A stretch of DNA of 64,000 bases, taken from NCBI GenBank assembly GCA_024709425.1, contig JANJWS010000012.1, positions 1 through 64,000 of the forward strand. Reading direction: 5' to 3'. The number at the start of each line of letters is the position of its first letter. Positions within the stretch are counted from its first letter, which is position 1. Under the pieces are notes generated by a model. That model worked only from the letters and a program-made list of their open reading frames with translations, ran no database searches and was not told the DNA's origin. The position numbers were made by a program, and so were the translations under genes. Origin of the DNA: Thiobacillus sp. GTDB lineage: Bacteria > Pseudomonadota > Gammaproteobacteria > Burkholderiales > Thiobacillaceae. Below, piece after piece: positions 1-64,000 of the stretch.

Positions 1-7
1 CTGTCGA

Positions 8-226
8 TCACGATTCTGCCCGAATGGTCGCGATCAGAATGCCGACGGGCAACAGCGCCAGCACCACCAGGAGGCCGACGAGGACCGGATGCTTGCGCGC
101 GGTCCCGGCCGTGCGCATGAAGTATTGCGGAGCGGCCGCGAGCGGGGAGAACACGCTCGTGGCAACGAGCGCGATGAGGAGCACGAGCCCGCCCATCTGA
201 ATGAGCAGTGTTTGAGAATCTGACAT
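8..226 (-). CDS. Small membrane protein, function unknown
   Basis: A 72-residue protein with two likely membrane segments, at about residues 10-32 and 49-67, joined by a short basic loop containing RTAGTARKH. The ATG at 226 is chosen because further upstream in this frame the sequence runs into a 7-bp tandem repeat that is unlikely to be coding. I recognise no family. It is the last gene before the left edge, so its operon partners are not visible. Confidence 0.5.
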   Translation of the reverse strand: MSDSQTLLIQMGGLVLLIALVATSVFSPLAAAPQYFMRTAGTARKHPVLVGLLVVLALLPVGILIATIRAES

Positions 227-238
227 GAAGATCATCCG

Positions 239-300
239 TTTCTGATTTCTGATTTCTGATTTCTGATTTCTGATTTCTGATTTCTGATTTCTGATTTCTG
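239..300. repeat. Heptanucleotide tandem repeat (TTTCTGA)n
   Basis: Nearly nine uninterrupted copies of a 7-bp unit reading TTTCTGA on the plus strand. It lies between the small membrane protein and the acetyltransferase gene. Read through in frame on the minus strand it would encode a repeated SEIRNQK heptapeptide, which is probably not translated. Similar short tandem repeats occur at 25621-25732 and 57257-57316. Confidence 0.9.
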
Positions 301-335
301 CAAGCAGTCGTAAGCCGGCTGCTTCCGGTACTGCC

Positions 336-866
336 TCAACGAAGCCCGAAACTTCCGGCTTCGCCCTTTTTTTCATCCGCACCATCGTTCGGGCTTTGCC
401 GAATCCACTCCTTCAACCGCCCCGCAGGTCTGGCAACGAACGCCCGCTTTTCCGTCTGCGAAAAACCGCAGGAACGATAAAACTGATGTGTGTCATCCGA
501 CTTCGATCCCGTTTGCAGCATGGCCTTGTAGCACCCTCGCGCCCATGCCCGATCCAGCGCGAAACCCAACACCGCCCTCCCCACCCCCTGGCGCCGCACG
601 TCGCCGGCCACAACCACATTCTCGATCACCGCGTAGGGCGCCGCACCCCGGCTCAGGTTCGGGATGATGTTCAGATAACACGTCCCCACGACACGCGCGC
701 CCGTTTCTGCAACAACCACCTCGAAATACGGACTTGAAACGATTTCCTTGAGGGTTGAAGCGAGACGTTCCACCGGTGCCGGCCTGTCACCCGGATTCAA
801 CACCGCATACAGAATCATGATCGAAGCCAGGTCTTCAGGGGTGGCGATGCGAATCAGCGGGTTCAT
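336..866 (-). CDS. GNAT-family N-acetyltransferase
   Basis: A 176-residue protein with a GNAT fold. The IENVVVAGDVRRQGVGRAVL stretch contains the acetyl-CoA pyrophosphate loop (RRQGVGRA), followed by HQFYRSCGF, typical of motif B. The ATG at 866 begins MNPLIRIATPEDLASI, the usual beta-1/alpha-1 start of this family; an in-frame extension upstream is low-complexity and Gly/Arg-rich and was left out. The substrate cannot be told. The 3' end is close to the heptanucleotide repeat. Confidence 0.85.
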   Translation of the reverse strand: MNPLIRIATPEDLASIMILYAVLNPGDRPAPVERLASTLKEIVSSPYFEVVVAETGARVVGTCYLNIIPNLSRGAAPYAVIENVVVAGDVRRQGVGRAVLGFALDRAWARGCYKAMLQTGSKSDDTHQFYRSCGFSQTEKRAFVARPAGRLKEWIRQSPNDGADEKKGEAGSFGLR

Positions 867-985
867 GCCTTCGGCAGGGGCCGAGCCCCCGCGGCCTCGC
901 CCACCGGATACCCGACCGGGCCGGATTCCTGGCTTAAGTCGAAAGGGGACAGCACGCTCATTCAGCTTCTCCATCGTGCTTAGAG

Positions 986-1147
986 TTAGAGGTCATGTTC
1001 GTTCCCATGACTTGGCGTGTGCAGTTCACCGCCACGCTCGCCGAACCACCCATTGATCAATGAGGCCACCCGTCCCCAGAAACTCAGCGCGAATAGCAAC
1101 ATGAACACCCCCACCACGCCTGCGGCAATCATTTCCATCGTTCCCAT
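986..1147 (-). CDS. Small single-span membrane protein
   Basis: Predicted 53 residues: MGTMEMIAAGVVGVFMLLFA starts a single membrane segment at about residues 5-27, followed by a short hydrophilic tail rich in His and Gly. The start at 1147 has an AGGGA element about 7 bases upstream. No family is recognised. The short length makes the call tentative. Confidence 0.45.
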   Translation of the reverse strand: MGTMEMIAAGVVGVFMLLFALSFWGRVASLINGWFGERGGELHTPSHGNEHDL

Positions 1148-1322
1148 CGTCTTGTCCCTATCTGTTCTGCAACGGGCAGCGCGCACTGCCAACTCTGACC
1201 CTGGCACCCCACTGCGCCTTGCGGGTTCTGCCTTCTTCTGCGGTTTTTCGCCAGAAGCCAGGCTTCACAGCCCCGCCCCGATTGAAAACGAGTATCGCGC
1301 TTTTCCGGCCGTCGCGGCCAAC

Positions 1323-1334
1323 CGCAAGCTTGCG
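1323..1334. repeat. 12-bp palindrome CGCAAGCTTGCG, copy 1
   Basis: Perfect palindrome preceded by ACCG. The same 12 bases recur at 2389-2400 and 20593-20604. The stretch 1148-1421 around it holds no gene that I can support. Confidence 0.7.
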
Positions 1335-1421
1335 CCCGGTTCGGAATATCGGCTACCGTTTCCTTCCCATTGAGCCGGAGCACGCGGCAGGCATTGAAAA
1401 CCTGCCGGCGGCCCCAACCCG

Positions 1422-1723
1422 ATCATCCTGAAAACCGCCGTTGGACGCGCCCGATGGTGCGTCTGATCGCGTGCCTGCCGCGAAGCAATGACGCCGCAGA
1501 CCGGGACCTGCAAGGAGGCACGCCAAGCGGAGTCGTTGCCGCGCAAGCGGCTTTACGAATCCGGCCTGCCCCTTGCGGGTGCAAAGGCAGGCGCGTGAGC
1601 AGGCGTGCCAGCGGGTGCGTGGCGGCTTCATCCAACAGGTGAAGGTGATCGATGGCGGAAAATTCAGCGTTCATGCGGCGTCCAAGAAGGTAGAGAGCGG
1701 TCAACTACGCTTTTCAGGATCAT
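1422..1723 (-). mobile_element. MITE-like inverted-repeat element, copy 1
   Basis: About 302 bp bounded by 22-bp imperfect inverted repeats (1422-1443 and 1702-1723; 18 of 22 positions agree). Its interior closely matches the element at 45505-45793 in the opposite orientation, including the words CGCCTGCCTTTGCACCCGCA and ATCAGACGCACCATCGGGCG. No transposase is encoded. The interior can be read as an open frame (beginning MTALY) in both copies, but it looks like a by-product of the repeat. Copy 1 is more diverged at its ends than copy 2. Confidence 0.75.
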
Positions 1724-1975
1724 ATGATCGTCATGTTCATCTTCTCGGTTGCAGCATTCCGGGATGGAACGTACCTCGTCCAAGGAATGCGCTGCAGGTG
1801 GCGGCAAGGGGAGCCCCGGCGCAAGACCCTGCCAACATCAAAAAGATGGCCAACACCCTCGCGAGAAGATGTGGCCACATGCCCAGCGTATTCGGCAAAC
1901 TCCGCCTGGGCGGGGAACTGCGAATATCGCCCCGACAAACACGGGGAAACATCTGCCTTATTCGTCTTCAAGATA

Positions 1976-2320
1976 TCAGGAAACCAGCCCATCCCGATCT
2001 CCGCCTGAAGGGATCTCAGGCTCCGGTTTGTCTAAGCCATCCCAGCCGGACGAACCATCGGACCACGATCCATTGTCGGCCCAATTGTCGTGGCTCGAAC
2101 CGCTGTCATGCCAGCCGCTGCCCGTATGCCGGGCATGCACATCGATGCCAAACGGGCTCCCCGCCACGTCCATTCCGCCGCCGCCCCCCACCATCGGCAG
2201 GCCCGTCGCGGGATTGACCGAGCCGTCGACATCCGGTCCCGGCAGCGTCTCCGGCACGGCACATGGCGTATCGGCGCCCGACGCCCACAACCAACCCAAC
2301 AGGCTGTTCCAGATCGACAT
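1976..2320 (-). CDS. Conserved small protein with Ser/Gly/Trp-rich tail, function unknown
   Basis: A 114-residue protein starting MSIWNSLLGWLW, preceded by a strong GAGGAGAGAAAAC ribosome site. The middle contains NPATGLPMVGG and DVAGSPFGIDVH; from memory this pattern occurs in small uncharacterised proteobacterial proteins. The last 45 residues are rich in Ser, Gly, Trp and Asp and look disordered. It is divergent from the RT-cas1 gene with a 38-bp gap, so the two may share a promoter region, but nothing ties it to CRISPR function. Confidence 0.65.
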   Translation of the reverse strand: MSIWNSLLGWLWASGADTPCAVPETLPGPDVDGSVNPATGLPMVGGGGGMDVAGSPFGIDVHARHTGSGWHDSGSSHDNWADNGSWSDGSSGWDGLDKPEPEIPSGGDRDGLVS

Positions 2321-2358
2321 GTTTTCTCTCCTCACGTCATGTTGTACGGGGAGCCAGT

Positions 2359-4569
2359 ATGCGAGTGCCGACCGGCTCGCGGTTGAATCGCAAGCTTGCG
2401 GTTGCGTCCTGCCGCCTCATTCCGCTGCAACATGCCGACATGCCAGCGCAACACACCAGCCACCCGGCGCCCCCGACAGGCGGTTTCCTCCTGTCCGTGC
2501 TCGATCCGGACAATCTGTTCGCCGCCTGGGAGAAGGTGCGCGGCAACGCGGGCATCGCCGGGGTCGACGGCCAGGGCGTCGACGAGTTCGGGCACAATGT
2601 CTTCGCCCGCCTGCTCACGCTCAAGCACCAGGTCGAGCGCGACGAGTATCGTCCACAGCCGCTGCGCGTGCTGTCCATGCCCAAGCCGGACGGCAGCCAG
2701 CGCCGTCTTGCGGTGCCCGCGGTGCGCGACCGCGTGCTGCAGACCGCAGCGGCACGGGTACTCGGCCCTGTGCTCGACAAGCATCTCGAAGACGCCAGCT
2801 ACGCCTACCGCGCCGGCCGCTCCGTGCCCATGGCCGTCGCGCGGGTCGCACACCATCGCGACCAGGGCTACCAATGGGTCGTCGACGCCGACATCGAAAC
2901 CTTCTTCGACCAGATCGACCACGACCTCCTTCTCGCCAAGCTGCGCCGCACCCTCGATGACCACAGCCTGCTGCCGCTCATCCAGCTGTGGCTGGCCGCC
3001 ACCCTCGTCGAACCCGGCAGCAGCCAGCCACGTCTGCTCACGCGGGGCGTCCCCCAGGGCTCGCCGATTTCGCCGCTGCTGTCCAACCTCTACCTCGACG
3101 ACTTCGACGAAGCCCTGCTCGAACGCGACCTGCGCCTGGTGCGCTTCGCCGACGACTTTCTCATCCTGTGCAGGGATCGCCAAGCCGCCGGCCAGGCGCT
3201 CGAACTCACCGGGGAAGTCGTCGACGCGCTGCGCCTGCGGCTCAAACCGGAAAAGACCCGCATCACCCATTTCGACGAAGGCTTCAGCTTTCTCGGTGTC
3301 GACTTCATCCGCAACCTCATGCGTCCCGCCGATCCCGCCGCCGCGCCGTGGGTCATGCCGCAGGCCCGGCACTTCGCCGCGCTCCCCGCCGCGTCGACCG
3401 CGCCCGCGGATCAGGCGCCGCCCGACCTCGTCGCCGCCGATGCATCCGAACTGCGCGGCGACGTCGAAACCTGGGAATCCGCCCGCCAGCCGCTCGAAAC
3501 CCTTCCTGGCCTCGACGCCCCCGATGCCGCCGTCCAGGTCGATGAAAACCCCGCGCTCGAACCCATCCTGCGCAGCCTCGTCGTCCTCGAGCAGGGGCTC
3601 ACCCTGCTGAAGGAAAGCGAGCGCATCCTCATCGCCCGCGGCCGCGAGCCGCTCGCCAGCATTCCGCTCAACAAGCTCGACCAGGTCATCGTCCACGGCA
3701 ACCACCTGGTGAGCACCGCCCTGTTCCGCCATGCCCAGCGCACCGGGCTGCAGATCGCCTTCGCCGAGGTCGCCGGGCGTCCCCTCGGCCGGTTCGACGG
3801 CCGCCGGCAGCCCGTACTCGAACTGCAGCGCCGCCAGTTTGCCCGTGAAGGCGAAAGTGATTTCGCACTCATGCTCGCGCGCGCCTTCGTCGGCGGCAAG
3901 ATCCACAACGGCCGCCTCCTGCTGCGCCGCCACAACCGCCGCCGCCAGCTCGCCGGCCTCCACGACGCCGAGACCGCGATGGCCGAGCTCGAATTCAAGC
4001 TTTCCACCACCACCGGGGTGGAGAGCGTGCGCGGCATCGAAGGCGCGGCAGCTCGCCACTATTTCCGCGCGCTCGCCGAACTCGTCGACGAAAAATGGGG
4101 CTTCGAGGGGCGCCGCCGCAACCCGCCCACCGACCCCCTGAACGTGCTGCTCTCCTACGGCTACGGCGTGCTGTTCAACACCCTCTACACCCTGGTCGAA
4201 CGGCGGGGGCTCAATGCCTGGCTCGGCGCCCTCCACACCTCGAACGGGCGCCACCCGGCCCTCGTCTCCGACCTCATGGAGGAATTCCGCGCACCCGTCG
4301 TCGACGCCGTCGCCCTCAACGCCCTGCTTCACGCCCTCAAGCCCGCCGACTTCGTCCGCAGCGACGGCGACGACCTGCCCTGCCGCCTCACCGACGGCGC
4401 GCGCAGGCGCTACGTCCAGTGGCTGCAGAACAAGTTCCGCGCCGCCATCGTGCATCCCCGCGCCGGTCAGCGCCTCGACCACCACCGCCTCATGCAGGCG
4501 CAGGTCTACCACTACGCCCGAGTCGTCCTCGGCGAAGAGCCCGTCTACCATCCCGTCCGCCTGAAATGA
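2359..4569 (+). CDS. cas1: Reverse transcriptase-Cas1 fusion, CRISPR adaptation protein
   Basis: A 736-residue fusion. Residues ~45-325 are a group-II-intron-like reverse transcriptase: DADIETFFDQID (first catalytic Asp ~178), RGVPQGSPISPLLSNLYLDD (~230), FADD (263-266) and LRLKPEKTRITHFDEGFSFLG. A Pro/Ala-rich linker leads to Cas1 (~400-736) with its metal ligands in place: Glu561 in IEGAAARHYF, His626 in ALHTSNGRH, Asp638 in SDLMEEFR. Cas1 integrates spacers with Cas2; fused RTs in type III systems can allow acquisition from RNA (known for Marinomonas and Fusicatenibacter). There is no N-terminal Cas6 domain; cas6 is separate at 8431. The ATG at 2359 has GGGGAG five bases upstream; ATG 2440 is the alternative, and the stretch between them includes a dispersed palindrome. 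The stop overlaps cas2 as ATGA. Confidence 0.96.
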   Translation: MRVPTGSRLNRKLAVASCRLIPLQHADMPAQHTSHPAPPTGGFLLSVLDPDNLFAAWEKVRGNAGIAGVDGQGVDEFGHNVFARLLTLKHQVERDEYRPQPLRVLSMPKPDGSQRRLAVPAVRDRVLQTAAARVLGPVLDKHLEDASYAYRAGRSVPMAVARVAHHRDQGYQWVVDADIETFFDQIDHDLLLAKLRRTLDDHSLLPLIQLWLAATLVEPGSSQPRLLTRGVPQGSPISPLLSNLYLDDFDEALLERDLRLVRFADDFLILCRDRQAAGQALELTGEVVDALRLRLKPEKTRITHFDEGFSFLGVDFIRNLMRPADPAAAPWVMPQARHFAALPAASTAPADQAPPDLVAADASELRGDVETWESARQPLETLPGLDAPDAAVQVDENPALEPILRSLVVLEQGLTLLKESERILIARGREPLASIPLNKLDQVIVHGNHLVSTALFRHAQRTGLQIAFAEVAGRPLGRFDGRRQPVLELQRRQFAREGESDFALMLARAFVGGKIHNGRLLLRRHNRRRQLAGLHDAETAMAELEFKLSTTTGVESVRGIEGAAARHYFRALAELVDEKWGFEGRRRNPPTDPLNVLLSYGYGVLFNTLYTLVERRGLNAWLGALHTSNGRHPALVSDLMEEFRAPVVDAVALNALLHALKPADFVRSDGDDLPCRLTDGARRRYVQWLQNKFRAAIVHPRAGQRLDHHRLMQAQVYHYARVVLGEEPVYHPVRLK
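2389..2400. repeat. 12-bp palindrome CGCAAGCTTGCG, copy 2
   Basis: Lies inside the N-terminal codons of RT-cas1 (reading NRKLAV) if the 2359 start is used. Its flanks in reverse complement (ACCGCAAGCTTGCGATT) match the copy at 20593. Confidence 0.7.
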
Positions 4570-4847
4570 GCCGCTTCTGGATGGTCTGCTATGACATCTC
4601 CGACCGCCGGCTTCGGCGCGACATTGAGCAAAGCCTGCTCGGCCTTGGCGAGCGCGTGCAGGAAAGCGTGTTCGAGTGCCAGCTCGGCATCGAAACCCTG
4701 CGGATGCGCCTGCAGCCTCTTGCCGCGCGCCTCGACCGCGCCACCGACAGCCTGCGCGCCTACCCCCTGTGCGCCTGGTGCGAAGACCGCACCGAATGGC
4801 GCGGCGAAGGCCGGCGCACCGAAGACCCCGACCTGTACCTCGTGTGA
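4566..4847 (+). CDS. cas2: Cas2, first of two tandem copies
   Basis: A 93-residue Cas2: MSRFWMVCYDISDRRLRR gives the first beta strand with the conserved YDI Asp, then GERVQESVFECQL, the dimer-interface motif. It is translationally coupled to RT-cas1 through ATGA. Compared with the second Cas2 it has a longer charged C-terminus (DRTEWRGEGRRTEDPDLYLV). Cas2 bridges Cas1 dimers in the integration complex. It is clearly paralogous to the next gene, sharing the GERVQESVFEC block. Confidence 0.93.
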   Translation: MSRFWMVCYDISDRRLRRDIEQSLLGLGERVQESVFECQLGIETLRMRLQPLAARLDRATDSLRAYPLCAWCEDRTEWRGEGRRTEDPDLYLV

Positions 4848-4856
4848 GGCTCGAAC

Positions 4857-5129
4857 ATGCTTGTCATCTGTTACGACATCGCCGACGATCGCCGCCGCAA
4901 CCGCGTCGCCCGGCTGCTCGAAGGCCACGGCGAGCGCGTGCAGGAAAGCGTCTTCGAATGCCACCTCGATGCCGCCCGGGTGCGACAGCTCAAGGCAGCC
5001 GTCGACGACGCCATCGACCCCCACGCCGACCGCGTGCGCTACTACAGCCTGTGCCGCAAGGACGTCGCCCTCGTCATCTGCCACGGCACCGGCGGTGCCC
5101 CGGCCGACGCCGTCGACGTGCTGATCTGA
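4857..5129 (+). CDS. cas2: Cas2, second of two tandem copies
   Basis: A 90-residue Cas2 starting MLVICYDIADDRRRNRVARL with the conserved Asp, followed by GERVQESVFECHLD. It begins nine bases after the first cas2 and ends just before the CRISPR leader, the usual adaptation-module position. Whether the two copies form a heterodimer or serve different Cas1 states cannot be read from sequence. Confidence 0.93.
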   Translation: MLVICYDIADDRRRNRVARLLEGHGERVQESVFECHLDAARVRQLKAAVDDAIDPHADRVRYYSLCRKDVALVICHGTGGAPADAVDVLI

Positions 5130-5290
5130 GCCCCACCTTGGCCACCGCCTGCCCGGCGATTGATTTCAAAGGAAAAAATAAGAAAATGTTGACCGGAAGG
5201 CCGCTCAAATGAGAATAATTCCTGAAACTCGCCCGCTTGCCCGGCAATGCCCCCCGCAACCCTTGCAGAACGCGGGGCAATTGGGGTACA
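5130..5290 (+). promoter_or_regulatory. CRISPR leader
   Basis: 161 bp between cas2 and the first repeat, with an A-rich patch (AAAGGAAAAAATAAGAAAAT near 5168-5190) that contrasts with the GC-rich surroundings. Orientation rests on three points: the cas genes lie on this side, the repeats end in ATTGAGAC (a type III 5'-tag-like end), and repeat decay is concentrated at the far end of the array. The exact promoter was not identified. Confidence 0.75.
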
Positions 5291-7041
5291 GTTTTTAGGC
5301 CCCGACTTTCAAAAGGGGATTGAGACGCCGAACTGGCCCGCCACGTTGTACGTGTAGTTTTTAGGCCCCGACTTTCAAAAGGGGATTGAGACTCCTTTCA
5401 GCGGCCGAGGGCGAGGGAGAGGAAGTTTTTAGGCCCCGACTTTCAAAAGGGGATTGAGACCGGATGACCTCGCCGGTGTCCGGGTTGAGAAGGTTTTTAG
5501 GCCCCGACTTTCAAAAGGGGATTGAGACTGTTGGTGACCAGATCTTCGGTCTTCCGCTCGCCGTTTTTAGGCCCCGACTTTCAAAAGGGGATTGAGACTC
5601 GAGGAACATCACCTCGCCGCGATCATTTACGGTTTTTAGGCCCCGACTTTCAAAAGGGGATTGAGACTACGGCGCCGAGACACCATATCATCTTCTCCAG
5701 TTTTTAGGCCCCGACTTTCAAAAGGGGATTGAGACCGGCGTTCTTGTCGGTGTTGCTCATTTCAATCGTTTTTAGGCCCCGACTTTCAAAAGGGGATTGA
5801 GACTGCTTTTCATTTTCATTGCTTCTCCTGAGAAGTTTTTAGGCCCCGACTTTCAAAAGGGGATTGAGACCCCGAGACGTACAGCTTCACGCCGTCCGCC
5901 AGGTGTTTTTAGGCCCCGACTTTCAAAAGGGGATTGAGACGTCTTCGATAATGATGGCCATCTTTATCTCCTGTAGTTTTTAGGCCCCGACTTTCAAAAG
6001 GGGATTGAGACCCTCGACGCCCGCTCCCTTCAGCTTGGCCACCTGTTTTTAGGCCCCGACTTTCAAAAGGGGATTGAGACCCCGGAGGCTGCGAAACTTG
6101 CGGCGGCGGGCTGGCGTTTTTAGGCCCCGACTTTCAAAAGGGGATTGAGACGCCGCGGTCTGGCCACTCGTCGTCGTAATGCGTTTTTAGGCCCCGACTT
6201 TCAAAAGGGGATTGAGACGATTTTTCTTGGCGTTAAAAACCCCCCACGGGTTTTTAGGCCCCGACTTTCAAAAGGGGATTGAGACGCACGACCCTATTTT
6301 CTTCACGTACATGTACTCAAGTTTTTAGGCCCCGACTTTCAAAAGGGGATTGAGACTTTTAGTAGGATGTGTTTGCGGCGGCCGCAAACGGTTTTTAGGC
6401 CCCGACTTTCAAAAGGGGATTGAGACAGGAAGACCACTTCGCCGCGATCATTTACGATCGTTTTTAGGCCCCGACTTTCAAAAGGGGATTGAGACCGGTG
6501 TGCTTGGCGAACTCGCGGCCGTTCATCGTTTTTAGGCCCCGACTTTCAAAAGGGGATTGAGACCAATGACGGGCAAAAGCATAGTGTCCCCATGCCGTTT
6601 TTAGGCCCCGACTTTCAAAAGAGGATTGAGACGCCGGGGCACTGATTTCGATTTCCTCGACCTCGGTTTTTAGGCCCCGATTCAAAAGGGGATTGAGACC
6701 TTGCGTCTGCCGCGGGCGGGGCCCGCGACACGTTTTTAGGCCCCGACTTTCAAAAGGGGATTGAGACGGACGTTTCAGGCCGCGACCTTGAGCTCGATTG
6801 TTTTTAGGCCCCGACTTTCAAAAGGGGATTGAGACTCAGAGAACGTACACAGTATTGATTCTCGAAAGTTTTTAGGCCCCGACTTTCAAAAGGGGATTGA
6901 GACTTAGTAGCATGTGTTTGCGGCGGCCGCGAACGGTTTTTAGGCCCCGACTTTCAAAAGGGGATTGAGACATCTGTCGTCCGTTTTCGAGCTTCACAAA
7001 GAGCTGTTTTTAGGCCCCGACTTTGAAAAGGGGATTGCGAC
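5291..7041 (+). CRISPR. CRISPR array, 26 repeats of 36 bp and 25 spacers of 30-35 bp
   Basis: The repeat begins GTTTTTAGGCCCCGACTTTC and ends AAAAGGGGATTGAGAC; CCCC (positions 10-13) and GGGG (25-28) can form a short hairpin. All repeats are identical except number 20 (6597-6632, one G to A), number 21 (6666-6699, a two-base deletion) and the terminal number 26 (7006-7041, C20 to G and A33 to C). Spacers 5 (5599-5631) and 17 (6427-6459) are near copies, as are 16 (6357-6390) and 24 (6904-6935). Several spacers, read in reverse complement, look like gene starts. Transcription is rightward, so the crRNA has the plus-strand sequence. Confidence 0.99.
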
Positions 7042-7228
7042 ACGGTGTTCTCGTTCGAGGACACCACGTTCAGTGCTTCGGGGGGGCGACATCGCACCAA
7101 TAATCGCGAAGGCGTGTTGCGTCCTTGACTCTGAGGGCGTAGGATTTAACGAGTGTGGCGTCTTGCCATCCCGGACCGCGAAACCGGCTCTGCCCGTTTC
7201 CCCCTCCCCACCCCTTGTCCCGCTTGCT

Positions 7229-7265
7229 GGAGAGGGGGACACGCGAATCGCTTCGCGATGTTTCA
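7229..7265 (-). repeat. Dispersed intergenic repeat, copy 1
   Basis: 37 bp reading TGAAACATCGCGAAGCGATT on the minus strand and continuing to CCTCTCC. It matches 45790-45825 with one indel and one or two substitutions. It lies in the 269-bp gap between the last CRISPR repeat and the toxin-antitoxin pair, which otherwise holds no gene that I can support. Confidence 0.65.
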
Positions 7266-7310
7266 CGTTAGCGATTGAGAATCGTGAAAGTGCGTTGAAG
7301 AGATGCCATC

Positions 7311-7607
7311 ATGATCCAGATCAGCCAGGAGTCGCTGAAGCCGTTTGCCCGCAAGTACATCTGGTGGAAAACACCAGAAGAGGCCGTGGCCATGCCTGAA
7401 CGGGTGATTGCTCAAGTCATGAACATCGGCGACTACTATGACGTTCAGGCACTTGTCTCACAGGTAGGTGAAGAGGTGCTTCGCGACGTCCTGACGCACG
7501 CAGAAGCAGGCCAGTTCAACGAGCGCTCTTGGGCGTATTGGCATTACCGTCTCGGCCTGTCGAGCGTGGATCATGTTCCGGCCTTGCCTGCGCGGAAGTT
7601 TGCATGA
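7311..7607 (+). CDS. Probable antitoxin partner of AbiEii-like toxin
   Basis: A 98-residue protein: MIQISQESLKPFARKYIWWK at the start, then PEEAVAMPERVIAQVMNIGDYYDV and the terminal SWAYWHYRLGL with LPARKFA. Small proteins of this pattern are commonly found immediately upstream of AbiEii-type nucleotidyltransferases. The stop overlaps the next start as ATGA, which supports a coupled toxin-antitoxin pair. The pair sits between the CRISPR array and cas6, on the same strand. Antitoxin function is inferred from position only. Confidence 0.7.
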   Translation: MIQISQESLKPFARKYIWWKTPEEAVAMPERVIAQVMNIGDYYDVQALVSQVGEEVLRDVLTHAEAGQFNERSWAYWHYRLGLSSVDHVPALPARKFA

Positions 7608-8287
7608 CGGGGACGTTCAAACCTTGCATGGACATATTGCCGCCCACACAGAAGCACTTGTGGCCGGAACTCAGAAATGCCCAGAAGCTCGGATTCACGC
7701 TGTACGGCGGCACCGCTATTGCACTTCGACTGGGGCACCGTGATTCAGTCGATTTCGATTTCTTCTCGGAAAAGCCGCTTGACCGGAACGCCATCAAGTC
7801 GGCTTTTCCATTTATGAAGCAGTCCACAACGCTTCAAGATCAAGACAATACTTGGGTTGTGTTTGTGCCCTGCGGAAACTCAGAGCGAGAACACGTCAAA
7901 GTCTCGTTCTTCGGCACGATTGCTTTCGGCAGGGTGGGAGAACCGGACTTTACCGACGACGGCGTCTTGCAGGTGGCTTCCTTTGACGATTTGATGGCGA
8001 CCAAGCTCAAGGTCGTGCTCCAGCGTGCGGAGGCCAAGGACTATCGTGACGTCGCCGCGATGATCAATGCCGGTGTGAGTCTGTCACGTGGCCTCGCGTC
8101 TGCCCGGCAACTATACGGGCCGAACTTCCAACCGAGCGAGAGCCTGAAAGCACTTGTCTATTTCAATGACGGCGACTTGAAAACCCTTGGCGCCGACGAG
8201 AAGAAGACGCTGGTCGATGCCGTAAAAATCGTGCGCGACCTCCCTGATGTGGCGTTGCGCTCGAAGTCTCTGAGTGGTCTGAGTTGA
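7604..8287 (+). CDS. AbiEii/AbiGii-family nucleotidyltransferase toxin
   Basis: A 227-residue protein with the nucleotidyltransferase signature LYGGTAIALRLGHRDSVDFD (~residues 33-52), followed by FASFDDLMATKLKVVLQRAEAKDYRDVAAM-like sequence, in which the KD..D part is typical of AbiEii. Family members act in type IV toxin-antitoxin/abortive infection; some, such as MenT, modify tRNA 3' ends. The start at 7604 overlaps the antitoxin stop. The gene ends 104 bp before the solitary CRISPR repeat at 8392. Its base use is less GC-rich than the flanking cas genes, consistent with separate acquisition. Confidence 0.82.
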   Translation: MTGTFKPCMDILPPTQKHLWPELRNAQKLGFTLYGGTAIALRLGHRDSVDFDFFSEKPLDRNAIKSAFPFMKQSTTLQDQDNTWVVFVPCGNSEREHVKVSFFGTIAFGRVGEPDFTDDGVLQVASFDDLMATKLKVVLQRAEAKDYRDVAAMINAGVSLSRGLASARQLYGPNFQPSESLKALVYFNDGDLKTLGADEKKTLVDAVKIVRDLPDVALRSKSLSGLS

Positions 8288-8391
8288 AAAAATCTGTCCG
8301 TCATGGATGAGCGCATCGCTGGCCTTGTGAATGCCGAAAAGCGTGCCGGAGCAGTGCTCGCCTTTGGCAGCGCCACCGAGTTCATGAAGTT

Positions 8392-8427
8392 GTTTTCAGG
8401 CCCCGACTTGGAAAAGGGGATTGGCAT
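8392..8427 (+). promoter_or_regulatory. Solitary degenerate CRISPR repeat in the cas6 leader
   Basis: 36 bp matching the array repeat at 30 of 36 positions, without spacers. The CCCC/GGGG hairpin arms are intact; the changes are at positions 6, 19, 20, 33, 34 and 36, so the ATTGAGAC end becomes ATTGGCAT. It ends three bases before the cas6 ATG, and its AAAAGGGGA (8412-8420) is the only plausible ribosome site. Cas6, which binds this hairpin, could thus control its own message. It shares the C20-to-G change with the last repeat of the array, suggesting it is the far end of an ancestral array. Confidence 0.88.
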
Positions 8428-8430
8428 CCA

Positions 8431-9333
8431 ATGCTGGAATCACTGAACGGCCTGCCGCTGATGCGGCTGCATTTTGCATTTCGGACGACGGCGCCGCTGA
8501 GCCTTTATGGCTATACCGGTTCGACCTGGCACGGGGCACTGGGCCACGCGCTGAGCGAGGCGGCGCCGGAGGCATTCGACTGCCTGTATCGCGCCGCGGC
8601 GGGGGACGACGCGCCACGGCCCTTTGCCCTGCTGCCGCATGCCGGGCCGACCGAACTGGCGCCAGGCGACTGGCTCGGCTTGAGCCTTACGCTTGCCGGG
8701 CCGGCGGTGGCGCTTTCGCGCGAGGTGATGTTCGCGATGGAGCACCTGGGGGCGCGCGGGCTGGGCAACCAGCATGTGCCGCTGGCGCTTTCCGGCGTGG
8801 GGTGCGAACGCGCCGACGGCGAAGCGGTCGCGGTGCTGGGGCCAGCCGGGACGATGCAGGCGCAGGCGCTGGTTCCGGTCGAGCTCGCGGAATTGGCTGC
8901 TATCTGGTCGGGACTGCCGGCGCGACGCGTGGCGCTGCGCTTCGATACGCGTCTACGGATGAAGGCAGGCAACGGCCTCATGGACACGGTCCCGCCCCTG
9001 CGGTTGTTGCTGCAGCGCCTGCTCGAACGGGTGAGCGCGCTGATGATGCTGTACGGCGCCGGCGCAGCGCTGCCGGACGACGGGGTGCGCACCTTGCTCC
9101 GGCATGCGGAATCGGTCGAGGTCGAAGGTCACGACCTGCGCTGGGAGGAATGGGGGCGCGTCTCGGGGCGCAGCGGCCAGCACATGCCGTGGGGCGGACT
9201 GGTGGGCGAAGTCCGTTATCGCGGCGACCTCACGCCCCTGCTGCCATGGCTGGCGCTGGGCGAATGGCTGCACGTGGGCGCCAAGACGACCTTCGGCCTG
9301 GGGCATTACTCGCTTCTGGCGGCGCCACGTTGA
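8431..9333 (+). CDS. cas6: Cas6 pre-crRNA endoribonuclease
   Basis: A 300-residue RAMP protein. The start matches Cas6 of the PF10040 type (LHFAFRTTAPLSLYGYTGS), and the C-terminus carries the family hallmarks MPWGGLVGEVRYRGDLTPLLP and LGEWLHVGAKTTFGLGHYSL, the last being the Gly-rich RNA-binding loop. It cuts repeats to give crRNAs with an 8-base 5' tag. The catalytic residues vary in this family and I do not assign them. The gene runs rightward and converges with the effector operon; its leader is a lone CRISPR repeat. Confidence 0.93.
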   Translation: MLESLNGLPLMRLHFAFRTTAPLSLYGYTGSTWHGALGHALSEAAPEAFDCLYRAAAGDDAPRPFALLPHAGPTELAPGDWLGLSLTLAGPAVALSREVMFAMEHLGARGLGNQHVPLALSGVGCERADGEAVAVLGPAGTMQAQALVPVELAELAAIWSGLPARRVALRFDTRLRMKAGNGLMDTVPPLRLLLQRLLERVSALMMLYGAGAALPDDGVRTLLRHAESVEVEGHDLRWEEWGRVSGRSGQHMPWGGLVGEVRYRGDLTPLLPWLALGEWLHVGAKTTFGLGHYSLLAAPR

Positions 9334-9363
9334 GCCCGGCAACCGCTGTTGGCACCGCTGCCC

Positions 9364-10488
9364 TCAAGGTGCGGTGATCCAGGTGGTGAGTGCGAGTTCG
9401 AGGTTGCCAAGCGTGGGGCCGGCAAGGACGCGAATGCGGTTCTCCTCGGCGCGCGCGGTGACGGCGGGACCGGGTTGCATCCCCCACACGAGAAGGGCAG
9501 CACGGGCTGCGAGCCCGCCCCCCTTGCGCACCGATTCGAGGGTGTAGATGAAGTCGGCGACGGATTTGCCTGCGGCCTGAGGCTTCAGGGCCTTGCACTC
9601 GACCAGATACAGGCGGTTGTCGCGCACGAAAGCAGCGTCGATCTCGTTGCGGATTTCGGCGTTGGCCACCGCAGCGATCTTCAGTCCATGGCAAACGTCG
9701 CGCAACCCGATTCGCGGCGCAAGCCCGTTGAGCACGCCCCATACGTGCTGTTCGAGCCAGCCACCGGCAAGCAGCGCGGCTTCGCTGCGCCCACACTGCC
9801 AGCGCTTGTCTTGCCGGGACACGAGCCCCAGGTTCTGCAACCGCTTCAGCAGATCGAGGTGGCGCGGTGCAAAGTCGCCTCCGTTCTTGAGACAGAAGTT
9901 CTTCATGTCGCCTTCGCCAACAGGGCCGAGTTCGATGAGCGCCTTGGTGCGTTCGCGCGGGGCGTCGTCCATGAGCAGGCGGGCCAGGTCGGCGGCGCGC
10001 GGGTCTGCGGCGGTGTGTCGTTCGACGATCTCCTGGCCGTGTGCGGCGAGCAGATCGGAAAGCGAGAGCACACCGGCAAGCGCAACGGGCTGGGGCTGCG
10101 CGGGCTCGAGCCAGTGCAGGCGGTTGTCGCGCTCGACATAAAACACGGGGCGCCCGGCATCGGTGAAGGCGCGGAACGCGGCCAGCGTCATGGTCTTCTT
10201 GCCGCCGGTGGCGTTGAGCGCGGCGCGCGGATAACGCGCGGCGATGTCGCGGAAGCACTGCAACATGGCGGCGAAGTCGTCGACGGCGTGCAGGCGCTCG
10301 ACAGTGCAAGGCAGTCCGTGGCGTTCCAGCACCCGCCCGAGCCATGCGGCACGCTGCGCCATGCTGTCGTCGCTGACCACGAGCGTGACGCGCGCCGGAC
10401 GGAACGCGGGGTCGAGCACCGGGGTGAGATTGGGAATGGCCTGCTCGGAAACCAGGCACACGACGGTGTCGTAGGCGGGACGCTGCAT
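9364..10488 (-). CDS. Card1/Can2-type CARF nuclease (DUF1887)
   Basis: A 374-residue protein. The N-terminal CARF domain (~1-130) has a Rossmann start AYDTVVCLVSEQAIPNL and the ligand-site motif NATGGKKTM (92-100). A winged-helix-like middle leads to a PD-(D/E)xK nuclease: GGWLEQHVW (Glu246), NEIDAAFV (Asp284) and LYLVECKA (Glu297, Lys299). Card1 and Can2 proteins are activated by cyclic tetra- (or hexa-) adenylate and cut nucleic acids, slowing growth or blocking phage. It is the last gene of the minus-strand operon, four bases after the ring nuclease gene. Confidence 0.92.
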   Translation of the reverse strand: MQRPAYDTVVCLVSEQAIPNLTPVLDPAFRPARVTLVVSDDSMAQRAAWLGRVLERHGLPCTVERLHAVDDFAAMLQCFRDIAARYPRAALNATGGKKTMTLAAFRAFTDAGRPVFYVERDNRLHWLEPAQPQPVALAGVLSLSDLLAAHGQEIVERHTAADPRAADLARLLMDDAPRERTKALIELGPVGEGDMKNFCLKNGGDFAPRHLDLLKRLQNLGLVSRQDKRWQCGRSEAALLAGGWLEQHVWGVLNGLAPRIGLRDVCHGLKIAAVANAEIRNEIDAAFVRDNRLYLVECKALKPQAAGKSVADFIYTLESVRKGGGLAARAALLVWGMQPGPAVTARAEENRIRVLAGPTLGNLELALTTWITAP

Positions 10489-10492
10489 GGGT

Positions 10493-10816
10493 TCAGGCGG
10501 TGCGGGCCAACAGGCCCAGTTCCCAGCGGCTGGCTTCGAGCGCGGCGGCGTCCAGAACGGCGCCCTCGGGCAGGCGGTCAAGCAGGCGCAGCACCAGGGC
10601 ACGGTCACCGGGCTGCATCGCCACCGTCACCCGATTGACGGGCACTTCCCGCCCCAGCAGCGCCGCCATCAACTGCGCCGATCCGGCATGTCCGATCGCA
10701 GAGACAAAACCGTCGGCGACCAGCGCACGTGCCGCATCGAGACCAAGCGGCCCCTCGAAGCGCCACTCGCCATAGCCGGTGAGGATGGGGGAATTGAGGA
10801 GATAGAGGGTGGGCAT
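10493..10816 (-). CDS. DUF1874 ring nuclease, Crn2/AcrIII-1 type
   Basis: A 107-residue protein that fits the DUF1874 pattern: TLYLLNSPIL at the start, SAIGHAGSAQLMAALLG (39-55, with His43 at the place of the catalytic His of AcrIII-1) and VPVNRVTVAMQPGD. Family members degrade cyclic tetra-adenylate. In viruses they are anti-CRISPRs; in cells (Crn2) they terminate the type III signal. Its place between the membrane sensor and Card1 suggests a built-in off switch for a cA4 system. This is assigned from motif memory, not a search. Confidence 0.87.
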   Translation of the reverse strand: MPTLYLLNSPILTGYGEWRFEGPLGLDAARALVADGFVSAIGHAGSAQLMAALLGREVPVNRVTVAMQPGDRALVLRLLDRLPEGAVLDAAALEASRWELGLLARTA

Positions 10817-10823
10817 GGGTCAG

Positions 10824-11345
10824 TCAGATGTCGTAGCGCAAGGGGCCCCAGTTCTGATACCCATCCGCTGCATGGTGATACAGAATGATCTGGTGCGCAT
10901 TGGCGAAGCGCTTGCCGACCAGCGCCATGCCAACGACGGGGCCGGCATAGAAGCAGTGCGTCACATCGGTGCCCATGCCCATCAGTCTGGAAACGGCCTC
11001 GCGGATGTCCTGGTCGAGTTTCTCCATGTCTTCCGGCTTCAATGCCTTTGAGCGGCTGACGGTGACAAGCCGGTCTTCGGGAATGTCTTTCAGCCCAGCA
11101 TGTTGCGTACAGTAGCTGACAACCTGTGGACGAATGTCGACATCCGGCTTGAGATCCACGATCAGGATGCTCGGCTTCTGCCCAGGATTGGCCTTGATCG
11201 CCTTGATCAGATTGCGCCGTCGCCGCGCGTCGCCAAGCGTGACGGAATACCAGGTCCAGAAGATGGGTATGGCGAGGATGATGCCCAGCCAGACGCCCAC
11301 AGGATCGAGTATGTCGCGCGTGAAGGCGCCCAGGTCAAGATTCAT
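10824..11345 (-). CDS. Membrane-anchored CARF/SAVED-like sensor, Cam1-like candidate
   Basis: A 173-residue protein. One membrane helix lies at ~17-36 (VGVWLGIILAIPIFWTWYSV), then the basic segment RRRRNLIKAIK. The soluble domain starts with a beta strand (KPSILIVDLKPD) and ends with VTHCFYAGPVVGMALVGKRF and HQIILYHH, which resembles the nucleotide-sensing core of SAVED/CARF domains. Cam1, a known type III effector, also joins an N-terminal membrane helix to a CARF domain and depolarises the membrane on binding cA4. This protein may act likewise, but the family assignment is my inference. The 124 bp upstream hold no gene. Confidence 0.65.
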   Translation of the reverse strand: MNLDLGAFTRDILDPVGVWLGIILAIPIFWTWYSVTLGDARRRRNLIKAIKANPGQKPSILIVDLKPDVDIRPQVVSYCTQHAGLKDIPEDRLVTVSRSKALKPEDMEKLDQDIREAVSRLMGMGTDVTHCFYAGPVVGMALVGKRFANAHQIILYHHAADGYQNWGPLRYDI

Positions 11346-11469
11346 ACGGGGTTCTCCGTGGCATGCGGCACGAATTGCTCATTCTTCTTCATGCCGCATA
11401 CCTCCGAACGGCAGCAAGATGACAACGAAAATTCGCGGCAACTCATGACGCAGGCCGCGCGCGTCGGTT

Positions 11470-13503
11470 TCATGTATTTTCCGGCGCCATCGGGTAGACA
11501 GGCAGCACCAATCCAGCCTTCTTGGCGTCTTGGAAAGGATTGTTTCCTTCGTCCTGCGACATGTGCACCAGCGTCTGGGCCTTACCGATGTCCGGGTTGG
11601 CCATGGCCAGCAGCGTCCGAATTTCGCCCGAGCCGCGCCAGGATTTCCCACCCCTGCCGGCGGCGTGGGCCGCCTCCATGTATGTGGTGAAACGTGCCAT
11701 GCATTCTTCATGGCTGGGTGCAGCGCGTTCTTGCTGGTTGGGCACGATTTCACAGGACTTGATGTCGATTTTGACCTGCCCCATGCCGAAGGGCTTGCCC
11801 ATGCCGAGAGAATGCCGGTAGCGGTCGCCACCGCCCCAGCTGAGCGCCCAGACGAGCGCGCCGAGTTCTTCGGGTAGCAGGTTGTGGAAGCGGATGCGGG
11901 TTTCGAACGGGGTGCCGGCTGGCAGGGGATTGAGCTGGGTCTGGATGTCCCGGTTCTTCTGCTGGTCCGGCGTGGGGGCCTGGCGTTTGTGGCTGCCGCG
12001 CACGGGGTAGCGTTTCCAGCCGCGCACTTTGGCGTCTTCCTTCATCAGGGTAATGTACTTCCCGTCGCGCAGTTTGCCGCCTCCCGAATTGGCAGCTTGC
12101 TGCAGGATGTAATTGGGAAAGTAGGAGGCCTTGGGGCCGCTGAGAATGGCAGCGGGCAAGGACTCGGGCTGGACCTGGCCCTGGGCGACGGCATGGCCGA
12201 AAGACACGCGGCTGCGCAGGCCGTTGCCGGTTTCTTCGGCGATGTGGCCGAAGAGGGTCTCGCAAAAATCCGCTTCGCCCTGGCGGGCCTGCTTTTGCGT
12301 GTTCCGGATGGCCTGGCCGACGGTCAGCTTGTAGGGCAGGCGGTACATCTGCGCGAGCCCCATGGAAGCAATCCCGCCTTTTTCATCACGCAAGAAAAAA
12401 ACGGGCGTACCCCGCTCGCCATAGGGCCGCTCGCGCGTGTGGAAATCCCAGACGACCGAAGCGGGTGGGCGTCGGCCGCTGTTGCTTTCCTTCGAGGGGT
12501 TGTGCAATTCGAGAAAAGCCTTCATGACGCCCTCCGGCACGGGAATCGGCTCACGCGGATCGCCAGCGTCGAAGAACATGAACTCCATGTGCTTCTTGGG
12601 GCCGGGCTGGCCGGTGAAGACAAGGTGGCCGATGTGGTTGCCATTGCCGACCCGCGTGACACGCCTGTAGTAAAGGTGCTTGCGCTGGCCGTTCCTGTCC
12701 TCGCTGTGCGGATGGGCGAGGGGCTTGTCATCCATTTCGTAACGCACCTGCAGCCATTTCCAGGTCGGCTCCTTGGAAAGCTTCTTCCCAATCATCTCGA
12801 CGAAACGACGGTACTTGAGGATGGGCAGCTTCGGGTTCAGCTCGTCCTTGCCCTGCTCAAGACTGACCGAACCTGATCTGGCAATCTGCCTGAACGGCCC
12901 CAATGACCCTGGATCGGCGTCCTTGGGGCGGAGCAAGTTGTCGAGAACATCGTGATCGACACGAGCATGCTCACAGGGGGTAATCAGCCATTCGCCATTC
13001 TTGTATTTCAGCCAGCCGGTCTCCGGCAGGGCAACATAGGCCTTTTGCCGTCCCCCGTCCTTGTCGGCCTTCCAAACCGTATCCGCAAATTTCTCCTGGT
13101 AGTCGTTCTTGGTTGGGCCGGAGAGGTCCCTCAACGCGAATTGCTGGTCGTCCACCGCGCTCATGCGACCGAAGGCGGCGATTTCCAGCACGTTGCGAAT
13201 CATGCCCTTGAGGCTGGCGCCAGGTATGGCATAGGCGCCGTCCGGAAGCCGGCAGGGGTGAACGGCGCCGCTCCCGGCCGCTTTCTCACTGCCGATGAGA
13301 ATGGGGGTCTCGGCAATGATCTCGATGTCCAGTTCGCCGCAGAGCCCGTCCTCGAACGGCAGGTCGTGGGACACGGCCGCTGCCCATTCCGGAATATGAA
13401 CCCAACTGGACAGTGGGACGAAGTTGTAAGACGCGGTGATGGTGCTTGGCGCGGAGATCCCCGCGCCCTGCTGGTTGGGCGATCGATACCGGGAATCGTT
13501 CAT
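11470..13503 (-). CDS. TIGR03986-family RAMP protein of the type III complex
   Basis: A 677-residue RAMP-superfamily protein. It has the RAMP entry LDIEIIAETPILIGSEK (~60-76), the Gly-rich AIPGASLKGMIRNVLE loop (~92-107) and a second RAMP half near the C-terminus (GTPFETRIRFHNLLPEELGA and RHSLGMGKPFGMGQVKI). Length and layout fit the TIGR03986 family found with Csx10/Csx19 systems. It probably forms part of the backbone or cap of the effector. Its start overlaps the csx19 stop as ATGA. Confidence 0.85.
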   Translation of the reverse strand: MNDSRYRSPNQQGAGISAPSTITASYNFVPLSSWVHIPEWAAAVSHDLPFEDGLCGELDIEIIAETPILIGSEKAAGSGAVHPCRLPDGAYAIPGASLKGMIRNVLEIAAFGRMSAVDDQQFALRDLSGPTKNDYQEKFADTVWKADKDGGRQKAYVALPETGWLKYKNGEWLITPCEHARVDHDVLDNLLRPKDADPGSLGPFRQIARSGSVSLEQGKDELNPKLPILKYRRFVEMIGKKLSKEPTWKWLQVRYEMDDKPLAHPHSEDRNGQRKHLYYRRVTRVGNGNHIGHLVFTGQPGPKKHMEFMFFDAGDPREPIPVPEGVMKAFLELHNPSKESNSGRRPPASVVWDFHTRERPYGERGTPVFFLRDEKGGIASMGLAQMYRLPYKLTVGQAIRNTQKQARQGEADFCETLFGHIAEETGNGLRSRVSFGHAVAQGQVQPESLPAAILSGPKASYFPNYILQQAANSGGGKLRDGKYITLMKEDAKVRGWKRYPVRGSHKRQAPTPDQQKNRDIQTQLNPLPAGTPFETRIRFHNLLPEELGALVWALSWGGGDRYRHSLGMGKPFGMGQVKIDIKSCEIVPNQQERAAPSHEECMARFTTYMEAAHAAGRGGKSWRGSGEIRTLLAMANPDIGKAQTLVHMSQDEGNNPFQDAKKAGLVLPVYPMAPENT

Positions 13504-13994
13504 GCGCTAGCCTCCATGAATCCGATGAAGCGGGCAACGGCAGGCTGGGTGCCGCGGTCCGGGGTGGCCTGGTAGTAAATGCTGTAGGCGAGTTCGGATT
13601 GTTCGCTGGCATGGCTGGCGAATCGGCGCTCGCACGCCAGGTGGGTCGGCGCGGCGCCGGCGATCTCGCGGTGGTGGGCGAGCAGCCAGCGGCCGCCCTG
13701 GTGGCGGATGTGCAGGCTTTCGCCGGCCTTGCACAGTTCGCCGTTGAGGACGATGCCGGCAGGCTGCAGTTCTTGCAGCAGGACGTGGCGGTCGGTGAGG
13801 GTGAGCCAGCCCTGGTCGCCGCCGAAATCGGCGATGGCGGCGCGCACGGCGGCGGGGTCGTCGACGGTCCAGGCGCGGGTGTCGAGCGCGGCCGGCCGGA
13901 ATTCTTCGGCAATCAGCTCAGCAGGCCGGTTGTGGCGGGCCTTGAAGGCGTTCCAGTCGGCGTGCAGTTGTTCGAGTGCTGCGGCTTCAGTCAT
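13500..13994 (-). CDS. csx19: Csx19-like small CRISPR protein (TIGR03984)
   Basis: A 164-residue acidic protein starting MTEAAALEQLHADWNAFKAR, with LHIRHQGGRWLLAHH and a C-terminus reading ELAYSIYYQATPD. Size and position next to csx10 fit the Csx19/TIGR03984 family, thought to be a small subunit of III-D complexes. It overlaps the upstream RAMP gene by 8 bases and the downstream one by 4. Sequence conservation in this family is weak, so the name rests partly on context. Confidence 0.75.
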   Translation of the reverse strand: MTEAAALEQLHADWNAFKARHNRPAELIAEEFRPAALDTRAWTVDDPAAVRAAIADFGGDQGWLTLTDRHVLLQELQPAGIVLNGELCKAGESLHIRHQGGRWLLAHHREIAGAAPTHLACERRFASHASEQSELAYSIYYQATPDRGTQPAVARFIGFMEASA

Positions 13995-15408
13995 CGGGAT
14001 TCTCCAGTTCGGCGAGCGCGCCCTCGATGCGCCCGGTAAAGAAGCCATGACCACGGCTGGATGCCGCACCCAGCGCGAGCCGGCCTTGGGCGAGGTCTTC
14101 GAGGGCGAGACGCAGGGCGCGGCGCATCTCGGGCGCGGCGTCACGCAGGCGCCTGCGATCGAGGGCGATGCGAAGCTTGACGGTGTCGGGCTGCGTGGCG
14201 TGAACCTGCTCTTCCTTGAACAGCCGGCCGGCGCGCGCGCCGCCGGTGAAGCGGTCGATGGAAACGTGCATCTGGGTGGTGGTCTTCCAGGTGCCGTCGC
14301 CGAGCACGGCGTCGTCGAACCACAGGCAACCGGCGAGGCCCTTGGAGGTGTCGCTGGCGTCGCCGAACAAGGGGGCGAGACCGTCGTCCCCACCCGCATG
14401 GTCGTCGAGCCGGGCGTTGCGGTCGATGAAGCGGCCGGTGAGGCGCGCGTGGTGGAAGGCGGTGCGGTGGCGCAGGGCGCCTTTGACGCTGGAGGCCGGG
14501 ATGACGATCTGGCGTGCGCCCTCCCCCGCCTTGTCGTCCCGCCAGACGATGCGCCGCTCGGTGTAGGGCACGGCATCGGCGGGCTTGCTGTCGCGGTTCA
14601 GCGGGGTCGCGCCGGGCTGGCCGATGCGGAAGCCGGCTTCGGGGGTGAGGACGAGTTGGACGGCGAGGGAATCGCCGGCGCCCGCGGGCGGCTGGATGGA
14701 TGCGGCCAGGGGCGGCAGCGGGGCATCGAGCCGCGCGGGCCAGGCGGCGAAGGCGGCCAGGCCTTCGGCGGTGCGCAGGTCGGCCGTCAGCGCGCGAATG
14801 GCGTGTACGTCGATGGCACCGTACCCGGCGCGGGTAGCGCCGCCGAGGCGGAAGGTGGCGCTGGCGAGGGCGCCGGTCAGGGCTTCCCAGTCGGCGGCAT
14901 CGTCGGAGTCGGAGTCGGAGTCGGAGTCGGATTGCAGGATGAGGTCGAAGCTGAAGCGATGACCAGCGGGAAGAAACGCGCGGTCGAACTTGCCGGCGCC
15001 ATCGACGCTGCCGCGCCGGTTGAGGCGGACATGGTCGCGCTTGGGCGGCAGGGCATCGGCGAGCGGTGCGAGCCAGGGCGACAGCCCGGTGCGCAGTCCG
15101 TCCACAGGTCGGTTGTCCTGGTCGTGGAGGTGGCCGTGCGTCACGCTCACGCGCGAGGTGTGACCTTCCTCCGCGCCCCGGCCATGGTGGCCGAAGAGGC
15201 GGTCTGCCGCGCCCTCGCCGCGCCGGTCGACGACGTGATGCCGCAGTACGCCGGCGAGGGCGGTGCCGGGCAGGAGCGGCAGGCCGTTGGCGTCGCGCAC
15301 GAGGTGGGTGTCGAAGATGCCGTCGTTGCGCCCGCTGGCGATCGACAAGGGCGCGGTCGTCTCAAGCGTGACGCGCGCGAGACGGACGATGGGGTGGATG
15401 GGGATCAT
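13987..15408 (-). CDS. Double-domain Csm3-like RAMP protein
   Basis: A 473-residue protein with two RAMP domains. The first (~1-215) has LETTAPLSIASGRNDGIFDT and GLPLLPGTALAGVLRHHVV; the second (~240-473) has PEAGFRIGQPG, IPASSVKGALRHRTAFHHAR and a C-terminal ASSRGHGFFTG Gly-rich loop. Each Csm3-like unit normally holds one stretch of crRNA and, with a loop Asp, cuts target RNA once. An SDSDSDSDSDD run at ~166-176 is encoded by a 6-bp repeat. The start at 15408 forms ATGA with the csx10 stop. Confidence 0.87.
   Translation of the reverse strand: MIPIHPIVRLARVTLETTAPLSIASGRNDGIFDTHLVRDANGLPLLPGTALAGVLRHHVVDRRGEGAADRLFGHHGRGAEEGHTSRVSVTHGHLHDQDNRPVDGLRTGLSPWLAPLADALPPKRDHVRLNRRGSVDGAGKFDRAFLPAGHRFSFDLILQSDSDSDSDSDDAADWEALTGALASATFRLGGATRAGYGAIDVHAIRALTADLRTAEGLAAFAAWPARLDAPLPPLAASIQPPAGAGDSLAVQLVLTPEAGFRIGQPGATPLNRDSKPADAVPYTERRIVWRDDKAGEGARQIVIPASSVKGALRHRTAFHHARLTGRFIDRNARLDDHAGGDDGLAPLFGDASDTSKGLAGCLWFDDAVLGDGTWKTTTQMHVSIDRFTGGARAGRLFKEEQVHATQPDTVKLRIALDRRRLRDAAPEMRRALRLALEDLAQGRLALGAASSRGHGFFTGRIEGALAELENPDD
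14903..14931. repeat. 6-bp tandem repeat (TCGGAG)n within a RAMP gene
   Basis: Nearly five copies of a hexamer on the plus strand, read on the minus strand as alternating Ser-Asp. Changes in copy number would keep the reading frame. Confidence 0.85.
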
Positions 15409-16973
15409 GCCGCGCCTCCCTTGCTGTGTGTGCGGTTCCACGCTGCGTCGGCCCTGGCGAGCGCGGCCAGGCGAATGATGCCGCGCGCGCCGACGCCTTC
15501 TTCATGGGCATTCCTGACGGCGGCTTCGAGCCAGGTGCGGAAGGTCTCGCCCGGCTTGCCGCTCGCGGTGTCCCAATCCTCGTCGCCTTTCTTGCACATT
15601 GCGGAATCACCTTCGAACAGTGCCGCCAACAGGGGTTCGCGGCCGGGTTGGCTGACGGCGGTTTCCTGCACGCGCCCCCACTGGGAGGCGCCCGGGCCGC
15701 ACGCCAGGTCCGGGGCGATGCCGTTGTAGCGGCGCGCCGATGCGTAGGTGCCACGCAGTTCTGCAAGCGTCTTTTCCGCCCAGGCGTTGGCTTCGAATTC
15801 GCCCTTGTCGCGCTGCTCGCCCGCGGTGAGCCAGGCGACGAGGGGATGATCGGGCCTGGCGGGCGGCTTGGCCGGAATTGCCGCGGCGGCGGCGACGAAT
15901 TCGTGGTTGCGCTGCAACAGCAGCCGCGTCAGCGCGGGGTCGAGCACGATTTCTCCAAGCCCGGCCTCGCGGTGCTCGCCCAGGCTGGCCGCGAGCCGGG
16001 CGCCGAGTTGGGCCTCGGCGGCCGGATCGGGGCGGCGATCGAGCCGGTAGCAGAGCACGCTGCCGGCGCCGATGACCTGGCGTTCGAGATCGTGGCTGCC
16101 GCGCCGGGCGTTGTAGGGCCGGTAGCGGCGGGGTCGCACGAAGGTCTTTTCCACCGCGCCGCCGCCGGAGAGGATATCGGCGAGGCCCAGGTCGGCAAGG
16201 CTGGGGGTGTAGGTGGGCATGCCGGTCCGGATGTCACGCACGGCGAGGTCGGAAGCGAGCCAGAGGACGAGATGCCAGGCGCCATCCAGCTCCGCGAGCG
16301 GCAGGCAGGGCGAGGCAGCGGGCGCGGGCTGCGTTGCGGAGAGAATGCGGGCGCGGCCGTACTGGGCGGAACGCGATCGGCCGAGGTGGAGCACGCTGCC
16401 CAGTTGCGCATGCAGCGTTTCGAGGAGACCGGCGTCGTCCGCGGTGATGCGGGCGCGGAAGCGCTGGCCGCGCGCGAGGGCTTCGTAGCCGAACAGCTGG
16501 CTCTCGGCCGCGCTGCCGGTGGCGCGGTCGATGGCGGTTTTCATTCGGTAGCGGGTGCGGGGACGCACATGTGCGTCGGTCTCGCCGACGAAGCCTTCGC
16601 GGATCTGCTGGGCCTGCTGGAACGCGCTGTCTTTCACGCCGACCGCGACCAGGCTGGCGATGGCGCGGGAATCCCAGCGGCCGTCGCGCTGCGGGGCGTC
16701 GCCGCCCTTGTCGCTGTGCCAGGCGAGCGGCACGGGCCAGGTGCCGCGGTCGCCGGCGGTGAGCGGCCGCGCATCGCCGAAGCGCACCCGCCCGGCGTGG
16801 AAGAGGTCATACATGCGCGGGTCGTTGGCGTCATACATGCGGGATGCCAGCGCGCCCAGAAGCGTGGCACCGGGGATGTACGGCAGGCAGCGGTGCTGTC
16901 CGGCGGTCGCGCTGGCGCGGCTGACGACGATTTCGTCCGCCAGTTCGAGGTCGAGTACCAGCTCGTGCATCAT
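15405..16973 (-). CDS. csx10: Csx10, type III-D RAMP protein
   Basis: A 522-residue protein beginning MMHELVLDLELADEIVVSRA. Csx10 marks are CLPYIPGATLLGALASRMYD, FHAGRVRFGDARPL with PVPLAWHSDKG, RPRTRYRMKTAIDRATGSAA with QLFGYEAL, and LHLGRSRSAQYGRARI. In III-D complexes Csx10 takes the Cas5-like place near the crRNA 5' tag. The first ATG (16973) overlaps the upstream stop as ATGA; a second ATG follows at once. Its presence is the main reason for assigning the locus to subtype III-D. Confidence 0.9.
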   Translation of the reverse strand: MMHELVLDLELADEIVVSRASATAGQHRCLPYIPGATLLGALASRMYDANDPRMYDLFHAGRVRFGDARPLTAGDRGTWPVPLAWHSDKGGDAPQRDGRWDSRAIASLVAVGVKDSAFQQAQQIREGFVGETDAHVRPRTRYRMKTAIDRATGSAAESQLFGYEALARGQRFRARITADDAGLLETLHAQLGSVLHLGRSRSAQYGRARILSATQPAPAASPCLPLAELDGAWHLVLWLASDLAVRDIRTGMPTYTPSLADLGLADILSGGGAVEKTFVRPRRYRPYNARRGSHDLERQVIGAGSVLCYRLDRRPDPAAEAQLGARLAASLGEHREAGLGEIVLDPALTRLLLQRNHEFVAAAAAIPAKPPARPDHPLVAWLTAGEQRDKGEFEANAWAEKTLAELRGTYASARRYNGIAPDLACGPGASQWGRVQETAVSQPGREPLLAALFEGDSAMCKKGDEDWDTASGKPGETFRTWLEAAVRNAHEEGVGARGIIRLAALARADAAWNRTHSKGGAA

Positions 16974-17569
16974 GCGGATTCCTTGAACGAGAGCGAGACG
17001 CGGCCGAAGCCACGGTTGCGGTGGGCGCCGAGCGCCCGCACGAGGGGCAGGGCCGTGCGCAGGAGATCGAAACCGGGGCCGGCGTGCGGCTCGCTGCCGA
17101 TGCTGATTTCGGCGACCAGCGCCATGGGCACAACGGTCTCGATGCCGCGCAGCGACGATGGGCTGGCGGTGCCTCTGGCGTGGTCGATGCGGGTGGAGAA
17201 GTGCTCGCGGAACAGGCGCTCGCGGTAGTCCTTGCCCTCCCCGGAAGCGAGCCATTGGGCGACGTCGTCCGGCAGGCGCGCATCGCTCGCATGCAGGACA
17301 CCCGGCATGCCGTGCTCGGCACCGCCATCGCCGTGGCCCGGCCTGCCGAAAAGCACGCCCAGGAGCGCCTCGGTTTCGGCGCCGGCTGCGCGCCATTCGG
17401 CCAGCCGTTCGGTCGCGTCGCGCAGCACGCCCTTGAGCATGCGCCCCGGAACGTAGGGCAGGCCATACTCGTCGCGGTCGACGATGGCGTCGAGATGGGC
17501 GCCGCGGCCACGGCCGCTGCCGACGTGCCACAGGTCGTGGAATTCAAGCTGCAGGGTGCGCGTGTTCAT
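16970..17569 (-). CDS. Csm3-like RAMP protein
   Basis: A 199-residue single RAMP domain: LQLEFHDLWHVGSGRGRGAH, then DEYGLPYVPGRMLKGVLRDA, the Gly/Lys loop shared by Csm3 and Cmr4, and a C-terminal RALGAHRNRGFGRVSLSF loop. The Asp residue used for target RNA cleavage cannot be fixed without a structure alignment; HLDAIVDRDEYG holds the candidates. It overlaps cas10 and csx10 by 4 bases on each side, so it is made together with them. Confidence 0.88.
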   Translation of the reverse strand: MNTRTLQLEFHDLWHVGSGRGRGAHLDAIVDRDEYGLPYVPGRMLKGVLRDATERLAEWRAAGAETEALLGVLFGRPGHGDGGAEHGMPGVLHASDARLPDDVAQWLASGEGKDYRERLFREHFSTRIDHARGTASPSSLRGIETVVPMALVAEISIGSEPHAGPGFDLLRTALPLVRALGAHRNRGFGRVSLSFKESA

Positions 17570-19218
17570 GGACGATCCTCCGGAGCGGCGCCGGCACGGC
17601 TCATGGCCAGCAACGTCACGACATCGCCGATCGGGGTGGCCGGACCTTGCAGGCCTTCGGCAAAAAGCGAATTTCCCGGATCGATCACGCCCAATGTGCG
17701 GAGGGTTTCGTCGATCTCGGCAAGCAGCTTGCCGGCCGATTTGCCGACGTTGGCGCGCCAGCGGGCGTAGCGTTCCCGCATCAGGTGGGAGGACTGGTGC
17801 ATGAGCATCGCGAGTTCGCGCATGGCGCCGCGCGACAGGTGTTCGCTGGCGAAGTGGCCCTGCAGGGTCTCGAGATCACGCCAGTGCGGCAGGCTGGTCT
17901 GTGCGGCGATTTCGCCGACCCCGTACACCCCGAGGGTCAGGCGGCGATCCCCGCCCTCCCCGTCGCTGACGGTGAGCGTGTCGGCAAGGATCGTGTCCCA
18001 GTCGTCGATGAAGCTGGTGGAAATCCGGTGGAACAGGAAGCCGCCGGGCTTGAGCGCGCCGACCTTGTGGTGTCCGGCCTGCTGCTTGGCGGCCTTGCAC
18101 AGGGCCTCGGCCAGGCCGTAGGCGCTGGCAAAGGGCTGGCTGGCGCCGCAGAAGACGACGCCGGCGCAGGCCGTCAGGCGGTCCGGCAGGCCGGGAACGT
18201 CGAGGCCGGCGAGTGCCTGCTGTTTCCATTGGGCGAGCGCGGCGGCGGTTTCTTCCTCGAAGGCTTCGAGGAAGACGCGGGTGAAGTCGAGCGCGAGGTC
18301 GGCGCGGACGATGATGTTGAGGTCGTCGCCGGCGAGCACCAACGGCCGCGCCGGGAGGGTCTGCCTGTCGTCGTGGCTGACCAGCACCTGCCCCGTGGCG
18401 CGCCGGGCCGCGTTCCGGGTGGCGTCACCGATGGCATCGGAAAAGCCGCGGTAGATGGCGAGGTAACGCCGGCCAACGTCGTCCCGGCCGACAAGGGTTT
18501 GCTTGAGGGCGTTAAGGATGAGGCCGAGGCCGTTGCCGTCCGCGTGGACGATGGCGACGTTGCGCTTGGATTCAGGCAGGAAGGGGAAACCATAACGGTC
18601 CGAGTCCGATTCGGGAGTGAGTTCGCGCGGAAAAATGTAGCCCTTGTCCCATAGTTCAGGCGGCAGGAATTTCTTGCGCAGGCGCGAATCGGCTTTGCTG
18701 GCCGTGTGTTTCAGTCCGGCTGGGCCATCGCGCCATTCGCCGTTCTTGCCGCGGCCGGCAGCGGGCTCCCCGGTGCGCGGTGCCACCCGCATGTAGGGCG
18801 TGGCCTCGGGAAGCATGGTGGAAGGCTGGCTGCGCCGCTGGGCGAGCATCGCATACCCCGCGTCGACTGCTTCCGAGAAGGTTTCACCGTCGGCAAGGCT
18901 GTCGATCCACTCGAGTCCCGGCGCCACGTTCTGCACGACAAGGGTCCACAAGGCGCGCAACCGCTCTGCCCGGGGCCTGTCGGCGAGAAAGGCAACGAAC
19001 ACGCCACCCTCTCGACGCGAAAACGCGACGTGCGCGCCGTCGAGGCTGGACGGGTCGTCGGTTTCAGCCAGGCCGAGGGTTTCGAGTGCCGCGTCGAGCG
19101 TGGTGTCAGTCAGGGCGTCGATGATCTTGCTCGCGCCCACCATCTCGGCCAGGCGGCCCGAAGCGAGAATGTATTGCTGGATCGAGCGAGCCTCGAAAAG
19201 ATAGGCATGACAGGTCAT
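17566..19218 (-). CDS. cas10: Cas10, large subunit and cyclic oligoadenylate synthase, no HD domain
   Basis: A 550-residue Cas10. The palm/cyclase domain is recognisable: IVHADGNGLG (Asp227) and LVLAGDDLNIIV, whose AGDD (296-299) stands in for the usual GGDD, with both Asp present. The N-terminus (MTCHAYLFEARSIQQYILAS) is the Cmr2-like start. No N-terminal HD nuclease motif is present, so DNA cutting by Cas10 is not expected and defence should rest on cOA signalling and RAMP RNA cleavage. The C-terminal helical region begins ~430. The operon continues through an ATGA overlap. Confidence 0.93.
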   Translation of the reverse strand: MTCHAYLFEARSIQQYILASGRLAEMVGASKIIDALTDTTLDAALETLGLAETDDPSSLDGAHVAFSRREGGVFVAFLADRPRAERLRALWTLVVQNVAPGLEWIDSLADGETFSEAVDAGYAMLAQRRSQPSTMLPEATPYMRVAPRTGEPAAGRGKNGEWRDGPAGLKHTASKADSRLRKKFLPPELWDKGYIFPRELTPESDSDRYGFPFLPESKRNVAIVHADGNGLGLILNALKQTLVGRDDVGRRYLAIYRGFSDAIGDATRNAARRATGQVLVSHDDRQTLPARPLVLAGDDLNIIVRADLALDFTRVFLEAFEEETAAALAQWKQQALAGLDVPGLPDRLTACAGVVFCGASQPFASAYGLAEALCKAAKQQAGHHKVGALKPGGFLFHRISTSFIDDWDTILADTLTVSDGEGGDRRLTLGVYGVGEIAAQTSLPHWRDLETLQGHFASEHLSRGAMRELAMLMHQSSHLMRERYARWRANVGKSAGKLLAEIDETLRTLGVIDPGNSLFAEGLQGPATPIGDVVTLLAMSRAGAAPEDRP

Positions 19219-19282
19219 TGGCGCTTGTCTCGCGGAACGGGGTTCTGTTTCATTGAGATGGGGATGTTATTTACTTTTTTGC

Positions 19283-20461
19283 TTATTCGGCATTCGATGT
19301 GTCTACGGCACCGATTTGAATGTCTTTAGCTTCCAGGTCCAGCAAGCCGAAACGCATATTGAGGCGATCGCCGCTGGACTGGATGAGGTAGGGCCTGGCG
19401 GCCCGTTCGCCAAGGGCACGCACCAGTGCATTGTTGGCCTTGGCCTTGATCGGGTCGAAATAGGCCCGGATGCTGGCCGGGCGGCTGGAAGCAGGGGCGT
19501 TGGCCCTGCGCATCAGCGCCTGCCGGGCGTTGTCGAGGCGTGACGAGTCGGGGTTGTCGAGCACCTCCGCATAGGCGGACAGGAATTCCTGAATGACATC
19601 GGCGTGATCGTAGCGGATGGGAGGCAAACTCGCCTGCGCGCGCCTGGCGAGCCAGTAGTACAGCGCGAAGGGCGCATGTTCGATCCTGAAATCGACGTTG
19701 CCGCAGCGGATTCTCCGGCTTGTCGGGTCGATGACCAGGCTCGGCGGCCCCAGCCGCGTTTGGGCCGCCGCGACGACAGCGCTGAAGCTGGCGTTGCCAT
19801 CGGCAAGTTCGTCGGGCAATCCATGCCGGAGCCGGACGAAGGGAATTTCGGCAAGCATGATGCGGGCGTCGGAAGTGTGGATGGGCTTGTTGTTGCGGTC
19901 GAACAGCACCCTGGGAACGGGGGGCGGATAGTAGAAATCGTGGTTCGATTCGAAAGGCCCGGACACCAGAACATGCGATAGGCGGTCCTGCGGCCGTCCG
20001 TACAGAGACAGCGCGTAACCGGCGAAAAAGCCCATGGTCTTGCGGCCGCCCGCAATGGAGACATGCAGCGCGGTATTCTCGTCACGCGTGAAACGCCGCA
20101 CCCACTCCAGGATGGTGTCTGCGGCACTCATGTTGTCTTCGGGTGTCTGGATGTCTGGTGCCGGCCGACCGGAACGGCCGACGATCTCATGGATGAATTC
20201 ATTGTAAAACTGCACGCGCCCCGCCAGGCCAAAGTCGTGCAGCAGTTCGCTGAATCGCCCCATACCGCTGTCGAGCAGGGTGTGGCGCACGTATTCCGCG
20301 CCCTCGGCGGTTGTGATCACGTGCACCTCATCCGGGATGAAGGCCGGAAGAGCTGTCACCGCCAGGGCATAGACCGTTTCGGTCAGGATCTGGGGGGAAA
20401 GGCCGATGACGGCGAGCAATATTTTTCTCGGATAGTCGTGTGGGGCGCGTGGCAGGCCCAT
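19283..20461 (-). CDS. TIGR02584-family CARF protein, putative ring nuclease
   Basis: A 392-residue protein. The CARF domain shows KILLAVIGLSPQILTETVYA, DEVHVITTAEGAEYV and LHVSIAGGRKTMGFFAGYAL (the ligand-binding GGRK). A winged-helix-like segment follows (IEHAPFALYYWLARRA). It matches the NE0113/TIGR02584 family, which databases describe as a CRISPR-associated ring nuclease. I see no clear HEPN motif, so it is probably not a Csm6-type RNase. The ATG at 20461 with AGGA eight bases upstream is preferred to one 39 codons earlier. It is the first gene of the effector operon, 64 bp before cas10. Confidence 0.82.
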   Translation of the reverse strand: MGLPRAPHDYPRKILLAVIGLSPQILTETVYALAVTALPAFIPDEVHVITTAEGAEYVRHTLLDSGMGRFSELLHDFGLAGRVQFYNEFIHEIVGRSGRPAPDIQTPEDNMSAADTILEWVRRFTRDENTALHVSIAGGRKTMGFFAGYALSLYGRPQDRLSHVLVSGPFESNHDFYYPPPVPRVLFDRNNKPIHTSDARIMLAEIPFVRLRHGLPDELADGNASFSAVVAAAQTRLGPPSLVIDPTSRRIRCGNVDFRIEHAPFALYYWLARRAQASLPPIRYDHADVIQEFLSAYAEVLDNPDSSRLDNARQALMRRANAPASSRPASIRAYFDPIKAKANNALVRALGERAARPYLIQSSGDRLNMRFGLLDLEAKDIQIGAVDTSNAE

Positions 20462-20829
20462 AACAAGATCCTGAGGTTCGTATGAATAGGCTGGTGGTTG
20501 AAGAATGAACGTCGATTCGTTCAGATTCGAGCGGGTGTTCCCGCCTTGCTCATGGGGGCCATGATGGGCGGTTTCCACGCAAAAAGGTAGACCGCAAGCT
20601 TGCGATTTTGCGAACGCACCGAACGCATTGTTGCTTTTCGAACACGCCGGAGCAGCACTGCGTCAGCCGGCCACCGGCAGTGATGCCGTATCACTTGCGG
20701 TCGGGCCTTTGGCGCCGCTACAATCACCCCGGGCTCACTCATGCCCGGCGTCTTACGCATGGCGCTCTCCGCTGGCTCAATCGTCTTCACTGGCGAATGG
20801 GTTCATTTTGCAATTTCAAGGAGAAAACC
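20462..20829. other. Intergenic region between divergent genes
   Basis: 368 bp between the start of the type III effector operon (minus) and the start of the small Cys-rich protein gene (plus). It must carry both promoters, but I cannot fix -10/-35 boxes with confidence. It contains the third copy of the 12-bp palindrome at 20593-20604. Confidence 0.5.
20593..20604. repeat. 12-bp palindrome CGCAAGCTTGCG, copy 3
   Basis: Same palindrome as at 1323 and 2389, here in the control region upstream of the effector operon. Confidence 0.7.
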
Positions 20830-21198
20830 ATGCGTCAAACCCGCACCAAAACCATTCAAGAAGAGCTTGTCGTCTGCGACCGATGCCGTCGCGAGATGGG
20901 ACCGGACGCCAAGGATTTCGAACTGCAGGAGCGAACCGCGATCCGCTTCCGCGCCGGATACGGAAGCGTCTTCGGCGACGGGAATCTCGTCGAGGCGGAC
21001 ATCTGCCAGCATTGCCTCCAGGAAGTCTTCGGGAAGTATCTGCGCATCACCGAGGATGACGGCTTCGACCCTCAACACAAGTTCAGTGATGAAGCATCCA
21101 GGGCCTACCAGGAATATCAGTTGCAGCAAGTCCTGGCGACGGAAAATTTCCTGAGGAATTTCCGCGAGGCGGTCCAGGCCAAACAGCAGAAAGACTAA
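20830..21198 (+). CDS. Small two-CxxC protein, function unknown
   Basis: A 122-residue protein with a strong AAGGAGAAAACC ribosome site. CDRCRREM (~residues 16-23) and CQHCLQEV (~58-65) are a pair of CxxC knuckles that probably bind zinc. The C-terminal half is charged and helical (DEASRAYQEYQLQQVLATEN). It is divergent from the CRISPR effector operon. A regulatory or nucleic-acid-binding role is possible, but nothing beyond the Cys pairs supports one. Confidence 0.7.
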   Translation: MRQTRTKTIQEELVVCDRCRREMGPDAKDFELQERTAIRFRAGYGSVFGDGNLVEADICQHCLQEVFGKYLRITEDDGFDPQHKFSDEASRAYQEYQLQQVLATENFLRNFREAVQAKQQKD

Positions 21199-21208
21199 CG
21201 TTCCAGCG

Positions 21209-21226
21209 CCCCGGCAAGTGCCGGGG
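21209..21226 (+). terminator. Possible terminator hairpin
   Basis: CCCCGGCA-AG-TGCCGGGG, an 8-bp GC-rich inverted repeat 11 bases after the stop of the two-CxxC gene. There is no clear T tract, so termination is uncertain. Confidence 0.4.
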
Positions 21227-21248
21227 CACGTTGTCATGGACGCCAGGC

Positions 21249-21619
21249 GTGGCAATCCCTGTGGCGCAAAGCGGGCAACTCGGGATTGTGGAGGGGCCGG
21301 CTGTTACGGCCGGGGATTTGTGCCGGGCACTCGGGCTCGGGCAGCGTAACCTGGCGGAGAGGGTGGCGCCATTACGCCGAAAATCGGTGGCTACATAACG
21401 GCGGAAAGTGACACACGGCGAGCGGAGAAGTTGCGCCAGAAACTGGGCTGGCTGCACGATCTTGTTAACCTGGCGCGTGAAAAACCCAAGGGAATGCACT
21501 GGCGCACCTATCTGCGTTTGCAAGCCGAGTATGACGGCCTGGTGAATCGTTACCTGACCGGGCTGACGGAGCGGGGCATGAAGGGCTGGTGCGGTATTGC
21601 TGTTGAGTTGAGGGGATGA
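21249..21619 (+). pseudogene. Decayed open reading frames, probable mobile-element debris
   Basis: Two short overlapping frames without proper starts: one reads AVTAGDLCRALGLGQRNLAE and stops near 21395; the other reads KLRQKLGWLHDLVNLAREKP, then KGMHWRTYLRLQAEYDGLVN and stops at 21619. Both look like internal pieces of longer proteins, but I cannot name the parents. They lie between the CRISPR region and a toxin-antitoxin pair near tRNA-Ser. Confidence 0.4.
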
Positions 21620-21645
21620 ATGCGCGGTTTGAATCGTTGGTCGAG

Positions 21646-22056
21646 TTATGCCAACAAACGCACGTTCAGCCCTGCCACTTTTTCGAAACCGGCATCGCCA
21701 GTAAAAAAGTGGTGGTCGGCACCCAATTGCAGGCAACTTGCCGCCTGCAAGGCGTCTGGGGTGCGCAGGCCATGCTTCACCCGAATAACCGTGGCCAGTT
21801 CCATGACATCTTGGTTCAGGTCAATCCAGACCAGATCAGGACGGGCAAAGAATGCCGCGTAAGCGGCTAAAACGGGATGATTGTTTTCTCGCATGGGTTT
21901 GACATGGCACTCCAGCCAGGTCAAGCGACTGACAGCGATCTGCACATTTGGGTGGGCTGTAGCGATTTCTTGCAATGCGTCACGTACTCGCCCTGCGAAG
22001 GGTTGCGCGCCTTCAATGAGATAGATGAGCGCATTGGCATCCATAAAGACGATCAT
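21646..22056 (-). CDS. vapC: PIN-domain toxin, VapC family
   Basis: A 136-residue PIN-domain protein: MIVFMDANALIYLIEG carries the first catalytic Asp, SRLTWLECH a conserved acidic residue, and RTPDALQAASCLQLGADHHF followed by TGDAGF the remaining ones. VapC toxins are metal-dependent RNases. The start overlaps the antitoxin stop (ATGA), so the two are co-translated from the minus strand. Confidence 0.9.
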   Translation of the reverse strand: MIVFMDANALIYLIEGAQPFAGRVRDALQEIATAHPNVQIAVSRLTWLECHVKPMRENNHPVLAAYAAFFARPDLVWIDLNQDVMELATVIRVKHGLRTPDALQAASCLQLGADHHFFTGDAGFEKVAGLNVRLLA

Positions 22057-22340
22057 GCCCCCGCCCAGTCATTACGCTCGGCATTCAGGGTGTGATCAAT
22101 TTCTTCCTTGGAGCGGCTACCCAGTGTTGGCTGATCCAACAACCACTGCACCGCACTGACGCCATGCTGAGGTGTGGTTTTGCCGTTGGTCAGACGCCGA
22201 TATTCCGCCTCGGACAAGATGACGGCAGCCGGTTTATTGCGCTTGAGAATATGGACAGGGCCATGTCGCAAACCTTCTTCAATGACCGCCATACCCCGGC
22301 GTTTGATTTCGGAGGTTGTAACAGTATTGTTATTGATCAT
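22053..22340 (-). CDS. Phd/YefM-type antitoxin
   Basis: A 95-residue protein starting MINNNTVTTSEIKRRGMAVI, with GPVHILKRNKPAAVILSEAE YRRL spanning the usual Phd/YefM DNA-binding fold. The C-terminal tail (SRSKEEIDHTLNAERNDW) would wrap the PIN toxin. It is the first gene of the pair and probably represses its own promoter. Confidence 0.88.
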   Translation of the reverse strand: MINNNTVTTSEIKRRGMAVIEEGLRHGPVHILKRNKPAAVILSEAEYRRLTNGKTTPQHGVSAVQWLLDQPTLGSRSKEEIDHTLNAERNDWAGA

Positions 22341-22389
22341 GAACAGTACCTTTAAGCTTGTATCAGTATTGATTTAGTACTGTAGCACG

Positions 22390-22670
22390 GTGCAGGTGGC
22401 GATGATCAATGGCGCATCTTTTTCATGCCCCCGTGCTATCTGCTGTATTTGCTGTGCGGGATTGAAGACGCCGCCCCGAAAAGCGGCACAGACCGGCTCA
22501 ATGCCGGGCTGGGACGCATCAACAGCAACCACCCCCACACAGTATGCAAAACCACGCCGGAGGGGCTGGCGCGGGACTTGCGCCCTGTGAGGACGCACGG
22601 TGGGTGCTATTCCAGCGAGCGCCCGCAGCGGGGCCAGAGCAAGTCCCGTGACAGCGTGGCGCCGTGAGTG
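22390..22670 (+). pseudogene. Possible Ash-like phage gene remnant
   Basis: Two plus-strand frames together read GTDRLNAGLG, then RDLRPVRTHGGCYSSERPQR and GQS, which recalls the small Ash-type proteins of phage and integrative elements; a frameshift would be needed to join the parts. Otherwise the 510-bp stretch 22341-22850 holds nothing I can support. It adjoins the 3' end of tRNA-Ser, a common integration site. Confidence 0.3.
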
Positions 22671-22850
22671 ACGAAGTTTGAGTGTCGGATATCTTGCAGA
22701 CTGCCTGCGTAGGCAGACGAGGGGTTTTGCCCAACCCCGATACGCCAAGATTTGATCAACTAACCGATCAAAATATTGATAGTTGATTTGATAGTTGGAT
22801 CGACCGATTTTTTAAATTATTCTTATAAAACAGCAAGTTACCAGATAATC

Positions 22851-22941
22851 TGGCGGAGAGGGGGGGATTCGAACCCCCGTCAGGGTATTACCCTGAACAC
22901 GCTTTCCAGGCGTGCGACTTAAACCACTCATCCACCTCTCC
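22851..22941 (-). tRNA. tRNA-Ser (GGA anticodon)
   Basis: 91 bases on the minus strand including encoded CCA. Acceptor arms GGAGAGG and CCTCTCC pair; the anticodon stem CACGC/GCGTG encloses loop CTGGAAA with anticodon GGA; a long variable arm (TCAGGGTAATACCCTGA) is typical of tRNA-Ser; the T arm is GGGGGTTCGAATCCCCC. It reads UCC and UCU codons. Confidence 0.97.
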
Positions 22942-23025
22942 GGGAAGCCGCGCATCATACCGGAAGCGCCACCGGCGGGCAATTCGCGCACGCATCGACC
23001 GCGGCAAAAAAGTCGATACGCGCCT

Positions 23026-23053
23026 CTTGAAAGCCGGGCGGGCGCCCCCACGT
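23026..23053 (+). promoter_or_regulatory. Sigma-32 heat-shock promoter of grpE
   Basis: CTTGAAA (23026-23032), a 13-base spacer and CCCCACGT (23046-23053), close to the sigma-32 pattern CTTGAAA-N11-16-CCCCATnT. It ends 28 bases before the grpE start. Confidence 0.8.
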
Positions 23054-23081
23054 GCAACGCAGGAATCACGATGGAGCCCCC

Positions 23082-23606
23082 ATGCAGGACGAACTCAACA
23101 CCGAACAGACCCCGAATGCTACCCAGGCCGAGAAGGAGATCATGCCCAGCCTGGAGGAGTTGCTGAAGGCCGCAGAACTGCAAGCGGCGGAACATCATGA
23201 CGCCTGGCTGCGCGCCAAGGCGGAAACCGAGAACATGCGTCGCCGCGCGGCGGAGGACGCCGACAAGGCGCGCAAGTTCGCGGTGGAAAGTTTCGCCGGC
23301 GAGCTGCTGGCGGTGAAGGACAGCCTGGAGGCGGCGCTCGCGGCCGAGTCGCCCAGTGTCGAAAACCTGAAGAACGGGGTGGAGCTGACGCTGAAGCAGC
23401 TCACCACCGCGTTCGCCAAGTTCAGCCTGGTCGACATCGACCCGATGGGCGAGAAATTCGATCCGCACCTGCACCAGGCGATCCAGATGGTCGACTCCGA
23501 TCAGCCGGCCAACACGGTGGTGACGGTGCTGCAGAAGGGTTATCGCCTGCACGACCGCACGCTGCGCCCGGCGCTGGTGATGGTCGCCAAGGCCCCCGGC
23601 GGTTGA
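23082..23606 (+). CDS. grpE: GrpE, nucleotide exchange factor for DnaK
   Basis: A 174-residue GrpE. A long N-terminal coiled coil ([35 protein letters not shown]) leads to a C-terminal beta domain with [12 protein letters not shown] and [20 protein letters not shown], both typical. It speeds ADP release from DnaK. The start at 23082 follows GGAG; an earlier in-frame ATG lacks this. First gene of grpE-dnaK-dnaJ under a heat-shock promoter. Confidence 0.97.
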
Positions 23607-23630
23607 GCCGCGCAAGACCCTGCGGTCGAA

Positions 23631-23658
23631 CTTGAAATAGCCCCACCCTCCCCCATAT
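23631..23658 (+). promoter_or_regulatory. Sigma-32 heat-shock promoter of dnaK
   Basis: CTTGAAA (23631-23637), 13 bases, CCCCATAT (23651-23658): a full match to the sigma-32 consensus, located in the 88-bp grpE-dnaK gap. Confidence 0.88.
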
Positions 23659-23694
23659 CGCAATCAATTCAGACTTTCAAAAAAGGAACACATC

Positions 23695-25620
<1,926 letters not shown>

Positions 25621-25732
25621 GGGGTCAGGGGTCAGGATTCAGGAATCAGGAGAAGTCGCGCGAGGCGCGGCTTTTCCTTTTCCGCTGGCCTGCCCCACCC
25701 TGACCCCTGACTCCTGACTCCTGACCCCTGAC
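25621..25732. repeat. Inverted array of short repeats between dnaK and dnaJ
   Basis: The left arm (25621-25652) is built of GGGGTCAG/GATTCAGG-type words; the right arm (25697-25732) of complementary CCTGACTC/CCCCTGAC words, so the transcript can fold into a long hairpin with a ~45-base loop. The right arm runs up to the dnaJ ATG and leaves no ribosome site there. Confidence 0.85.
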
Positions 25733-26848
<1,116 letters not shown>

Positions 26849-26883
26849 ACTATTCCGTCCCAACCCAGAGAAGGAGAATCATC

Positions 26884-27387
26884 ATGCGCATGATCACCCG
26901 CATCGGCCCGCTCTGTGCCGCCCTGGTTGCCTCCCCTGCCCTCGCGGCAGACGCGCCCGTCATCGTGAAGATTCCGCGATTGACCGTGGAGGCCTCGGAA
27001 AAGATTGCCCGCGCGACGATGGATGCCTGCCGCAAGGATGGCATCCAGATCGGCGTCACCGTGGTCGACCGCAGCGGCGACCCGATGGTGGTGCTGCGCG
27101 ACACCCTTGCGCCGCGCATCACGCTCGAAATCAGCCGGCAAAAAGCTGTCACCGCAGTCAATTTCAACGCCACGACATCCAGCATGGCGAACCGCTTCAC
27201 GCAGCCTTTCTCGGTCGGCAAGGTCGAGGGGCTGGTGTTCTCGGCAGGCGGTGTGCCGATCGAGGCAGCCGGCAACATCGTCGGCGCAGTCGGCGTTTCC
27301 GGCGCGGCGACGGGCGAACAGGACGAAGCGTGCGCGAACGCCGGCATTCGCGCCATCCAGTTCGAACTCGAATCCGCCGCACTCTGA
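26884..27387 (+). CDS. Exported GlcG/HbpS-like protein (DUF336)
   Basis: A 167-residue protein with a signal peptide (MRMITRIGPLCAALVASPALAADA, cut near residue 22). The mature part reads LTVEASEKIARATMDACRKD, VTVVDRSGDPMVVLRD and, near the end, GAVGVSGAATGEQDEACANA, the GlcG/HbpS pattern. Some family members bind heme or other ligands. It follows dnaJ by 36 bp with AGAAGGAGAAT as ribosome site, but has no obvious functional link to it. Confidence 0.88.
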   Translation: MRMITRIGPLCAALVASPALAADAPVIVKIPRLTVEASEKIARATMDACRKDGIQIGVTVVDRSGDPMVVLRDTLAPRITLEISRQKAVTAVNFNATTSSMANRFTQPFSVGKVEGLVFSAGGVPIEAAGNIVGAVGVSGAATGEQDEACANAGIRAIQFELESAAL

Positions 27388-27421
27388 AGCCGGGAATTTT
27401 TCTGACGGGCTTCGCTGCGCC

Positions 27422-28228
27422 ATGACCGCGCCCGGCGACAGCGAACCCGAACTCGACTTCGAACGCCGCTTCGGCGGCGTGCGCCGCCTGTACGGCGCCG
27501 CGGCCGTCGAACGCTTTCGCCGCGCACACGTGTGCGTGATCGGCATCGGCGGGGTCGGCGCCTGGGCTGCCGAGGCGCTGGCGCGCTCGGCCATCGGCCG
27601 GCTTACCCTCATCGACCCCGACCATCTGGCCGAATCCAACATCAACCGCCAGCTTCATGCACTGACCGACACCCTTGGCCAGTCCAAGATCGATGCGATG
27701 CGTGCACGCATCCACGGCATCAACCCGACCTGCGAGGTGACGGGAGTGGAAACCTTTCTCGAACCCGGCAACGTCGCCGAGCTGCTGGCAGGGCCATTCG
27801 CTTACGTGCTCGACGCCATCGACAATGCCCGTGCCAAGGTGGCGCTCATCGCACATTGCCGGCGTTTGCGTGTGCCGCTGGTGTGCATCGGCGCGGCCGG
27901 CGGCCAGGCCGACCCCGGGCGTGTGCAGGTGGCGGACCTTTCGCGCACCACCGAGGATCCGCTGCTCGCCAAGGTGCGCGCCACGCTGCGCCGCGAGCAC
28001 GGCTTTCCGCGCGAAGCGGGCCGCAAATTCGGGGTGGAGTGCGTCTATTCGACCGAGCCGCTGCGTTATCCCGGCGACGAGGGCGGCGCCTGCTTCGAGC
28101 GCCCGCCGGATGCCCGTATCCACGGCCTCAACTGTGCGGGCTTCGGCTCATCGGTGTGCGTGACGGCGACCTTCGGCCTGCGCGCGGCGGCACGCGTGCT
28201 CGACCGCCTGGCGACGCGGGGCGGTTGA
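27422..28228 (+). CDS. tcdA: TcdA, tRNA threonylcarbamoyladenosine dehydratase
   Basis: A 268-residue E1-like enzyme. FERRFGGVRRLYGAAAVERF is the usual start, VCVIGIGGVGAWAAEALARS the ATP-binding loop, and LIDPDHLAESNINRQLHAL the adenylation segment; the C-terminal NCAGFGSSVCVTATFGL is also typical of the YgdL family. It converts t6A at tRNA position 37 to its cyclic form. It lies 34 bp after the GlcG-like gene and converges with tatD, the stops being one base apart. Confidence 0.95.
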   Translation: MTAPGDSEPELDFERRFGGVRRLYGAAAVERFRRAHVCVIGIGGVGAWAAEALARSAIGRLTLIDPDHLAESNINRQLHALTDTLGQSKIDAMRARIHGINPTCEVTGVETFLEPGNVAELLAGPFAYVLDAIDNARAKVALIAHCRRLRVPLVCIGAAGGQADPGRVQVADLSRTTEDPLLAKVRATLRREHGFPREAGRKFGVECVYSTEPLRYPGDEGGACFERPPDARIHGLNCAGFGSSVCVTATFGLRAAARVLDRLATRGG

Positions 28229-28229
28229 C

Positions 28230-28997
28230 CTACGCGGGAATCCGGAACAGACGGAGGAAATTCGCCGTGGTCGCCTCGCCCACGGCTTCCGGCGTGAGGC
28301 CGCGCACCTGCGCGATGGCTTCGGCGACATGCTTCACGTAGCCTGGCTGGTTGATCTTGCCGCGGTGCGGCACCGGCGCCAGATACGGCGCATCGGTTTC
28401 GATCAGCATGCGATCGAGCGGCACCGCCGCCGCCACTTCGCGCAGCGCCGCCGCGTTCTTGAAGCTGACGATGCCGGAAAACGAGATATGAAAGCCGAGG
28501 TCGAGCGCGGCCTTGGCCACCGCCAGGCTCTCGGTGAAGCAGTGCATGACCCCGCCCGCCTCGCCCGCCTGCTCCTCGCGCATCAGCCGCAGCGTATCGT
28601 CCGCCGCCGCACGGGTATGGATCACCAGGGGCTTGCCACAGGCGCGCGCGGCGCGGATGTGGGTACGAAAACGCTCACGCTGCCATTCGAGGTCGCCGGT
28701 GAGGCGAAAATAGTCGAGCCCCGTCTCGCCGATCGCCACGACCTTCGGGTGACCAGCCAGCGCGACCAACTCATCGACCGTGGGCTCGGTGCAGTCCTCG
28801 TGGTCGGGATGGACGCCGACCGAAGCGTAAACGTTGGAATAGGTTTCCGCGAGCGCGCGAATGTCGGGGAATGTTTCCAGCTCGACACCGATGCACAGCG
28901 CGTGGCTCACGCCATTCTGTGCCATGAGGTCGAACACCTCGGGCAGTTTGTCGGCGAGATCGGGAAAGTTGATGTGGCAGTGGGAGTCGACGTACAT
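28230..28997 (-). CDS. tatD: TatD-family hydrolase
   Basis: A 255-residue TIM-barrel metal hydrolase: MYVDSHCHINFPDL has the HxH metal motif, AIGETGLDYFRL the Glu, LVIHTRAAADDTLRLM the third site, and LIETDAPYLAP the final Asp. The family has 3'-exonuclease or D-aminoacyl-tRNA deacylase activity. The ATG at 28997 is the usual family start; upstream sequence in frame is repeat-like. It sits at the end of the holB-tmk cluster, as in many proteobacteria. Confidence 0.95.
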   Translation of the reverse strand: MYVDSHCHINFPDLADKLPEVFDLMAQNGVSHALCIGVELETFPDIRALAETYSNVYASVGVHPDHEDCTEPTVDELVALAGHPKVVAIGETGLDYFRLTGDLEWQRERFRTHIRAARACGKPLVIHTRAAADDTLRLMREEQAGEAGGVMHCFTESLAVAKAALDLGFHISFSGIVSFKNAAALREVAAAVPLDRMLIETDAPYLAPVPHRGKINQPGYVKHVAEAIAQVRGLTPEAVGEATTANFLRLFRIPA

Positions 28998-29080
28998 GGG
29001 CAAGATAAAGTTACAAGCAGCAAGTTCGGCGCGTCCCGCCTTCAAGACTCCTGCAGCTTGAATCTTGATCCCTGCACTTG

Positions 29081-29452
29081 TCACATGGTGTGTGTGGGGC
29101 GGGTCGATTTTAGCGAACCGCCGAGCAAACCTTCAATCTTGTTGTGCGCAGCCTTGCCGCTCTCGTTGTGGGCGAACTGCACGCCCACGCCCTGGGTGCG
29201 TCCGCCGTGAGCCCCACTCGGTGTCACCCAAACCACCTTGCCGGAAACCGGCAGTTTCGCGGGGTCGTCCATCAGGGTCAGAAGCATGAACACCTCTTCG
29301 CCCATCTTGTACTGCTTGCTGGTGGGAATGAACAGTCCGCCGCCCTTGATGAAGGGCATGTAGGCCGCGAACAGCGCGGATTTTTCCTTGATCGACAGCG
29401 ACAGCACGCCAGGGCGTACCTGTCCCGAAGCATCGTTGACGGCAGCATTCAT
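29081..29452 (-). CDS. pilZ: PilZ-domain protein, type IV pilus related
   Basis: A 123-residue PilZ protein: RPGVLSLSIKEKSALFAAYM then GGLFIPTSKQYKMGEEVFML and KVVWVTPSGAHGGRTQGVGV. This is the classic PilZ of type IV pilus biogenesis, encoded next to holB in many beta- and gammaproteobacteria; that subclass lacks the c-di-GMP RxxxR motif, which I also do not see here. The start is the second in-frame ATG, matching the family length. Confidence 0.92.
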   Translation of the reverse strand: MNAAVNDASGQVRPGVLSLSIKEKSALFAAYMPFIKGGGLFIPTSKQYKMGEEVFMLLTLMDDPAKLPVSGKVVWVTPSGAHGGRTQGVGVQFAHNESGKAAHNKIEGLLGGSLKSTRPTHTM

Positions 29453-29462
29453 ATGGGCACTT

Positions 29463-30446
29463 TCATCCAAAAATATGTCGGTATTCCACCAGCCATGCCT
29501 GCAGCTGCAGCGCCCGGTTGAGCGGGTGCGTCAGCGTGCGCCCCTCGTCCGCCTGCGTACGGGCCAGCGCCAGGAGTCTCGGCAGGTCCGCCCGCAGCCC
29601 GAGCCGCGCCAGCGTGTCGGCGAAATCCCGGTTGAACTGCGCACGTCCCTGCAGGCGCACGGCGAGCAGGTCACCCAGCCACTTGTACGCCAGGTTGTGC
29701 CAGGCACGCGGGCTGAGTCCCTTCCAACGCTCGCCCAACGTCACCGGATCGAGCCTGTCGGGTTGTGCCAGGCTTTCCAGCACGCCACGACGCTCGTCCA
29801 GTTCACCGCCTTCTGCCCAGCGCCGGGCATCGAGTGGCATACCGCCACACAGTGCCAGCAGGTTCCCGGCATCGGCCACGCCCTGCGTCGTTAGCCAGCG
29901 GGTGGCCGCGTCGGGCGGTGGCAGACCGATGTCGATGCGACCACAGCGACTGCGGATCGTCGGCAGCAAGCGCCGCGGCTGGTCCGAAACCAGCACGAAC
30001 ACCGTATTTAACGGCGGTTCCTCCAGTACCTTTAACAAGGCATTGGCTGCCGCCAGATTGAGGTTGTCTGCGGGATCGACCAGCACCACGCGGAAACCTG
30101 CCCGGTAGGTCGACAACTGCACGAAATCGACCGCCTCGCGTGCCTGGTCGACCTCGATTGCCGTTGCCATGCGGATTTCACCTTCCTTGGTGGTTTTTTC
30201 CAGCAGGGTGACGCGCAGAAAGTCCGGGTGAGCCCCGGTGGCAAACCAATGGCACGCGGGGCATACGCCACACGCTGCGCCATCCGGCTGCGGCGCCTCG
30301 CACAGCAGCGCCTGCGCCCAAGCCTGGGCCAGCGCGCCCTTGCCGACACCGCGCGGCCCCGCCAGCAACAGCGCCTGCGCTGGCCGCCCACGGGTGGCCA
30401 GCAAGCGCACCCAGGCAGGTTCCAGCCATGGATACGGGGCACTCAA
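29463..30446 (-). CDS. holB: DNA polymerase III delta' subunit
   Basis: A 327-residue clamp-loader subunit. [20 protein letters not shown] begins the AAA+ domain; [20 protein letters not shown] is the P-loop; [18 protein letters not shown] is the zinc module; [20 protein letters not shown] and LPTIRSRC (the SRC motif) follow. No ATG is available; a TTG at 30446 overlapping the tmk stop as TTGA is the likely start. Confidence 0.93.
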
Positions 30447-31054
30447 CAGAGACCCTCCAACAATGCGCTGATCTGCACCTGCAGCGCGGCGATGTCCTGG
30501 CGCGCGTCCAGCACCCGGATGCGCGCGGGCGACGCACGCGCCCGGTCGAGGTAGGCGTTGCGCACGCGGGAAAAGAAGCTGTCCGCCTCGCGCTCGAAAC
30601 GGTCGGCGGTACGGGCCGCCGAGCGACGCGCCTCGGCGATATCGGGCGGCACGTCGAACAGCAGGGTGAGGTCGGGCGCAAACCCGCGCTGCACCCAGGT
30701 TTCCAGCACGGCGATACGCTCGGCGGGGATTCCGCGCCCACCACACTGGTAGGCATAACTGGCGTCGGTAAAGCGGTCGGACACGACCCAGGCACCACGC
30801 GCCAACGCCGGCAGGATCACTTCGGCCAGATGCTGCTGGCGTGCGGCGAACATCAGCAGTAGCTCGGTGTCGGCGTCCATCTCACGATGCAACAGCAGCT
30901 CGCGCAAGGTTTCGCCCAGCGGCGTACCCCCCGGCTCGCGGGTGACCACGACCTCGCGACCTTGCCCGCGCAACCGATCGGCGATGAATCCCAAGTGGGT
31001 GCTCTTGCCGGCGCCATCGACACCTTCAAGGCTGATGAATTTTCCTGCAATCAT
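30443..31054 (-). CDS. tmk: Thymidylate kinase
   Basis: A 203-residue kinase: [20 protein letters not shown] is the P-loop, [20 protein letters not shown] the DRx/ERPG region, [20 protein letters not shown] the TMP site. It makes dTDP from dTMP. It overlaps mltG (ATGA) upstream and holB (TTGA) downstream, the same tmk-holB order as in E. coli. Confidence 0.97.
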
Positions 31055-32046
31055 CGTTTTTTCTGATAGCGGTTCACGGCGCGATTGTGCGCCTCCAGCG
31101 TGCTCGAAAACACGTGCGTGCCATCGCCACGGGCGACGAAATACAGCGCATCGGTTTTCTCCGGGTTGAGCGCGGCACGAATCGCCGCTTCCCCGGGCAT
31201 CGCGATCGGCGTCGGCGGCAGGCCGCCGCGCGTATAGGTATTGTAGGGCGTGTCGGTCTGCAGATCGATCTTGCGCAGGTTGCCGTCGAAGCGCTCGCCC
31301 AGGCCGTAGATCACCGTAGGGTCGGTCTGCAGGCGCATGCCCTTTCTCAGGCGGTTGATGAACACGCCGGCGATGAGCGGGCGTTCGAACGCGGCACCGG
31401 TCTCCTTCTCGACAATGGATGCCATGATCAGCGCCTCATAGGGCGTGCGGTACGGCAGCCCGGGCAGGCGCGTCTCCCACGCCGCCATCAGCCTGTCACG
31501 CTGCAGCCGGTAGGCGCGACGCAGCACCTCCAGGTCTGACGCGTGCGGTGCGTAATGATAGGTGTCGGGCGACAGCAAACCCTCGGGATGCGTCTCATCG
31601 GCGCCGATTGCCTGGAGCACTTCGGTCTCGCTCATGTTCGCGCTGTCGTGCCTGAGAAACGCTTGCGCAGCCAGCGCGGCGCGTACCTCGCGCCAGTTCC
31701 AGCCCTCGATGAACTGCATGATCGCCTGCGTCACCTCGCCGCGTTCGATCTTCCCGTAAAGTTCCAGCGGGGTGAGCGGTCGATCCAGCGTATAGACCCC
31801 GACCTTGAGCTTGCCGCCTTTGCCAGTCACCCGGCCGAGCAACCAGAAGGCCTGGGCGTTGCCGATCACCCCCTCGCGCGCAAGCATCGCGCTCAGGCTC
31901 CTGAGATGCATGCCGGGCGTGACGCTGACCGACTTCGGCAACCCCTCGATGGCGAGGGGCTGGCGCGCGTACCACGCCAGTCCGCCCCCCAGCGCAAGCG
32001 CCGCGGCCAGCGCGAGCAGCAGCATTCGCTTAAGCAGTTTCTTCAT
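31051..32046 (-). CDS. mltG: MltG, endolytic murein transglycosylase
   Basis: A 331-residue membrane-anchored enzyme. One N-terminal membrane helix ([20 protein letters not shown]), a LysM-like part ([20 protein letters not shown]) and the YceG catalytic domain with [20 protein letters not shown] containing the catalytic Glu, plus [20 protein letters not shown]. It cuts nascent glycan strands in the periplasm. It overlaps pabC by 17 bases. Confidence 0.95.
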
Positions 32047-32839
32047 GCAGTGCCGTATTCAAACGCGCCGTCCACCCCGCAGCAGGCCAGCGTGCGTCAT
32101 CCAGGCTTGCGACGCGGCGCACGCCCAGGACGCTGTTGCAGATCATGACTTCCTCGGCAGCGAGTATAACTGCTGGCGGGAAGCGGCCGATACGCATCGC
32201 AAGCCCCAGACGCGCGGCCGCGCGCAGCAGCCGTGCCCGTGCCACGCCGGCGACGCCGCATGTGCTGACGTCGGGGGTATGCAGGACACTGTCGGCGACC
32301 CAGAACAGATTGCTCATCACGCCGCCGACGAGCATGCCCTCGGCATCGCACAGGATGCCTTCGAGTATCGCCGGGTCGTCCCATTCGGCGCGCGCGAGCA
32401 CGTTTTCCAGGCGGTTCAGATGCTTGATACCGGCGAGCCGTGGCTGGCACGCCAGGCGCAGGCTGCACCAGCGCGCCGTGACGGCTTCCGGCGCGTCGGC
32501 CCGTGCATGCAGCGGCAGGGGCGCTGCCATGACGATGCGCCTCACGGCCTGCCCGCGCGGCGGCGCATAGCCGCGCGCGCCGGTGCCGCGGGTGAGGATG
32601 ATCTTGACCACGCCCTCGCCCTGCCCCGCCACGCGGCAGATCTCGTCGTGGAGCAGGTGCGCGTCGGGACAATCGAGACCCAGGGCCGCACAGTCGGCCG
32701 CGAGCTTGGCATGGTGGTCGGCCCACCACAACGGCCGCCCGCCCGCCGTGCGCAGGGTGCGAAACACGCCATCGCCGTAGGCGAGCCCCCGGTCGGTGGC
32801 GCCAATGCAGCCGTCCGCGATGCCGTTGACGAGGATCAT
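32030..32839 (-). CDS. pabC: Aminodeoxychorismate lyase
   Basis: A 269-residue class-IV PLP enzyme: DRGLAYGDGVFRTLRTAGGR is the family start, LTRGTGARGY follows, IKHLNRLENVLARAEWDDP holds the PLP lysine (IKHLNR), and GGVMSNLFWVADSVLHTPDV the second conserved part. It forms p-aminobenzoate from aminodeoxychorismate for folate. It is coupled to pabB by ATGA. Confidence 0.94.
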   Translation of the reverse strand: MILVNGIADGCIGATDRGLAYGDGVFRTLRTAGGRPLWWADHHAKLAADCAALGLDCPDAHLLHDEICRVAGQGEGVVKIILTRGTGARGYAPPRGQAVRRIVMAAPLPLHARADAPEAVTARWCSLRLACQPRLAGIKHLNRLENVLARAEWDDPAILEGILCDAEGMLVGGVMSNLFWVADSVLHTPDVSTCGVAGVARARLLRAAARLGLAMRIGRFPPAVILAAEEVMICNSVLGVRRVASLDDARWPAAGWTARLNTALHEETA

Positions 32840-34176
32840 GCCCCCTCCAGTGCCGCCAGGAGGCCGCGTGCCTTGGCGCGGGTCTCGTCGAGTTCGCGCG
32901 TGGCGACGGAGTCGGCGACGATACCGGCGCCGGCGCGAAATTCCAGCGCGGCGCCGCGCAGCAGGAAGCTGCGGATGAGGATGTTGAAATCGAAGCTGCC
33001 ATCGCGGTTGATGTAGCCGACGCTGCCGGTGTAGCTGCGGCGCGGCGTGCCTTCGAGTTCGCGGATGATCTGCATGGTGCGCACCTTGGGACAGCCGGTG
33101 ATGGTGCCGCCGGGAAACACGGCACGCAAGGCGTCGATCACCTGCAACCCTTCGCGCAATCGGCCACGCACCGTCGATTCAATGTGGTGCACGTGGCGGT
33201 AGCTGGCGATGTCCATCAGCGCCGCCACCTCGACGCTGCCCGGCGTGCACACGCGCCCGAGATCGTTGCGTTCGAGGTCGACCAGCATGACATGCTCGGC
33301 ACGCTCCTTGGGGTGCGCAGCGAGGTGGGCACGCAGCGCCGCATCCTCCGCGGCGTCCTCGCTGCGTGGATGCGTGCCGGCGATCGGCCGCGTCTCCACC
33401 ACACCGTCGCGCCCCAGCCGCACCAGGCGTTCGGGCGAGGAACTGACGATGGCCCACTCGCCCATCTGCAGCAATGCTGAAAACGGTGCCGGATTCTTGC
33501 GCATGAGCCGGCCAAACAGCGCAGCCGGCGCCGGCGGCTCACCGAATTCGCCGCGCCAGCCGCGCGACAGGTTGACCTGGAATACATCGCCGGCGCAGAT
33601 ATAGCGCTGCACGCGCGCGACGCCCTCGAGAAAGCGCGCCGGGTCGTCCTCGTCGAGCCAAGGCAGCGCCGGCAGCGTCGGCAGGTCCGACGATGTGGCC
33701 ACGAGATCCGCCTCCATGCGGTCGAGCAGCCCGGGAACATCCGCCTCGGCCATCAGGACGCAGCGCTGCCGGGCCCGGTCAAAGAGAATGGCCGCCGGAA
33801 TGCGTGCCAGCCAGGCGACGGGAAACGCGGCAGGATCCTCGGCACGGCCGGCACTCGGCTCGAACCACGCACCGAGTTCATAGGACAAGGCGCACAGCCA
33901 GCCGCCGCTGAACGGCAAACCCTGCGGGTCGGGCGTCGGCTGCGGCTGGCGTTGCATGGCGGGATGCGCCTGCAGGGCGGCCGGTTCATCGGCCGGACCA
34001 AAGGATGCCGTTTCCCGAGGAAACGCGAACAGCACGTCCCAGCCGCTGTCGCCGCTGCCGGCAAACAGGCCGGGATAGCGCTCGGGATGCGCCGCCTGCA
34101 ACCCGATCAGGTCAGGCGCCGGTCGTCCGGGCGGCAGGTGCCATTCCCGGATCACGGGCAGGGGGGTATCGGTCAA
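32836..34176 (-). CDS. pabB: Aminodeoxychorismate synthase component I
   Basis: A 446-residue chorismate-binding enzyme. C-terminal signatures are [40 protein letters not shown] and [20 protein letters not shown]. With a PabA amidotransferase (not in this window) it makes aminodeoxychorismate, used by the neighbouring PabC. A TTG at 34176 overlapping the fabF stop (TTGA) is the likely start; GTG 34158 is possible. Confidence 0.93.
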
Positions 34177-35405
34177 ACGCGCTTGAAGACCAGCGAGCCG
34201 TTGGTGCCGCCAAATCCGAAGTTGTTCTTGAGGGCAGCGTCGATCTTCATCTCGCGCGCGGTGTTCGCGCAGTAATCGAGATCGCACTCCGGATCGGGGG
34301 TGGCGAGGTTGATGGTCGGCGGCGAAATCTGGTGATGCACCGCGAGCACGGTGAAGATCGACTCGACGCCGCCGGCGCCGCCCAGCAAGTGGCCGGTCAT
34401 CGACTTGGTCGAGTTGACGACCGCCTTGTAGGCGGCATCGCCCATCGCGAGCTTGATCGCGTCGGTCTCATTCTTGTCGCCGAGCGGCGTCGAAGTACCG
34501 TGGGCATTGATGTACTGGATCTGGTCGGGGTTGAGGCCGGCATCGCGGATGGCGTTCTGCATGGAACGCCGCGGACCGTCGGTGGAGGGTGCGGTCATGT
34601 GGTAGGCGTCGCCACTCATGCCGAAGCCGGCGACCTCGGCATAGATGCGCGCGCCGCGAGCCCTCGCATGCTCATACTCTTCGAGCACCATCACGCCGGC
34701 GCCTTCGCCCAGGACGAAGCCGTCGCGGTCCTTGTCCCACGGCCGGCTGGCGCCAGCCGGATCGTCGTTGCGCGTCGACAGCGCGCGCGCCGCGGCAAAA
34801 CCGCCGACGCCCAGCGGCGACACGGCCCCCTCGGAACCGCCCGCGACCATCACGTCGACGTCGCCATGCATGATCATGCGCGCGGACTGGCCGATCGCAT
34901 GCAGGCCGGTGGCGCACGCGGTGACCACGGCAAGGTTAGGCCCCTTGATCCCGAACTGGATCGACAGGTTCCCGGAAATCATGTTGATGATCGAGCCCGG
35001 AATGAAGAAGGGCGAGATCTTGCGCGGCCCGGATTCCGCGACCACCTGGTGCGTCTCCTCGATCAGCGGCAGGCCGCCGATGCCGGAGCCGATATTGATG
35101 CCGATACGCTCGGCATTGGCCTCGGTGACCTCGCTGCCCGAATCGCGGATGGCCTGGATGCCGGCGGCCATGCCGTACTGGATGAACAGGTCCATCCGTC
35201 GCGCTTCCTTGGGGTTGAGGTACTGCCCGACATCGAAGTTCCGGACCTCACCCGCCATGTGCGAGGCAAAAGGTTCGGGATCGAAACGGGTGATGCGGGC
35301 AATGCCTGAACGGCCGGCGATCAGGTTGTCCCATGCTTCCGGGATGGTGTTGCCGACCGGGGAAACGATCCCCAGGCCGGTGACGACAACGCGACGAATG
35401 GACAA
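34173..35405 (-). CDS. fabF: 3-oxoacyl-ACP synthase II
   Basis: A 410-residue condensing enzyme: [20 protein letters not shown] at the start, [20 protein letters not shown] with the active Cys, [20 protein letters not shown] and [20 protein letters not shown] with the two His. It elongates acyl-ACP chains. Start codon is TTG at 35405, since no ATG fits the family start. It is downstream of acpP, the usual order. Confidence 0.97.
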
Positions 35406-35433
35406 AGGTCTGACCTTTTTTGCTGGTGGACGA

Positions 35434-35667
35434 TCAGCTCGAGTGGCTGTTGACGTAGTCGATGGCCTGCTGGACGGTGGTGATCTTCTCGGCTTCCTCG
35501 TCGGGGATCTCGCAGCCGAATTCCTCTTCCAGCGCCATCACCAGCTCGACCGTGTCGAGCGAGTCGGCACCGAGGTCGCCGACAAAGGAGGACTCCACCT
35601 TGACATCCGCCTCGTTGACGCCCAGTTGCTCGGCGACGACCTTGATTACACGCTGCACGTTATCCAT
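35434..35667 (-). CDS. acpP: Acyl carrier protein
   Basis: A 77-residue acidic ACP with [20 protein letters not shown]; the Ser in DSL carries the phosphopantetheine arm. It is the shuttle for fatty-acid intermediates. A strong GAGAGGAG ribosome site precedes the ATG, and a hairpin with a T tract lies just upstream of that site. Confidence 0.98.
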
Positions 35668-35683
35668 TACTGCTCCTCTCTAG

Positions 35684-35710
35684 AAAAAAGGCTTCAATCG
35701 AATTGAAGCC
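35684..35710 (-). terminator. Intrinsic terminator or attenuator between fabG and acpP
   Basis: On the minus strand: a perfect 9-bp stem GGCTTCAAT/ATTGAAGCC with a 3-base loop, followed by TTTTTT. It lies downstream of fabG and directly before the acpP ribosome site, so it probably lowers read-through and implies a separate acpP promoter or partial termination. Confidence 0.78.
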
Positions 35711-35754
35711 CGGAAAAATGAAACCCCGGGATTTTACCAAACTTTCCCTGACGG

Positions 35755-36495
35755 TCACGCCATGTACATGCCGCCATTGACATGCAGCGTCGTGCCCGAA
35801 ACGTAGCCCGCCGCGGGCGACGCCAGGAACAGCACCGCCTGCGCGATGTCGTCCGCGGAACCGAGCCGGCCAAGCGGAATGTGCGCCAGCAGCGCCTGCC
35901 GCTGCGCGTCCGGCAGCGCACGCGTCATGTCGGTGTCGATGAAACCGGGCGCGACGCAGTTGACGGTGATGTTGCGGCTGCCGACCTCGCGTGCGAGCGA
36001 CTTGGTGAAGCCCATGATGCCGGCCTTGGCGGCACTGTAGTTGGTCTGCCCGGCGTTGCCCATGGACCCCACCACGGAAGCGATGGAGATGATGCGGCCC
36101 TGCCGCGCCTTCATCATCGCGCGCAGCACGGCGCGTGACAGACGGAACACCGAGGTGAGGTTGGTCGCCATGATGTCGTCCCACTCCTCGTCTTTCATGC
36201 GCATCAACAGGTTGTCGCGCGTGATGCCGGCATTGTTGACCAGAATACCGATGGTGCCGAATTCCTTTTCGATCGCCGCGATCACGCCGTCGACCTCGGC
36301 GGCGTTGCAGACGTCGAGCTTCATGCCGGCGCCCTTGATGTTCGCGGTGGCGAGATAGTCGCCGATCGCCTGCGCCCCCTTGTCGCTGGTCGCGGTGCCG
36401 ATGACGGTGGCGCCGGCCTTGCCGAGCGCAAGCGCGATGGCCTGGCCGATGCCGCGGCTGGCACCTGTCACGAGCGCAATGTTTCCTTCCAGCAT
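35755..36495 (-). CDS. fabG: 3-oxoacyl-ACP reductase
   Basis: A 246-residue short-chain dehydrogenase: IALVTGASRGIGQAIALALG (NADPH site), LVNNAGITRDNLLMRM, IISIASVVGSMGNAGQTNYSAAKAG with the Ser-Tyr-Lys triad. It reduces 3-oxoacyl-ACP in fatty-acid synthesis. It follows fabD by ten bases. Confidence 0.97.
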   Translation of the reverse strand: MLEGNIALVTGASRGIGQAIALALGKAGATVIGTATSDKGAQAIGDYLATANIKGAGMKLDVCNAAEVDGVIAAIEKEFGTIGILVNNAGITRDNLLMRMKDEEWDDIMATNLTSVFRLSRAVLRAMMKARQGRIISIASVVGSMGNAGQTNYSAAKAGIMGFTKSLAREVGSRNITVNCVAPGFIDTDMTRALPDAQRQALLAHIPLGRLGSADDIAQAVLFLASPAAGYVSGTTLHVNGGMYMA

Positions 36496-36505
36496 CCTCT
36501 TCTCC

Positions 36506-37429
36506 TTATGGGTTGAGCGCAGCCGCGAGGCTGGCTTCGTCGACCAGCGCCACCGCAGGCAGGCTGTCGTCGATGCGCTTGTTGAGGCCCGCCAACACCT
36601 TGCCGGGCCCGCATTCGATGACGCGTTCGATGCCGGCCGCCTTCAGTGCCTGCACGGTCTCGACCCAGCGCACCGGGGTGTGCAGTTGTTTCGCCAGCGC
36701 GTCGCGGATGGCGTCCGGCGCCGCATGGCTCTGCACGTCGGTGTTGTGCAGCACGCGCATCGTCGGCACCTTGATCTCGACGCCCTGCAGGTGCGCACGC
36801 AGTTCTTCCGCCGCGGGCCGCATCAACGACGAGTGCGAGGGCACGGACACCGGGAGCGGCAGGGCACGCTTGGCGCCCCGTTCCTTCGCCAGTGCCATGG
36901 CGCGCTCGACCGCCGCCTTGTTACCGGCAATCACCACCTGCCCGGGGGAATTGAGGTTGACCGCCTCGACAACTTCCCCGGCTGCCGCGTCGGCGCACAC
37001 CGCACGGACGGCGGCGTCGTCCAGGCCGAGGATTGCCGCCATCGCGCCGACGCCTTCGGGTACCGCTGCCTGCATCGCCTCGGCGCGGAAACGCACCAGC
37101 CGGATGGCATCGGTGAAATCCAACGCGCCCGCTGCAACCAGCGCCGCATATTCGCCGAGGCTGTGCCCGGCGAGCAGTTCCGGCTGCGGCCCGCCCGTCG
37201 CCTGCCACACACGCCAGATGGCGATGTCGGCTGCCAGCATGGCGGGTTGCGTGTTGACGGTCTGGTTGAGCGCATCGGCCGGACCTTCGCTCACCAGCGC
37301 CCACAGATCCTGCCCAAGCGCGTCGGACGCTTCGGAAAAGGTGAAGCGCACTTCAGGGCGATCGACCAATCCCTGCATCATGCCGACCGATTGCGAACCC
37401 TGCCCCGGGAAGATGAAAGCGAGCTTCAT
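36506..37429 (-). CDS. fabD: Malonyl-CoA:ACP transacylase
   Basis: A 307-residue acyltransferase: AFIFPGQGSQSVGMMQGLVD at the start, LLAGHSLGEYAALVAAGALD with the catalytic Ser, and VSVPSHSSLMRPAAEELRAH with the His. It loads malonate on ACP. It lies 12 bases after fabH. Confidence 0.97.
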   Translation of the reverse strand: MKLAFIFPGQGSQSVGMMQGLVDRPEVRFTFSEASDALGQDLWALVSEGPADALNQTVNTQPAMLAADIAIWRVWQATGGPQPELLAGHSLGEYAALVAAGALDFTDAIRLVRFRAEAMQAAVPEGVGAMAAILGLDDAAVRAVCADAAAGEVVEAVNLNSPGQVVIAGNKAAVERAMALAKERGAKRALPLPVSVPSHSSLMRPAAEELRAHLQGVEIKVPTMRVLHNTDVQSHAAPDAIRDALAKQLHTPVRWVETVQALKAAGIERVIECGPGKVLAGLNKRIDDSLPAVALVDEASLAAALNP

Positions 37430-37441
37430 GTTGTGCTGTTC

Positions 37442-38401
37442 CTAGTACTTGAGGAGCGCGGAGCCCCAGGTGAAGCCGCCACCAAAGGCTTCCATCAACA
37501 CCGTCTGCCCCCGGCGGATGCGCCCGTCGCGCACCGCAACGTCGAACGCCAGCGGCACGGAGGCGGCCGAGGTGTTGCCGTGGCCGGCCACCGTGGTCAC
37601 CACGTTGTCCATGCTCATGCCGAGCTTTTTCGCGGTGGCAGCGATGATGCGGATATTGGCCTGGTGCGGCACCAGCCAGTCGATGTCGGACTTCGAAAGG
37701 CCGTTGGCCTCCAGCGTCTCGTCGACGATGCGGTCGAGTGTGTTGACCGCCATCTTGAACACCGCATTGCCCTCCATGCGCATGTAGGCCGGCTCGTGCA
37801 GGCCGGTCGATGCGCCGGTTGTGGTGCGCAGCAGTTCCTTGTGGCGGCCGTCGGCGTGAATGTGGGTGGCGAGAATGCCGGGTTCGTCGGAGGCCCCCAG
37901 GACCACCGCGCCGGCGCCATCGCCCCACAGGATACAGTTGCCGCGGTCGTTCCAGTCGGTGATGCGCGACAGCGTCTCGGCGCCGATCACCAGCGCGCGC
38001 TTGGCCGCGCCGGTCTTGATGAACTGGTCGGCCACCGACAGCGCATAGACGAAACCGCTGCACACCGCCTGCAGGTCGAAGGCCGGGCGCCCGTTGGTCA
38101 TGCCGAGCTTGGATTGCACGATGCACGCGGTGCTGGGAAACACAAGATCGGGGGTGGTGGTGGCGACCAACAGCAGGTCGAGGTCGTCCGGGCCGATTCC
38201 GGCGGCATCCAGCGCCGCGCGCGCCGCCTGCGTGGCGAGATCGCTGGTAAGTTCTCCCTCCGCGGCGATGTGGCGTTCGCGGATGCCGGTACGGTCGACG
38301 ATCCACTGGTCGGTCGTGTCGACGAGTCGTTCGAGATCCGCGTTGGTGAGGATGCGCCCCGGCAGATAGCTGCCGGTGCCCAGAATGCGGGAATAGGTCA
38401 A
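37442..38401 (-). CDS. fabH: 3-oxoacyl-ACP synthase III
   Basis: A 319-residue initiating condensing enzyme: [40 protein letters not shown] with the catalytic Cys, [20 protein letters not shown] with His, and [15 protein letters not shown] with Asn. Start codon is TTG at 38401 overlapping the plsX stop as TTGA. Confidence 0.97.
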
Positions 38402-39417
38402 GCGGCCACCCGTTGGATGAGTTGGATCTGGTCGGTGATGCGTTTGAGCACGTTGTTGCGGACTTCCTCACAGGCGGTTTCGATCGCATGTTCGAAGGCG
38501 AAGCGGTCGGCCGAGCCGTGGCTCTTCACCACCACGCCCTTGAGGCCAAGCAGCGTGGCACCGTTGTACCGGCGCGGATCCATGCGCCGCTTGAACGCAT
38601 TCAGCACGGGCAACGCAGCAAGGCCGGCGATGCGGGTCAGCCAGTTGCGCTTGAATTCGGCGCGCAGAACGGTCGAGATCATCTTGGCGAGCCCTTCGGA
38701 GGCCTTCAGGGTGACATTGCCGACGAAGCCGTCGCACACCACCACGTCGGTGGTGCCCTTGAAGATGTCGTCGCCCTCGACGTTGCCGCGGAAATTCAAG
38801 TGGCTTTCACGCAGCAGTTCCGCCGTCTGCTTCACCATTTCGTTGCCCTTGATGTCTTCTTCACCGATGTTCAGCAGCCCCACGCTGGGGTTCTGCTTGT
38901 GCTCGACCGCCGACACCAGCATCGCGCCCATGATGCCGAACTGCAGCAGGTGCTCGGCGGTGCAGTCAACGTTCGCGCCCATGTCCAGCACCAGCACATG
39001 CCCGCTAACGGTCGGCAGCACAGCGGCGATGGCCGGACGGTCGATGCCGGGCAGGGTCTTCAACACGAAACGCGCAGTCGCCATCAGCGCACCGGTGTTG
39101 CCGGCCGACACGCAGGCATCGGCCTCGCCCGACTTGACGAGATCGATGGCGATGCGCATCGAGGAATCCTTCTTGCCGCGCAGCGCCTGCGCAGGTGGCT
39201 CGTCCATCGCCACGACCTGGCTGGCGTGGCGCACGATGAGGCGCGGCCCCGGCTTGGCATGCCGCGCCTTCAATTCAGCCGCGACGATATCCTGCGGCCC
39301 CACCAGGATGACGTTGAGGTCGGGATTGCGCGCCAGGCAGCGGATCGCTGCCGGGACCGTGACGTGGGGACCGTGGTCGCCCCCCATGACATCAATGGCG
39401 ACCGTTATGTTTTTCAT
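38398..39417 (-). CDS. plsX: Phosphate acyltransferase PlsX
   Basis: A 339-residue protein: [20 protein letters not shown] is the family start, [20 protein letters not shown] and [20 protein letters not shown] follow. It converts acyl-ACP to acyl-phosphate for phospholipid synthesis. The ATG at 39417 fits the family; it is 54 bp after rpmF, the usual rpmF-plsX order. Confidence 0.97.
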
Positions 39418-39471
39418 GCAACCGGGAAGGTGGCCGGACAAGGGGCGCCGGTTCCCCGGCGCCTGAGAGAA

Positions 39472-39651
39472 TTATTCGCCCTTGGCCTTGACGACCTTGC
39501 GCCCGCGGTAAAAACCGCTCGGGCTGATGTGGTGACGCAGATGCGTCTCACCGGTAGTCGGCTCGACCGCCAGCGGCGGATTGGTCAGGAAGTCGTGCGC
39601 GCGGTGCATGCCACGCTTGGACGGGGACTTCTTGTTCTGTTGGACTGCCAT
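39472..39651 (-). CDS. rpmF: Ribosomal protein L32
   Basis: A 59-residue protein starting [20 protein letters not shown] and ending [11 protein letters not shown], the L32 pattern. It lacks the CxxC pairs, as expected for the zinc-free form. A TAGGAG ribosome site precedes it. It sits between yceD and plsX, as in most proteobacteria. Confidence 0.97.
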
Positions 39652-39679
39652 TTCGTGCTCCTAAAAAAATCGTGTGCCC

Positions 39680-40099
39680 TCAGGTGGGGCATTCACCTTC
39701 TGCGTGCATCGCTGCCATCGGCAGACTCAACAACACTTCGTCTTCAACCAGTGCGACCAGGTCCAGCTTCGCCGGCGCGAGGATCGTCTCGCAGTCCGGT
39801 TCGGCATCCAGTCGTTCGAGTTCGGTCTCGTCCCGCGCCAGTTGCAGCATGCGGTGGATACCCACCGTGAACGGCAGCTCGCCCAGGCAACGCTGACACG
39901 TCAGCGTCACGTCGCCGCGAATCTCGATCCCGAACGACAGCGCGCCGGAAGCATCCGCCACGCCGATGACTCGACAGAACAGCTCGCCTTGCGTAAATTC
40001 ATGGGCCAGCCGCGGAAAAGCCGCCACGTCGTCGCGAACTTCCCACGACTGCCCGCCTTTGCAGAAGCGCCGCGGATCGATTTCGACAGCTTGCATCAT
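39680..40099 (-). CDS. yceD: YceD/DUF177 family protein
   Basis: A 139-residue protein with VTLTCQRCLGELPFTVGIHR, the DUF177 Cys pair, and the acidic C-terminal LDLVALVEDEVLLSLPMA. In E. coli the homologue is linked to 23S rRNA synthesis or ribosome assembly, and it is co-transcribed with rpmF. The start may be 40099 or the adjacent 40096. Confidence 0.9.
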   Translation of the reverse strand: MMQAVEIDPRRFCKGGQSWEVRDDVAAFPRLAHEFTQGELFCRVIGVADASGALSFGIEIRGDVTLTCQRCLGELPFTVGIHRMLQLARDETELERLDAEPDCETILAPAKLDLVALVEDEVLLSLPMAAMHAEGECPT

Positions 40100-40214
40100 G
40101 GCCGCTCGACAAGGGTGGCCGGGATACCCCCCAGGCCGCGATACGCCGCACCCGAATAAACAATAGCCCGCAATAATATGATTTGCCGCAATTTTTGTCA
40201 AAGAAACGCAGCCC

Positions 40215-41633
40215 ATGATTAGGAAGATCCTGGTCGCCAACCGCGGCGAGATCGCCGTCCGCATCGTGCGCGCCTGCGCCGAGCTCGGCATCAAGTCGGT
40301 GGCCATCTACACCGACGCCGACCGCCACGCGCTGCACGTGAAGAAGGCTGACGAGGCCTATCACATCGGCAAGGACCCGATTCTGGGCTATCTGAATGCC
40401 CATACGCTGGTGAACCTCGCCGCCGCCTCGGGCTGCGACGCGCTGCATCCGGGCTACGGCTTTCTCTCCGAGAACCCCGATCTAGCCGCCATCTGCGCGC
40501 GCCGCGGCATCCGCTTCATCGGCCCCTCGCCCGAGGTCATCCGCCGCATGGGCGACAAGATCCAGGCGCGCAACGCGATGATCGCCGCCGGCATCCCGGT
40601 GGTGCCTGGCTCCGACCACAATCTGGAAAGCGTCGAGGAAGCGCGCACGCTCGCCAACAAGATCGGCTATCCCGTGATGCTGAAGGCGACCAATGGCGGC
40701 GGCGGCCGCGGCATCCGGCGCTGCGACAGCGAGGAAGAACTGCTCAGGAACTACGAGCGCGTGGTGTCGGAAGCCAGCAAGGCTTTCGGCAAGCCGGAGG
40801 TGTTCGTCGAGAAGTGCGTGGTCAATCCCAAGCATATCGAGGTGCAGATTCTCGGCGACACCCAGGGCAACATCGTCCACCTGTTCGAGCGCGACTGTTC
40901 GATCCAGCGGCGCAACCAGAAACTCATCGAGATCGCGCCCAGCCCACAGCTCACCGAATCACAGCGCCAGTACATCGGCAAGCTGGCGGTGCGCGCGGCG
41001 AAGGCGGTGGGCTACGTCAACGCCGGCACGGTGGAATTTCTGCTCGACCAGGACAACCAGTTCTATTTCATGGAAATGAACACGCGGCTACAGGTCGAGC
41101 ACCCCATCACCGAGACCATCACCGGCGTCGATATCGTGCAGGAGCAGATTCGCATCGCCGACGGCCAGCCGCTGCAATACCGGCAGGAAGACATCCGGCA
41201 CCGCGGCTTTGCCATCGAATTCCGAGTGAATGCCGAAGACCCCAAGAACGAGTTCCTGCCGAGCCTGGGCCGCATCACACGCTACTACGCGCCGGGCGGC
41301 CCAGGTGTGCGCGTGGATGCAGCAATCTACACGGACTACGTCATCCCGCCCTACTTCGATTCGATGTGCGCCAAGCTCACGGTGTGGAATCTGACCTGGC
41401 AATCGGCGGTCGAGCGCGGGCGCCGCGCACTGTCCGACATGCTGGTGTACGGGGTGAAAACGACCATCCCGTATTACCAGCAGATTCTGCAGCATCCGGA
41501 GTTTCGCAGTGGCCAGTTCAACACGGGCTTCGTGGAAGCTCACCCGGAACTCACCCAATACACCGAGAAGAAGCCGCCGGAAGTGATGGCGGCCGCTATC
41601 GCCGCGGCCATCGCCGCTCATCAAGGACTTTAG
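40215..41633 (+). CDS. pycA: Pyruvate carboxylase subunit A (biotin carboxylase)
   Basis: A 472-residue biotin carboxylase: ILVANRGEIAVRIVRACAEL, VMLKATNGGGGRGIRRCDSE (ATP-grasp loop), FMEMNTRLQVEHPITETITG. It carboxylates the biotin on the partner subunit. Pairing with the next gene, which has a pyruvate-type carboxyltransferase, indicates two-subunit pyruvate carboxylase rather than acetyl-CoA carboxylase. Confidence 0.92.
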   Translation: MIRKILVANRGEIAVRIVRACAELGIKSVAIYTDADRHALHVKKADEAYHIGKDPILGYLNAHTLVNLAAASGCDALHPGYGFLSENPDLAAICARRGIRFIGPSPEVIRRMGDKIQARNAMIAAGIPVVPGSDHNLESVEEARTLANKIGYPVMLKATNGGGGRGIRRCDSEEELLRNYERVVSEASKAFGKPEVFVEKCVVNPKHIEVQILGDTQGNIVHLFERDCSIQRRNQKLIEIAPSPQLTESQRQYIGKLAVRAAKAVGYVNAGTVEFLLDQDNQFYFMEMNTRLQVEHPITETITGVDIVQEQIRIADGQPLQYRQEDIRHRGFAIEFRVNAEDPKNEFLPSLGRITRYYAPGGPGVRVDAAIYTDYVIPPYFDSMCAKLTVWNLTWQSAVERGRRALSDMLVYGVKTTIPYYQQILQHPEFRSGQFNTGFVEAHPELTQYTEKKPPEVMAAAIAAAIAAHQGL

Positions 41634-41635
41634 AG

Positions 41636-43480
41636 ATGCCCAAGGTTCACGTCACCGATCTCGTGCTGCGCGACGGCCACCAGTCGCTCATCGCCACCCG
41701 CATGCGCACGGAAGACATGCTGCCGATCTGCGGCAAGCTCGATGCCGTAGGTTTCTGGTCGCTGGAAGCCTGGGGCGGTGCCACCTTCGACGCCTGTGTG
41801 CGCTTCCTGCGCGAAGACCCGTGGGAGCGTCTGCGCCACCTGAGGAAAGCCCTACCCAACACCCGCATCCAGATGCTGCTGCGCGGGCAGAATCTTTTGG
41901 GCTACCGCAACTATTCCGACGACGTGGTGCGGGCCTTCGTCAAGAAGTCCGCCGACAACGGCGTCGACGTGTTCCGCGTGTTCGACGCAATGAACGACCT
42001 GCGCAACCTGCGGGTCTCGATCGAGGCGGTGAAGGCCGCCGGCAAGCACGCCGAAGGCGCGCTCTGCTACACGACGAGCCCGGTGCACAACATTCCCCAC
42101 TTCGTCGAACTGGCGAAGGGCATGGCGGAGATGGGCTGCGACACGATCGCGATCAAGGACATGGCGGGACTCCTGACACCCTACACGGCCTACGATCTGG
42201 TGTGCGCGATCCGCGAGGCGACGCACCTGCCGATCCACACCCACAGCCACGCCACCTCGGGTCTCGCGCACATGACCCACATGAAGGCGGTTGAAGCCGG
42301 CGCGACCATCATCGACACCTGTGTCGGTGCCTTCGCCGAGGGTGCGAGCCACCCCACGACGCAGAGCCTGGTCGCCGCGCTCGCCGGCACCGCCTACGAC
42401 ACCGGGCTGTCGCTGCCGCTGATCGAGGAAATCTCGGCCTACTTCAAGGACGTGCGCAGGAAATACTGGCAGTTCGAGTCCGAGTTCACGGGCACCGACA
42501 CCCGCGTGCTGATCAACCAGGTGCCGGGCGGCATGATCTCCAACCTCGCCAACCAGTTGAAGGAGCAGGGCGCGCTCGACAGGATGGATGCCGTGCTGGA
42601 GGAAATTCCGCGCGTGCGCGAGGACCTCGGCTACCCGCCGCTGGTCACGCCAACGTCACAGATCGTCGGCACCCAGGCTGCGCTCAACGTGCTTACCGGC
42701 GCGCGCTACAAGTCAGTCACCAACGAGGTGAAGCTCTATCTGCAAGGCCGCTACGGCCGCGCGCCGGGACACGTCAACGAAGAAGTGCGCAAGCTCGCAG
42801 TCGGCGATCTCGAAGTCACCACCTGCCGTCCTGCGGATCTCCTCGCAGACGAACTCGACAAGCTGCGCAACGAGATTGAAAGCCACGCAAAGGCCGACGA
42901 GGACGTGCTGACCTACGCGATGTTTCCCGATCTCGCCAAGACCTGGCTGCAGGAGCGCGCCGCCGGCAGTCTCAAGCCAGAACCGCTGCTGCCGAAGCCG
43001 TCGGCGCAACAGGAAACGGCGCAGCGCTACGCCGCCGACGAATTCCACATCACCCTGCACGGCGAGACCTACCACATCAAGCTGTCCGGAAGCGGCCGCT
43101 CGGAATCGGGGCAGCACCCCTACTTCGTCTCGGTCGACGGTGTTTCGGAAGAAGTGCTGGTCGAGCCACTCAACGAAGTCGCCGTTGCGGCCGGCGGTGG
43201 CAGCGCGCCGCGCAAGGCCGCCACAGCCGCCGCCCCTGGCCAGAAACCGCGCCCCACGCACCCCGGCCACGTCACCGCGGCGATGCCCGGCACCGTCGTC
43301 GACGTGCTGGTGAGCATCGGGCAGAAGGTCAGGGCTGGCGACGGCATCCTGGTCATCGAGGCAATGAAGATGGAGAACGAAGTGCAGGCGCCGATCGCCG
43401 GCGTCGTCATCAGCATCTTCGCCAGGAAGGGCGACGCGGTGACGCCCGACATGGCGCTCGTGGAGATTCAACCGGAATGA
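41636..43480 (+). CDS. pycB: Pyruvate carboxylase subunit B (carboxyltransferase with biotin domain)
   Basis: A 614-residue protein. The HMGL-like barrel starts [20 protein letters not shown] and includes [17 protein letters not shown] and the metal site [17 protein letters not shown]. The C-terminal biotinyl domain has [12 protein letters not shown], Lys578 being the biotin site. It transfers CO2 from biotin to pyruvate, giving oxaloacetate. There are no sodium-pump partner genes, which argues against oxaloacetate decarboxylase. It begins two bases after pycA. Confidence 0.92.
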
Positions 43481-44097
43481 AGCCCGGCCGCGATCATGCC
43501 GGACACGCGAAGCTTGTCCTGGCCTCCACCTCGCGCTACCGGCGCGAACTGCTTGGTCGGCTGCATCTGCCTTTCGAGGTGTTGTCGCCCAATGTCGATG
43601 AAACGCCGCTGCCTGGCGAATCGCCCTCGGCGACCGCGCTGCGCCTGTCGGTGCTGAAGGCACAGGCGGCTGCCGCGACGCACCCCGACGCGCTCATCAT
43701 CGGCTCGGATCAGGTGCTGATGCTGGGGGAAGCGCAACTCGGCAAGCCCGGCAATTACGAAAACGCCTTCGCCCAGCTGAGGGCCATGCAGGGGCGCGAA
43801 ATGGTGTTCCACACCGCATTGACGCTCCTCAACAGCCGGACCGGCCACGCGCAGACGCGCGACGTGCCGACCGTGGTGCACATCCGCCCGCTCACCGACG
43901 CACAGATCGAGGCCTACCTCAGGAAGGAACAGCCCTACGACTGCGCCGGTTCGGCGAAGAGCGAGTCGCTCGGCATCGCGCTCATGGAACGCATGGAGAG
44001 CCCCGACCCCACCGCGCTCATCGGCCTGCCGCTGATGACGCTCACCGCGATGCTGATGGACGAAGGCGTCGACGTGCTCACCTGGCGCCCGGCCTGA
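43477..44097 (+). CDS. Maf-like protein, YceF type (7-methyl-GTP pyrophosphatase)
   Basis: A 206-residue Maf protein: [60 protein letters not shown], and [20 protein letters not shown]. The last block follows YceF, which removes 7-methyl-GTP from the nucleotide pool. It overlaps pycB as ATGA. Confidence 0.93.
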
Positions 44098-44101
44098 GTC
44101 C

Positions 44102-44806
44102 GTGACGGGAACGCTCTACCTGATCCCGGTGCCGCTGGGGCCGGTCAGCCCCGATGCATGCCTGCCGCCCGACACGCTGGCCGTCGCGCGCCGCCTCGGC
44201 CATTTTGTCGTCGAACGTGCGAAGACCGCGCGCGCCCATCTCAAAGCCATGGGTCACCCGCAGCCGCTGCAGGCGCTGCACATCGAGGAACTCAACGAAC
44301 ACACCCTGGCCGCGGCGGTTCCCGCGCTGCTCGCGCCACTGAAAGCCGGCCACGACCTCGGCCTGCTGTCGGAGGCCGGCTGCCCAGCGGTGGCCGACCC
44401 CGGCGCCGCACTCGTACTGGCCGCACACCGCGAAGCCATCCCGGTCGTGCCGCTCATCGGCCCCTCCTCGATCCTGCTAGCACTGATGGCCTCGGGCCTC
44501 GGTGGCCAGCACTTCGCCTTCCACGGCTACCTACCCGCCAAGGAACCCGAACGGAGCAAAAAAATCCGCGAGATCGAAAAGACCGCGCGCCGCGAACGCG
44601 CCACGCAACTTTTCATCGAAACGCCCTACCGCAGCGCCGCCCTGCTCGACGCGCTGGCCGCGACCCTGTCGCCCGACACGCTGGTCAGCGTCGGCGCCGA
44701 CCTCAGCCTGCCCAGCCAGTTGATCCATACGCGCAGCGCGAAGAACTGGCGCGGACAAGCGGACACGGTGAAAGACCGGCTGGTGGTGTTCGGCATCGGC
44801 GCGTAG
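44102..44806 (+). CDS. RsmI-like SAM-dependent methyltransferase
   Basis: A 234-residue tetrapyrrole-methylase-fold protein: LYLIPVPLGPVSPDACLPPD, GLLSEAGCPAVADPGAALVL and IGPSSILLALMASGLGGQHF. It resembles RsmI (16S rRNA 2'-O-methyltransferase) but is shorter, so I keep the name generic. GTG start. The last 41 bp of coding sequence before its final codons are repeated at 45876-45916. Confidence 0.85.
   Translation: MTGTLYLIPVPLGPVSPDACLPPDTLAVARRLGHFVVERAKTARAHLKAMGHPQPLQALHIEELNEHTLAAAVPALLAPLKAGHDLGLLSEAGCPAVADPGAALVLAAHREAIPVVPLIGPSSILLALMASGLGGQHFAFHGYLPAKEPERSKKIREIEKTARRERATQLFIETPYRSAALLDALAATLSPDTLVSVGADLSLPSQLIHTRSAKNWRGQADTVKDRLVVFGIGA
44760..44800 (+). repeat. 41-bp direct repeat, copy 1 (3' end of methyltransferase gene)
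   Basis: Matches 45876-45916 at 39 of 41 positions; together the two copies flank hicAB and the inverted-repeat element. Confidence 0.85.
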
Positions 44807-44928
44807 GACACGCCTGCTAAGAACGCTACGAATCCCGGGATTCCCGAAACCCACCACCGATCCCCGCCCGCAGGCAACTGCGCGCGTCGCGCATTGAACG
44901 ACGGTCCCACTATTGATACCATTGCATC

Positions 44929-45186
44929 ATGGCTGATTCCCGAAAAATGCTCGAGCAGATGCGGCGCGAGCCGGCGAACATCCGATTCGCCGATCTCAAG
45001 AAAGTATGTGAAGCGTATTTTGGGAAAGCACGCCAGACCGGAACCAGCCATGCAATCTTCAAGACGCCCTGGATCGGCGATCCCCGGATCAATATCCAGG
45101 ACGACAAAGGCAAGGCCAAGGCGTATCAGGTTCGGCAGGTTATTTTGGCAATCGACAAACTGGAGGGCATGCGCAATGAGCGTTGA
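44929..45186 (+). CDS. hicA: HicA-type mRNA interferase toxin
   Basis: An 85-residue protein with RFADLKKVCEAYFGKARQTG, then TSHAIFKTPW, in which His is the HicA catalytic residue, and KAYQVRQVILAIDKLEGM. HicA toxins are double-stranded-RNA-binding-like RNases. It overlaps hicB by 11 bases. The pair lies between direct repeats and looks acquired. Confidence 0.87.
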   Translation: MADSRKMLEQMRREPANIRFADLKKVCEAYFGKARQTGTSHAIFKTPWIGDPRINIQDDKGKAKAYQVRQVILAIDKLEGMRNER

Positions 45187-45499
45187 CCACTATACATTCC
45201 GCGTCACCTGGTCGCCCGAGGACGGGGAGCATGTCGGCCTGTGCGCCGAATTCCCCTCCCTGTCATGGCTGGCCGGCACTCCCGAGTCTGCGTTAAAGGG
45301 CATTCGGCGGCTTGTAGCCGAGGCGGTCGCCGACATGCAGGCCTCCGGCGAGACGGTTCCGGTGCCATTCGCCGAAAAACGCTACAGTGGGGAATTCCGG
45401 GTGCGCATTCCGCCCGAAGTGCATCGTGCCCTGGCCATTCAGGCCGCCGAACAAGGCGTAAGTCTGAATCGCCTCGCTAGCGCGAAGCTCGCTGCCTGA
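45176..45499 (+). CDS. hicB: HicB-type antitoxin
   Basis: A 107-residue antitoxin: FRVTWSPEDGEHVGLCAEFP then LSWLAGTPESALKGIRRLVA is the degenerate RNase H-like HicB core, and RVRIPPEVHRALAIQAAEQG with VSLNRLASAKL is a ribbon-helix-helix DNA-binding end. It would neutralise HicA and repress the operon. The inverted-repeat element begins six bases after the stop. Confidence 0.88.
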   Translation: MSVDHYTFRVTWSPEDGEHVGLCAEFPSLSWLAGTPESALKGIRRLVAEAVADMQASGETVPVPFAEKRYSGEFRVRIPPEVHRALAIQAAEQGVSLNRLASAKLAA

Positions 45500-45504
45500 T
45501 TAGC

Positions 45505-45793
45505 TTGAACCCAAAAACCGCAGTTGACCGCCCTCTACCCTCGCGAACGCCGCATGACCACTGAATCTTCTGCCTTCGCTCACCTTCACCTGTTGGGTGA
45601 GACCGCTACACCCCCGCTGGTGCGCCTGCCTTTGCACCCGCAAGGGGCAGGCGGGATTCGTAAAGCCGCTAAAGCGGCAACGACTCCGCTCTCGCGCCTC
45701 CTTGCAGGCCCCGGCCTGCGGCGTCGTTGCTTCACGGCAGCCACGCGATCAGACGCACCATCGGGCGCGTCCAACTGCGGTTTCTAGGTTGAA
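45505..45793 (+). mobile_element. MITE-like inverted-repeat element, copy 2
   Basis: 289 bp bounded by 22-bp inverted repeats (45505-45526 and 45772-45793; 19 of 22 agree, inner 12 perfect: AAACCGCAGTTG / CAACTGCGGTTT). The interior matches the element at 1422-1723 in opposite orientation. No target duplication is obvious. It includes the palindrome GCCGCTAAAGCGGC. Confidence 0.8.
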
Positions 45794-45825
45794 ACATCGC
45801 GAAGCGATTCCGTGTCCCTCTCTCC
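45790..45825 (+). repeat. Dispersed intergenic repeat, copy 2
   Basis: Matches 7229-7265 (minus strand). It abuts the end of the inverted-repeat element. Confidence 0.65.
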
Positions 45826-45875
45826 CGCTTGCGGGCTTAGTCGATCGCTTCATCAGAGGGATGGGGAGACGGAAA

Positions 45876-45916
45876 CGGACGCGATGAAAGACCGGCTGGT
45901 GGTGTTCGGCATCGGC
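45876..45916 (+). repeat. 41-bp direct repeat, copy 2
   Basis: Repeats the 3' end of the methyltransferase gene, with substitutions at positions 6 and 9. It still reads KDRLVVFGIGI before a TGA. No upstream part of the gene is present. Confidence 0.85.
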
Positions 45917-45964
45917 ATCTGAGCCGGGCACAGGCAATTCCGCCGTTACCCGGCTCGCCGCCAC

Positions 45965-45997
45965 GTAGCCCGGATGAAGCCAAGCGCAATCCGGGGC
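45965..45997. repeat. REP-like palindrome
   Basis: GTAGCCCGGATGAAGC on one side and CAATCCGGGG on the other form a stem of CCCGGAT/ATCCGGG. Similar palindromes are common between genes in proteobacteria. It lies just after the mipA stop. Confidence 0.7.
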
Positions 45998-46000
45998 ATC

Positions 46001-46830
46001 CTACTCCTCCGCCTCGACCCGGCGCTTCGACTCCTTGATGATCCAGGTCACGGCGAGGCCGGCCGACACGGCATCCGTGCGCCGCACCAGCGGACTGTCC
46101 TCGATGACCGCGCCAGCCAGCGATTCGTAGCACACGAAGCCGCCCAGCCATGCGCGGGCAAACCGCCTCGTCAGGGTGACGGTCGCCTGCGAGCCGGCAT
46201 ACCCGCCGGCCGCATCGTAGGCGGGTCGCAACACCGTCGCCTCGGCTGGACGGACGCCATGGAAATGGCGGTTATAGTCACGGTCGCCGAAGTACGGCCC
46301 GCCCTGCACGCTGAAATTCCAGCCCGGCCGCCCCATGGGGTCGCGAATTTCCAGCAGCAGATTCGGGGAGAACAGCCAGCCGATCTGTTCGGGCGACGAG
46401 GACACGGTGATCGCCGTGCGAACTGGGGCGCGCGCCTCGATGCGCTTCCGGCGGTCGGATGATTGCCACAGGCGCACGTTGACCGTCGGCCCGAGTTCGA
46501 CGGTGGGATCGAGATCGCTCATGCCCTGCCGCAGCGGGTCGTCGTCGCTGTTGACCGGGAGCGAGCCATTGAGGCTGACGTTCACTTCGACGCGCTCGCT
46601 GTCGAAGAGCAAGCCGCGCAGGCCGTCGCGATCCATTTTCAGCACCTCGCCGCGATAGACCAGGTAGGGCATGGGCAGCACATAGGCCTGCCGCGCGTTC
46701 GAACCGCGATAATTGGGCAGGCTCACCCCACCAGCCCGGCGCCGACTTCCCACAGGGGCCGCTCGGCGGCATGGGCGGATGGCGGCATCCCGCACGCCGA
46801 AAGCAGAATGGCAGCAGCCACGCGGCGCAT
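46001..46830 (-). pseudogene. mipA: MipA/OmpV-family outer membrane protein, frameshifted
   Basis: The N-terminal part (MRRVAAAILLSACGMPPSAHAAE, a signal peptide, then RPLWEVGAGLVG) stops at 46723. The rest continues in another frame: VSLPNYRGSNARQAYVLPMP, VYRGEVLKMDRDGLRG and the beta-barrel repeats to VTWIIKESKRR. One missing G in the G4 tract at 46726-46729 explains the break. MipA proteins are outer-membrane barrels linked to murein enzymes. It may be a true mutation, a phase switch or a sequencing error. Confidence 0.85.
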
Positions 46831-46947
46831 CCGGCGGCCCTCTGCGAAGAGCGGTGTCATGGCCCGGATCATACGATCACGTCCGTCCCACCGGAAGCCC
46901 GCATGGGTTATCGTTGAGGTTCCGCATCGACGAAGACACGCCCGACC

Positions 46948-47739
46948 ATGACGAAGCCGATTCTCTATCACAGTCCCGTCTGCCCGTTCTGCCAGCGCAT
47001 CGACATCCTCCTGGCCCTGAAGGGCCGTCAGCAGGATGTCGACGTGCACACCCTCGACCTCGCGGTGCCGCGGCCCGACTGGCTGCTGCAGAAGACGCGC
47101 GGCACCCCGGCGCTGCCGGTGCTGGAGACGGCGGACGGCCACATCGTGAAGGAAAGCCTGGTCATTCTGCAGTACCTGGAGGATATCTTTCCCGACCGCC
47201 CGGTGGCGCGGCGCGACCCGTGGCAGCGCGCCGTGGAGAACATGCTCACGCGCATGGACGTCGACTTTTTCAGCCAGGGTTACGCCTGGCTGATGAACCA
47301 GGATCCCGCACGCCGCGACACGATGCGTGAAGGCATGCTGAAGCAGTACGCGCAGTTGAACGACTTCCTGCTCGCGCACGCGCCCGGCGGACCGTTCCTG
47401 TTCGAGGAATTCGGCTGGGCGGAAACGGTGTTCACGCCTTTCTTCCAGCGTTTCTGGTTCCTCGAATACTACGAGGATTTCCGCCTGCCGGACGACGCGC
47501 GTTACGACCGCGTGCGCCAGTGGGTGGAGGCTTGCGTGACGCATCCCGCGGCACAGCAGGTCAGCCGAGAGCTGGTGATCAAGTTCTATTACGACTACGC
47601 CAAAGGCTGCGGCAACGGCGTCCTGCCGCCCGGACGCCGCAAGTCATCGCTGGCCCTGGAGCCGGACTGGCGCGCGCGCCCGATGCCGCCGCAGGACAAG
47701 TATTGCCACAGCGCGACCGACGCCGACCTCGGGCTCTGA
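46948..47739 (+). CDS. Glutathione S-transferase-like protein
   Basis: A 263-residue protein. The thioredoxin-like N-terminus is PILYHSPVCPFCQRIDILLA with a CPFC motif (~residues 12-15), then GTPALPVLETADGHIVKESL, the cis-Pro and Glu-Ser glutathione site. The helical C-terminal domain includes FLFEEFGWAETVFTPFFQRF. The substrate is unknown; the CPxC pair suggests omega-like or thiol-transfer activity. Confidence 0.9.
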   Translation: MTKPILYHSPVCPFCQRIDILLALKGRQQDVDVHTLDLAVPRPDWLLQKTRGTPALPVLETADGHIVKESLVILQYLEDIFPDRPVARRDPWQRAVENMLTRMDVDFFSQGYAWLMNQDPARRDTMREGMLKQYAQLNDFLLAHAPGGPFLFEEFGWAETVFTPFFQRFWFLEYYEDFRLPDDARYDRVRQWVEACVTHPAAQQVSRELVIKFYYDYAKGCGNGVLPPGRRKSSLALEPDWRARPMPPQDKYCHSATDADLGL

Positions 47740-47754
47740 ACGCGGGGCGCACGC

Positions 47755-49716
47755 ATGACGAACCGACGCACGCTCGTACGGCGGATCGGCGCCGGCCTCG
47801 CATTCCTGTCGCTGGCCGCAACGCTCGCACGACTGGCCCCCAACACCGACATCCTCGTGGTACTGCTGCTTCTATCGCTGACGATCGCGCTGTTCGTCTT
47901 CGAAGTCGTCGAGATCGACGTCGCTGCAATCGGCATTCTGGTGCTGATCGGACTGCTGAGTGCGTTCAGCGATAGCGTCGGTCTGACGAGGCCGCTGGTT
48001 GAGGCAAACGACCTCTTCAGCGGATTCGCCAGCAATGCGGTGATCTCCATCATCGCCGTGATGATGATCGGCGCCGGCCTCGACCGCACAGGCATCATGC
48101 ATCGCGTGGCCGAGGCGATCCTGCGGTTCGCCGGTCACACCGAAACGCGCATCGTGCCGGCCGTAGCCGGGACGGCAGGCGTCATTTCGGGGTTCATGCA
48201 GAACGTGGGTGCGGCCGCACTGTTTCTTCCGGTGATAGGCCGCATCGCGTCACGGACCGATCTGCCCTTGTCGCGCCTGCTCATGCCCATGGGATTCTGC
48301 GCCATCCTCGGTGGCACACTGACGATGGTCGGTTCAAGCCCCCTGATCCTGCTCAACGACCTGCTGGAGGCCTCCAATCAGGCACTGCCGCCGGACCGGC
48401 AGATCGCCACCTGGTCGATGTTCTCGGTCACACCCATCGGACTGGCACTGCTCGCGGCGGGCATCACCTACTTCATCCTGGCCGGACGGTTCGTGCTCCC
48501 CGCGCGCGCGTCCGAACAGACCAAACACGCGCGGGGCGCCAACACCACGCGCTATTTCCAGGAACTTTACGGCCTGTTCAACAGCATCTACGAAGTCGAA
48601 GTGCCGAAGGGCAGCCCTCTGGTGGGGCGCATTCTGGACGAACTGGAACGCGACGCCGGCGTGCGTGTCGTGGCGGTGCAGCGCCCGGGCGAGGTGCCAA
48701 CCGTCGGACGCGGCACACTGAACCGCGACATGCGTATCAAATCCGGGACCGTGCTCGGCCTGCTGGCCTCGCCCGAACGCGTGCAGGCGCTGGTGGAAAG
48801 TGTCGGATTGCAGCAATCGGAATACCTCAAGGCATTCGCCGACATTCTCTCGCCGACCAAGTCCGGCATTGCCGAAGTGGTGATTCCCCCGGGTTCCTCA
48901 CTGGTCGGCAAGAGCGCGCGCGACGTATGGATGCGCAAGACCTACGGCCTCGCCTTGCTGGCGCTGCATCGTGGCGGCAAGACCCTGCACGAGGGCGACA
49001 GCATCCGCGACCTGCCCCTGCAGGCAGGGGATGCGCTGGTCGTCCACACCGCCTGGACCGATCTCGCCCGACTGGAGCACGACAACAACTTCCTCGTCGT
49101 GACCAGCGACTACCCGCACGAAGACCTGCGGCCGCACAAGGAAAAGTCCGCCCTCTTCTGCTTTGGCCTGGCGCTCGCTCTGCTGCTGCTCACGGATGTG
49201 CGCCTGTCGGTGGCGCTGATGACGGGGGCAATCGGCATGGTGCTGTCCGGCGTGCTGCGCATCGAGGAAGCCTACCAGGCCGTGAGCTGGAAAACCGTGT
49301 TCCTGCTGGCGGGCCTCATTCCCCTCGGCCTCGCGGTGGAAACCAGCGGCACGGCGTCCTGGATTGCCGCCAACCTTCTGGCGGTACTCGGCGAATGGCC
49401 CGCATGGGTGCTTCAACTCGCGCTTGCCGTGCTCGCGACCGTTTTCTCGCTGGTGATGTCCAACGTCGGCGCCACCGTACTGCTGGTGCCGCTCGCCGTG
49501 AATATCGCCCTGGGTGCCGGCGCGAACCCCGCCGTGTTCGCCCTTACCGTCGCACTCGCCACGTCCAACGCCTTCGTCCTGCCCACGCACCAGGTGAATG
49601 CTCTCATCATGGGACCGGGCGGATACCGTGTCGCCGACTTCATCCGTGCTGGCGGCATCATGAGCGTGCTGTTCATTGCCGTGACACTCGCCATGCTCAA
49701 CCTGTTCTATGTCTGA
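47755..49716 (+). CDS. SLC13-type permease with two RCK_C (TrkA_C) domains
   Basis: A 653-residue membrane protein. Several helices lie in the first ~250 residues (for example ILVVLLLLSLTIALFVFEVV and the hairpin GFMQNVGAAALFLPVIGRIA), then a soluble insert of ~200 residues with two TrkA_C-like units (VPKGSPLVGRILDELERDAG and VIPPGSSLVGKSARDVWMRK), then more helices with MSNVGATVLLVPLAVNIALG. It probably moves anions such as sulfate or dicarboxylates; the substrate is not readable. Confidence 0.9.
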   Translation: MTNRRTLVRRIGAGLAFLSLAATLARLAPNTDILVVLLLLSLTIALFVFEVVEIDVAAIGILVLIGLLSAFSDSVGLTRPLVEANDLFSGFASNAVISIIAVMMIGAGLDRTGIMHRVAEAILRFAGHTETRIVPAVAGTAGVISGFMQNVGAAALFLPVIGRIASRTDLPLSRLLMPMGFCAILGGTLTMVGSSPLILLNDLLEASNQALPPDRQIATWSMFSVTPIGLALLAAGITYFILAGRFVLPARASEQTKHARGANTTRYFQELYGLFNSIYEVEVPKGSPLVGRILDELERDAGVRVVAVQRPGEVPTVGRGTLNRDMRIKSGTVLGLLASPERVQALVESVGLQQSEYLKAFADILSPTKSGIAEVVIPPGSSLVGKSARDVWMRKTYGLALLALHRGGKTLHEGDSIRDLPLQAGDALVVHTAWTDLARLEHDNNFLVVTSDYPHEDLRPHKEKSALFCFGLALALLLLTDVRLSVALMTGAIGMVLSGVLRIEEAYQAVSWKTVFLLAGLIPLGLAVETSGTASWIAANLLAVLGEWPAWVLQLALAVLATVFSLVMSNVGATVLLVPLAVNIALGAGANPAVFALTVALATSNAFVLPTHQVNALIMGPGGYRVADFIRAGGIMSVLFIAVTLAMLNLFYV

Positions 49717-49734
49717 TTACAGGTCCTACCCGAA

Positions 49735-50832
49735 ATGAACGACTCCGTCATCGGCCGCGTCGCCGATCTGGTCGCCGCATCCTGGCTGCCGCAGGTGCTG
49801 GCAGTGATCCTGGGCATCGTCGCAATCAACCTGGGTGCGTGGTATCTCCTGCGCCGCCTCGAACGCCTCGCGGCACGCAGCGCGGCACTGTGGGACGATG
49901 CGCTCATCAAGGCGGCACGCCGGCCGCTCACGCTCATCCTGTGGATCGCCGCCACCGCTTTTGTCGCCCAGATCATCGCCGACCATCGCGGGCGTGCACT
50001 GCCGGACTTCGTCGCGCCAGCTCGCAATGCGGTCGTCATCCTGGCCTTCGCCTGGTTCCTGCTTCGCCTGATCGGCAACGCCTCGCGCGGTTTCCTCCAG
50101 CGCGCCGCCGCGGCCGGCGAAGACATCGACCGCACCACCGTCGATGCCCTGACAAAACTCGCACGCGTCAGCGTCGTCGCGGTGGCTGTGCTCGTCATCG
50201 CACAGAATCTCGGATTCAGCATTGCAGGCCTGCTCGCTTTCGGCGGTCTCGGCGGCATCGCCATCGGCTTCGCGGCCAAGGACATGCTCGCCAATTTCTT
50301 CGGCGGCCTCACCATCTACCTCGACCGTCCCTTCGTTGTCGGAGAATGGATTCGTTCCCCGGACAAGGACATCGAGGGGACGGTCGAATACATCGGCTGG
50401 CGCCACACCCGGGTACGCGCGTTCAACAAGAATCCGATCTATGTGCCAAACGCGCTGTTCACCACCATCGTCGTGGAGAACCCCACGCGCATGACCCATC
50501 GCCGCATCAAGGAAACCATCGGCGTCCGCTACACCGACCTCGACCGGCTGCCGATGATCGTCGCCGACGTGAAAGCGATGCTGCAGGCCCACCCCGAGAT
50601 CGACAGTGACGCGACCCTGATCGTCAACTTCAACCAGTTCGGGCCGTCCTCGCTGGACATATTCGTGTACGCATTCACCCGCACGATCGACTGGGTTCAT
50701 TACCACGCGGCCAAACAGGACGTCCTGCTCCGGATCGCAGACATCATCCGCTGTCATGGCGCGGAAATCGCGTTCCCCACGCGCACGCTGCACATCGAAA
50801 ACCCGATCGACGCCCTGCCCGGGGAAAAATGA
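49735..50832 (+). CDS. MscS-family mechanosensitive channel
   Basis: A 365-residue protein. Membrane helices at the N-terminus (LAVILGIVAINLGAWYLLRR, NAVVILAFAWFLLRLIGNAS) lead to the pore helix and beta domain GLLAFGGLGGIAIGFAAKDM, LANFFGGLTIYLDRPFVVGE, VEYIGWRHTRVRAFNKNPIY and VPNALF. It releases solutes on osmotic down-shock. It starts 18 bases after the permease gene and is likely co-transcribed. Confidence 0.94.
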   Translation: MNDSVIGRVADLVAASWLPQVLAVILGIVAINLGAWYLLRRLERLAARSAALWDDALIKAARRPLTLILWIAATAFVAQIIADHRGRALPDFVAPARNAVVILAFAWFLLRLIGNASRGFLQRAAAAGEDIDRTTVDALTKLARVSVVAVAVLVIAQNLGFSIAGLLAFGGLGGIAIGFAAKDMLANFFGGLTIYLDRPFVVGEWIRSPDKDIEGTVEYIGWRHTRVRAFNKNPIYVPNALFTTIVVENPTRMTHRRIKETIGVRYTDLDRLPMIVADVKAMLQAHPEIDSDATLIVNFNQFGPSSLDIFVYAFTRTIDWVHYHAAKQDVLLRIADIIRCHGAEIAFPTRTLHIENPIDALPGEK

Positions 50833-50919
50833 ATGCATGGACCGACCGCCCGACATCACGCGCTTGCGTGATCCAAGCGCCTGTCTAACATGGAAATATG
50901 GTTTGTGAGGGAGAACAGC

Positions 50920-51195
50920 ATGAGCAGCATAATCGTCGAACGCGCCCCCGACGCGGCGCGCCTGGCCAGCCTGGGGGTCGACCAGTGGCCGGAGTGGACA
51001 TCCGCAAACGCGGAATTCCCGTGGGAATACTTCGAACAGGAAATCAGCTACATCGTCGAAGGGCGCGCGATCATCACGCCCGAGGGTGGGGTCCCGGTGG
51101 AGATCACCACGGGGAACCTGGTCACCTTTCCCTCGGAACTGCTGTGCCGGTGGAAGGTCGTCGAGCCGCTCCGCAAGCGATACCGGATCGGGTGA
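50920..51195 (+). CDS. Small cupin-domain protein
   Basis: A 91-residue single cupin: WTSANAEFPWEYFEQEISYI, VEGRAIITPEGGVPVEITTG and NLVTFPSELLCRWKVVEPLR. It resembles the EutQ-like/DUF861 group. The expected metal His residues are not evident. The start at 50920 follows GAGGGAGAACAGC. Confidence 0.82.
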   Translation: MSSIIVERAPDAARLASLGVDQWPEWTSANAEFPWEYFEQEISYIVEGRAIITPEGGVPVEITTGNLVTFPSELLCRWKVVEPLRKRYRIG

Positions 51196-51202
51196 CCCGC
51201 CC

Positions 51203-51595
51203 CTACGACCAGTATTTCGCCTTGTCGGGAAGAATCCAGCGCACGCCGCCGCGCGGGTCTTCCTTGTCGCCGCGATAGCGCGGGATGAGGTGGATGTGCA
51301 GGTGCGGCACCGACTGCCCGCCCGCCTGGCCGTGGTTGATGCCGATGTTGTAGCCGTCGGGCTGGTGTTGCGTGTCGAGTTTCTCCTTGGCACGCGCGAG
51401 CATCCGCAGCAGTGCGCCCTGTTCCGCCTCGGTGGCGTCGAACAGTGTGGCGAAGTGGCGGCGCGGGATGATGACGGTATGCCCCAGCGAGACCGGGAAG
51501 CCGTCACGGTAGGCGACGGCCAGTTCGTCCTCAGCAACGATGCGGTGGGGTTCGAGCACGCAGAAGGGGCAGGGTTTTACGGCGGGGGAACTCAT
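51203..51595 (-). CDS. HIT-family hydrolase
   Basis: A 130-residue protein: CPFCVLEPHRIVAEDELAVA, SLGHTVIIPRRHFATLFDAT and the triad SVPHLHIHLIPRYRGD. HIT proteins cleave nucleoside phosphoramidates or dinucleotides. The N-terminal CPFC may bind zinc. It converges with the cupin gene, seven bases apart. Confidence 0.93.
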   Translation of the reverse strand: MSSPAVKPCPFCVLEPHRIVAEDELAVAYRDGFPVSLGHTVIIPRRHFATLFDATEAEQGALLRMLARAKEKLDTQHQPDGYNIGINHGQAGGQSVPHLHIHLIPRYRGDKEDPRGGVRWILPDKAKYWS

Positions 51596-51790
51596 TGCAG
51601 GGGCTCGTATCGTAATATGCGGCCGGGGTGGACAGCCCGCGCGAATTTGCGGGCGGCGCCGGCTAAAATCCGCCATTGTCTGCTTTTTGCCGCCCGGATG
51701 TCACGCATCGGGTTAAGAAGCGCTTAAGCCGCGTCGGGAATACTGTTGAAGTGTTCCGCCGTTTGAACGAACTTTTTTCGAGGAAACGCA

Positions 51791-52294
51791 ATGTTCGCAA
51801 CACTACAAAAAGCCGGTTTCACGACATTCATCGCAGCGGGGCTGCTGGCGCTCGCGGCGCCGGCTTTCGCCGCCGAACACACGCATCAGCACGCGCCTGA
51901 CGCGCATACCGCGGCCCCTGCGCTGAAGCCCGGCCAGAAATGGGCGACCGACGACACCCTGCGCCGCGGAATGGATGCGATCCTGCACACCATGCACAGC
52001 CGCAAGGAAGCCATCGAGAAGGGGCGCCTGGGCAGCAAGGATTATCAGCAGATGGGGGCAGCCGTGCACAAGTCGATCGTCGAGGTCGTCAGCCAGTGCA
52101 AGCTGCCGAAGGACGCCGACACCGCCCTGCATTCGATCGTGCTTGGCGACGTCGTCCAGGGCGCGGAGCTGATGCAGAAATCTCCCAAGCTCGAAGCGCA
52201 GCGCGCCGCCGCTCTCGGTGTGCTGCAGGCGCTTCGCAACTACGGCACGTATTTCCAGCACCCCGGCTGGCCCGCCAGCACGGCCCAGCACTGA
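51791..52294 (+). CDS. Periplasmic His-rich helical protein, function unknown
   Basis: A 167-residue protein with a signal peptide (FIAAGLLALAAPAFAAEHTH, cut before EHTHQHAPDAH), a His-rich start that could bind metal, then GQKWATDDTLRRGMDAILHT and a helical body with a lone Cys (SQCKLP). A GAGGAAACGC ribosome site precedes it. Proteins with this GQKWATD..LR.GM pattern occur in other betaproteobacteria, but I know no function. Confidence 0.8.
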   Translation: MFATLQKAGFTTFIAAGLLALAAPAFAAEHTHQHAPDAHTAAPALKPGQKWATDDTLRRGMDAILHTMHSRKEAIEKGRLGSKDYQQMGAAVHKSIVEVVSQCKLPKDADTALHSIVLGDVVQGAELMQKSPKLEAQRAAALGVLQALRNYGTYFQHPGWPASTAQH

Positions 52295-52323
52295 TTCCCA
52301 GGGGCGGGCACGTGCCTTCCCCG

Positions 52324-53679
52324 TCAAGCGTCGCGGAACAGTCCGATCGCGTCGCCGAGACGCTGCACCGCATGGACCGTCATGCCGGCAATTTTCTGTT
52401 TGGGCTGGTTCGCCGCCGGAACGATTGCCTGGGTGAACCCCAGCTTGGCCGCTTCCTTGAGACGTTCCTGGCCGCGCTGCACCGGGCGGATTTCGCCCGC
52501 CAGCCCCACCTCGCCGAACATCACCAGCTTGTCTGGGAGCGGCTGGCTCCTCAGCGAGGACACGATGGCGGCGAGCACCGCCAGGTCGGCCGCTGGCTCG
52601 CTGATTTTCACCCCTCCTACCGCGTTGACGAACACGTCCTGATCGAAACAGGCGATGCCGGCGTGTCGGTGCAGGACGGCGAGCAGCATCGCCAGCCGGT
52701 TCTGTTCGAGTCCGACCGAGAGGCGGCGCGGGCTCGGCGCATGACTCGTATCGACCAGCGCCTGGATCTCCACCAGCAAGGGGCGCGTGCCCTCCTGCGT
52801 CACCAGCACGCACGATCCGGGCACCGGTTCACCGTGACGCGAGAGAAAGATCGCCGAGGGGTTGGACACGCCCTTCAGCCCCTTCTCCGTCATCGCGAAC
52901 ACGCCGATCTCGTTGACCGCACCGAAGCGGTTCTTGAACGCACGCACCAGCCGGAACGACGAGCCGGTATCGCCCTCGAAGTAGAGCACCGTGTCGACGA
53001 TGTGCTCGAGCACGCGCGGGCCGGCAATCGCTCCCTCCTTGGTAACGTGGCCGACCAGGATGATCGCGCAGCCACTCTGCTTGGCGTGTCGGGTGAGTTG
53101 CGCGGCGCACTCGCGCACCTGCGCCACCGAGCCGGGTGCCGAGGTCAGCGCCTCGGAATACAGCGTCTGGATGGAATCGATCACCGCGACATCGGGTGCA
53201 AGATCCGCCAGCTGCGCGAGAATCGCTTCCAGGCGAATCTCCGGCAACACGGGAAGATTGGCCTCCGGCAAGCTTAATCGCCGTGCGCGCAGCGCCACCT
53301 GGCGCGCCGATTCCTCACCGCTGACGTAGAGCGTTTTCTGTCGCCCCGAGAGTCCCGCCAGCGTCTGCAAAAGCAGCGTCGACTTGCCGATCCCCGGGTC
53401 ACCGCCGATCAGCGTCACCCCGCCCGGCACCAGACCGCCGCCCAGCACGCGGTCGAGCTCGCCAATGTCGGTGGGAATGCGGCTTTCCTCCGATGCGTCG
53501 ACGTCGCGCAGCATCTGCACCCGGCTCGTCGCGGCCAGCGACTGAAAGCGCGGTTTCGCCGTCTCGGCGACCGTTTCCACCAGCGTGTTCCAGGCGCCGC
53601 ATGCCGGGCATTGCCCCTGCCATTTGGGCGATTGCCCGCCGCACTCGGTGCAGGTGTAGATCGTCTTGGTCTTGGCCAT
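52324..53679 (-). CDS. radA: RadA (Sms), recombination and branch-migration ATPase
   Basis: A 451-residue protein: zinc finger CTECGGQSPKWQGQCPACGA (~10-29), Walker A GGDPGIGKSTLLLQTLAGLS, the RadA motif FKNRFGAVNEIGVFAMTEKG and a Lon-like C-terminal domain. It processes recombination intermediates. It stands alone on the minus strand. Confidence 0.97.
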   Translation of the reverse strand: MAKTKTIYTCTECGGQSPKWQGQCPACGAWNTLVETVAETAKPRFQSLAATSRVQMLRDVDASEESRIPTDIGELDRVLGGGLVPGGVTLIGGDPGIGKSTLLLQTLAGLSGRQKTLYVSGEESARQVALRARRLSLPEANLPVLPEIRLEAILAQLADLAPDVAVIDSIQTLYSEALTSAPGSVAQVRECAAQLTRHAKQSGCAIILVGHVTKEGAIAGPRVLEHIVDTVLYFEGDTGSSFRLVRAFKNRFGAVNEIGVFAMTEKGLKGVSNPSAIFLSRHGEPVPGSCVLVTQEGTRPLLVEIQALVDTSHAPSPRRLSVGLEQNRLAMLLAVLHRHAGIACFDQDVFVNAVGGVKISEPAADLAVLAAIVSSLRSQPLPDKLVMFGEVGLAGEIRPVQRGQERLKEAAKLGFTQAIVPAANQPKQKIAGMTVHAVQRLGDAIGLFRDA

Positions 53680-53705
53680 GAGTGGGGATGCCTGTTCAGG
53701 GTTCT

Positions 53706-53993
53706 TTACGCGCCAGCCGCGCGCTGGTGGCGGATTGCCAATACGCGGATGGCATCACGGACCTCGTCATCGCGGTACAGCGCGATGTAGCCGGTCTTGC
53801 CGCTCGAGATAACCCGCTCGCGCACCTGCTTTCCACAGCGCCTGCCGATATTCGGATGCAGGCAAAGCATATCCAGTGCGGATACGATCAGCGGAATGGT
53901 CTTGACGGCCGTGCGCGAGTCGGTTTCATACCGAAAACGTGCAGGGCGCGCCAGATCGCGTGCTGCACTCGCCGCGTAGCGTGGCCTCGTCAC
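53706..53993 (-). CDS. ParE/RelE-superfamily toxin
   Basis: A 95-residue protein, GTG start, with SAARDLARPARFRYETDSRT, LCLHPNIGRRCGKQVRERVI and KTGYIALYRDDEVRDAIRVL AIRHQRAAG, the usual ParE ending. ParE toxins attack gyrase and RelE toxins cut mRNA; I cannot tell which this is. It follows its antitoxin by two bases. Confidence 0.83.
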   Translation of the reverse strand: MTRPRYAASAARDLARPARFRYETDSRTAVKTIPLIVSALDMLCLHPNIGRRCGKQVRERVISSGKTGYIALYRDDEVRDAIRVLAIRHQRAAGA

Positions 53994-53995
53994 GC

Positions 53996-54277
53996 TCAGC
54001 GTCTTGCCGGCTTGGGAAACTCAGGCATTTCGCCAGCAAGAACCGCCGTCAGGTAAGCAAGCACCTCGTCTGCATCGTAGCCCTCACCCACCTCGGTCAT
54101 TCGGCGGTCGGCATCCAGTGCCTCCGTCATGAACGCGGCGTGGGCCTCGGATTGCGCGACACGTTCTTCCAGCGCCTCGATCATCCAGGTGTAGGACGAT
54201 TTGCCTACCGCCTCCGCCAGTGGCACGAACCGTACCTTGAGCAGTTCGGGCAGTCTGAGTATGGTAGTCGCGACCAT
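53996..54277 (-). CDS. Antitoxin partner of ParE-like toxin
   Basis: A 93-residue protein: VATTILRLPELLKVRFVPLA and EAVGKSSYTWMIEALEERVA is a ribbon-helix-helix-like start; the C-terminal part (GYDADEVLAYLTAVLAGEMP) would bind the toxin. The ATG at 54277 has GGAG seven bases upstream. Confidence 0.8.
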   Translation of the reverse strand: MVATTILRLPELLKVRFVPLAEAVGKSSYTWMIEALEERVAQSEAHAAFMTEALDADRRMTEVGEGYDADEVLAYLTAVLAGEMPEFPKPARR

Positions 54278-54335
54278 ACCGATCTCCAGTCGAAGAGGTG
54301 ACACCAAAGTAGCGGCGTCATGAACCACCGTCAAT

Positions 54336-55223
54336 TCAAGCCGGGAACACGCCGGTCGACAGATAACGGTCGCCGCGGTCGCAGACGATGGATACGATGA
54401 CCGCGTGCTCCACTTCCTTCGACAGCTGGAGCGCAGCCCACAGCGCACCGCCGGACGAAATGCCGGCGAAGATGCCCTCCTCGCGCGCGAGCCGGCGCGT
54501 GGTTTCCTCGGCGTCCTGCTGGCTGACGTAGATCATGCGATCGACCCGGCTGGCGTCGCAGATCTTCGGCACGTATTCCTCCGGCCACTTGCGGATGCCG
54601 GGAATCTGCGCGCCTTCGGTGGGCTGCACGCCGACGATCTGGATCGCGGGATTCTGTTCCTTGAGGTAGCGCGAACACCCCATGATGGTGCCGGTGGTGC
54701 CCATGCTGGAAACGAAGTGCGTGATCTTGCCCTGGGTGTCGCGCCAGATCTCCGGCCCGGTGGTGCGATAGTGCGCCTCGGGGTTGTCGGGGTTGGCGAA
54801 CTGGTCCAGCACCCGGCCGATGCCCTGTTTTTCCATCGATACCGCGAGGTCTCGGGCGCCCTCCATGCCGGCTTCTCGGCTGACCAGCTGCAGTTCGGCA
54901 CCGAAGGCGCGCATGGTCTGCTGGCGTTCGACCGAAGCGTTCTCAGGCATGATGAGAATCAGGCGGTAGCCACGCATCGCCGCCGCCATCGCCAGCGCGA
55001 TGCCGGTATTGCCGCTGGTCGCCTCGATCAGGGTGTCGCCTGGTTTGATCTCGCCGCGCGCCTCCGCCTGCTCGATCATCGACAGGGCGGGGCGGTCCTT
55101 CACCGAGCCCGCGGGGTTGTTGCCTTCGAGTTTCACCAGCACGACGTTACTGGTGTTGCCCGGCATGCGTTTGAGTCGAACCAAGGGGGTATTCCCAACG
55201 CAGTCTTCGATGATCTTGTACAT
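54336..55223 (-). CDS. cysM: Cysteine synthase B
   Basis: A 295-residue PLP enzyme: IIEDCVGNTPLVRLKRMPGN, LEGNNPAGSVKDRPALSMIE with the PLP Lys, LIEATSGNTGIALAMAAAMR, and GISSGGALWAALQLSKEVE. The RMPG and short length favour CysM over CysK. It makes cysteine from O-acetylserine and can use thiosulfate. Confidence 0.94.
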   Translation of the reverse strand: MYKIIEDCVGNTPLVRLKRMPGNTSNVVLVKLEGNNPAGSVKDRPALSMIEQAEARGEIKPGDTLIEATSGNTGIALAMAAAMRGYRLILIMPENASVERQQTMRAFGAELQLVSREAGMEGARDLAVSMEKQGIGRVLDQFANPDNPEAHYRTTGPEIWRDTQGKITHFVSSMGTTGTIMGCSRYLKEQNPAIQIVGVQPTEGAQIPGIRKWPEEYVPKICDASRVDRMIYVSQQDAEETTRRLAREEGIFAGISSGGALWAALQLSKEVEHAVIVSIVCDRGDRYLSTGVFPA

Positions 55224-55226
55224 GGA

Positions 55227-56549
55227 TTATGGACGCCCAATCGGAAAATACTCGTAGCCCATCTCGCGCATCGCCCGCGGTTCGTAGAGATTGCGGCCAT
55301 CAAACACCAGCGGCGATTTCAGCAGCGATTTCATGGTGTCGAAGTTGGGGCTGCGGAACACTTTCCACTCGGTGACGATCAGCAGCGCATCGGCGCCCTT
55401 CAACGCATCCATCGGGCTGTCGACCAGCAGCAGGTCGGCGCGCTCGCCGTAGATGCGGCGGGTCTCCTCCATCGCAGCCGGGTCGTAGGCCGACACCGTC
55501 GCCCCCATCTTCCACAAGGCGTCCAGCATGGCGCGGCTGGGCGCTTCGCGCATGTCGTCGGTGTTGGGCTTGAACGCCAGCCCCCACATCGCGAAGCGCC
55601 TGCCCGTCAGATCCTTGCCGAAGCGCGCGGTGAGCTTGTCGATGAGAACGTGCTTCTGCGCGTCGTTGGCTTCTTCCACCGCGTCGAGCACGCGCAGCGG
55701 GATGCCGTTCTCCTGCCCGGTGCGGCGCAGCGCCTGCACGTCCTTGGGGAAGCACGAGCCGCCGTAGCCACAGCCGGCGTAGAGGAAGTGGTAGCCGATA
55801 CGCGGGTCGGAGCCGATGCCGTGACGCACCTGTTCGATGTCGGCGCCGAGTTTCTCGGCCAGTACCGCGAGTTCGTTCATGAAGGAAATACGCGTCGCCA
55901 GCATGGCGTTGGCGGCATACTTGGTCAGTTCCGCGCTTTTCACGTCCATCACGGTCAAACGGTCGTGGTTGCGCTGGAACGGCGCATACAGCTGGCGCAG
56001 CAGTTGCGTCGCGCGCTCGCTGTCGGTGCCGATGACGATGCGATCGGGCTTCATGAAATCGTCGACCGCTGCGCCCTCCTTGAGAAACTCAGGATTGGAG
56101 GCGACATCGAAGTCGATCGCCACGCCACGTCGGGCGAGCTCCTCGGTGAGCGCGACCTTGACCTTGTCGGCGGTGCCGACCGGCACGGTGGACTTGTCGA
56201 CGACAAGCTTGTGCTCGGCCATGTGACGGCCGATGTTGCGCGCCGCAGCCACCACGTACTGCAGGTCGGCCGAGCCGTCCTCGTCCGGCGGGGTGCCGAC
56301 GGCGATGAACTGGATCTGGCCGAACGCGACCGACTCCTCGATGTCGGTCGTGAAATTCAACCGGCCGGCGGCGACGTTGCGCCTGACCATGTCCTCCAGC
56401 CCCGGCTCGTAGATGGGAATGCCGCCGGACTTGAGAATCTCGATCTTGTTGGGATCGACGTCGAGGCACAACACTTCGTTGCCGACTTCGGCCAGGCAGG
56501 TTCCAGTTACCAGGCCGACATAGCCGGTACCAATCACGGTAATTTTCAC
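55227..56549 (-). CDS. ugd: UDP-glucose 6-dehydrogenase
   Basis: A 440-residue enzyme: [20 protein letters not shown] (NAD site), [20 protein letters not shown], and [20 protein letters not shown] with the catalytic Cys. It oxidises UDP-glucose to UDP-glucuronate for surface polysaccharides. GTG start. It lies 10 bases after pyrF, but functional coupling is unlikely. Confidence 0.96.
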
Positions 56550-56559
56550 AACGTTTCCC

Positions 56560-57255
56560 CTACAGGTCTTGAATCTCGGATTGAATCTGTTTGAGCGCTG
56601 CCAGTGGGTCCGCCGCGCCGGTAATCGGCCGGCCGATCACCAGGTCCGTCGCGCCAGCACGCAGCGCCTCGGCCGGTGTCATCACGCGGCGCTGGTCGCC
56701 CGCCTCGGCACCGGCCGGACGAATACCGGGCGTGACCAGGCGGAAGTCCTGGCCAAGATCGGCACGCAACCGCGCGGCTTCCTGCGCCGAACAGACTACG
56801 CCATCAAGTTTGCATTGTTGCGTCAGGCGCGCGAGGCGCAGCACCTGGTCGGCTGGCGTGCCGGCAACTCCGACTTCGTTCAGGTCATCCGCGCTCATGC
56901 TGGTCAGCACCGTTACCGCAATCAGCAGCGGCCGCCGCGGCACACCCGCCAGCGCCTCCTGCGCCGCCGTCATCATGCGCTGCCCACCCGACGCATGCAC
57001 ATTCAGCATCCACACACCCAGCCCCGACGCTGCACGGCACGCCGCCGCCACGGTGTTGGGGATGTCATGGAATTTCAGGTCGAGAAAGACCTCGAATCCA
57101 CGCGCCACCAGCGCCCGCACGAAATCCGGCCCGGCAGCCGTGAACAGTTCCTTGCCCACCTTCACCCGGCACAGGGCCGAGTCGAGCCGTTCCACCAGCG
57201 CCAACGCCGAGCCGGCATCTGCATAATCCAGCGCCACGATGATCTTGTGCGTCAT
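56560..57255 (-). CDS. pyrF: Orotidine 5'-phosphate decarboxylase
   Basis: A 231-residue barrel: [40 protein letters not shown] with the catalytic Lys-Asp array ([10 protein letters not shown]), [20 protein letters not shown] and [18 protein letters not shown]. It completes UMP synthesis. Confidence 0.97.
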
Positions 57256-57256
57256 C

Positions 57257-57316
57257 CCTATTCCCTAACCCCTAGCCTATTCCCTAACCCCTAGTCCCTA
57301 GATCCTAATCCCTAGC
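57257..57316. repeat. Short tandem repeats (CCCTAACCCCTAG-type) between lapB and pyrF
   Basis: Degenerate copies of CCTATTCCCTAACC and CCCTAG words. The lapB stop codon lies inside the repeat. Same style as 239-300 and 25621-25732. Confidence 0.8.
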
Positions 57317-58478
57317 CGTCGCCTTCCCGCCGCTCCGGATCGAAGCTATCCCAGCGCCCGCACGCCGGACAGCGCCAGAAAAACTGCTTCGCCTTGAAAC
57401 CGCAGCTGCCGCACTGGTAACGCATCATGCGCTGGCTGTAGGCTGCGACGAGGCCCTTTTCCACCTGCAGCAACTCGCGCTCAGCGGCAGGCGCATCCAT
57501 GAGATCCGCCTCCAGCAGGCGATCCAGCGTGCGCAGACTCGGGTTGCGCCGTAATTCCGCGCGGGCGAGCTCACGTGCCGCGGCAGCACCTTCCGTCTCC
57601 GAAACTACGAGATAGAGCGCATTGAAGAGATCCGGCGACGGCTGGCGCGCATACAGCGCACGCAACCACTGCACGCCTTCGGCAAGCCGTCCGAGTTGGC
57701 GGTAACTGCCAAGCACGCGGTCGACCCCCAGGGCCATGTGTGCGGTGCTCTGGGTCTCTACCAGACGCCAATCGGCAATAGCCGCCTCGTGGCGCCCGGC
57801 AGCCGCATCAAGATCACCCGCCATCAGGTTGGCACGCACCGATTGCCGATTGACCGCCAGGGCCTGCCGCAACTGCGCAGCTGCGGCATCGGGATTGCCT
57901 CTTGCCGCTTCGAGCAGAGCAAGCTCGCAATGGAAGTGGGCAATCTCGGCATTCAGGGGCTTGCTGGTGTCCTTCTCCAGAACCCGCGCGGCGTCGATCG
58001 CCTTTTGCCAGTCCTTTTCCTGCACGTAGATTTCCAGCAGGAAGGTGCGCGCCTGACCATGCTGCGGCGTTTCAAGCAGGCGGGTGAACACCTGTTCGGC
58101 GCGATCAAGCAGGCCAGCCTTGAGGTAGTCCTGGCCCAGCTCGCTCATCGCGCGCAGGCGCTGTTCCTCCGCCAACCCCTCACGCTCCAGCAGGTTCTCG
58201 TGCATGCGGATGGCGCGGTCGAGTTCGCCACGGCGGCGAAACAGGCCACCGAGCGCAAAGTGCAAATCGATCGTCTCGGGCTCGAGCTTGACAACTTCGA
58301 GAAAGGCTTCGATCGCCTTGTCCGGCTGCTCGTTGAGCAGGAAATTGAGGCCGCGAAAGTACGAGTTGGGCAGCGCGCGCGACTCGGTGACCACCTGCCG
58401 GATGTCGACACGCGCCGCCAGCCAGCCGAGCGCAAAGAACAGGGGAATCGCCAGCAGCCACCAGACCTCGAATTCCAT
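57312..58478 (-). CDS. lapB: LapB (YciM), lipopolysaccharide assembly regulator
   Basis: A 388-residue protein: one N-terminal membrane helix (WWLLAIPLFFALGWLAARVD), TPR repeats over ~45-330 (for example DKAIEAFLEVVKLEPETIDL), and a C-terminal rubredoxin-like zinc site YQCGSCGFKAKQFFWRCPAC. LapB controls LpxC turnover by FtsH. It follows lapA by 12 bases. Confidence 0.95.
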   Translation of the reverse strand: MEFEVWWLLAIPLFFALGWLAARVDIRQVVTESRALPNSYFRGLNFLLNEQPDKAIEAFLEVVKLEPETIDLHFALGGLFRRRGELDRAIRMHENLLEREGLAEEQRLRAMSELGQDYLKAGLLDRAEQVFTRLLETPQHGQARTFLLEIYVQEKDWQKAIDAARVLEKDTSKPLNAEIAHFHCELALLEAARGNPDAAAAQLRQALAVNRQSVRANLMAGDLDAAAGRHEAAIADWRLVETQSTAHMALGVDRVLGSYRQLGRLAEGVQWLRALYARQPSPDLFNALYLVVSETEGAAAARELARAELRRNPSLRTLDRLLEADLMDAPAAERELLQVEKGLVAAYSQRMMRYQCGSCGFKAKQFFWRCPACGRWDSFDPERREGDG

Positions 58479-58490
58479 GATGGCGAGCCT

Positions 58491-58772
58491 TCAGACGGGC
58501 CGGAGGTCGGTGACGGTTTCCGTGTCGGGTGGCGCGGGCACTTTGGACACTTCGCGCCGCAGCCGGAACAGGGTCGGCAACAGCGCCAGCACGCCCGTCA
58601 GCACGCCGAGCACGAATGCAAGCCCCAGCATCACGATCAGCGGCGCCTGCCACACATAGCCTAGATAGGAATTAAATTCCACCGACTGACTGTTCTTGAG
58701 CGCAAAGCCGAGCACCAGCAGGAACACCAGCAGTTTGGCAATGAGGCCCAGATAGCGCATGAGGTTTTTCAT
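58491..58772 (-). CDS. lapA: LapA-domain membrane protein
   Basis: A 93-residue protein with two membrane segments (LIAKLLVFLLVLGFALKNSQ and PLIVMLGLAFVLGVLTGVLA) and the LapA pattern NSQSVEFNSYLGYVWQAPL. It is encoded with lapB, as in most beta- and gammaproteobacteria, and acts in lipopolysaccharide assembly. Confidence 0.92.
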   Translation of the reverse strand: MKNLMRYLGLIAKLLVFLLVLGFALKNSQSVEFNSYLGYVWQAPLIVMLGLAFVLGVLTGVLALLPTLFRLRREVSKVPAPPDTETVTDLRPV

Positions 58773-58853
58773 GTTCGTGCCGCGCGGAAAATCGCCCCAT
58801 TTTACTCGCGTCGCGTCAATCGCCCAAGAACACGGCGCTCGCGGCCCTCAGTC

Positions 58854-58883
58854 AAAAAAAACGGCGCCGTATGGCGCCGTTTT
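58854..58883 (-). terminator. Intrinsic terminator after ihfB
   Basis: On the minus strand: stem ACGGCGCC/GGCGCCGT with a 4-base loop, extended by A-T pairs and followed by a run of eight T. It ends the rpsA-ihfB transcript and separates it from lapA-lapB. Confidence 0.88.
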
Positions 58884-58908
58884 CAGAAACGTCCGCACTG
58901 CCCGCGTC

Positions 58909-59193
58909 TCAACCAGGAAAGTCCACCCGGTCGCGCAGTTCCTTGCCCGCCTTGAAGTGCGGCACGTATTTCGCTGGCACCTGCACGCGCTCGCCCGACT
59001 TCGGATTGCGTCCGATGCGGGCCGGGCGGTAGCTCAGGCTGAAGCTGCCGAAACCGCGGATTTCGATGCGCTCGCCGCGCGACAGGTTGCGTGCCAGCGC
59101 GTCGAGGATCGTCTTGACCGCCAGTTCGATATCGGCGACCGAGAACTGCCCATGCCGGGCCGCCAGATGCGCGATCAGCTCGGACTTGGTCAT
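58909..59193 (-). CDS. ihfB: Integration host factor subunit beta
   Basis: A 94-residue HU/IHF protein: [20 protein letters not shown], then [20 protein letters not shown] and [20 protein letters not shown], the DNA-bending arm with RNPKTG-like motif. It pairs with IHF-alpha encoded elsewhere. It follows rpsA by three bases. Confidence 0.97.
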
Positions 59194-59196
59194 GAC

Positions 59197-60915
59197 TTAT
59201 TCGGCGTTCTTGTTGTCAAGCTTCGCCTTCAGCAGTGCGCCCAGGTTGGTCGAACCGCTGGAGGCTGCCGACTCGGCCGCCATTTTCTTCATCGCGGCAT
59301 CCTGCTCGGTCATGTCCTTGGCCTTGATCGACAGGTTGATCACGCGGTTCTTGCGATCGACGTTGATCACCATGGCTTCGATCTCGTCGCCTTCCTTGAA
59401 GTGGCTGCGCATGTCCTCGACACGGTCGCGCGAGACTTCTGAGGCGCGCAGGTAGCCTTCCATGTCGCTATCGAGCTGAACCGTCGCACCCTTGGCTTCG
59501 ACCGACTTGATCTTGCCCTTGACGACGCTGCCCTTCTCGTGCCCCGAAGCGAAACTGGTGAGCGGATCGCCCTCGAGCTGCTTGATGCCGAGCGAGATGC
59601 GCTCGCGCTCGAGATCGATTCCGAGCACCACGGCTTCCACATCCTGGCCCTTGCGGAAGTTGCGCACGGCTTCCTCGCCAGGCACGCTCCACGACAGGTC
59701 GGACAGGTGAACCAAGCCGTCGATGCCGCCGGGCAGGCCGATGAACACGCCGAAGTCGGTGATCGACTTGATCGCGCCGGAAACCTTGTCGCCCTTCTTG
59801 TGGTTCATCGAGAAATCTTCCCACGGGTTGGACTTGCACTGCTTCATCCCCAGCGAGATGCGGCGTTTGTCCTCGTCGATGTCGAGCACCATGACCTCGA
59901 CCTCGTCGCCCAGCTGGACGATCTTGGAGGGGCTGACGTTCTTGTTGGTCCAGTCCATTTCGGAGACGTGCACCAAGCCTTCGATCCCTTCCTCGATCTC
60001 GACGAACGCACCGTAATCCGTCAGGTTGGCGACCTTGCCGAACATGCGGGTACCCGTCGGATAGCGTCGGGCGATACCGACCCATGGGTCGTCGCCCAGT
60101 TGCTTGATGCCGAGCGACACCCGGTTCTTCTCGGTGTCGTAGCGCAGGATCTTGGCTTCCAGCTCCTGGCCGACATGCACCACTTCGGACGGATGCTTGA
60201 CGCGGCGCCAGGCCATGTCGGTGATGTGCAGCAGGCCATCGATGCCACCCAGATCGACGAACGCGCCGTAGTCGGTGATGTTCTTCACCACGCCCTTAAC
60301 GATGGCGCCTTCCTTCAGGCTGTCCATCAGGGCCTCGCGGTCGGCACCCATGGTCTCTTCCAGCACGGCACGGCGCGACACGACGACGTTGTTGCGCTTG
60401 CGGTCGAGCTTGATGACCTTGAACTCCATTTCCTTGTATTCGTAGGGCGTGGTGTCCTTGACCGGTCGCATGTCGACCAGCGACCCCGGCAGGAAGGCGC
60501 GCAGCCCGCTCACCATCACGGTCAGACCGCCCTTGACCTTGCCCTGCACCATGCCGGTGACGATGCGGCCTTCGTTCATCGCGGCTTCCAGATCCAGCCA
60601 CGCGGCCAGTTTCTTCGCGCGCTCGCGCGACAGCTTGGTAGCACCGAAGCCGTCCTCGATCGACTCGATGGCGACCGCCACGAAATCGCCGACCCTGGCT
60701 TCGATTTCGCCCTGGTCGTTCTTGAATTCCTCGAGGGGAATCAGGCTCTCGGACTTGAGGCCGGCGTTCACCGTCACGAAGTTGTTGTCGATGCCGACGA
60801 TTTCGGCGGTGATGACTTCACCCTGGCGCATTTCCTGGTGGGAGAGCGACTCCTCGAACAGGGCGGCGAAGCTTTCCATGGAAGCGGGAGTGGAAGTAGC
60901 GGTAGCAGTAGACAT
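59197..60915 (-). CDS. rpsA: Ribosomal protein S1
   Basis: A 572-residue protein with six S1 RNA-binding domains; typical repeats are [30 protein letters not shown] and [20 protein letters not shown]. It draws mRNA to the 30S subunit. The start is MSTATATS at 60915, after AAGGTTTTCTTA. It lies between cmk and ihfB, the conserved order. Confidence 0.97.
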
Positions 60916-60992
60916 TAAGAAAACCTTCAGTCCGTCGGTGAGGACGGGGTTGATTGCACATTGCCAGCCTGCGGGCGCAGGGCTGACCCGAT

Positions 60993-61691
60993 TCAAGACC
61001 TGCTGCGGAAATGCGCCAGCACCGCCTGCACGGCCGACTCGACATCCATACGGGTGGTATCGAGCAGCAGTGCATCCGGCGCGGGTTTCAGCGGGGCGAC
61101 GGCGCGCGTGGTGTCGCGCGCATCGCGGGCCTGCATGTCCGCAACGAGGTCGGGTAGACTAGCAGAGTTCCCCTTTTCGATCAACTGCTTATATCTTCTT
61201 TCCGCGCGCGCCTCGGCGCTCGCGGTGAGGAAGACCTTAACCTGCGCATCGGGGAACACCACCGTGCCCATGTCGCGCCCATCGGCGACCAGTCCCGGCG
61301 CCTGGCGATAGGCGTGTTGACGGTCGAGCAGCGCCGCGCGCACCGCGGGCAGCGCCGCCACCTTGGATGCGCCCGCGCCCACCGCCTCGGCGCGGATGGC
61401 ATCGGTAACGTCTTCGTTTGCCAGCCAGATGGCGCCATCGTGGAAGCCTGCCGGCAGCGCCGCTGCCAGGCGCGCGACACCGGCCTCGTCGTCGAGTGCG
61501 ACCCCGGACTTCATCGCGGCCAGGGCGGTGAGCCGGTACAGTGCACCGCTATCGAGGAAATGGAAACCGAGCACGCGCGCGACGCGCTCGGCGACCGTGC
61601 CCTTGCCGGAGGCCGACGGACCATCGATGGCGATGACCGGAGAGCGGGGAGCGGAGAGCTGAGAGTCGAGAGCAGGGGATGCGGCGTTCAT
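60993..61691 (-). CDS. cmk: Cytidylate kinase
   Basis: A 232-residue kinase: [20 protein letters not shown] (P-loop), [20 protein letters not shown], and [20 protein letters not shown]. It phosphorylates CMP and dCMP. The first ~16 residues are encoded by CTCTC-rich tandem words and exceed the usual start. It overlaps aroA as ATGA. Confidence 0.96.
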
Positions 61692-62974
61692 TGGGCAATC
61701 CCCGCAAACGTATTGAAGTACTCCGGAAAGGTCTTGTTCACGCACGCCGGATCGTTGATGCGCACCGGCACGCCACCGAGGGATGCGAGCGACAGGCACA
61801 TCGCCATGCGGTGGTCGTCGTAGGTGTCGATCACGGCGTTGGGCGTCAGTTTTTCCGGCGGGGTAATGCGGATGAAATCTGCGCCCTCTTCCACCGTCGC
61901 GCCCACCTTGCGCAGTTCCGTCGCCATCGCGGCGATGCGGTCGGTTTCCTTGACGCGCCAGCTGGCGATGTTGGAGAGCGTGGTCGTGCCCTTGGCGAAC
62001 AGCGCGGCCACCGCCAGCGTCATCGCGGCATCGGGAATGTGATTGCAGTCGAGGTCGATCGCGGTCAGACGACCCTGCTCCGGCCCGCGCGCCTCGATCC
62101 AGTTCGGTCCCATCTCGATGCGCGCACCCATCAGCGCCAGCCCGTCGGCGAAGCGCACATCGCCCTGCACGCTGTCGCGGCCCACGCCTTCGACGCGCAC
62201 CGGACCGCCGCCAATGGCGCCGGCGGCAAGAAAGTACGACGCCGACGAGGCATCGCCTTCGACCCAGATCTCGCCCGGACTGCGGTAGCGCGCATCCGCC
62301 GCCACGGTGAAGCTCGCCCAGCCCTCCTGCGCCACCTCGACGCCAAAGCGCCGCAGCATCGCCAGTGTGATGCCGATGTAGGGCTTGGAGATCAGCTCGC
62401 CGACCACCTCAACCCTCGTCGTCCCACGCCGCAGCGGCAGCGCCATCAGCAGGCCGGTGAGGAACTGGCTCGACACGTTGCCGCGCACCTGGGCGCGGTC
62501 GCCCGCCACCGTCGCCGGATGGATGTGCAGCGGCGGAAAACCGGGATTGCCGAGATAGTCGATCCGCGCGCCGAGCTGTTTCAGGGCATCGACCAGATCG
62601 CCGATGGGCCGCTCGTGCATGCGCGCCACGCCTTTCAGCACGTAGTCGCCCGCGGAAAGCGCGAGCGCGGCGGTAAGCGGGCGGAATGCGGTGCCGGCGT
62701 TCCCCAGGAAGAGTTCGGCCTGTTTCACAGGAAAATCGCCGCCGACGCCGGTGATGCGCCAGCGGTTGCCGCCGCGATCCTCAATGCCGACGCCCAGCGT
62801 CGCGAGTGCCGCGAGCATATGGCGGGTGTCGTCGGAATCGAGCAGGTCATGCACCTCGGTCGTGCCCGCGGCCAGCGCGGCGAGCAGCAGCACGCGATTG
62901 GAAATGCTCTTGGAGCCGGGCAGGCGCACGGTGCCGCGCGCCGCGGTGCAGGCAGGCAGGTCGAGATAGTCCAT
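61688..62974 (-). CDS. aroA: 3-phosphoshikimate 1-carboxyvinyltransferase (EPSP synthase)
   Basis: A 428-residue enzyme: [40 protein letters not shown] (GNAGTA), and [20 protein letters not shown]. It acts in the shikimate pathway, joining the tyrA and hisC neighbours in an aromatic amino-acid cluster. It overlaps tyrA by one base. Confidence 0.97.
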
Positions 62975-63834
62975 CAGGAATCCATGGTCCAGTTTTCGCG
63001 TGCCGCGCGCGCGCGCGCGAAGATCGTCAGCAAGGCCTCGGCATCGCGCGCGTCCACCGCCTCGCGCAGTGACCGCAGCGCGGCAAGATAGGCATCAAGT
63101 TCGGCCAGCAGCGCCTCGCGGTTCGCCAGCGCAATGTCGCGCCACATCTCGGGCGACGAACCGGCAATGCGGGTGAAGTCACGAAAGCCGCTGGCGGCGA
63201 AGCGGAAGAACTCCTCGCGGTCGGCGCGCCCCGCCAGGTCGTCGACCAGCGCGAAGGCGGCCAGGTGCGGCAGATGGCTCACTGCGGCGAAGATGCGGTC
63301 GTGCTGGGCAGCGCCCAGGGTTTCCACCTGCGCGCCGGCCGCTTCCCACAGCGCGCGCACAGTGACCACCGCATCGGCCCGGGTGTCTGGCTCGGGCGTG
63401 AGCACCACGCGCCGGCCCTGGAAAAGGTCGGCACGTGCGGCACCCGGGCCGCTCCGCTCGGACCCGGCGATGGGGTGGCCCGGCACGAAGTCGGCAAAGC
63501 GCGCGCCGAGCGCGGCGCGTGCCGCCGTGACGACGTTGGCCTTGGTGCTGCCGGTATCGGTGACGATGGTGCCAGCCTTGAGGTGCGGCGCGAGCTGCCG
63601 CAGGATTGTCCCGGTCTCGCCCACCGGCAGCGCCAGCAGGACGCAATCGGCCTGGCCCGCTTGCGCCCAGTCCACGGCGCGGTCGATGAGGCCGAGTTCG
63701 CGCGCGACGGTGAGCCGCACCGGGTCGCGTCCGACGCCGAGCACCTGGCGCACCGCGCCGGCCTGTTTCAGCGCCAGGGAAAACGAGCCGCCGATGAGAC
63801 CGGCGCCGACGACAGCGAGCGTATCGACGATCAC
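62974..63834 (-). CDS. tyrA: Prephenate dehydrogenase
   Basis: A 286-residue dehydrogenase: [20 protein letters not shown] (NAD site), [17 protein letters not shown], and [20 protein letters not shown] with the catalytic His; [15 protein letters not shown] follows. It makes 4-hydroxyphenylpyruvate for tyrosine. GTG start overlapping the hisC stop as GTGA. Confidence 0.95.
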
Positions 63835-64000
63835 AGGCAGGCCTTCCGACCGCCAGGGTCAGGCCGTGGTTCTGAAGCCGCTAAAGCGGCAAGAACCACG
63901 CTCAGCGCTTCAAGGAAGCGTGCGTTCTGTCCCGCCAGCCCCACCGACACGCGCAGGAACTCGTGCAGGCCGTAGTTGGCGACCGGTCGCACGATCACGC
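63831..64000 (-). CDS. hisC: Histidinol-phosphate aminotransferase, C-terminal part
   Basis: Only the last ~55 codons are in the window; the 5' part lies beyond the right edge. VIVRPVANYGLHEFLRVSVG with NARFLEALSVVL is the C-terminal signature of HisC-type aminotransferases. The last ~20 residues ([20 protein letters not shown]) come from a large palindrome and look like an added tail. In this cluster HisC may serve both histidine and aromatic pathways. Confidence 0.85.
   Translation of the reverse strand, partial: VIVRPVANYGLHEFLRVSVGLAGQNARFLEALSVVLAALAASEPRPDPGGRKACL
63866..63899. repeat. 34-bp palindrome within the 3' end of hisC
   Basis: Arms GTGGTTCT/AGAACCAC and inner arms GCCGCT/AGCGGC form a strong hairpin. 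The inner GCCGCTAAAGCGGC also occurs in the inverted-repeat element at 45505-45793. Confidence 0.8.

What the first reader, a model, noticed from the sequence alone, without database searches (positions are those of the whole stretch)
2359..20461. Subtype III-D CRISPR locus combining RT-Cas1, tandem Cas2 and four CARF/cOA-linked proteins
Seen: RT-cas1, two cas2, array and cas6 on plus; TIGR02584 CARF, cas10, RAMP, csx10, double RAMP, csx19, TIGR03986 RAMP, membrane sensor, DUF1874 and Card1-like genes on minus. Known: each family acts in type III defence. Inference: one locus joins RNA-capable spacer capture with a cyclic-oligoadenylate response having two outputs (nuclease and membrane) and one or two off switches. 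I do not recall this exact set described.
Basis: partly seen in the sequence, partly recalled or inferred. Interest (0 to 1): 0.85.

Follow-up and report, generated by a model that had tools for sequence, protein, structure and literature searches.

The report
RT-equipped type III-D CRISPR signalling locus
A bacterial CRISPR immune locus that can probably store memories from RNA and answers infection with an alarm molecule switching on a nuclease and a membrane protein, with an enzyme that turns the alarm off; every part is of a known kind, and the main new point is how the parts are combined.

Summary
Window 2359-20461 holds a complete type III-D CRISPR-Cas locus: RT-Cas1, two Cas2 genes, a 26-repeat array, Cas6, an HD-less Cas10 with an AGDD cyclase motif, the III-D RAMP set and four signalling genes. 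These are a CARF-PD-(D/E)xK nuclease (Can2/Card1 type), a DUF1874 ring-nuclease relative, a membrane protein with a SAVED-like domain, and a TIGR02584/NE0113 CARF protein. The effector cassette with nuclease, membrane protein and DUF1874 recurs in a second Thiobacillus and, with a CARF-type membrane sensor and no RT-Cas1 match, in a genome of another family. Most likely: RNA-capable spacer capture feeding a cA4 alarm with nuclease and membrane outputs and one dedicated off switch. The second off switch (TIGR02584) is unsupported; a 2014 review predicts that family to regulate transcription. Key pairings are in print (can2 beside crn2; RT-Cas1 with III-D). In the DUF1874 CRISPR loci examined, a membrane CARF or SAVED gene was adjacent in 6 of 6 (five independent). 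Verdict: real, apparently intact, a new member of a known kind; interest modest.

The parts
2359..4569 (+). RT-Cas1 fusion (ORF open from 2263)
   Evidence: Pfam Cas1 5.4e-74, RVT_1 3e-38; FADD, E and H/D Cas1 motifs present; best solved relative Cas6-RT-Cas1 7kft
4566..4847 (+). cas2a
   Evidence: PF09827 1.5e-16; YDISD motif
4857..5129 (+). cas2b
   Evidence: PF09827 6e-23; YDIAD motif
5291..7041 (+). CRISPR array, 26 repeats, 25 spacers
7311..7607 (+). 98-aa ORF upstream of and overlapping AbiEii, no family
   Evidence: no match in PADLOC, NCBIfam or Pfam at E 0.01
7604..8287 (+). AbiEii nucleotidyltransferase
   Evidence: PF08843 3.6e-17
8392..8427 (+). solitary degenerate CRISPR repeat ending 3 nt before the cas6 start
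   Evidence: 6 mismatches to the repeat; also in Thiobacillus RS341 (L022:11284-11319); 60 shuffles never under 16 mismatches
8431..9333 (+). cas6
   Evidence: PF10040 1.9e-16
9364..10488 (-). CARF-PD-(D/E)xK nuclease, Can2/Card1 type
   Evidence: PF09002 3e-19, PF23400 9e-11; Can2 7bdv 1.5e-23; NEID..ECK
10493..10816 (-). DUF1874 (Crn2/AcrIII-1 type) ring nuclease candidate
   Evidence: PF08960 7.7e-22; AFV3-109 8e-14; SAIGH and RLPEG
10824..11345 (-). membrane protein, one hydrophobic region plus one SAVED/CARF-like lobe
   Evidence: PF18145 1.8e-7; PADLOC 'CARF, 2 TMs' 2.5e-60 and SAVED_TM 2.8e-38; one hydrophobic region; model
11470..13503 (-). TIGR03986 RAMP protein
   Evidence: 312 bits
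13500..13994 (-). csx19
   Evidence: PADLOC Csx19 8.8e-6
13987..15408 (-). double RAMP (cas7 x2)
   Evidence: RAMPs PF03787 5e-28, two stretches
15405..16973 (-). csx10 (cas5-like)
   Evidence: TIGR02674 5e-7, below its cut-off
16970..17569 (-). small RAMP (cas7)
   Evidence: PF03787 6.8e-13
17566..19218 (-). cas10, AGDD cyclase motif, no HD domain found
   Evidence: PADLOC Cas10 2e-68; 8s9t 3.6e-26; motif alignment
19283..20461 (-). TIGR02584/NE0113 CARF protein
   Evidence: TIGR02584 231 bits; PADLOC CARF5 1.8e-117

Best explanation
This is a complete type III-D CRISPR-Cas immune locus. RT-Cas1 with Cas2a and Cas2b writes spacers from RNA or DNA into the array (inferred from the family). Cas6 cuts the transcript. 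The Cas10-Csx10-Csx19-RAMP complex binds matching foreign RNA, and Cas10, which has no HD nuclease domain, acts mainly by making cyclic oligoadenylate, most likely cA4. cA4 switches on a Can2/Card1-type DNA/RNA nuclease and a membrane protein with a SAVED-like lobe, probably a pore or depolariser. The DUF1874 protein cuts cA4 and ends the response. The TIGR02584 CARF protein most likely adjusts transcription rather than acting as a second off switch. Shown here: gene content, motifs, recurrence. Inferred: every activity.
Confidence: 0.8

Rival explanations
1. Two off switches: TIGR02584 also degrades cOA, so the locus has a ring-nuclease pair.
For: NCBI names the TIGR02584 model 'CRISPR-associated ring nuclease Csm6'. 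The CARF core is strongly conserved among 4 relatives.
Against: Only 10 of 242 ring-nuclease-positive loci carried more than one known ring nuclease (PMC12409355; TIGR02584 is not among the families named there). A 2014 review lists NE0113 with Csa3 as predicted transcription regulators. The C-terminal part gave no significant Pfam match, and the structure model was unusable (pLDDT 35.5), so the fold was not tested.
Confidence: 0.15
2. A partly decayed locus in which signalling is off.
For: AGDD instead of GGDD; an AbiEii gene between array and cas6; a degenerate last repeat.
Against: The 16 window reading frames translated have no internal stop; the catalytic motifs looked for in six proteins are present. 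AGDD is listed among variants in loci with effectors. Four proteins compared with RS341 are 83-92% identical.
Confidence: 0.07
3. The RT does not serve RNA capture here; RT-Cas1 takes spacers only from DNA.
For: No protospacer found to test the origin. G627 has the same effector and signalling cassette and is not among the RT-Cas1 matches.
Against: The RT FADD motif is present. RNA capture was reported for a III-D RT-Cas1 in V. vulnificus (title only).
Confidence: 0.15

Closest known systems
Vibrio vulnificus RT-Cas1 type III-D system (Gonzalez-Delgado 2019)
   Same: RT-Cas1 with a III-D effector; two Cas2 proteins both needed (this detail is recalled, from no call)
   Different: The paper is not held; only its title was seen. 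Its signalling genes were not compared.
Can2 loci with adjacent crn2 or csx16 (PMC7969007, passages)
   Same: can2 next to a Crn2 or Csx16 ring nuclease and other CARF genes
   Different: The figure legend names III-A and III-B; here III-D with a SAVED-type membrane protein and RT-Cas1
Cam1 / CARF-TM and predicted SAVED-TM effectors (PMC9704534, PMC12409355)
   Same: membrane segment plus cOA-sensing domain; Cam1 often found with a ring nuclease
   Different: The sensor lobe here is SAVED-like; no sequence match to any PDB chain at E <= 1
III-D Cas10 8s9t (organism recalled as Synechocystis)
   Same: nearest solved Cas10
   Different: significant match confined to residues 221-380

Membership tests
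CRISPR type III-D | Cas10 with Csx10 and Csx19 and III-D RAMP genes | tested here: met
   Cas10 PADLOC 2e-68 and Cas10d 1e-55, Csx19 8.8e-6; TIGR03986 312 bits; but Csx10 TIGR02674 only 29 bits against a cut-off of 177
CRISPR type III-D | Cas10 without HD nuclease, with cyclase motif (usual, not universal) | tested here: met
   the only HD pair in the protein is at residue 282, inside the palm region; AGDD present
RT-Cas1 adaptation module | RT fused to Cas1, with Cas2 and array | tested here: met
RT-Cas1 adaptation module | spacers acquired from RNA | not testable with these tools
   no protospacers found
Can2/Card1 | CARF plus PD-(D/E)xK with active-site residues | tested here: met
Crn2/AcrIII-1 (DUF1874) | DUF1874 family match with conserved His and Arg | tested here: met
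   PF08960 7.7e-22; H43 and R81 invariant in 6 aligned proteins; their catalytic role is recalled
Crn2/AcrIII-1 (DUF1874) | cA4 cleavage | not testable with these tools
   needs an assay
Csx16 (Cas_VVA1548) | PF09652 match | tested here: not met
   0 matches in this genome; none for the four DUF1874 relatives scanned at E <= 1; the model matches a protein in G823 (2.4e-38); PADLOC's model named Csx16 does match
SAVED-TM effector | TM segment plus SAVED domain | tested here: met
   PF18145 31.5 bits against a cut-off of 26.2; hydrophobic stretch within residues 8-40; SAVED rows lead the second-look list
Cam1 (CARF-TM) | sequence or fold match to Cam1 | tested here: inconclusive
   no sequence match; the fold list decides nothing for families it does not show
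Ring nuclease (TIGR02584 as second off switch) | cOA cleavage | not testable with these tools
   only the NCBI label

The most novel reading that the evidence does not exclude
The DUF1874 ring nuclease is a dedicated partner of the membrane sensor rather than of the nuclease: a reversible membrane alarm in which the sensor can be swapped between SAVED and CARF types while the off switch stays. The adjacent membrane CARF or SAVED gene was present in 6 of 6 DUF1874 CRISPR loci examined, a Can2-type gene in only 4 of 6.
Probability: 0.3. Interest if true: 0.45.

Novelty: new member of a known kind. Interest (0 to 1): 0.3.

Why it matters
It gives one compact, apparently intact locus in which RNA-capable memory and a two-output cyclic-nucleotide alarm with an off switch lie together, in a Thiobacillus-like bacterium. 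The comparison suggests that effector core, adaptation module, membrane sensor and ring nuclease are separately replaceable slots. That makes a clear test: does a membrane effector need a partner ring nuclease to be survivable?

Tried and rejected
Spacer origin: the whole array against the phage and plasmid collections in distant mode gave no match; three patterns, built from 4 of the 25 spacers, gave none in viral contigs (the other spacers were not searched there). Coding-strand test on 25 spacers: reverse strand better in 14 of 25, but the classifier is only 57% accurate even on its own training genes, so it is uninformative. Gene-start test: 3 of 25 spacers carry a ribosome-binding-site-plus-ATG on the antisense strand and 0 of 25 on the sense strand, 0.5 expected (P 0.017, one test devised after reading the spacers); kept as a remark only.

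Cas6 autoregulation by the solitary repeat: the repeat is kept in two Thiobacillus species but not in the 182 nt held upstream of the G047 cas6 (best 18 mismatches). Folding shows no unusual stability (z 0.50 and 0.99), and the CCCC/GGGG stem is absent from RS341's predicted fold. I rate a leftover repeat more likely than a regulatory element. One literature search on this (listing only) showed no title about it among the 15 rows listed of 48.

TIGR02584 structure: the single-sequence model is unusable, so no fold search was made. A winged helix in its C-terminal part is my reading of the alignment and has no Pfam support (best 0.029, HTH_36, in one of the three proteins scanned). Viral-contig scans for the membrane and TIGR02584 proteins gave no relatives, and the plasmid collection none for the membrane protein. 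Cam1 does not appear in the rows; that shows nothing against it.
Full report
WHERE. The window is contig C51 of a 2.7-Mb, 109-contig assembly, 90.5% complete. The nearest named relative found is Thiobacillus sp. RS341 (Cas10 88% identical); its contig is identical to that of G098, listed as same genus. The genome also carries a second cas1 on contig C77.

WHAT IS THERE. Plus strand: RT-Cas1, cas2a, cas2b, a 26-repeat array, a 98-aa ORF with AbiEii, a solitary degenerate repeat, cas6. Minus strand, convergent: TIGR02584 CARF protein, cas10, small RAMP, csx10, double RAMP, csx19, TIGR03986, membrane SAVED protein, DUF1874, Can2/Card1 nuclease. By coordinates the minus-strand genes overlap or lie at most 124 nt apart (for the two largest gaps), so one operon is likely. 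The catalytic motifs looked for are present in RT, Cas1, both Cas2, Cas10, Can2 and DUF1874.

SUBTYPE. Cas10 best matches the solved Cas10 8s9t (3.6e-26), which the 2025 classification calls Cas10d (passage). TIGR03986 is far over its cut-off. Csx10 and Csx19 are weak. Matches to III-A, III-B, III-E and III-I RAMP models are below cut-off. Cas10 has no HD domain and reads AGDD; in an alignment of 10 Cas10s the window and RS341 read AGDD and the other 8 GGDD. PMC11229360 (sections and passages read) lists AGDD among variants seen in loci with an effector and finds HD in 3% of III-D systems.

RELATIVES. TIGR03986 matched 11 of 117 family genomes, 4 over the cut-off, and 14 of 369 class genomes, 14 over the cut-off. 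Of these, six loci match the window strongly in cas10, small RAMP, csx10, double RAMP and TIGR03986: window, RS341, G047, G627, G823, G774. The others fetched matched weakly or were not comparable: G014, G008, G539, G625:C375, G571, G806, G679, G769, G728; G693 and G855 lie on contigs of 3.0 and 3.7 kb; G866 was not fetched as a neighbourhood, nor were the six weak family hits. In the six: Can2/Card1-type gene 5 of 6 (not G774, which has a PF09651 CARF protein). Membrane sensor found 4 of 6 (SAVED type in window, RS341, G823; CARF type in G627). Ring nuclease found in the same 4 of 6 (DUF1874 in three, PF09652 Csx16 in G823). TIGR02584 next to cas10 in 3 of 6 (window, G047, G627); in G823 it lies by what looks by eye like a second, III-B locus; the RS341 and G774 contigs end near cas10. 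RT-Cas1 seen in the window only; RS341, G047 and G774 stretches are cut by contig ends, and G627, G774 and G823 are not among the 4 of 369 class genomes with a match at 1e-60 (taken to be the same sample). PF09652 was not run on G047 or G774, and G047's stretches hold masked bases.

DUF1874 AND MEMBRANE SENSORS. PF08960 matched 5 of 369 class genomes, 4 over the cut-off. The fifth, G512, is a fragment at a contig end and was not examined; nor were the phage hits, the B. subtilis control hit, or two of the three plasmid records. The four, plus RS341 and a Vibrio aerogenes plasmid, give 6 CRISPR loci. All 6 have an adjacent membrane CARF or SAVED protein (PADLOC: 2.5e-60 window; 2.3e-29 G627, 7.9e-31 G518, 6.5e-77 G625, 9.5e-8 V. 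aerogenes; RS341's is 83% identical to the window's). A Can2-type gene is near in 4 of 6 (not seen in G518 or V. aerogenes). PADLOC also holds a model named CARF_CSX16_TM. Conversely, the SAVED-type membrane protein occurs with no DUF1874 match in the stretches seen of G136, G037 and G823, and in G047 neither was found. PMC12409355 reports ring nucleases beside Cam1 in 81% of loci in its single-effector set, so the pairing is in line with print. Two of the six are close species, so independent cases number five.

ADAPTATION MODULE. RT-Cas1 matched 4 of 369 class genomes at 1e-60. G814 has RT-Cas1 (45% identical) with tandem cas2 and an array beside genes that by eye look III-B. G769 and G728 have longer RT-Cas1 frames (1028 and 992 aa) beside TIGR03986 genes, with one cas2 each seen (G769's contig ends 0.3 kb beyond). 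So RT-Cas1 beside III-D-type genes is seen in 3 of 4, tandem cas2 in 2 of 4, and the module combines with different effectors, as PMC5513706 (passages read) concluded in 2017.

ARRAY SURROUNDINGS. A degenerate repeat ends 3 nt before the cas6 start in the window and at the same place in RS341, where no AbiEii gene lies in the 0.4 kb held upstream. Homology to RS341 starts at window 8283, at the end of AbiEii, so that gene pair came or went there. G047's cas6 has no such repeat in the 182 nt held. Both ends of RS341's contig match a dispersed repeat also found at window 1423-1722 and 45506-45792.

HOW IT LIKELY WORKS. See Best explanation. Shown: content, order, motifs, recurrence. Inferred: all activities, cA4 as messenger (from the families of nuclease and DUF1874), RNA capture, membrane damage.

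NOVELTY. Every element and the main pairings are in print. I did not see the exact set described, but my reading was limited: paper searches were seen as listings; of PMC12409355 and PMC11229360 I read sections, and of PMC12669027, PMC5513706, PMC12669630, PMC11014256, PMC12830947, PMC9048733, PMC8102632, PMC6753606, PMC4012209, PMC9704534 and PMC7969007 passages; of PMC12642688 the abstract; and two key papers are not held. I rate it a new member of a known kind.

Noticed in passing
window 7311-8287: 98-aa ORF overlapping an AbiEii nucleotidyltransferase gene sits between array and cas6; absent from the matching place in Thiobacillus RS341.
   Followed up: partly
window 8392-8427 and L022:11284-11319: Solitary degenerate CRISPR repeat ending 3 nt before the cas6 start in two species; Cas6 cleavage at the usual place (8 nt from the repeat end, recalled) would separate the purine-rich stretch from the start codon.
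   Followed up: partly
window 1423-1722 and 45506-45792; L022 both ends: Dispersed ~300-bp repeat; copies lie at both contig ends around the cas cassette of RS341.
   Followed up: partly
window 5668-5975 (spacers 6, 8, 10): Three of 25 spacers carry a ribosome-binding-site-plus-ATG on the antisense strand, 0.5 expected; post hoc test.
   Followed up: partly
window spacers at 6357-6390 and 6904-6935; 5599-5631 and 6427-6459: Two pairs of spacers resemble each other, as if taken from related targets.
   Followed up: no
L107 (G000:C77): A second cas1 with neighbours that by eye look like a type I-C locus in the same genome.
   Followed up: partly
L095:13616-13912: In G823 a Csx16 (PF09652 2.4e-38) takes the ring-nuclease place beside the Card1-type gene.
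   Followed up: yes
L076:8807-8984: G627 has a 3-repeat mini-array next to its cassette, with repeats resembling those of the window in the core; no cas1 or cas2 matched in the stretches fetched.
   Followed up: partly
L098-L099 (G539): A TIGR03986 locus with two frames matching parts of RT-Cas1 and two cas2-like frames; whether RT and Cas1 are separate genes there was not worked out.
   Followed up: no
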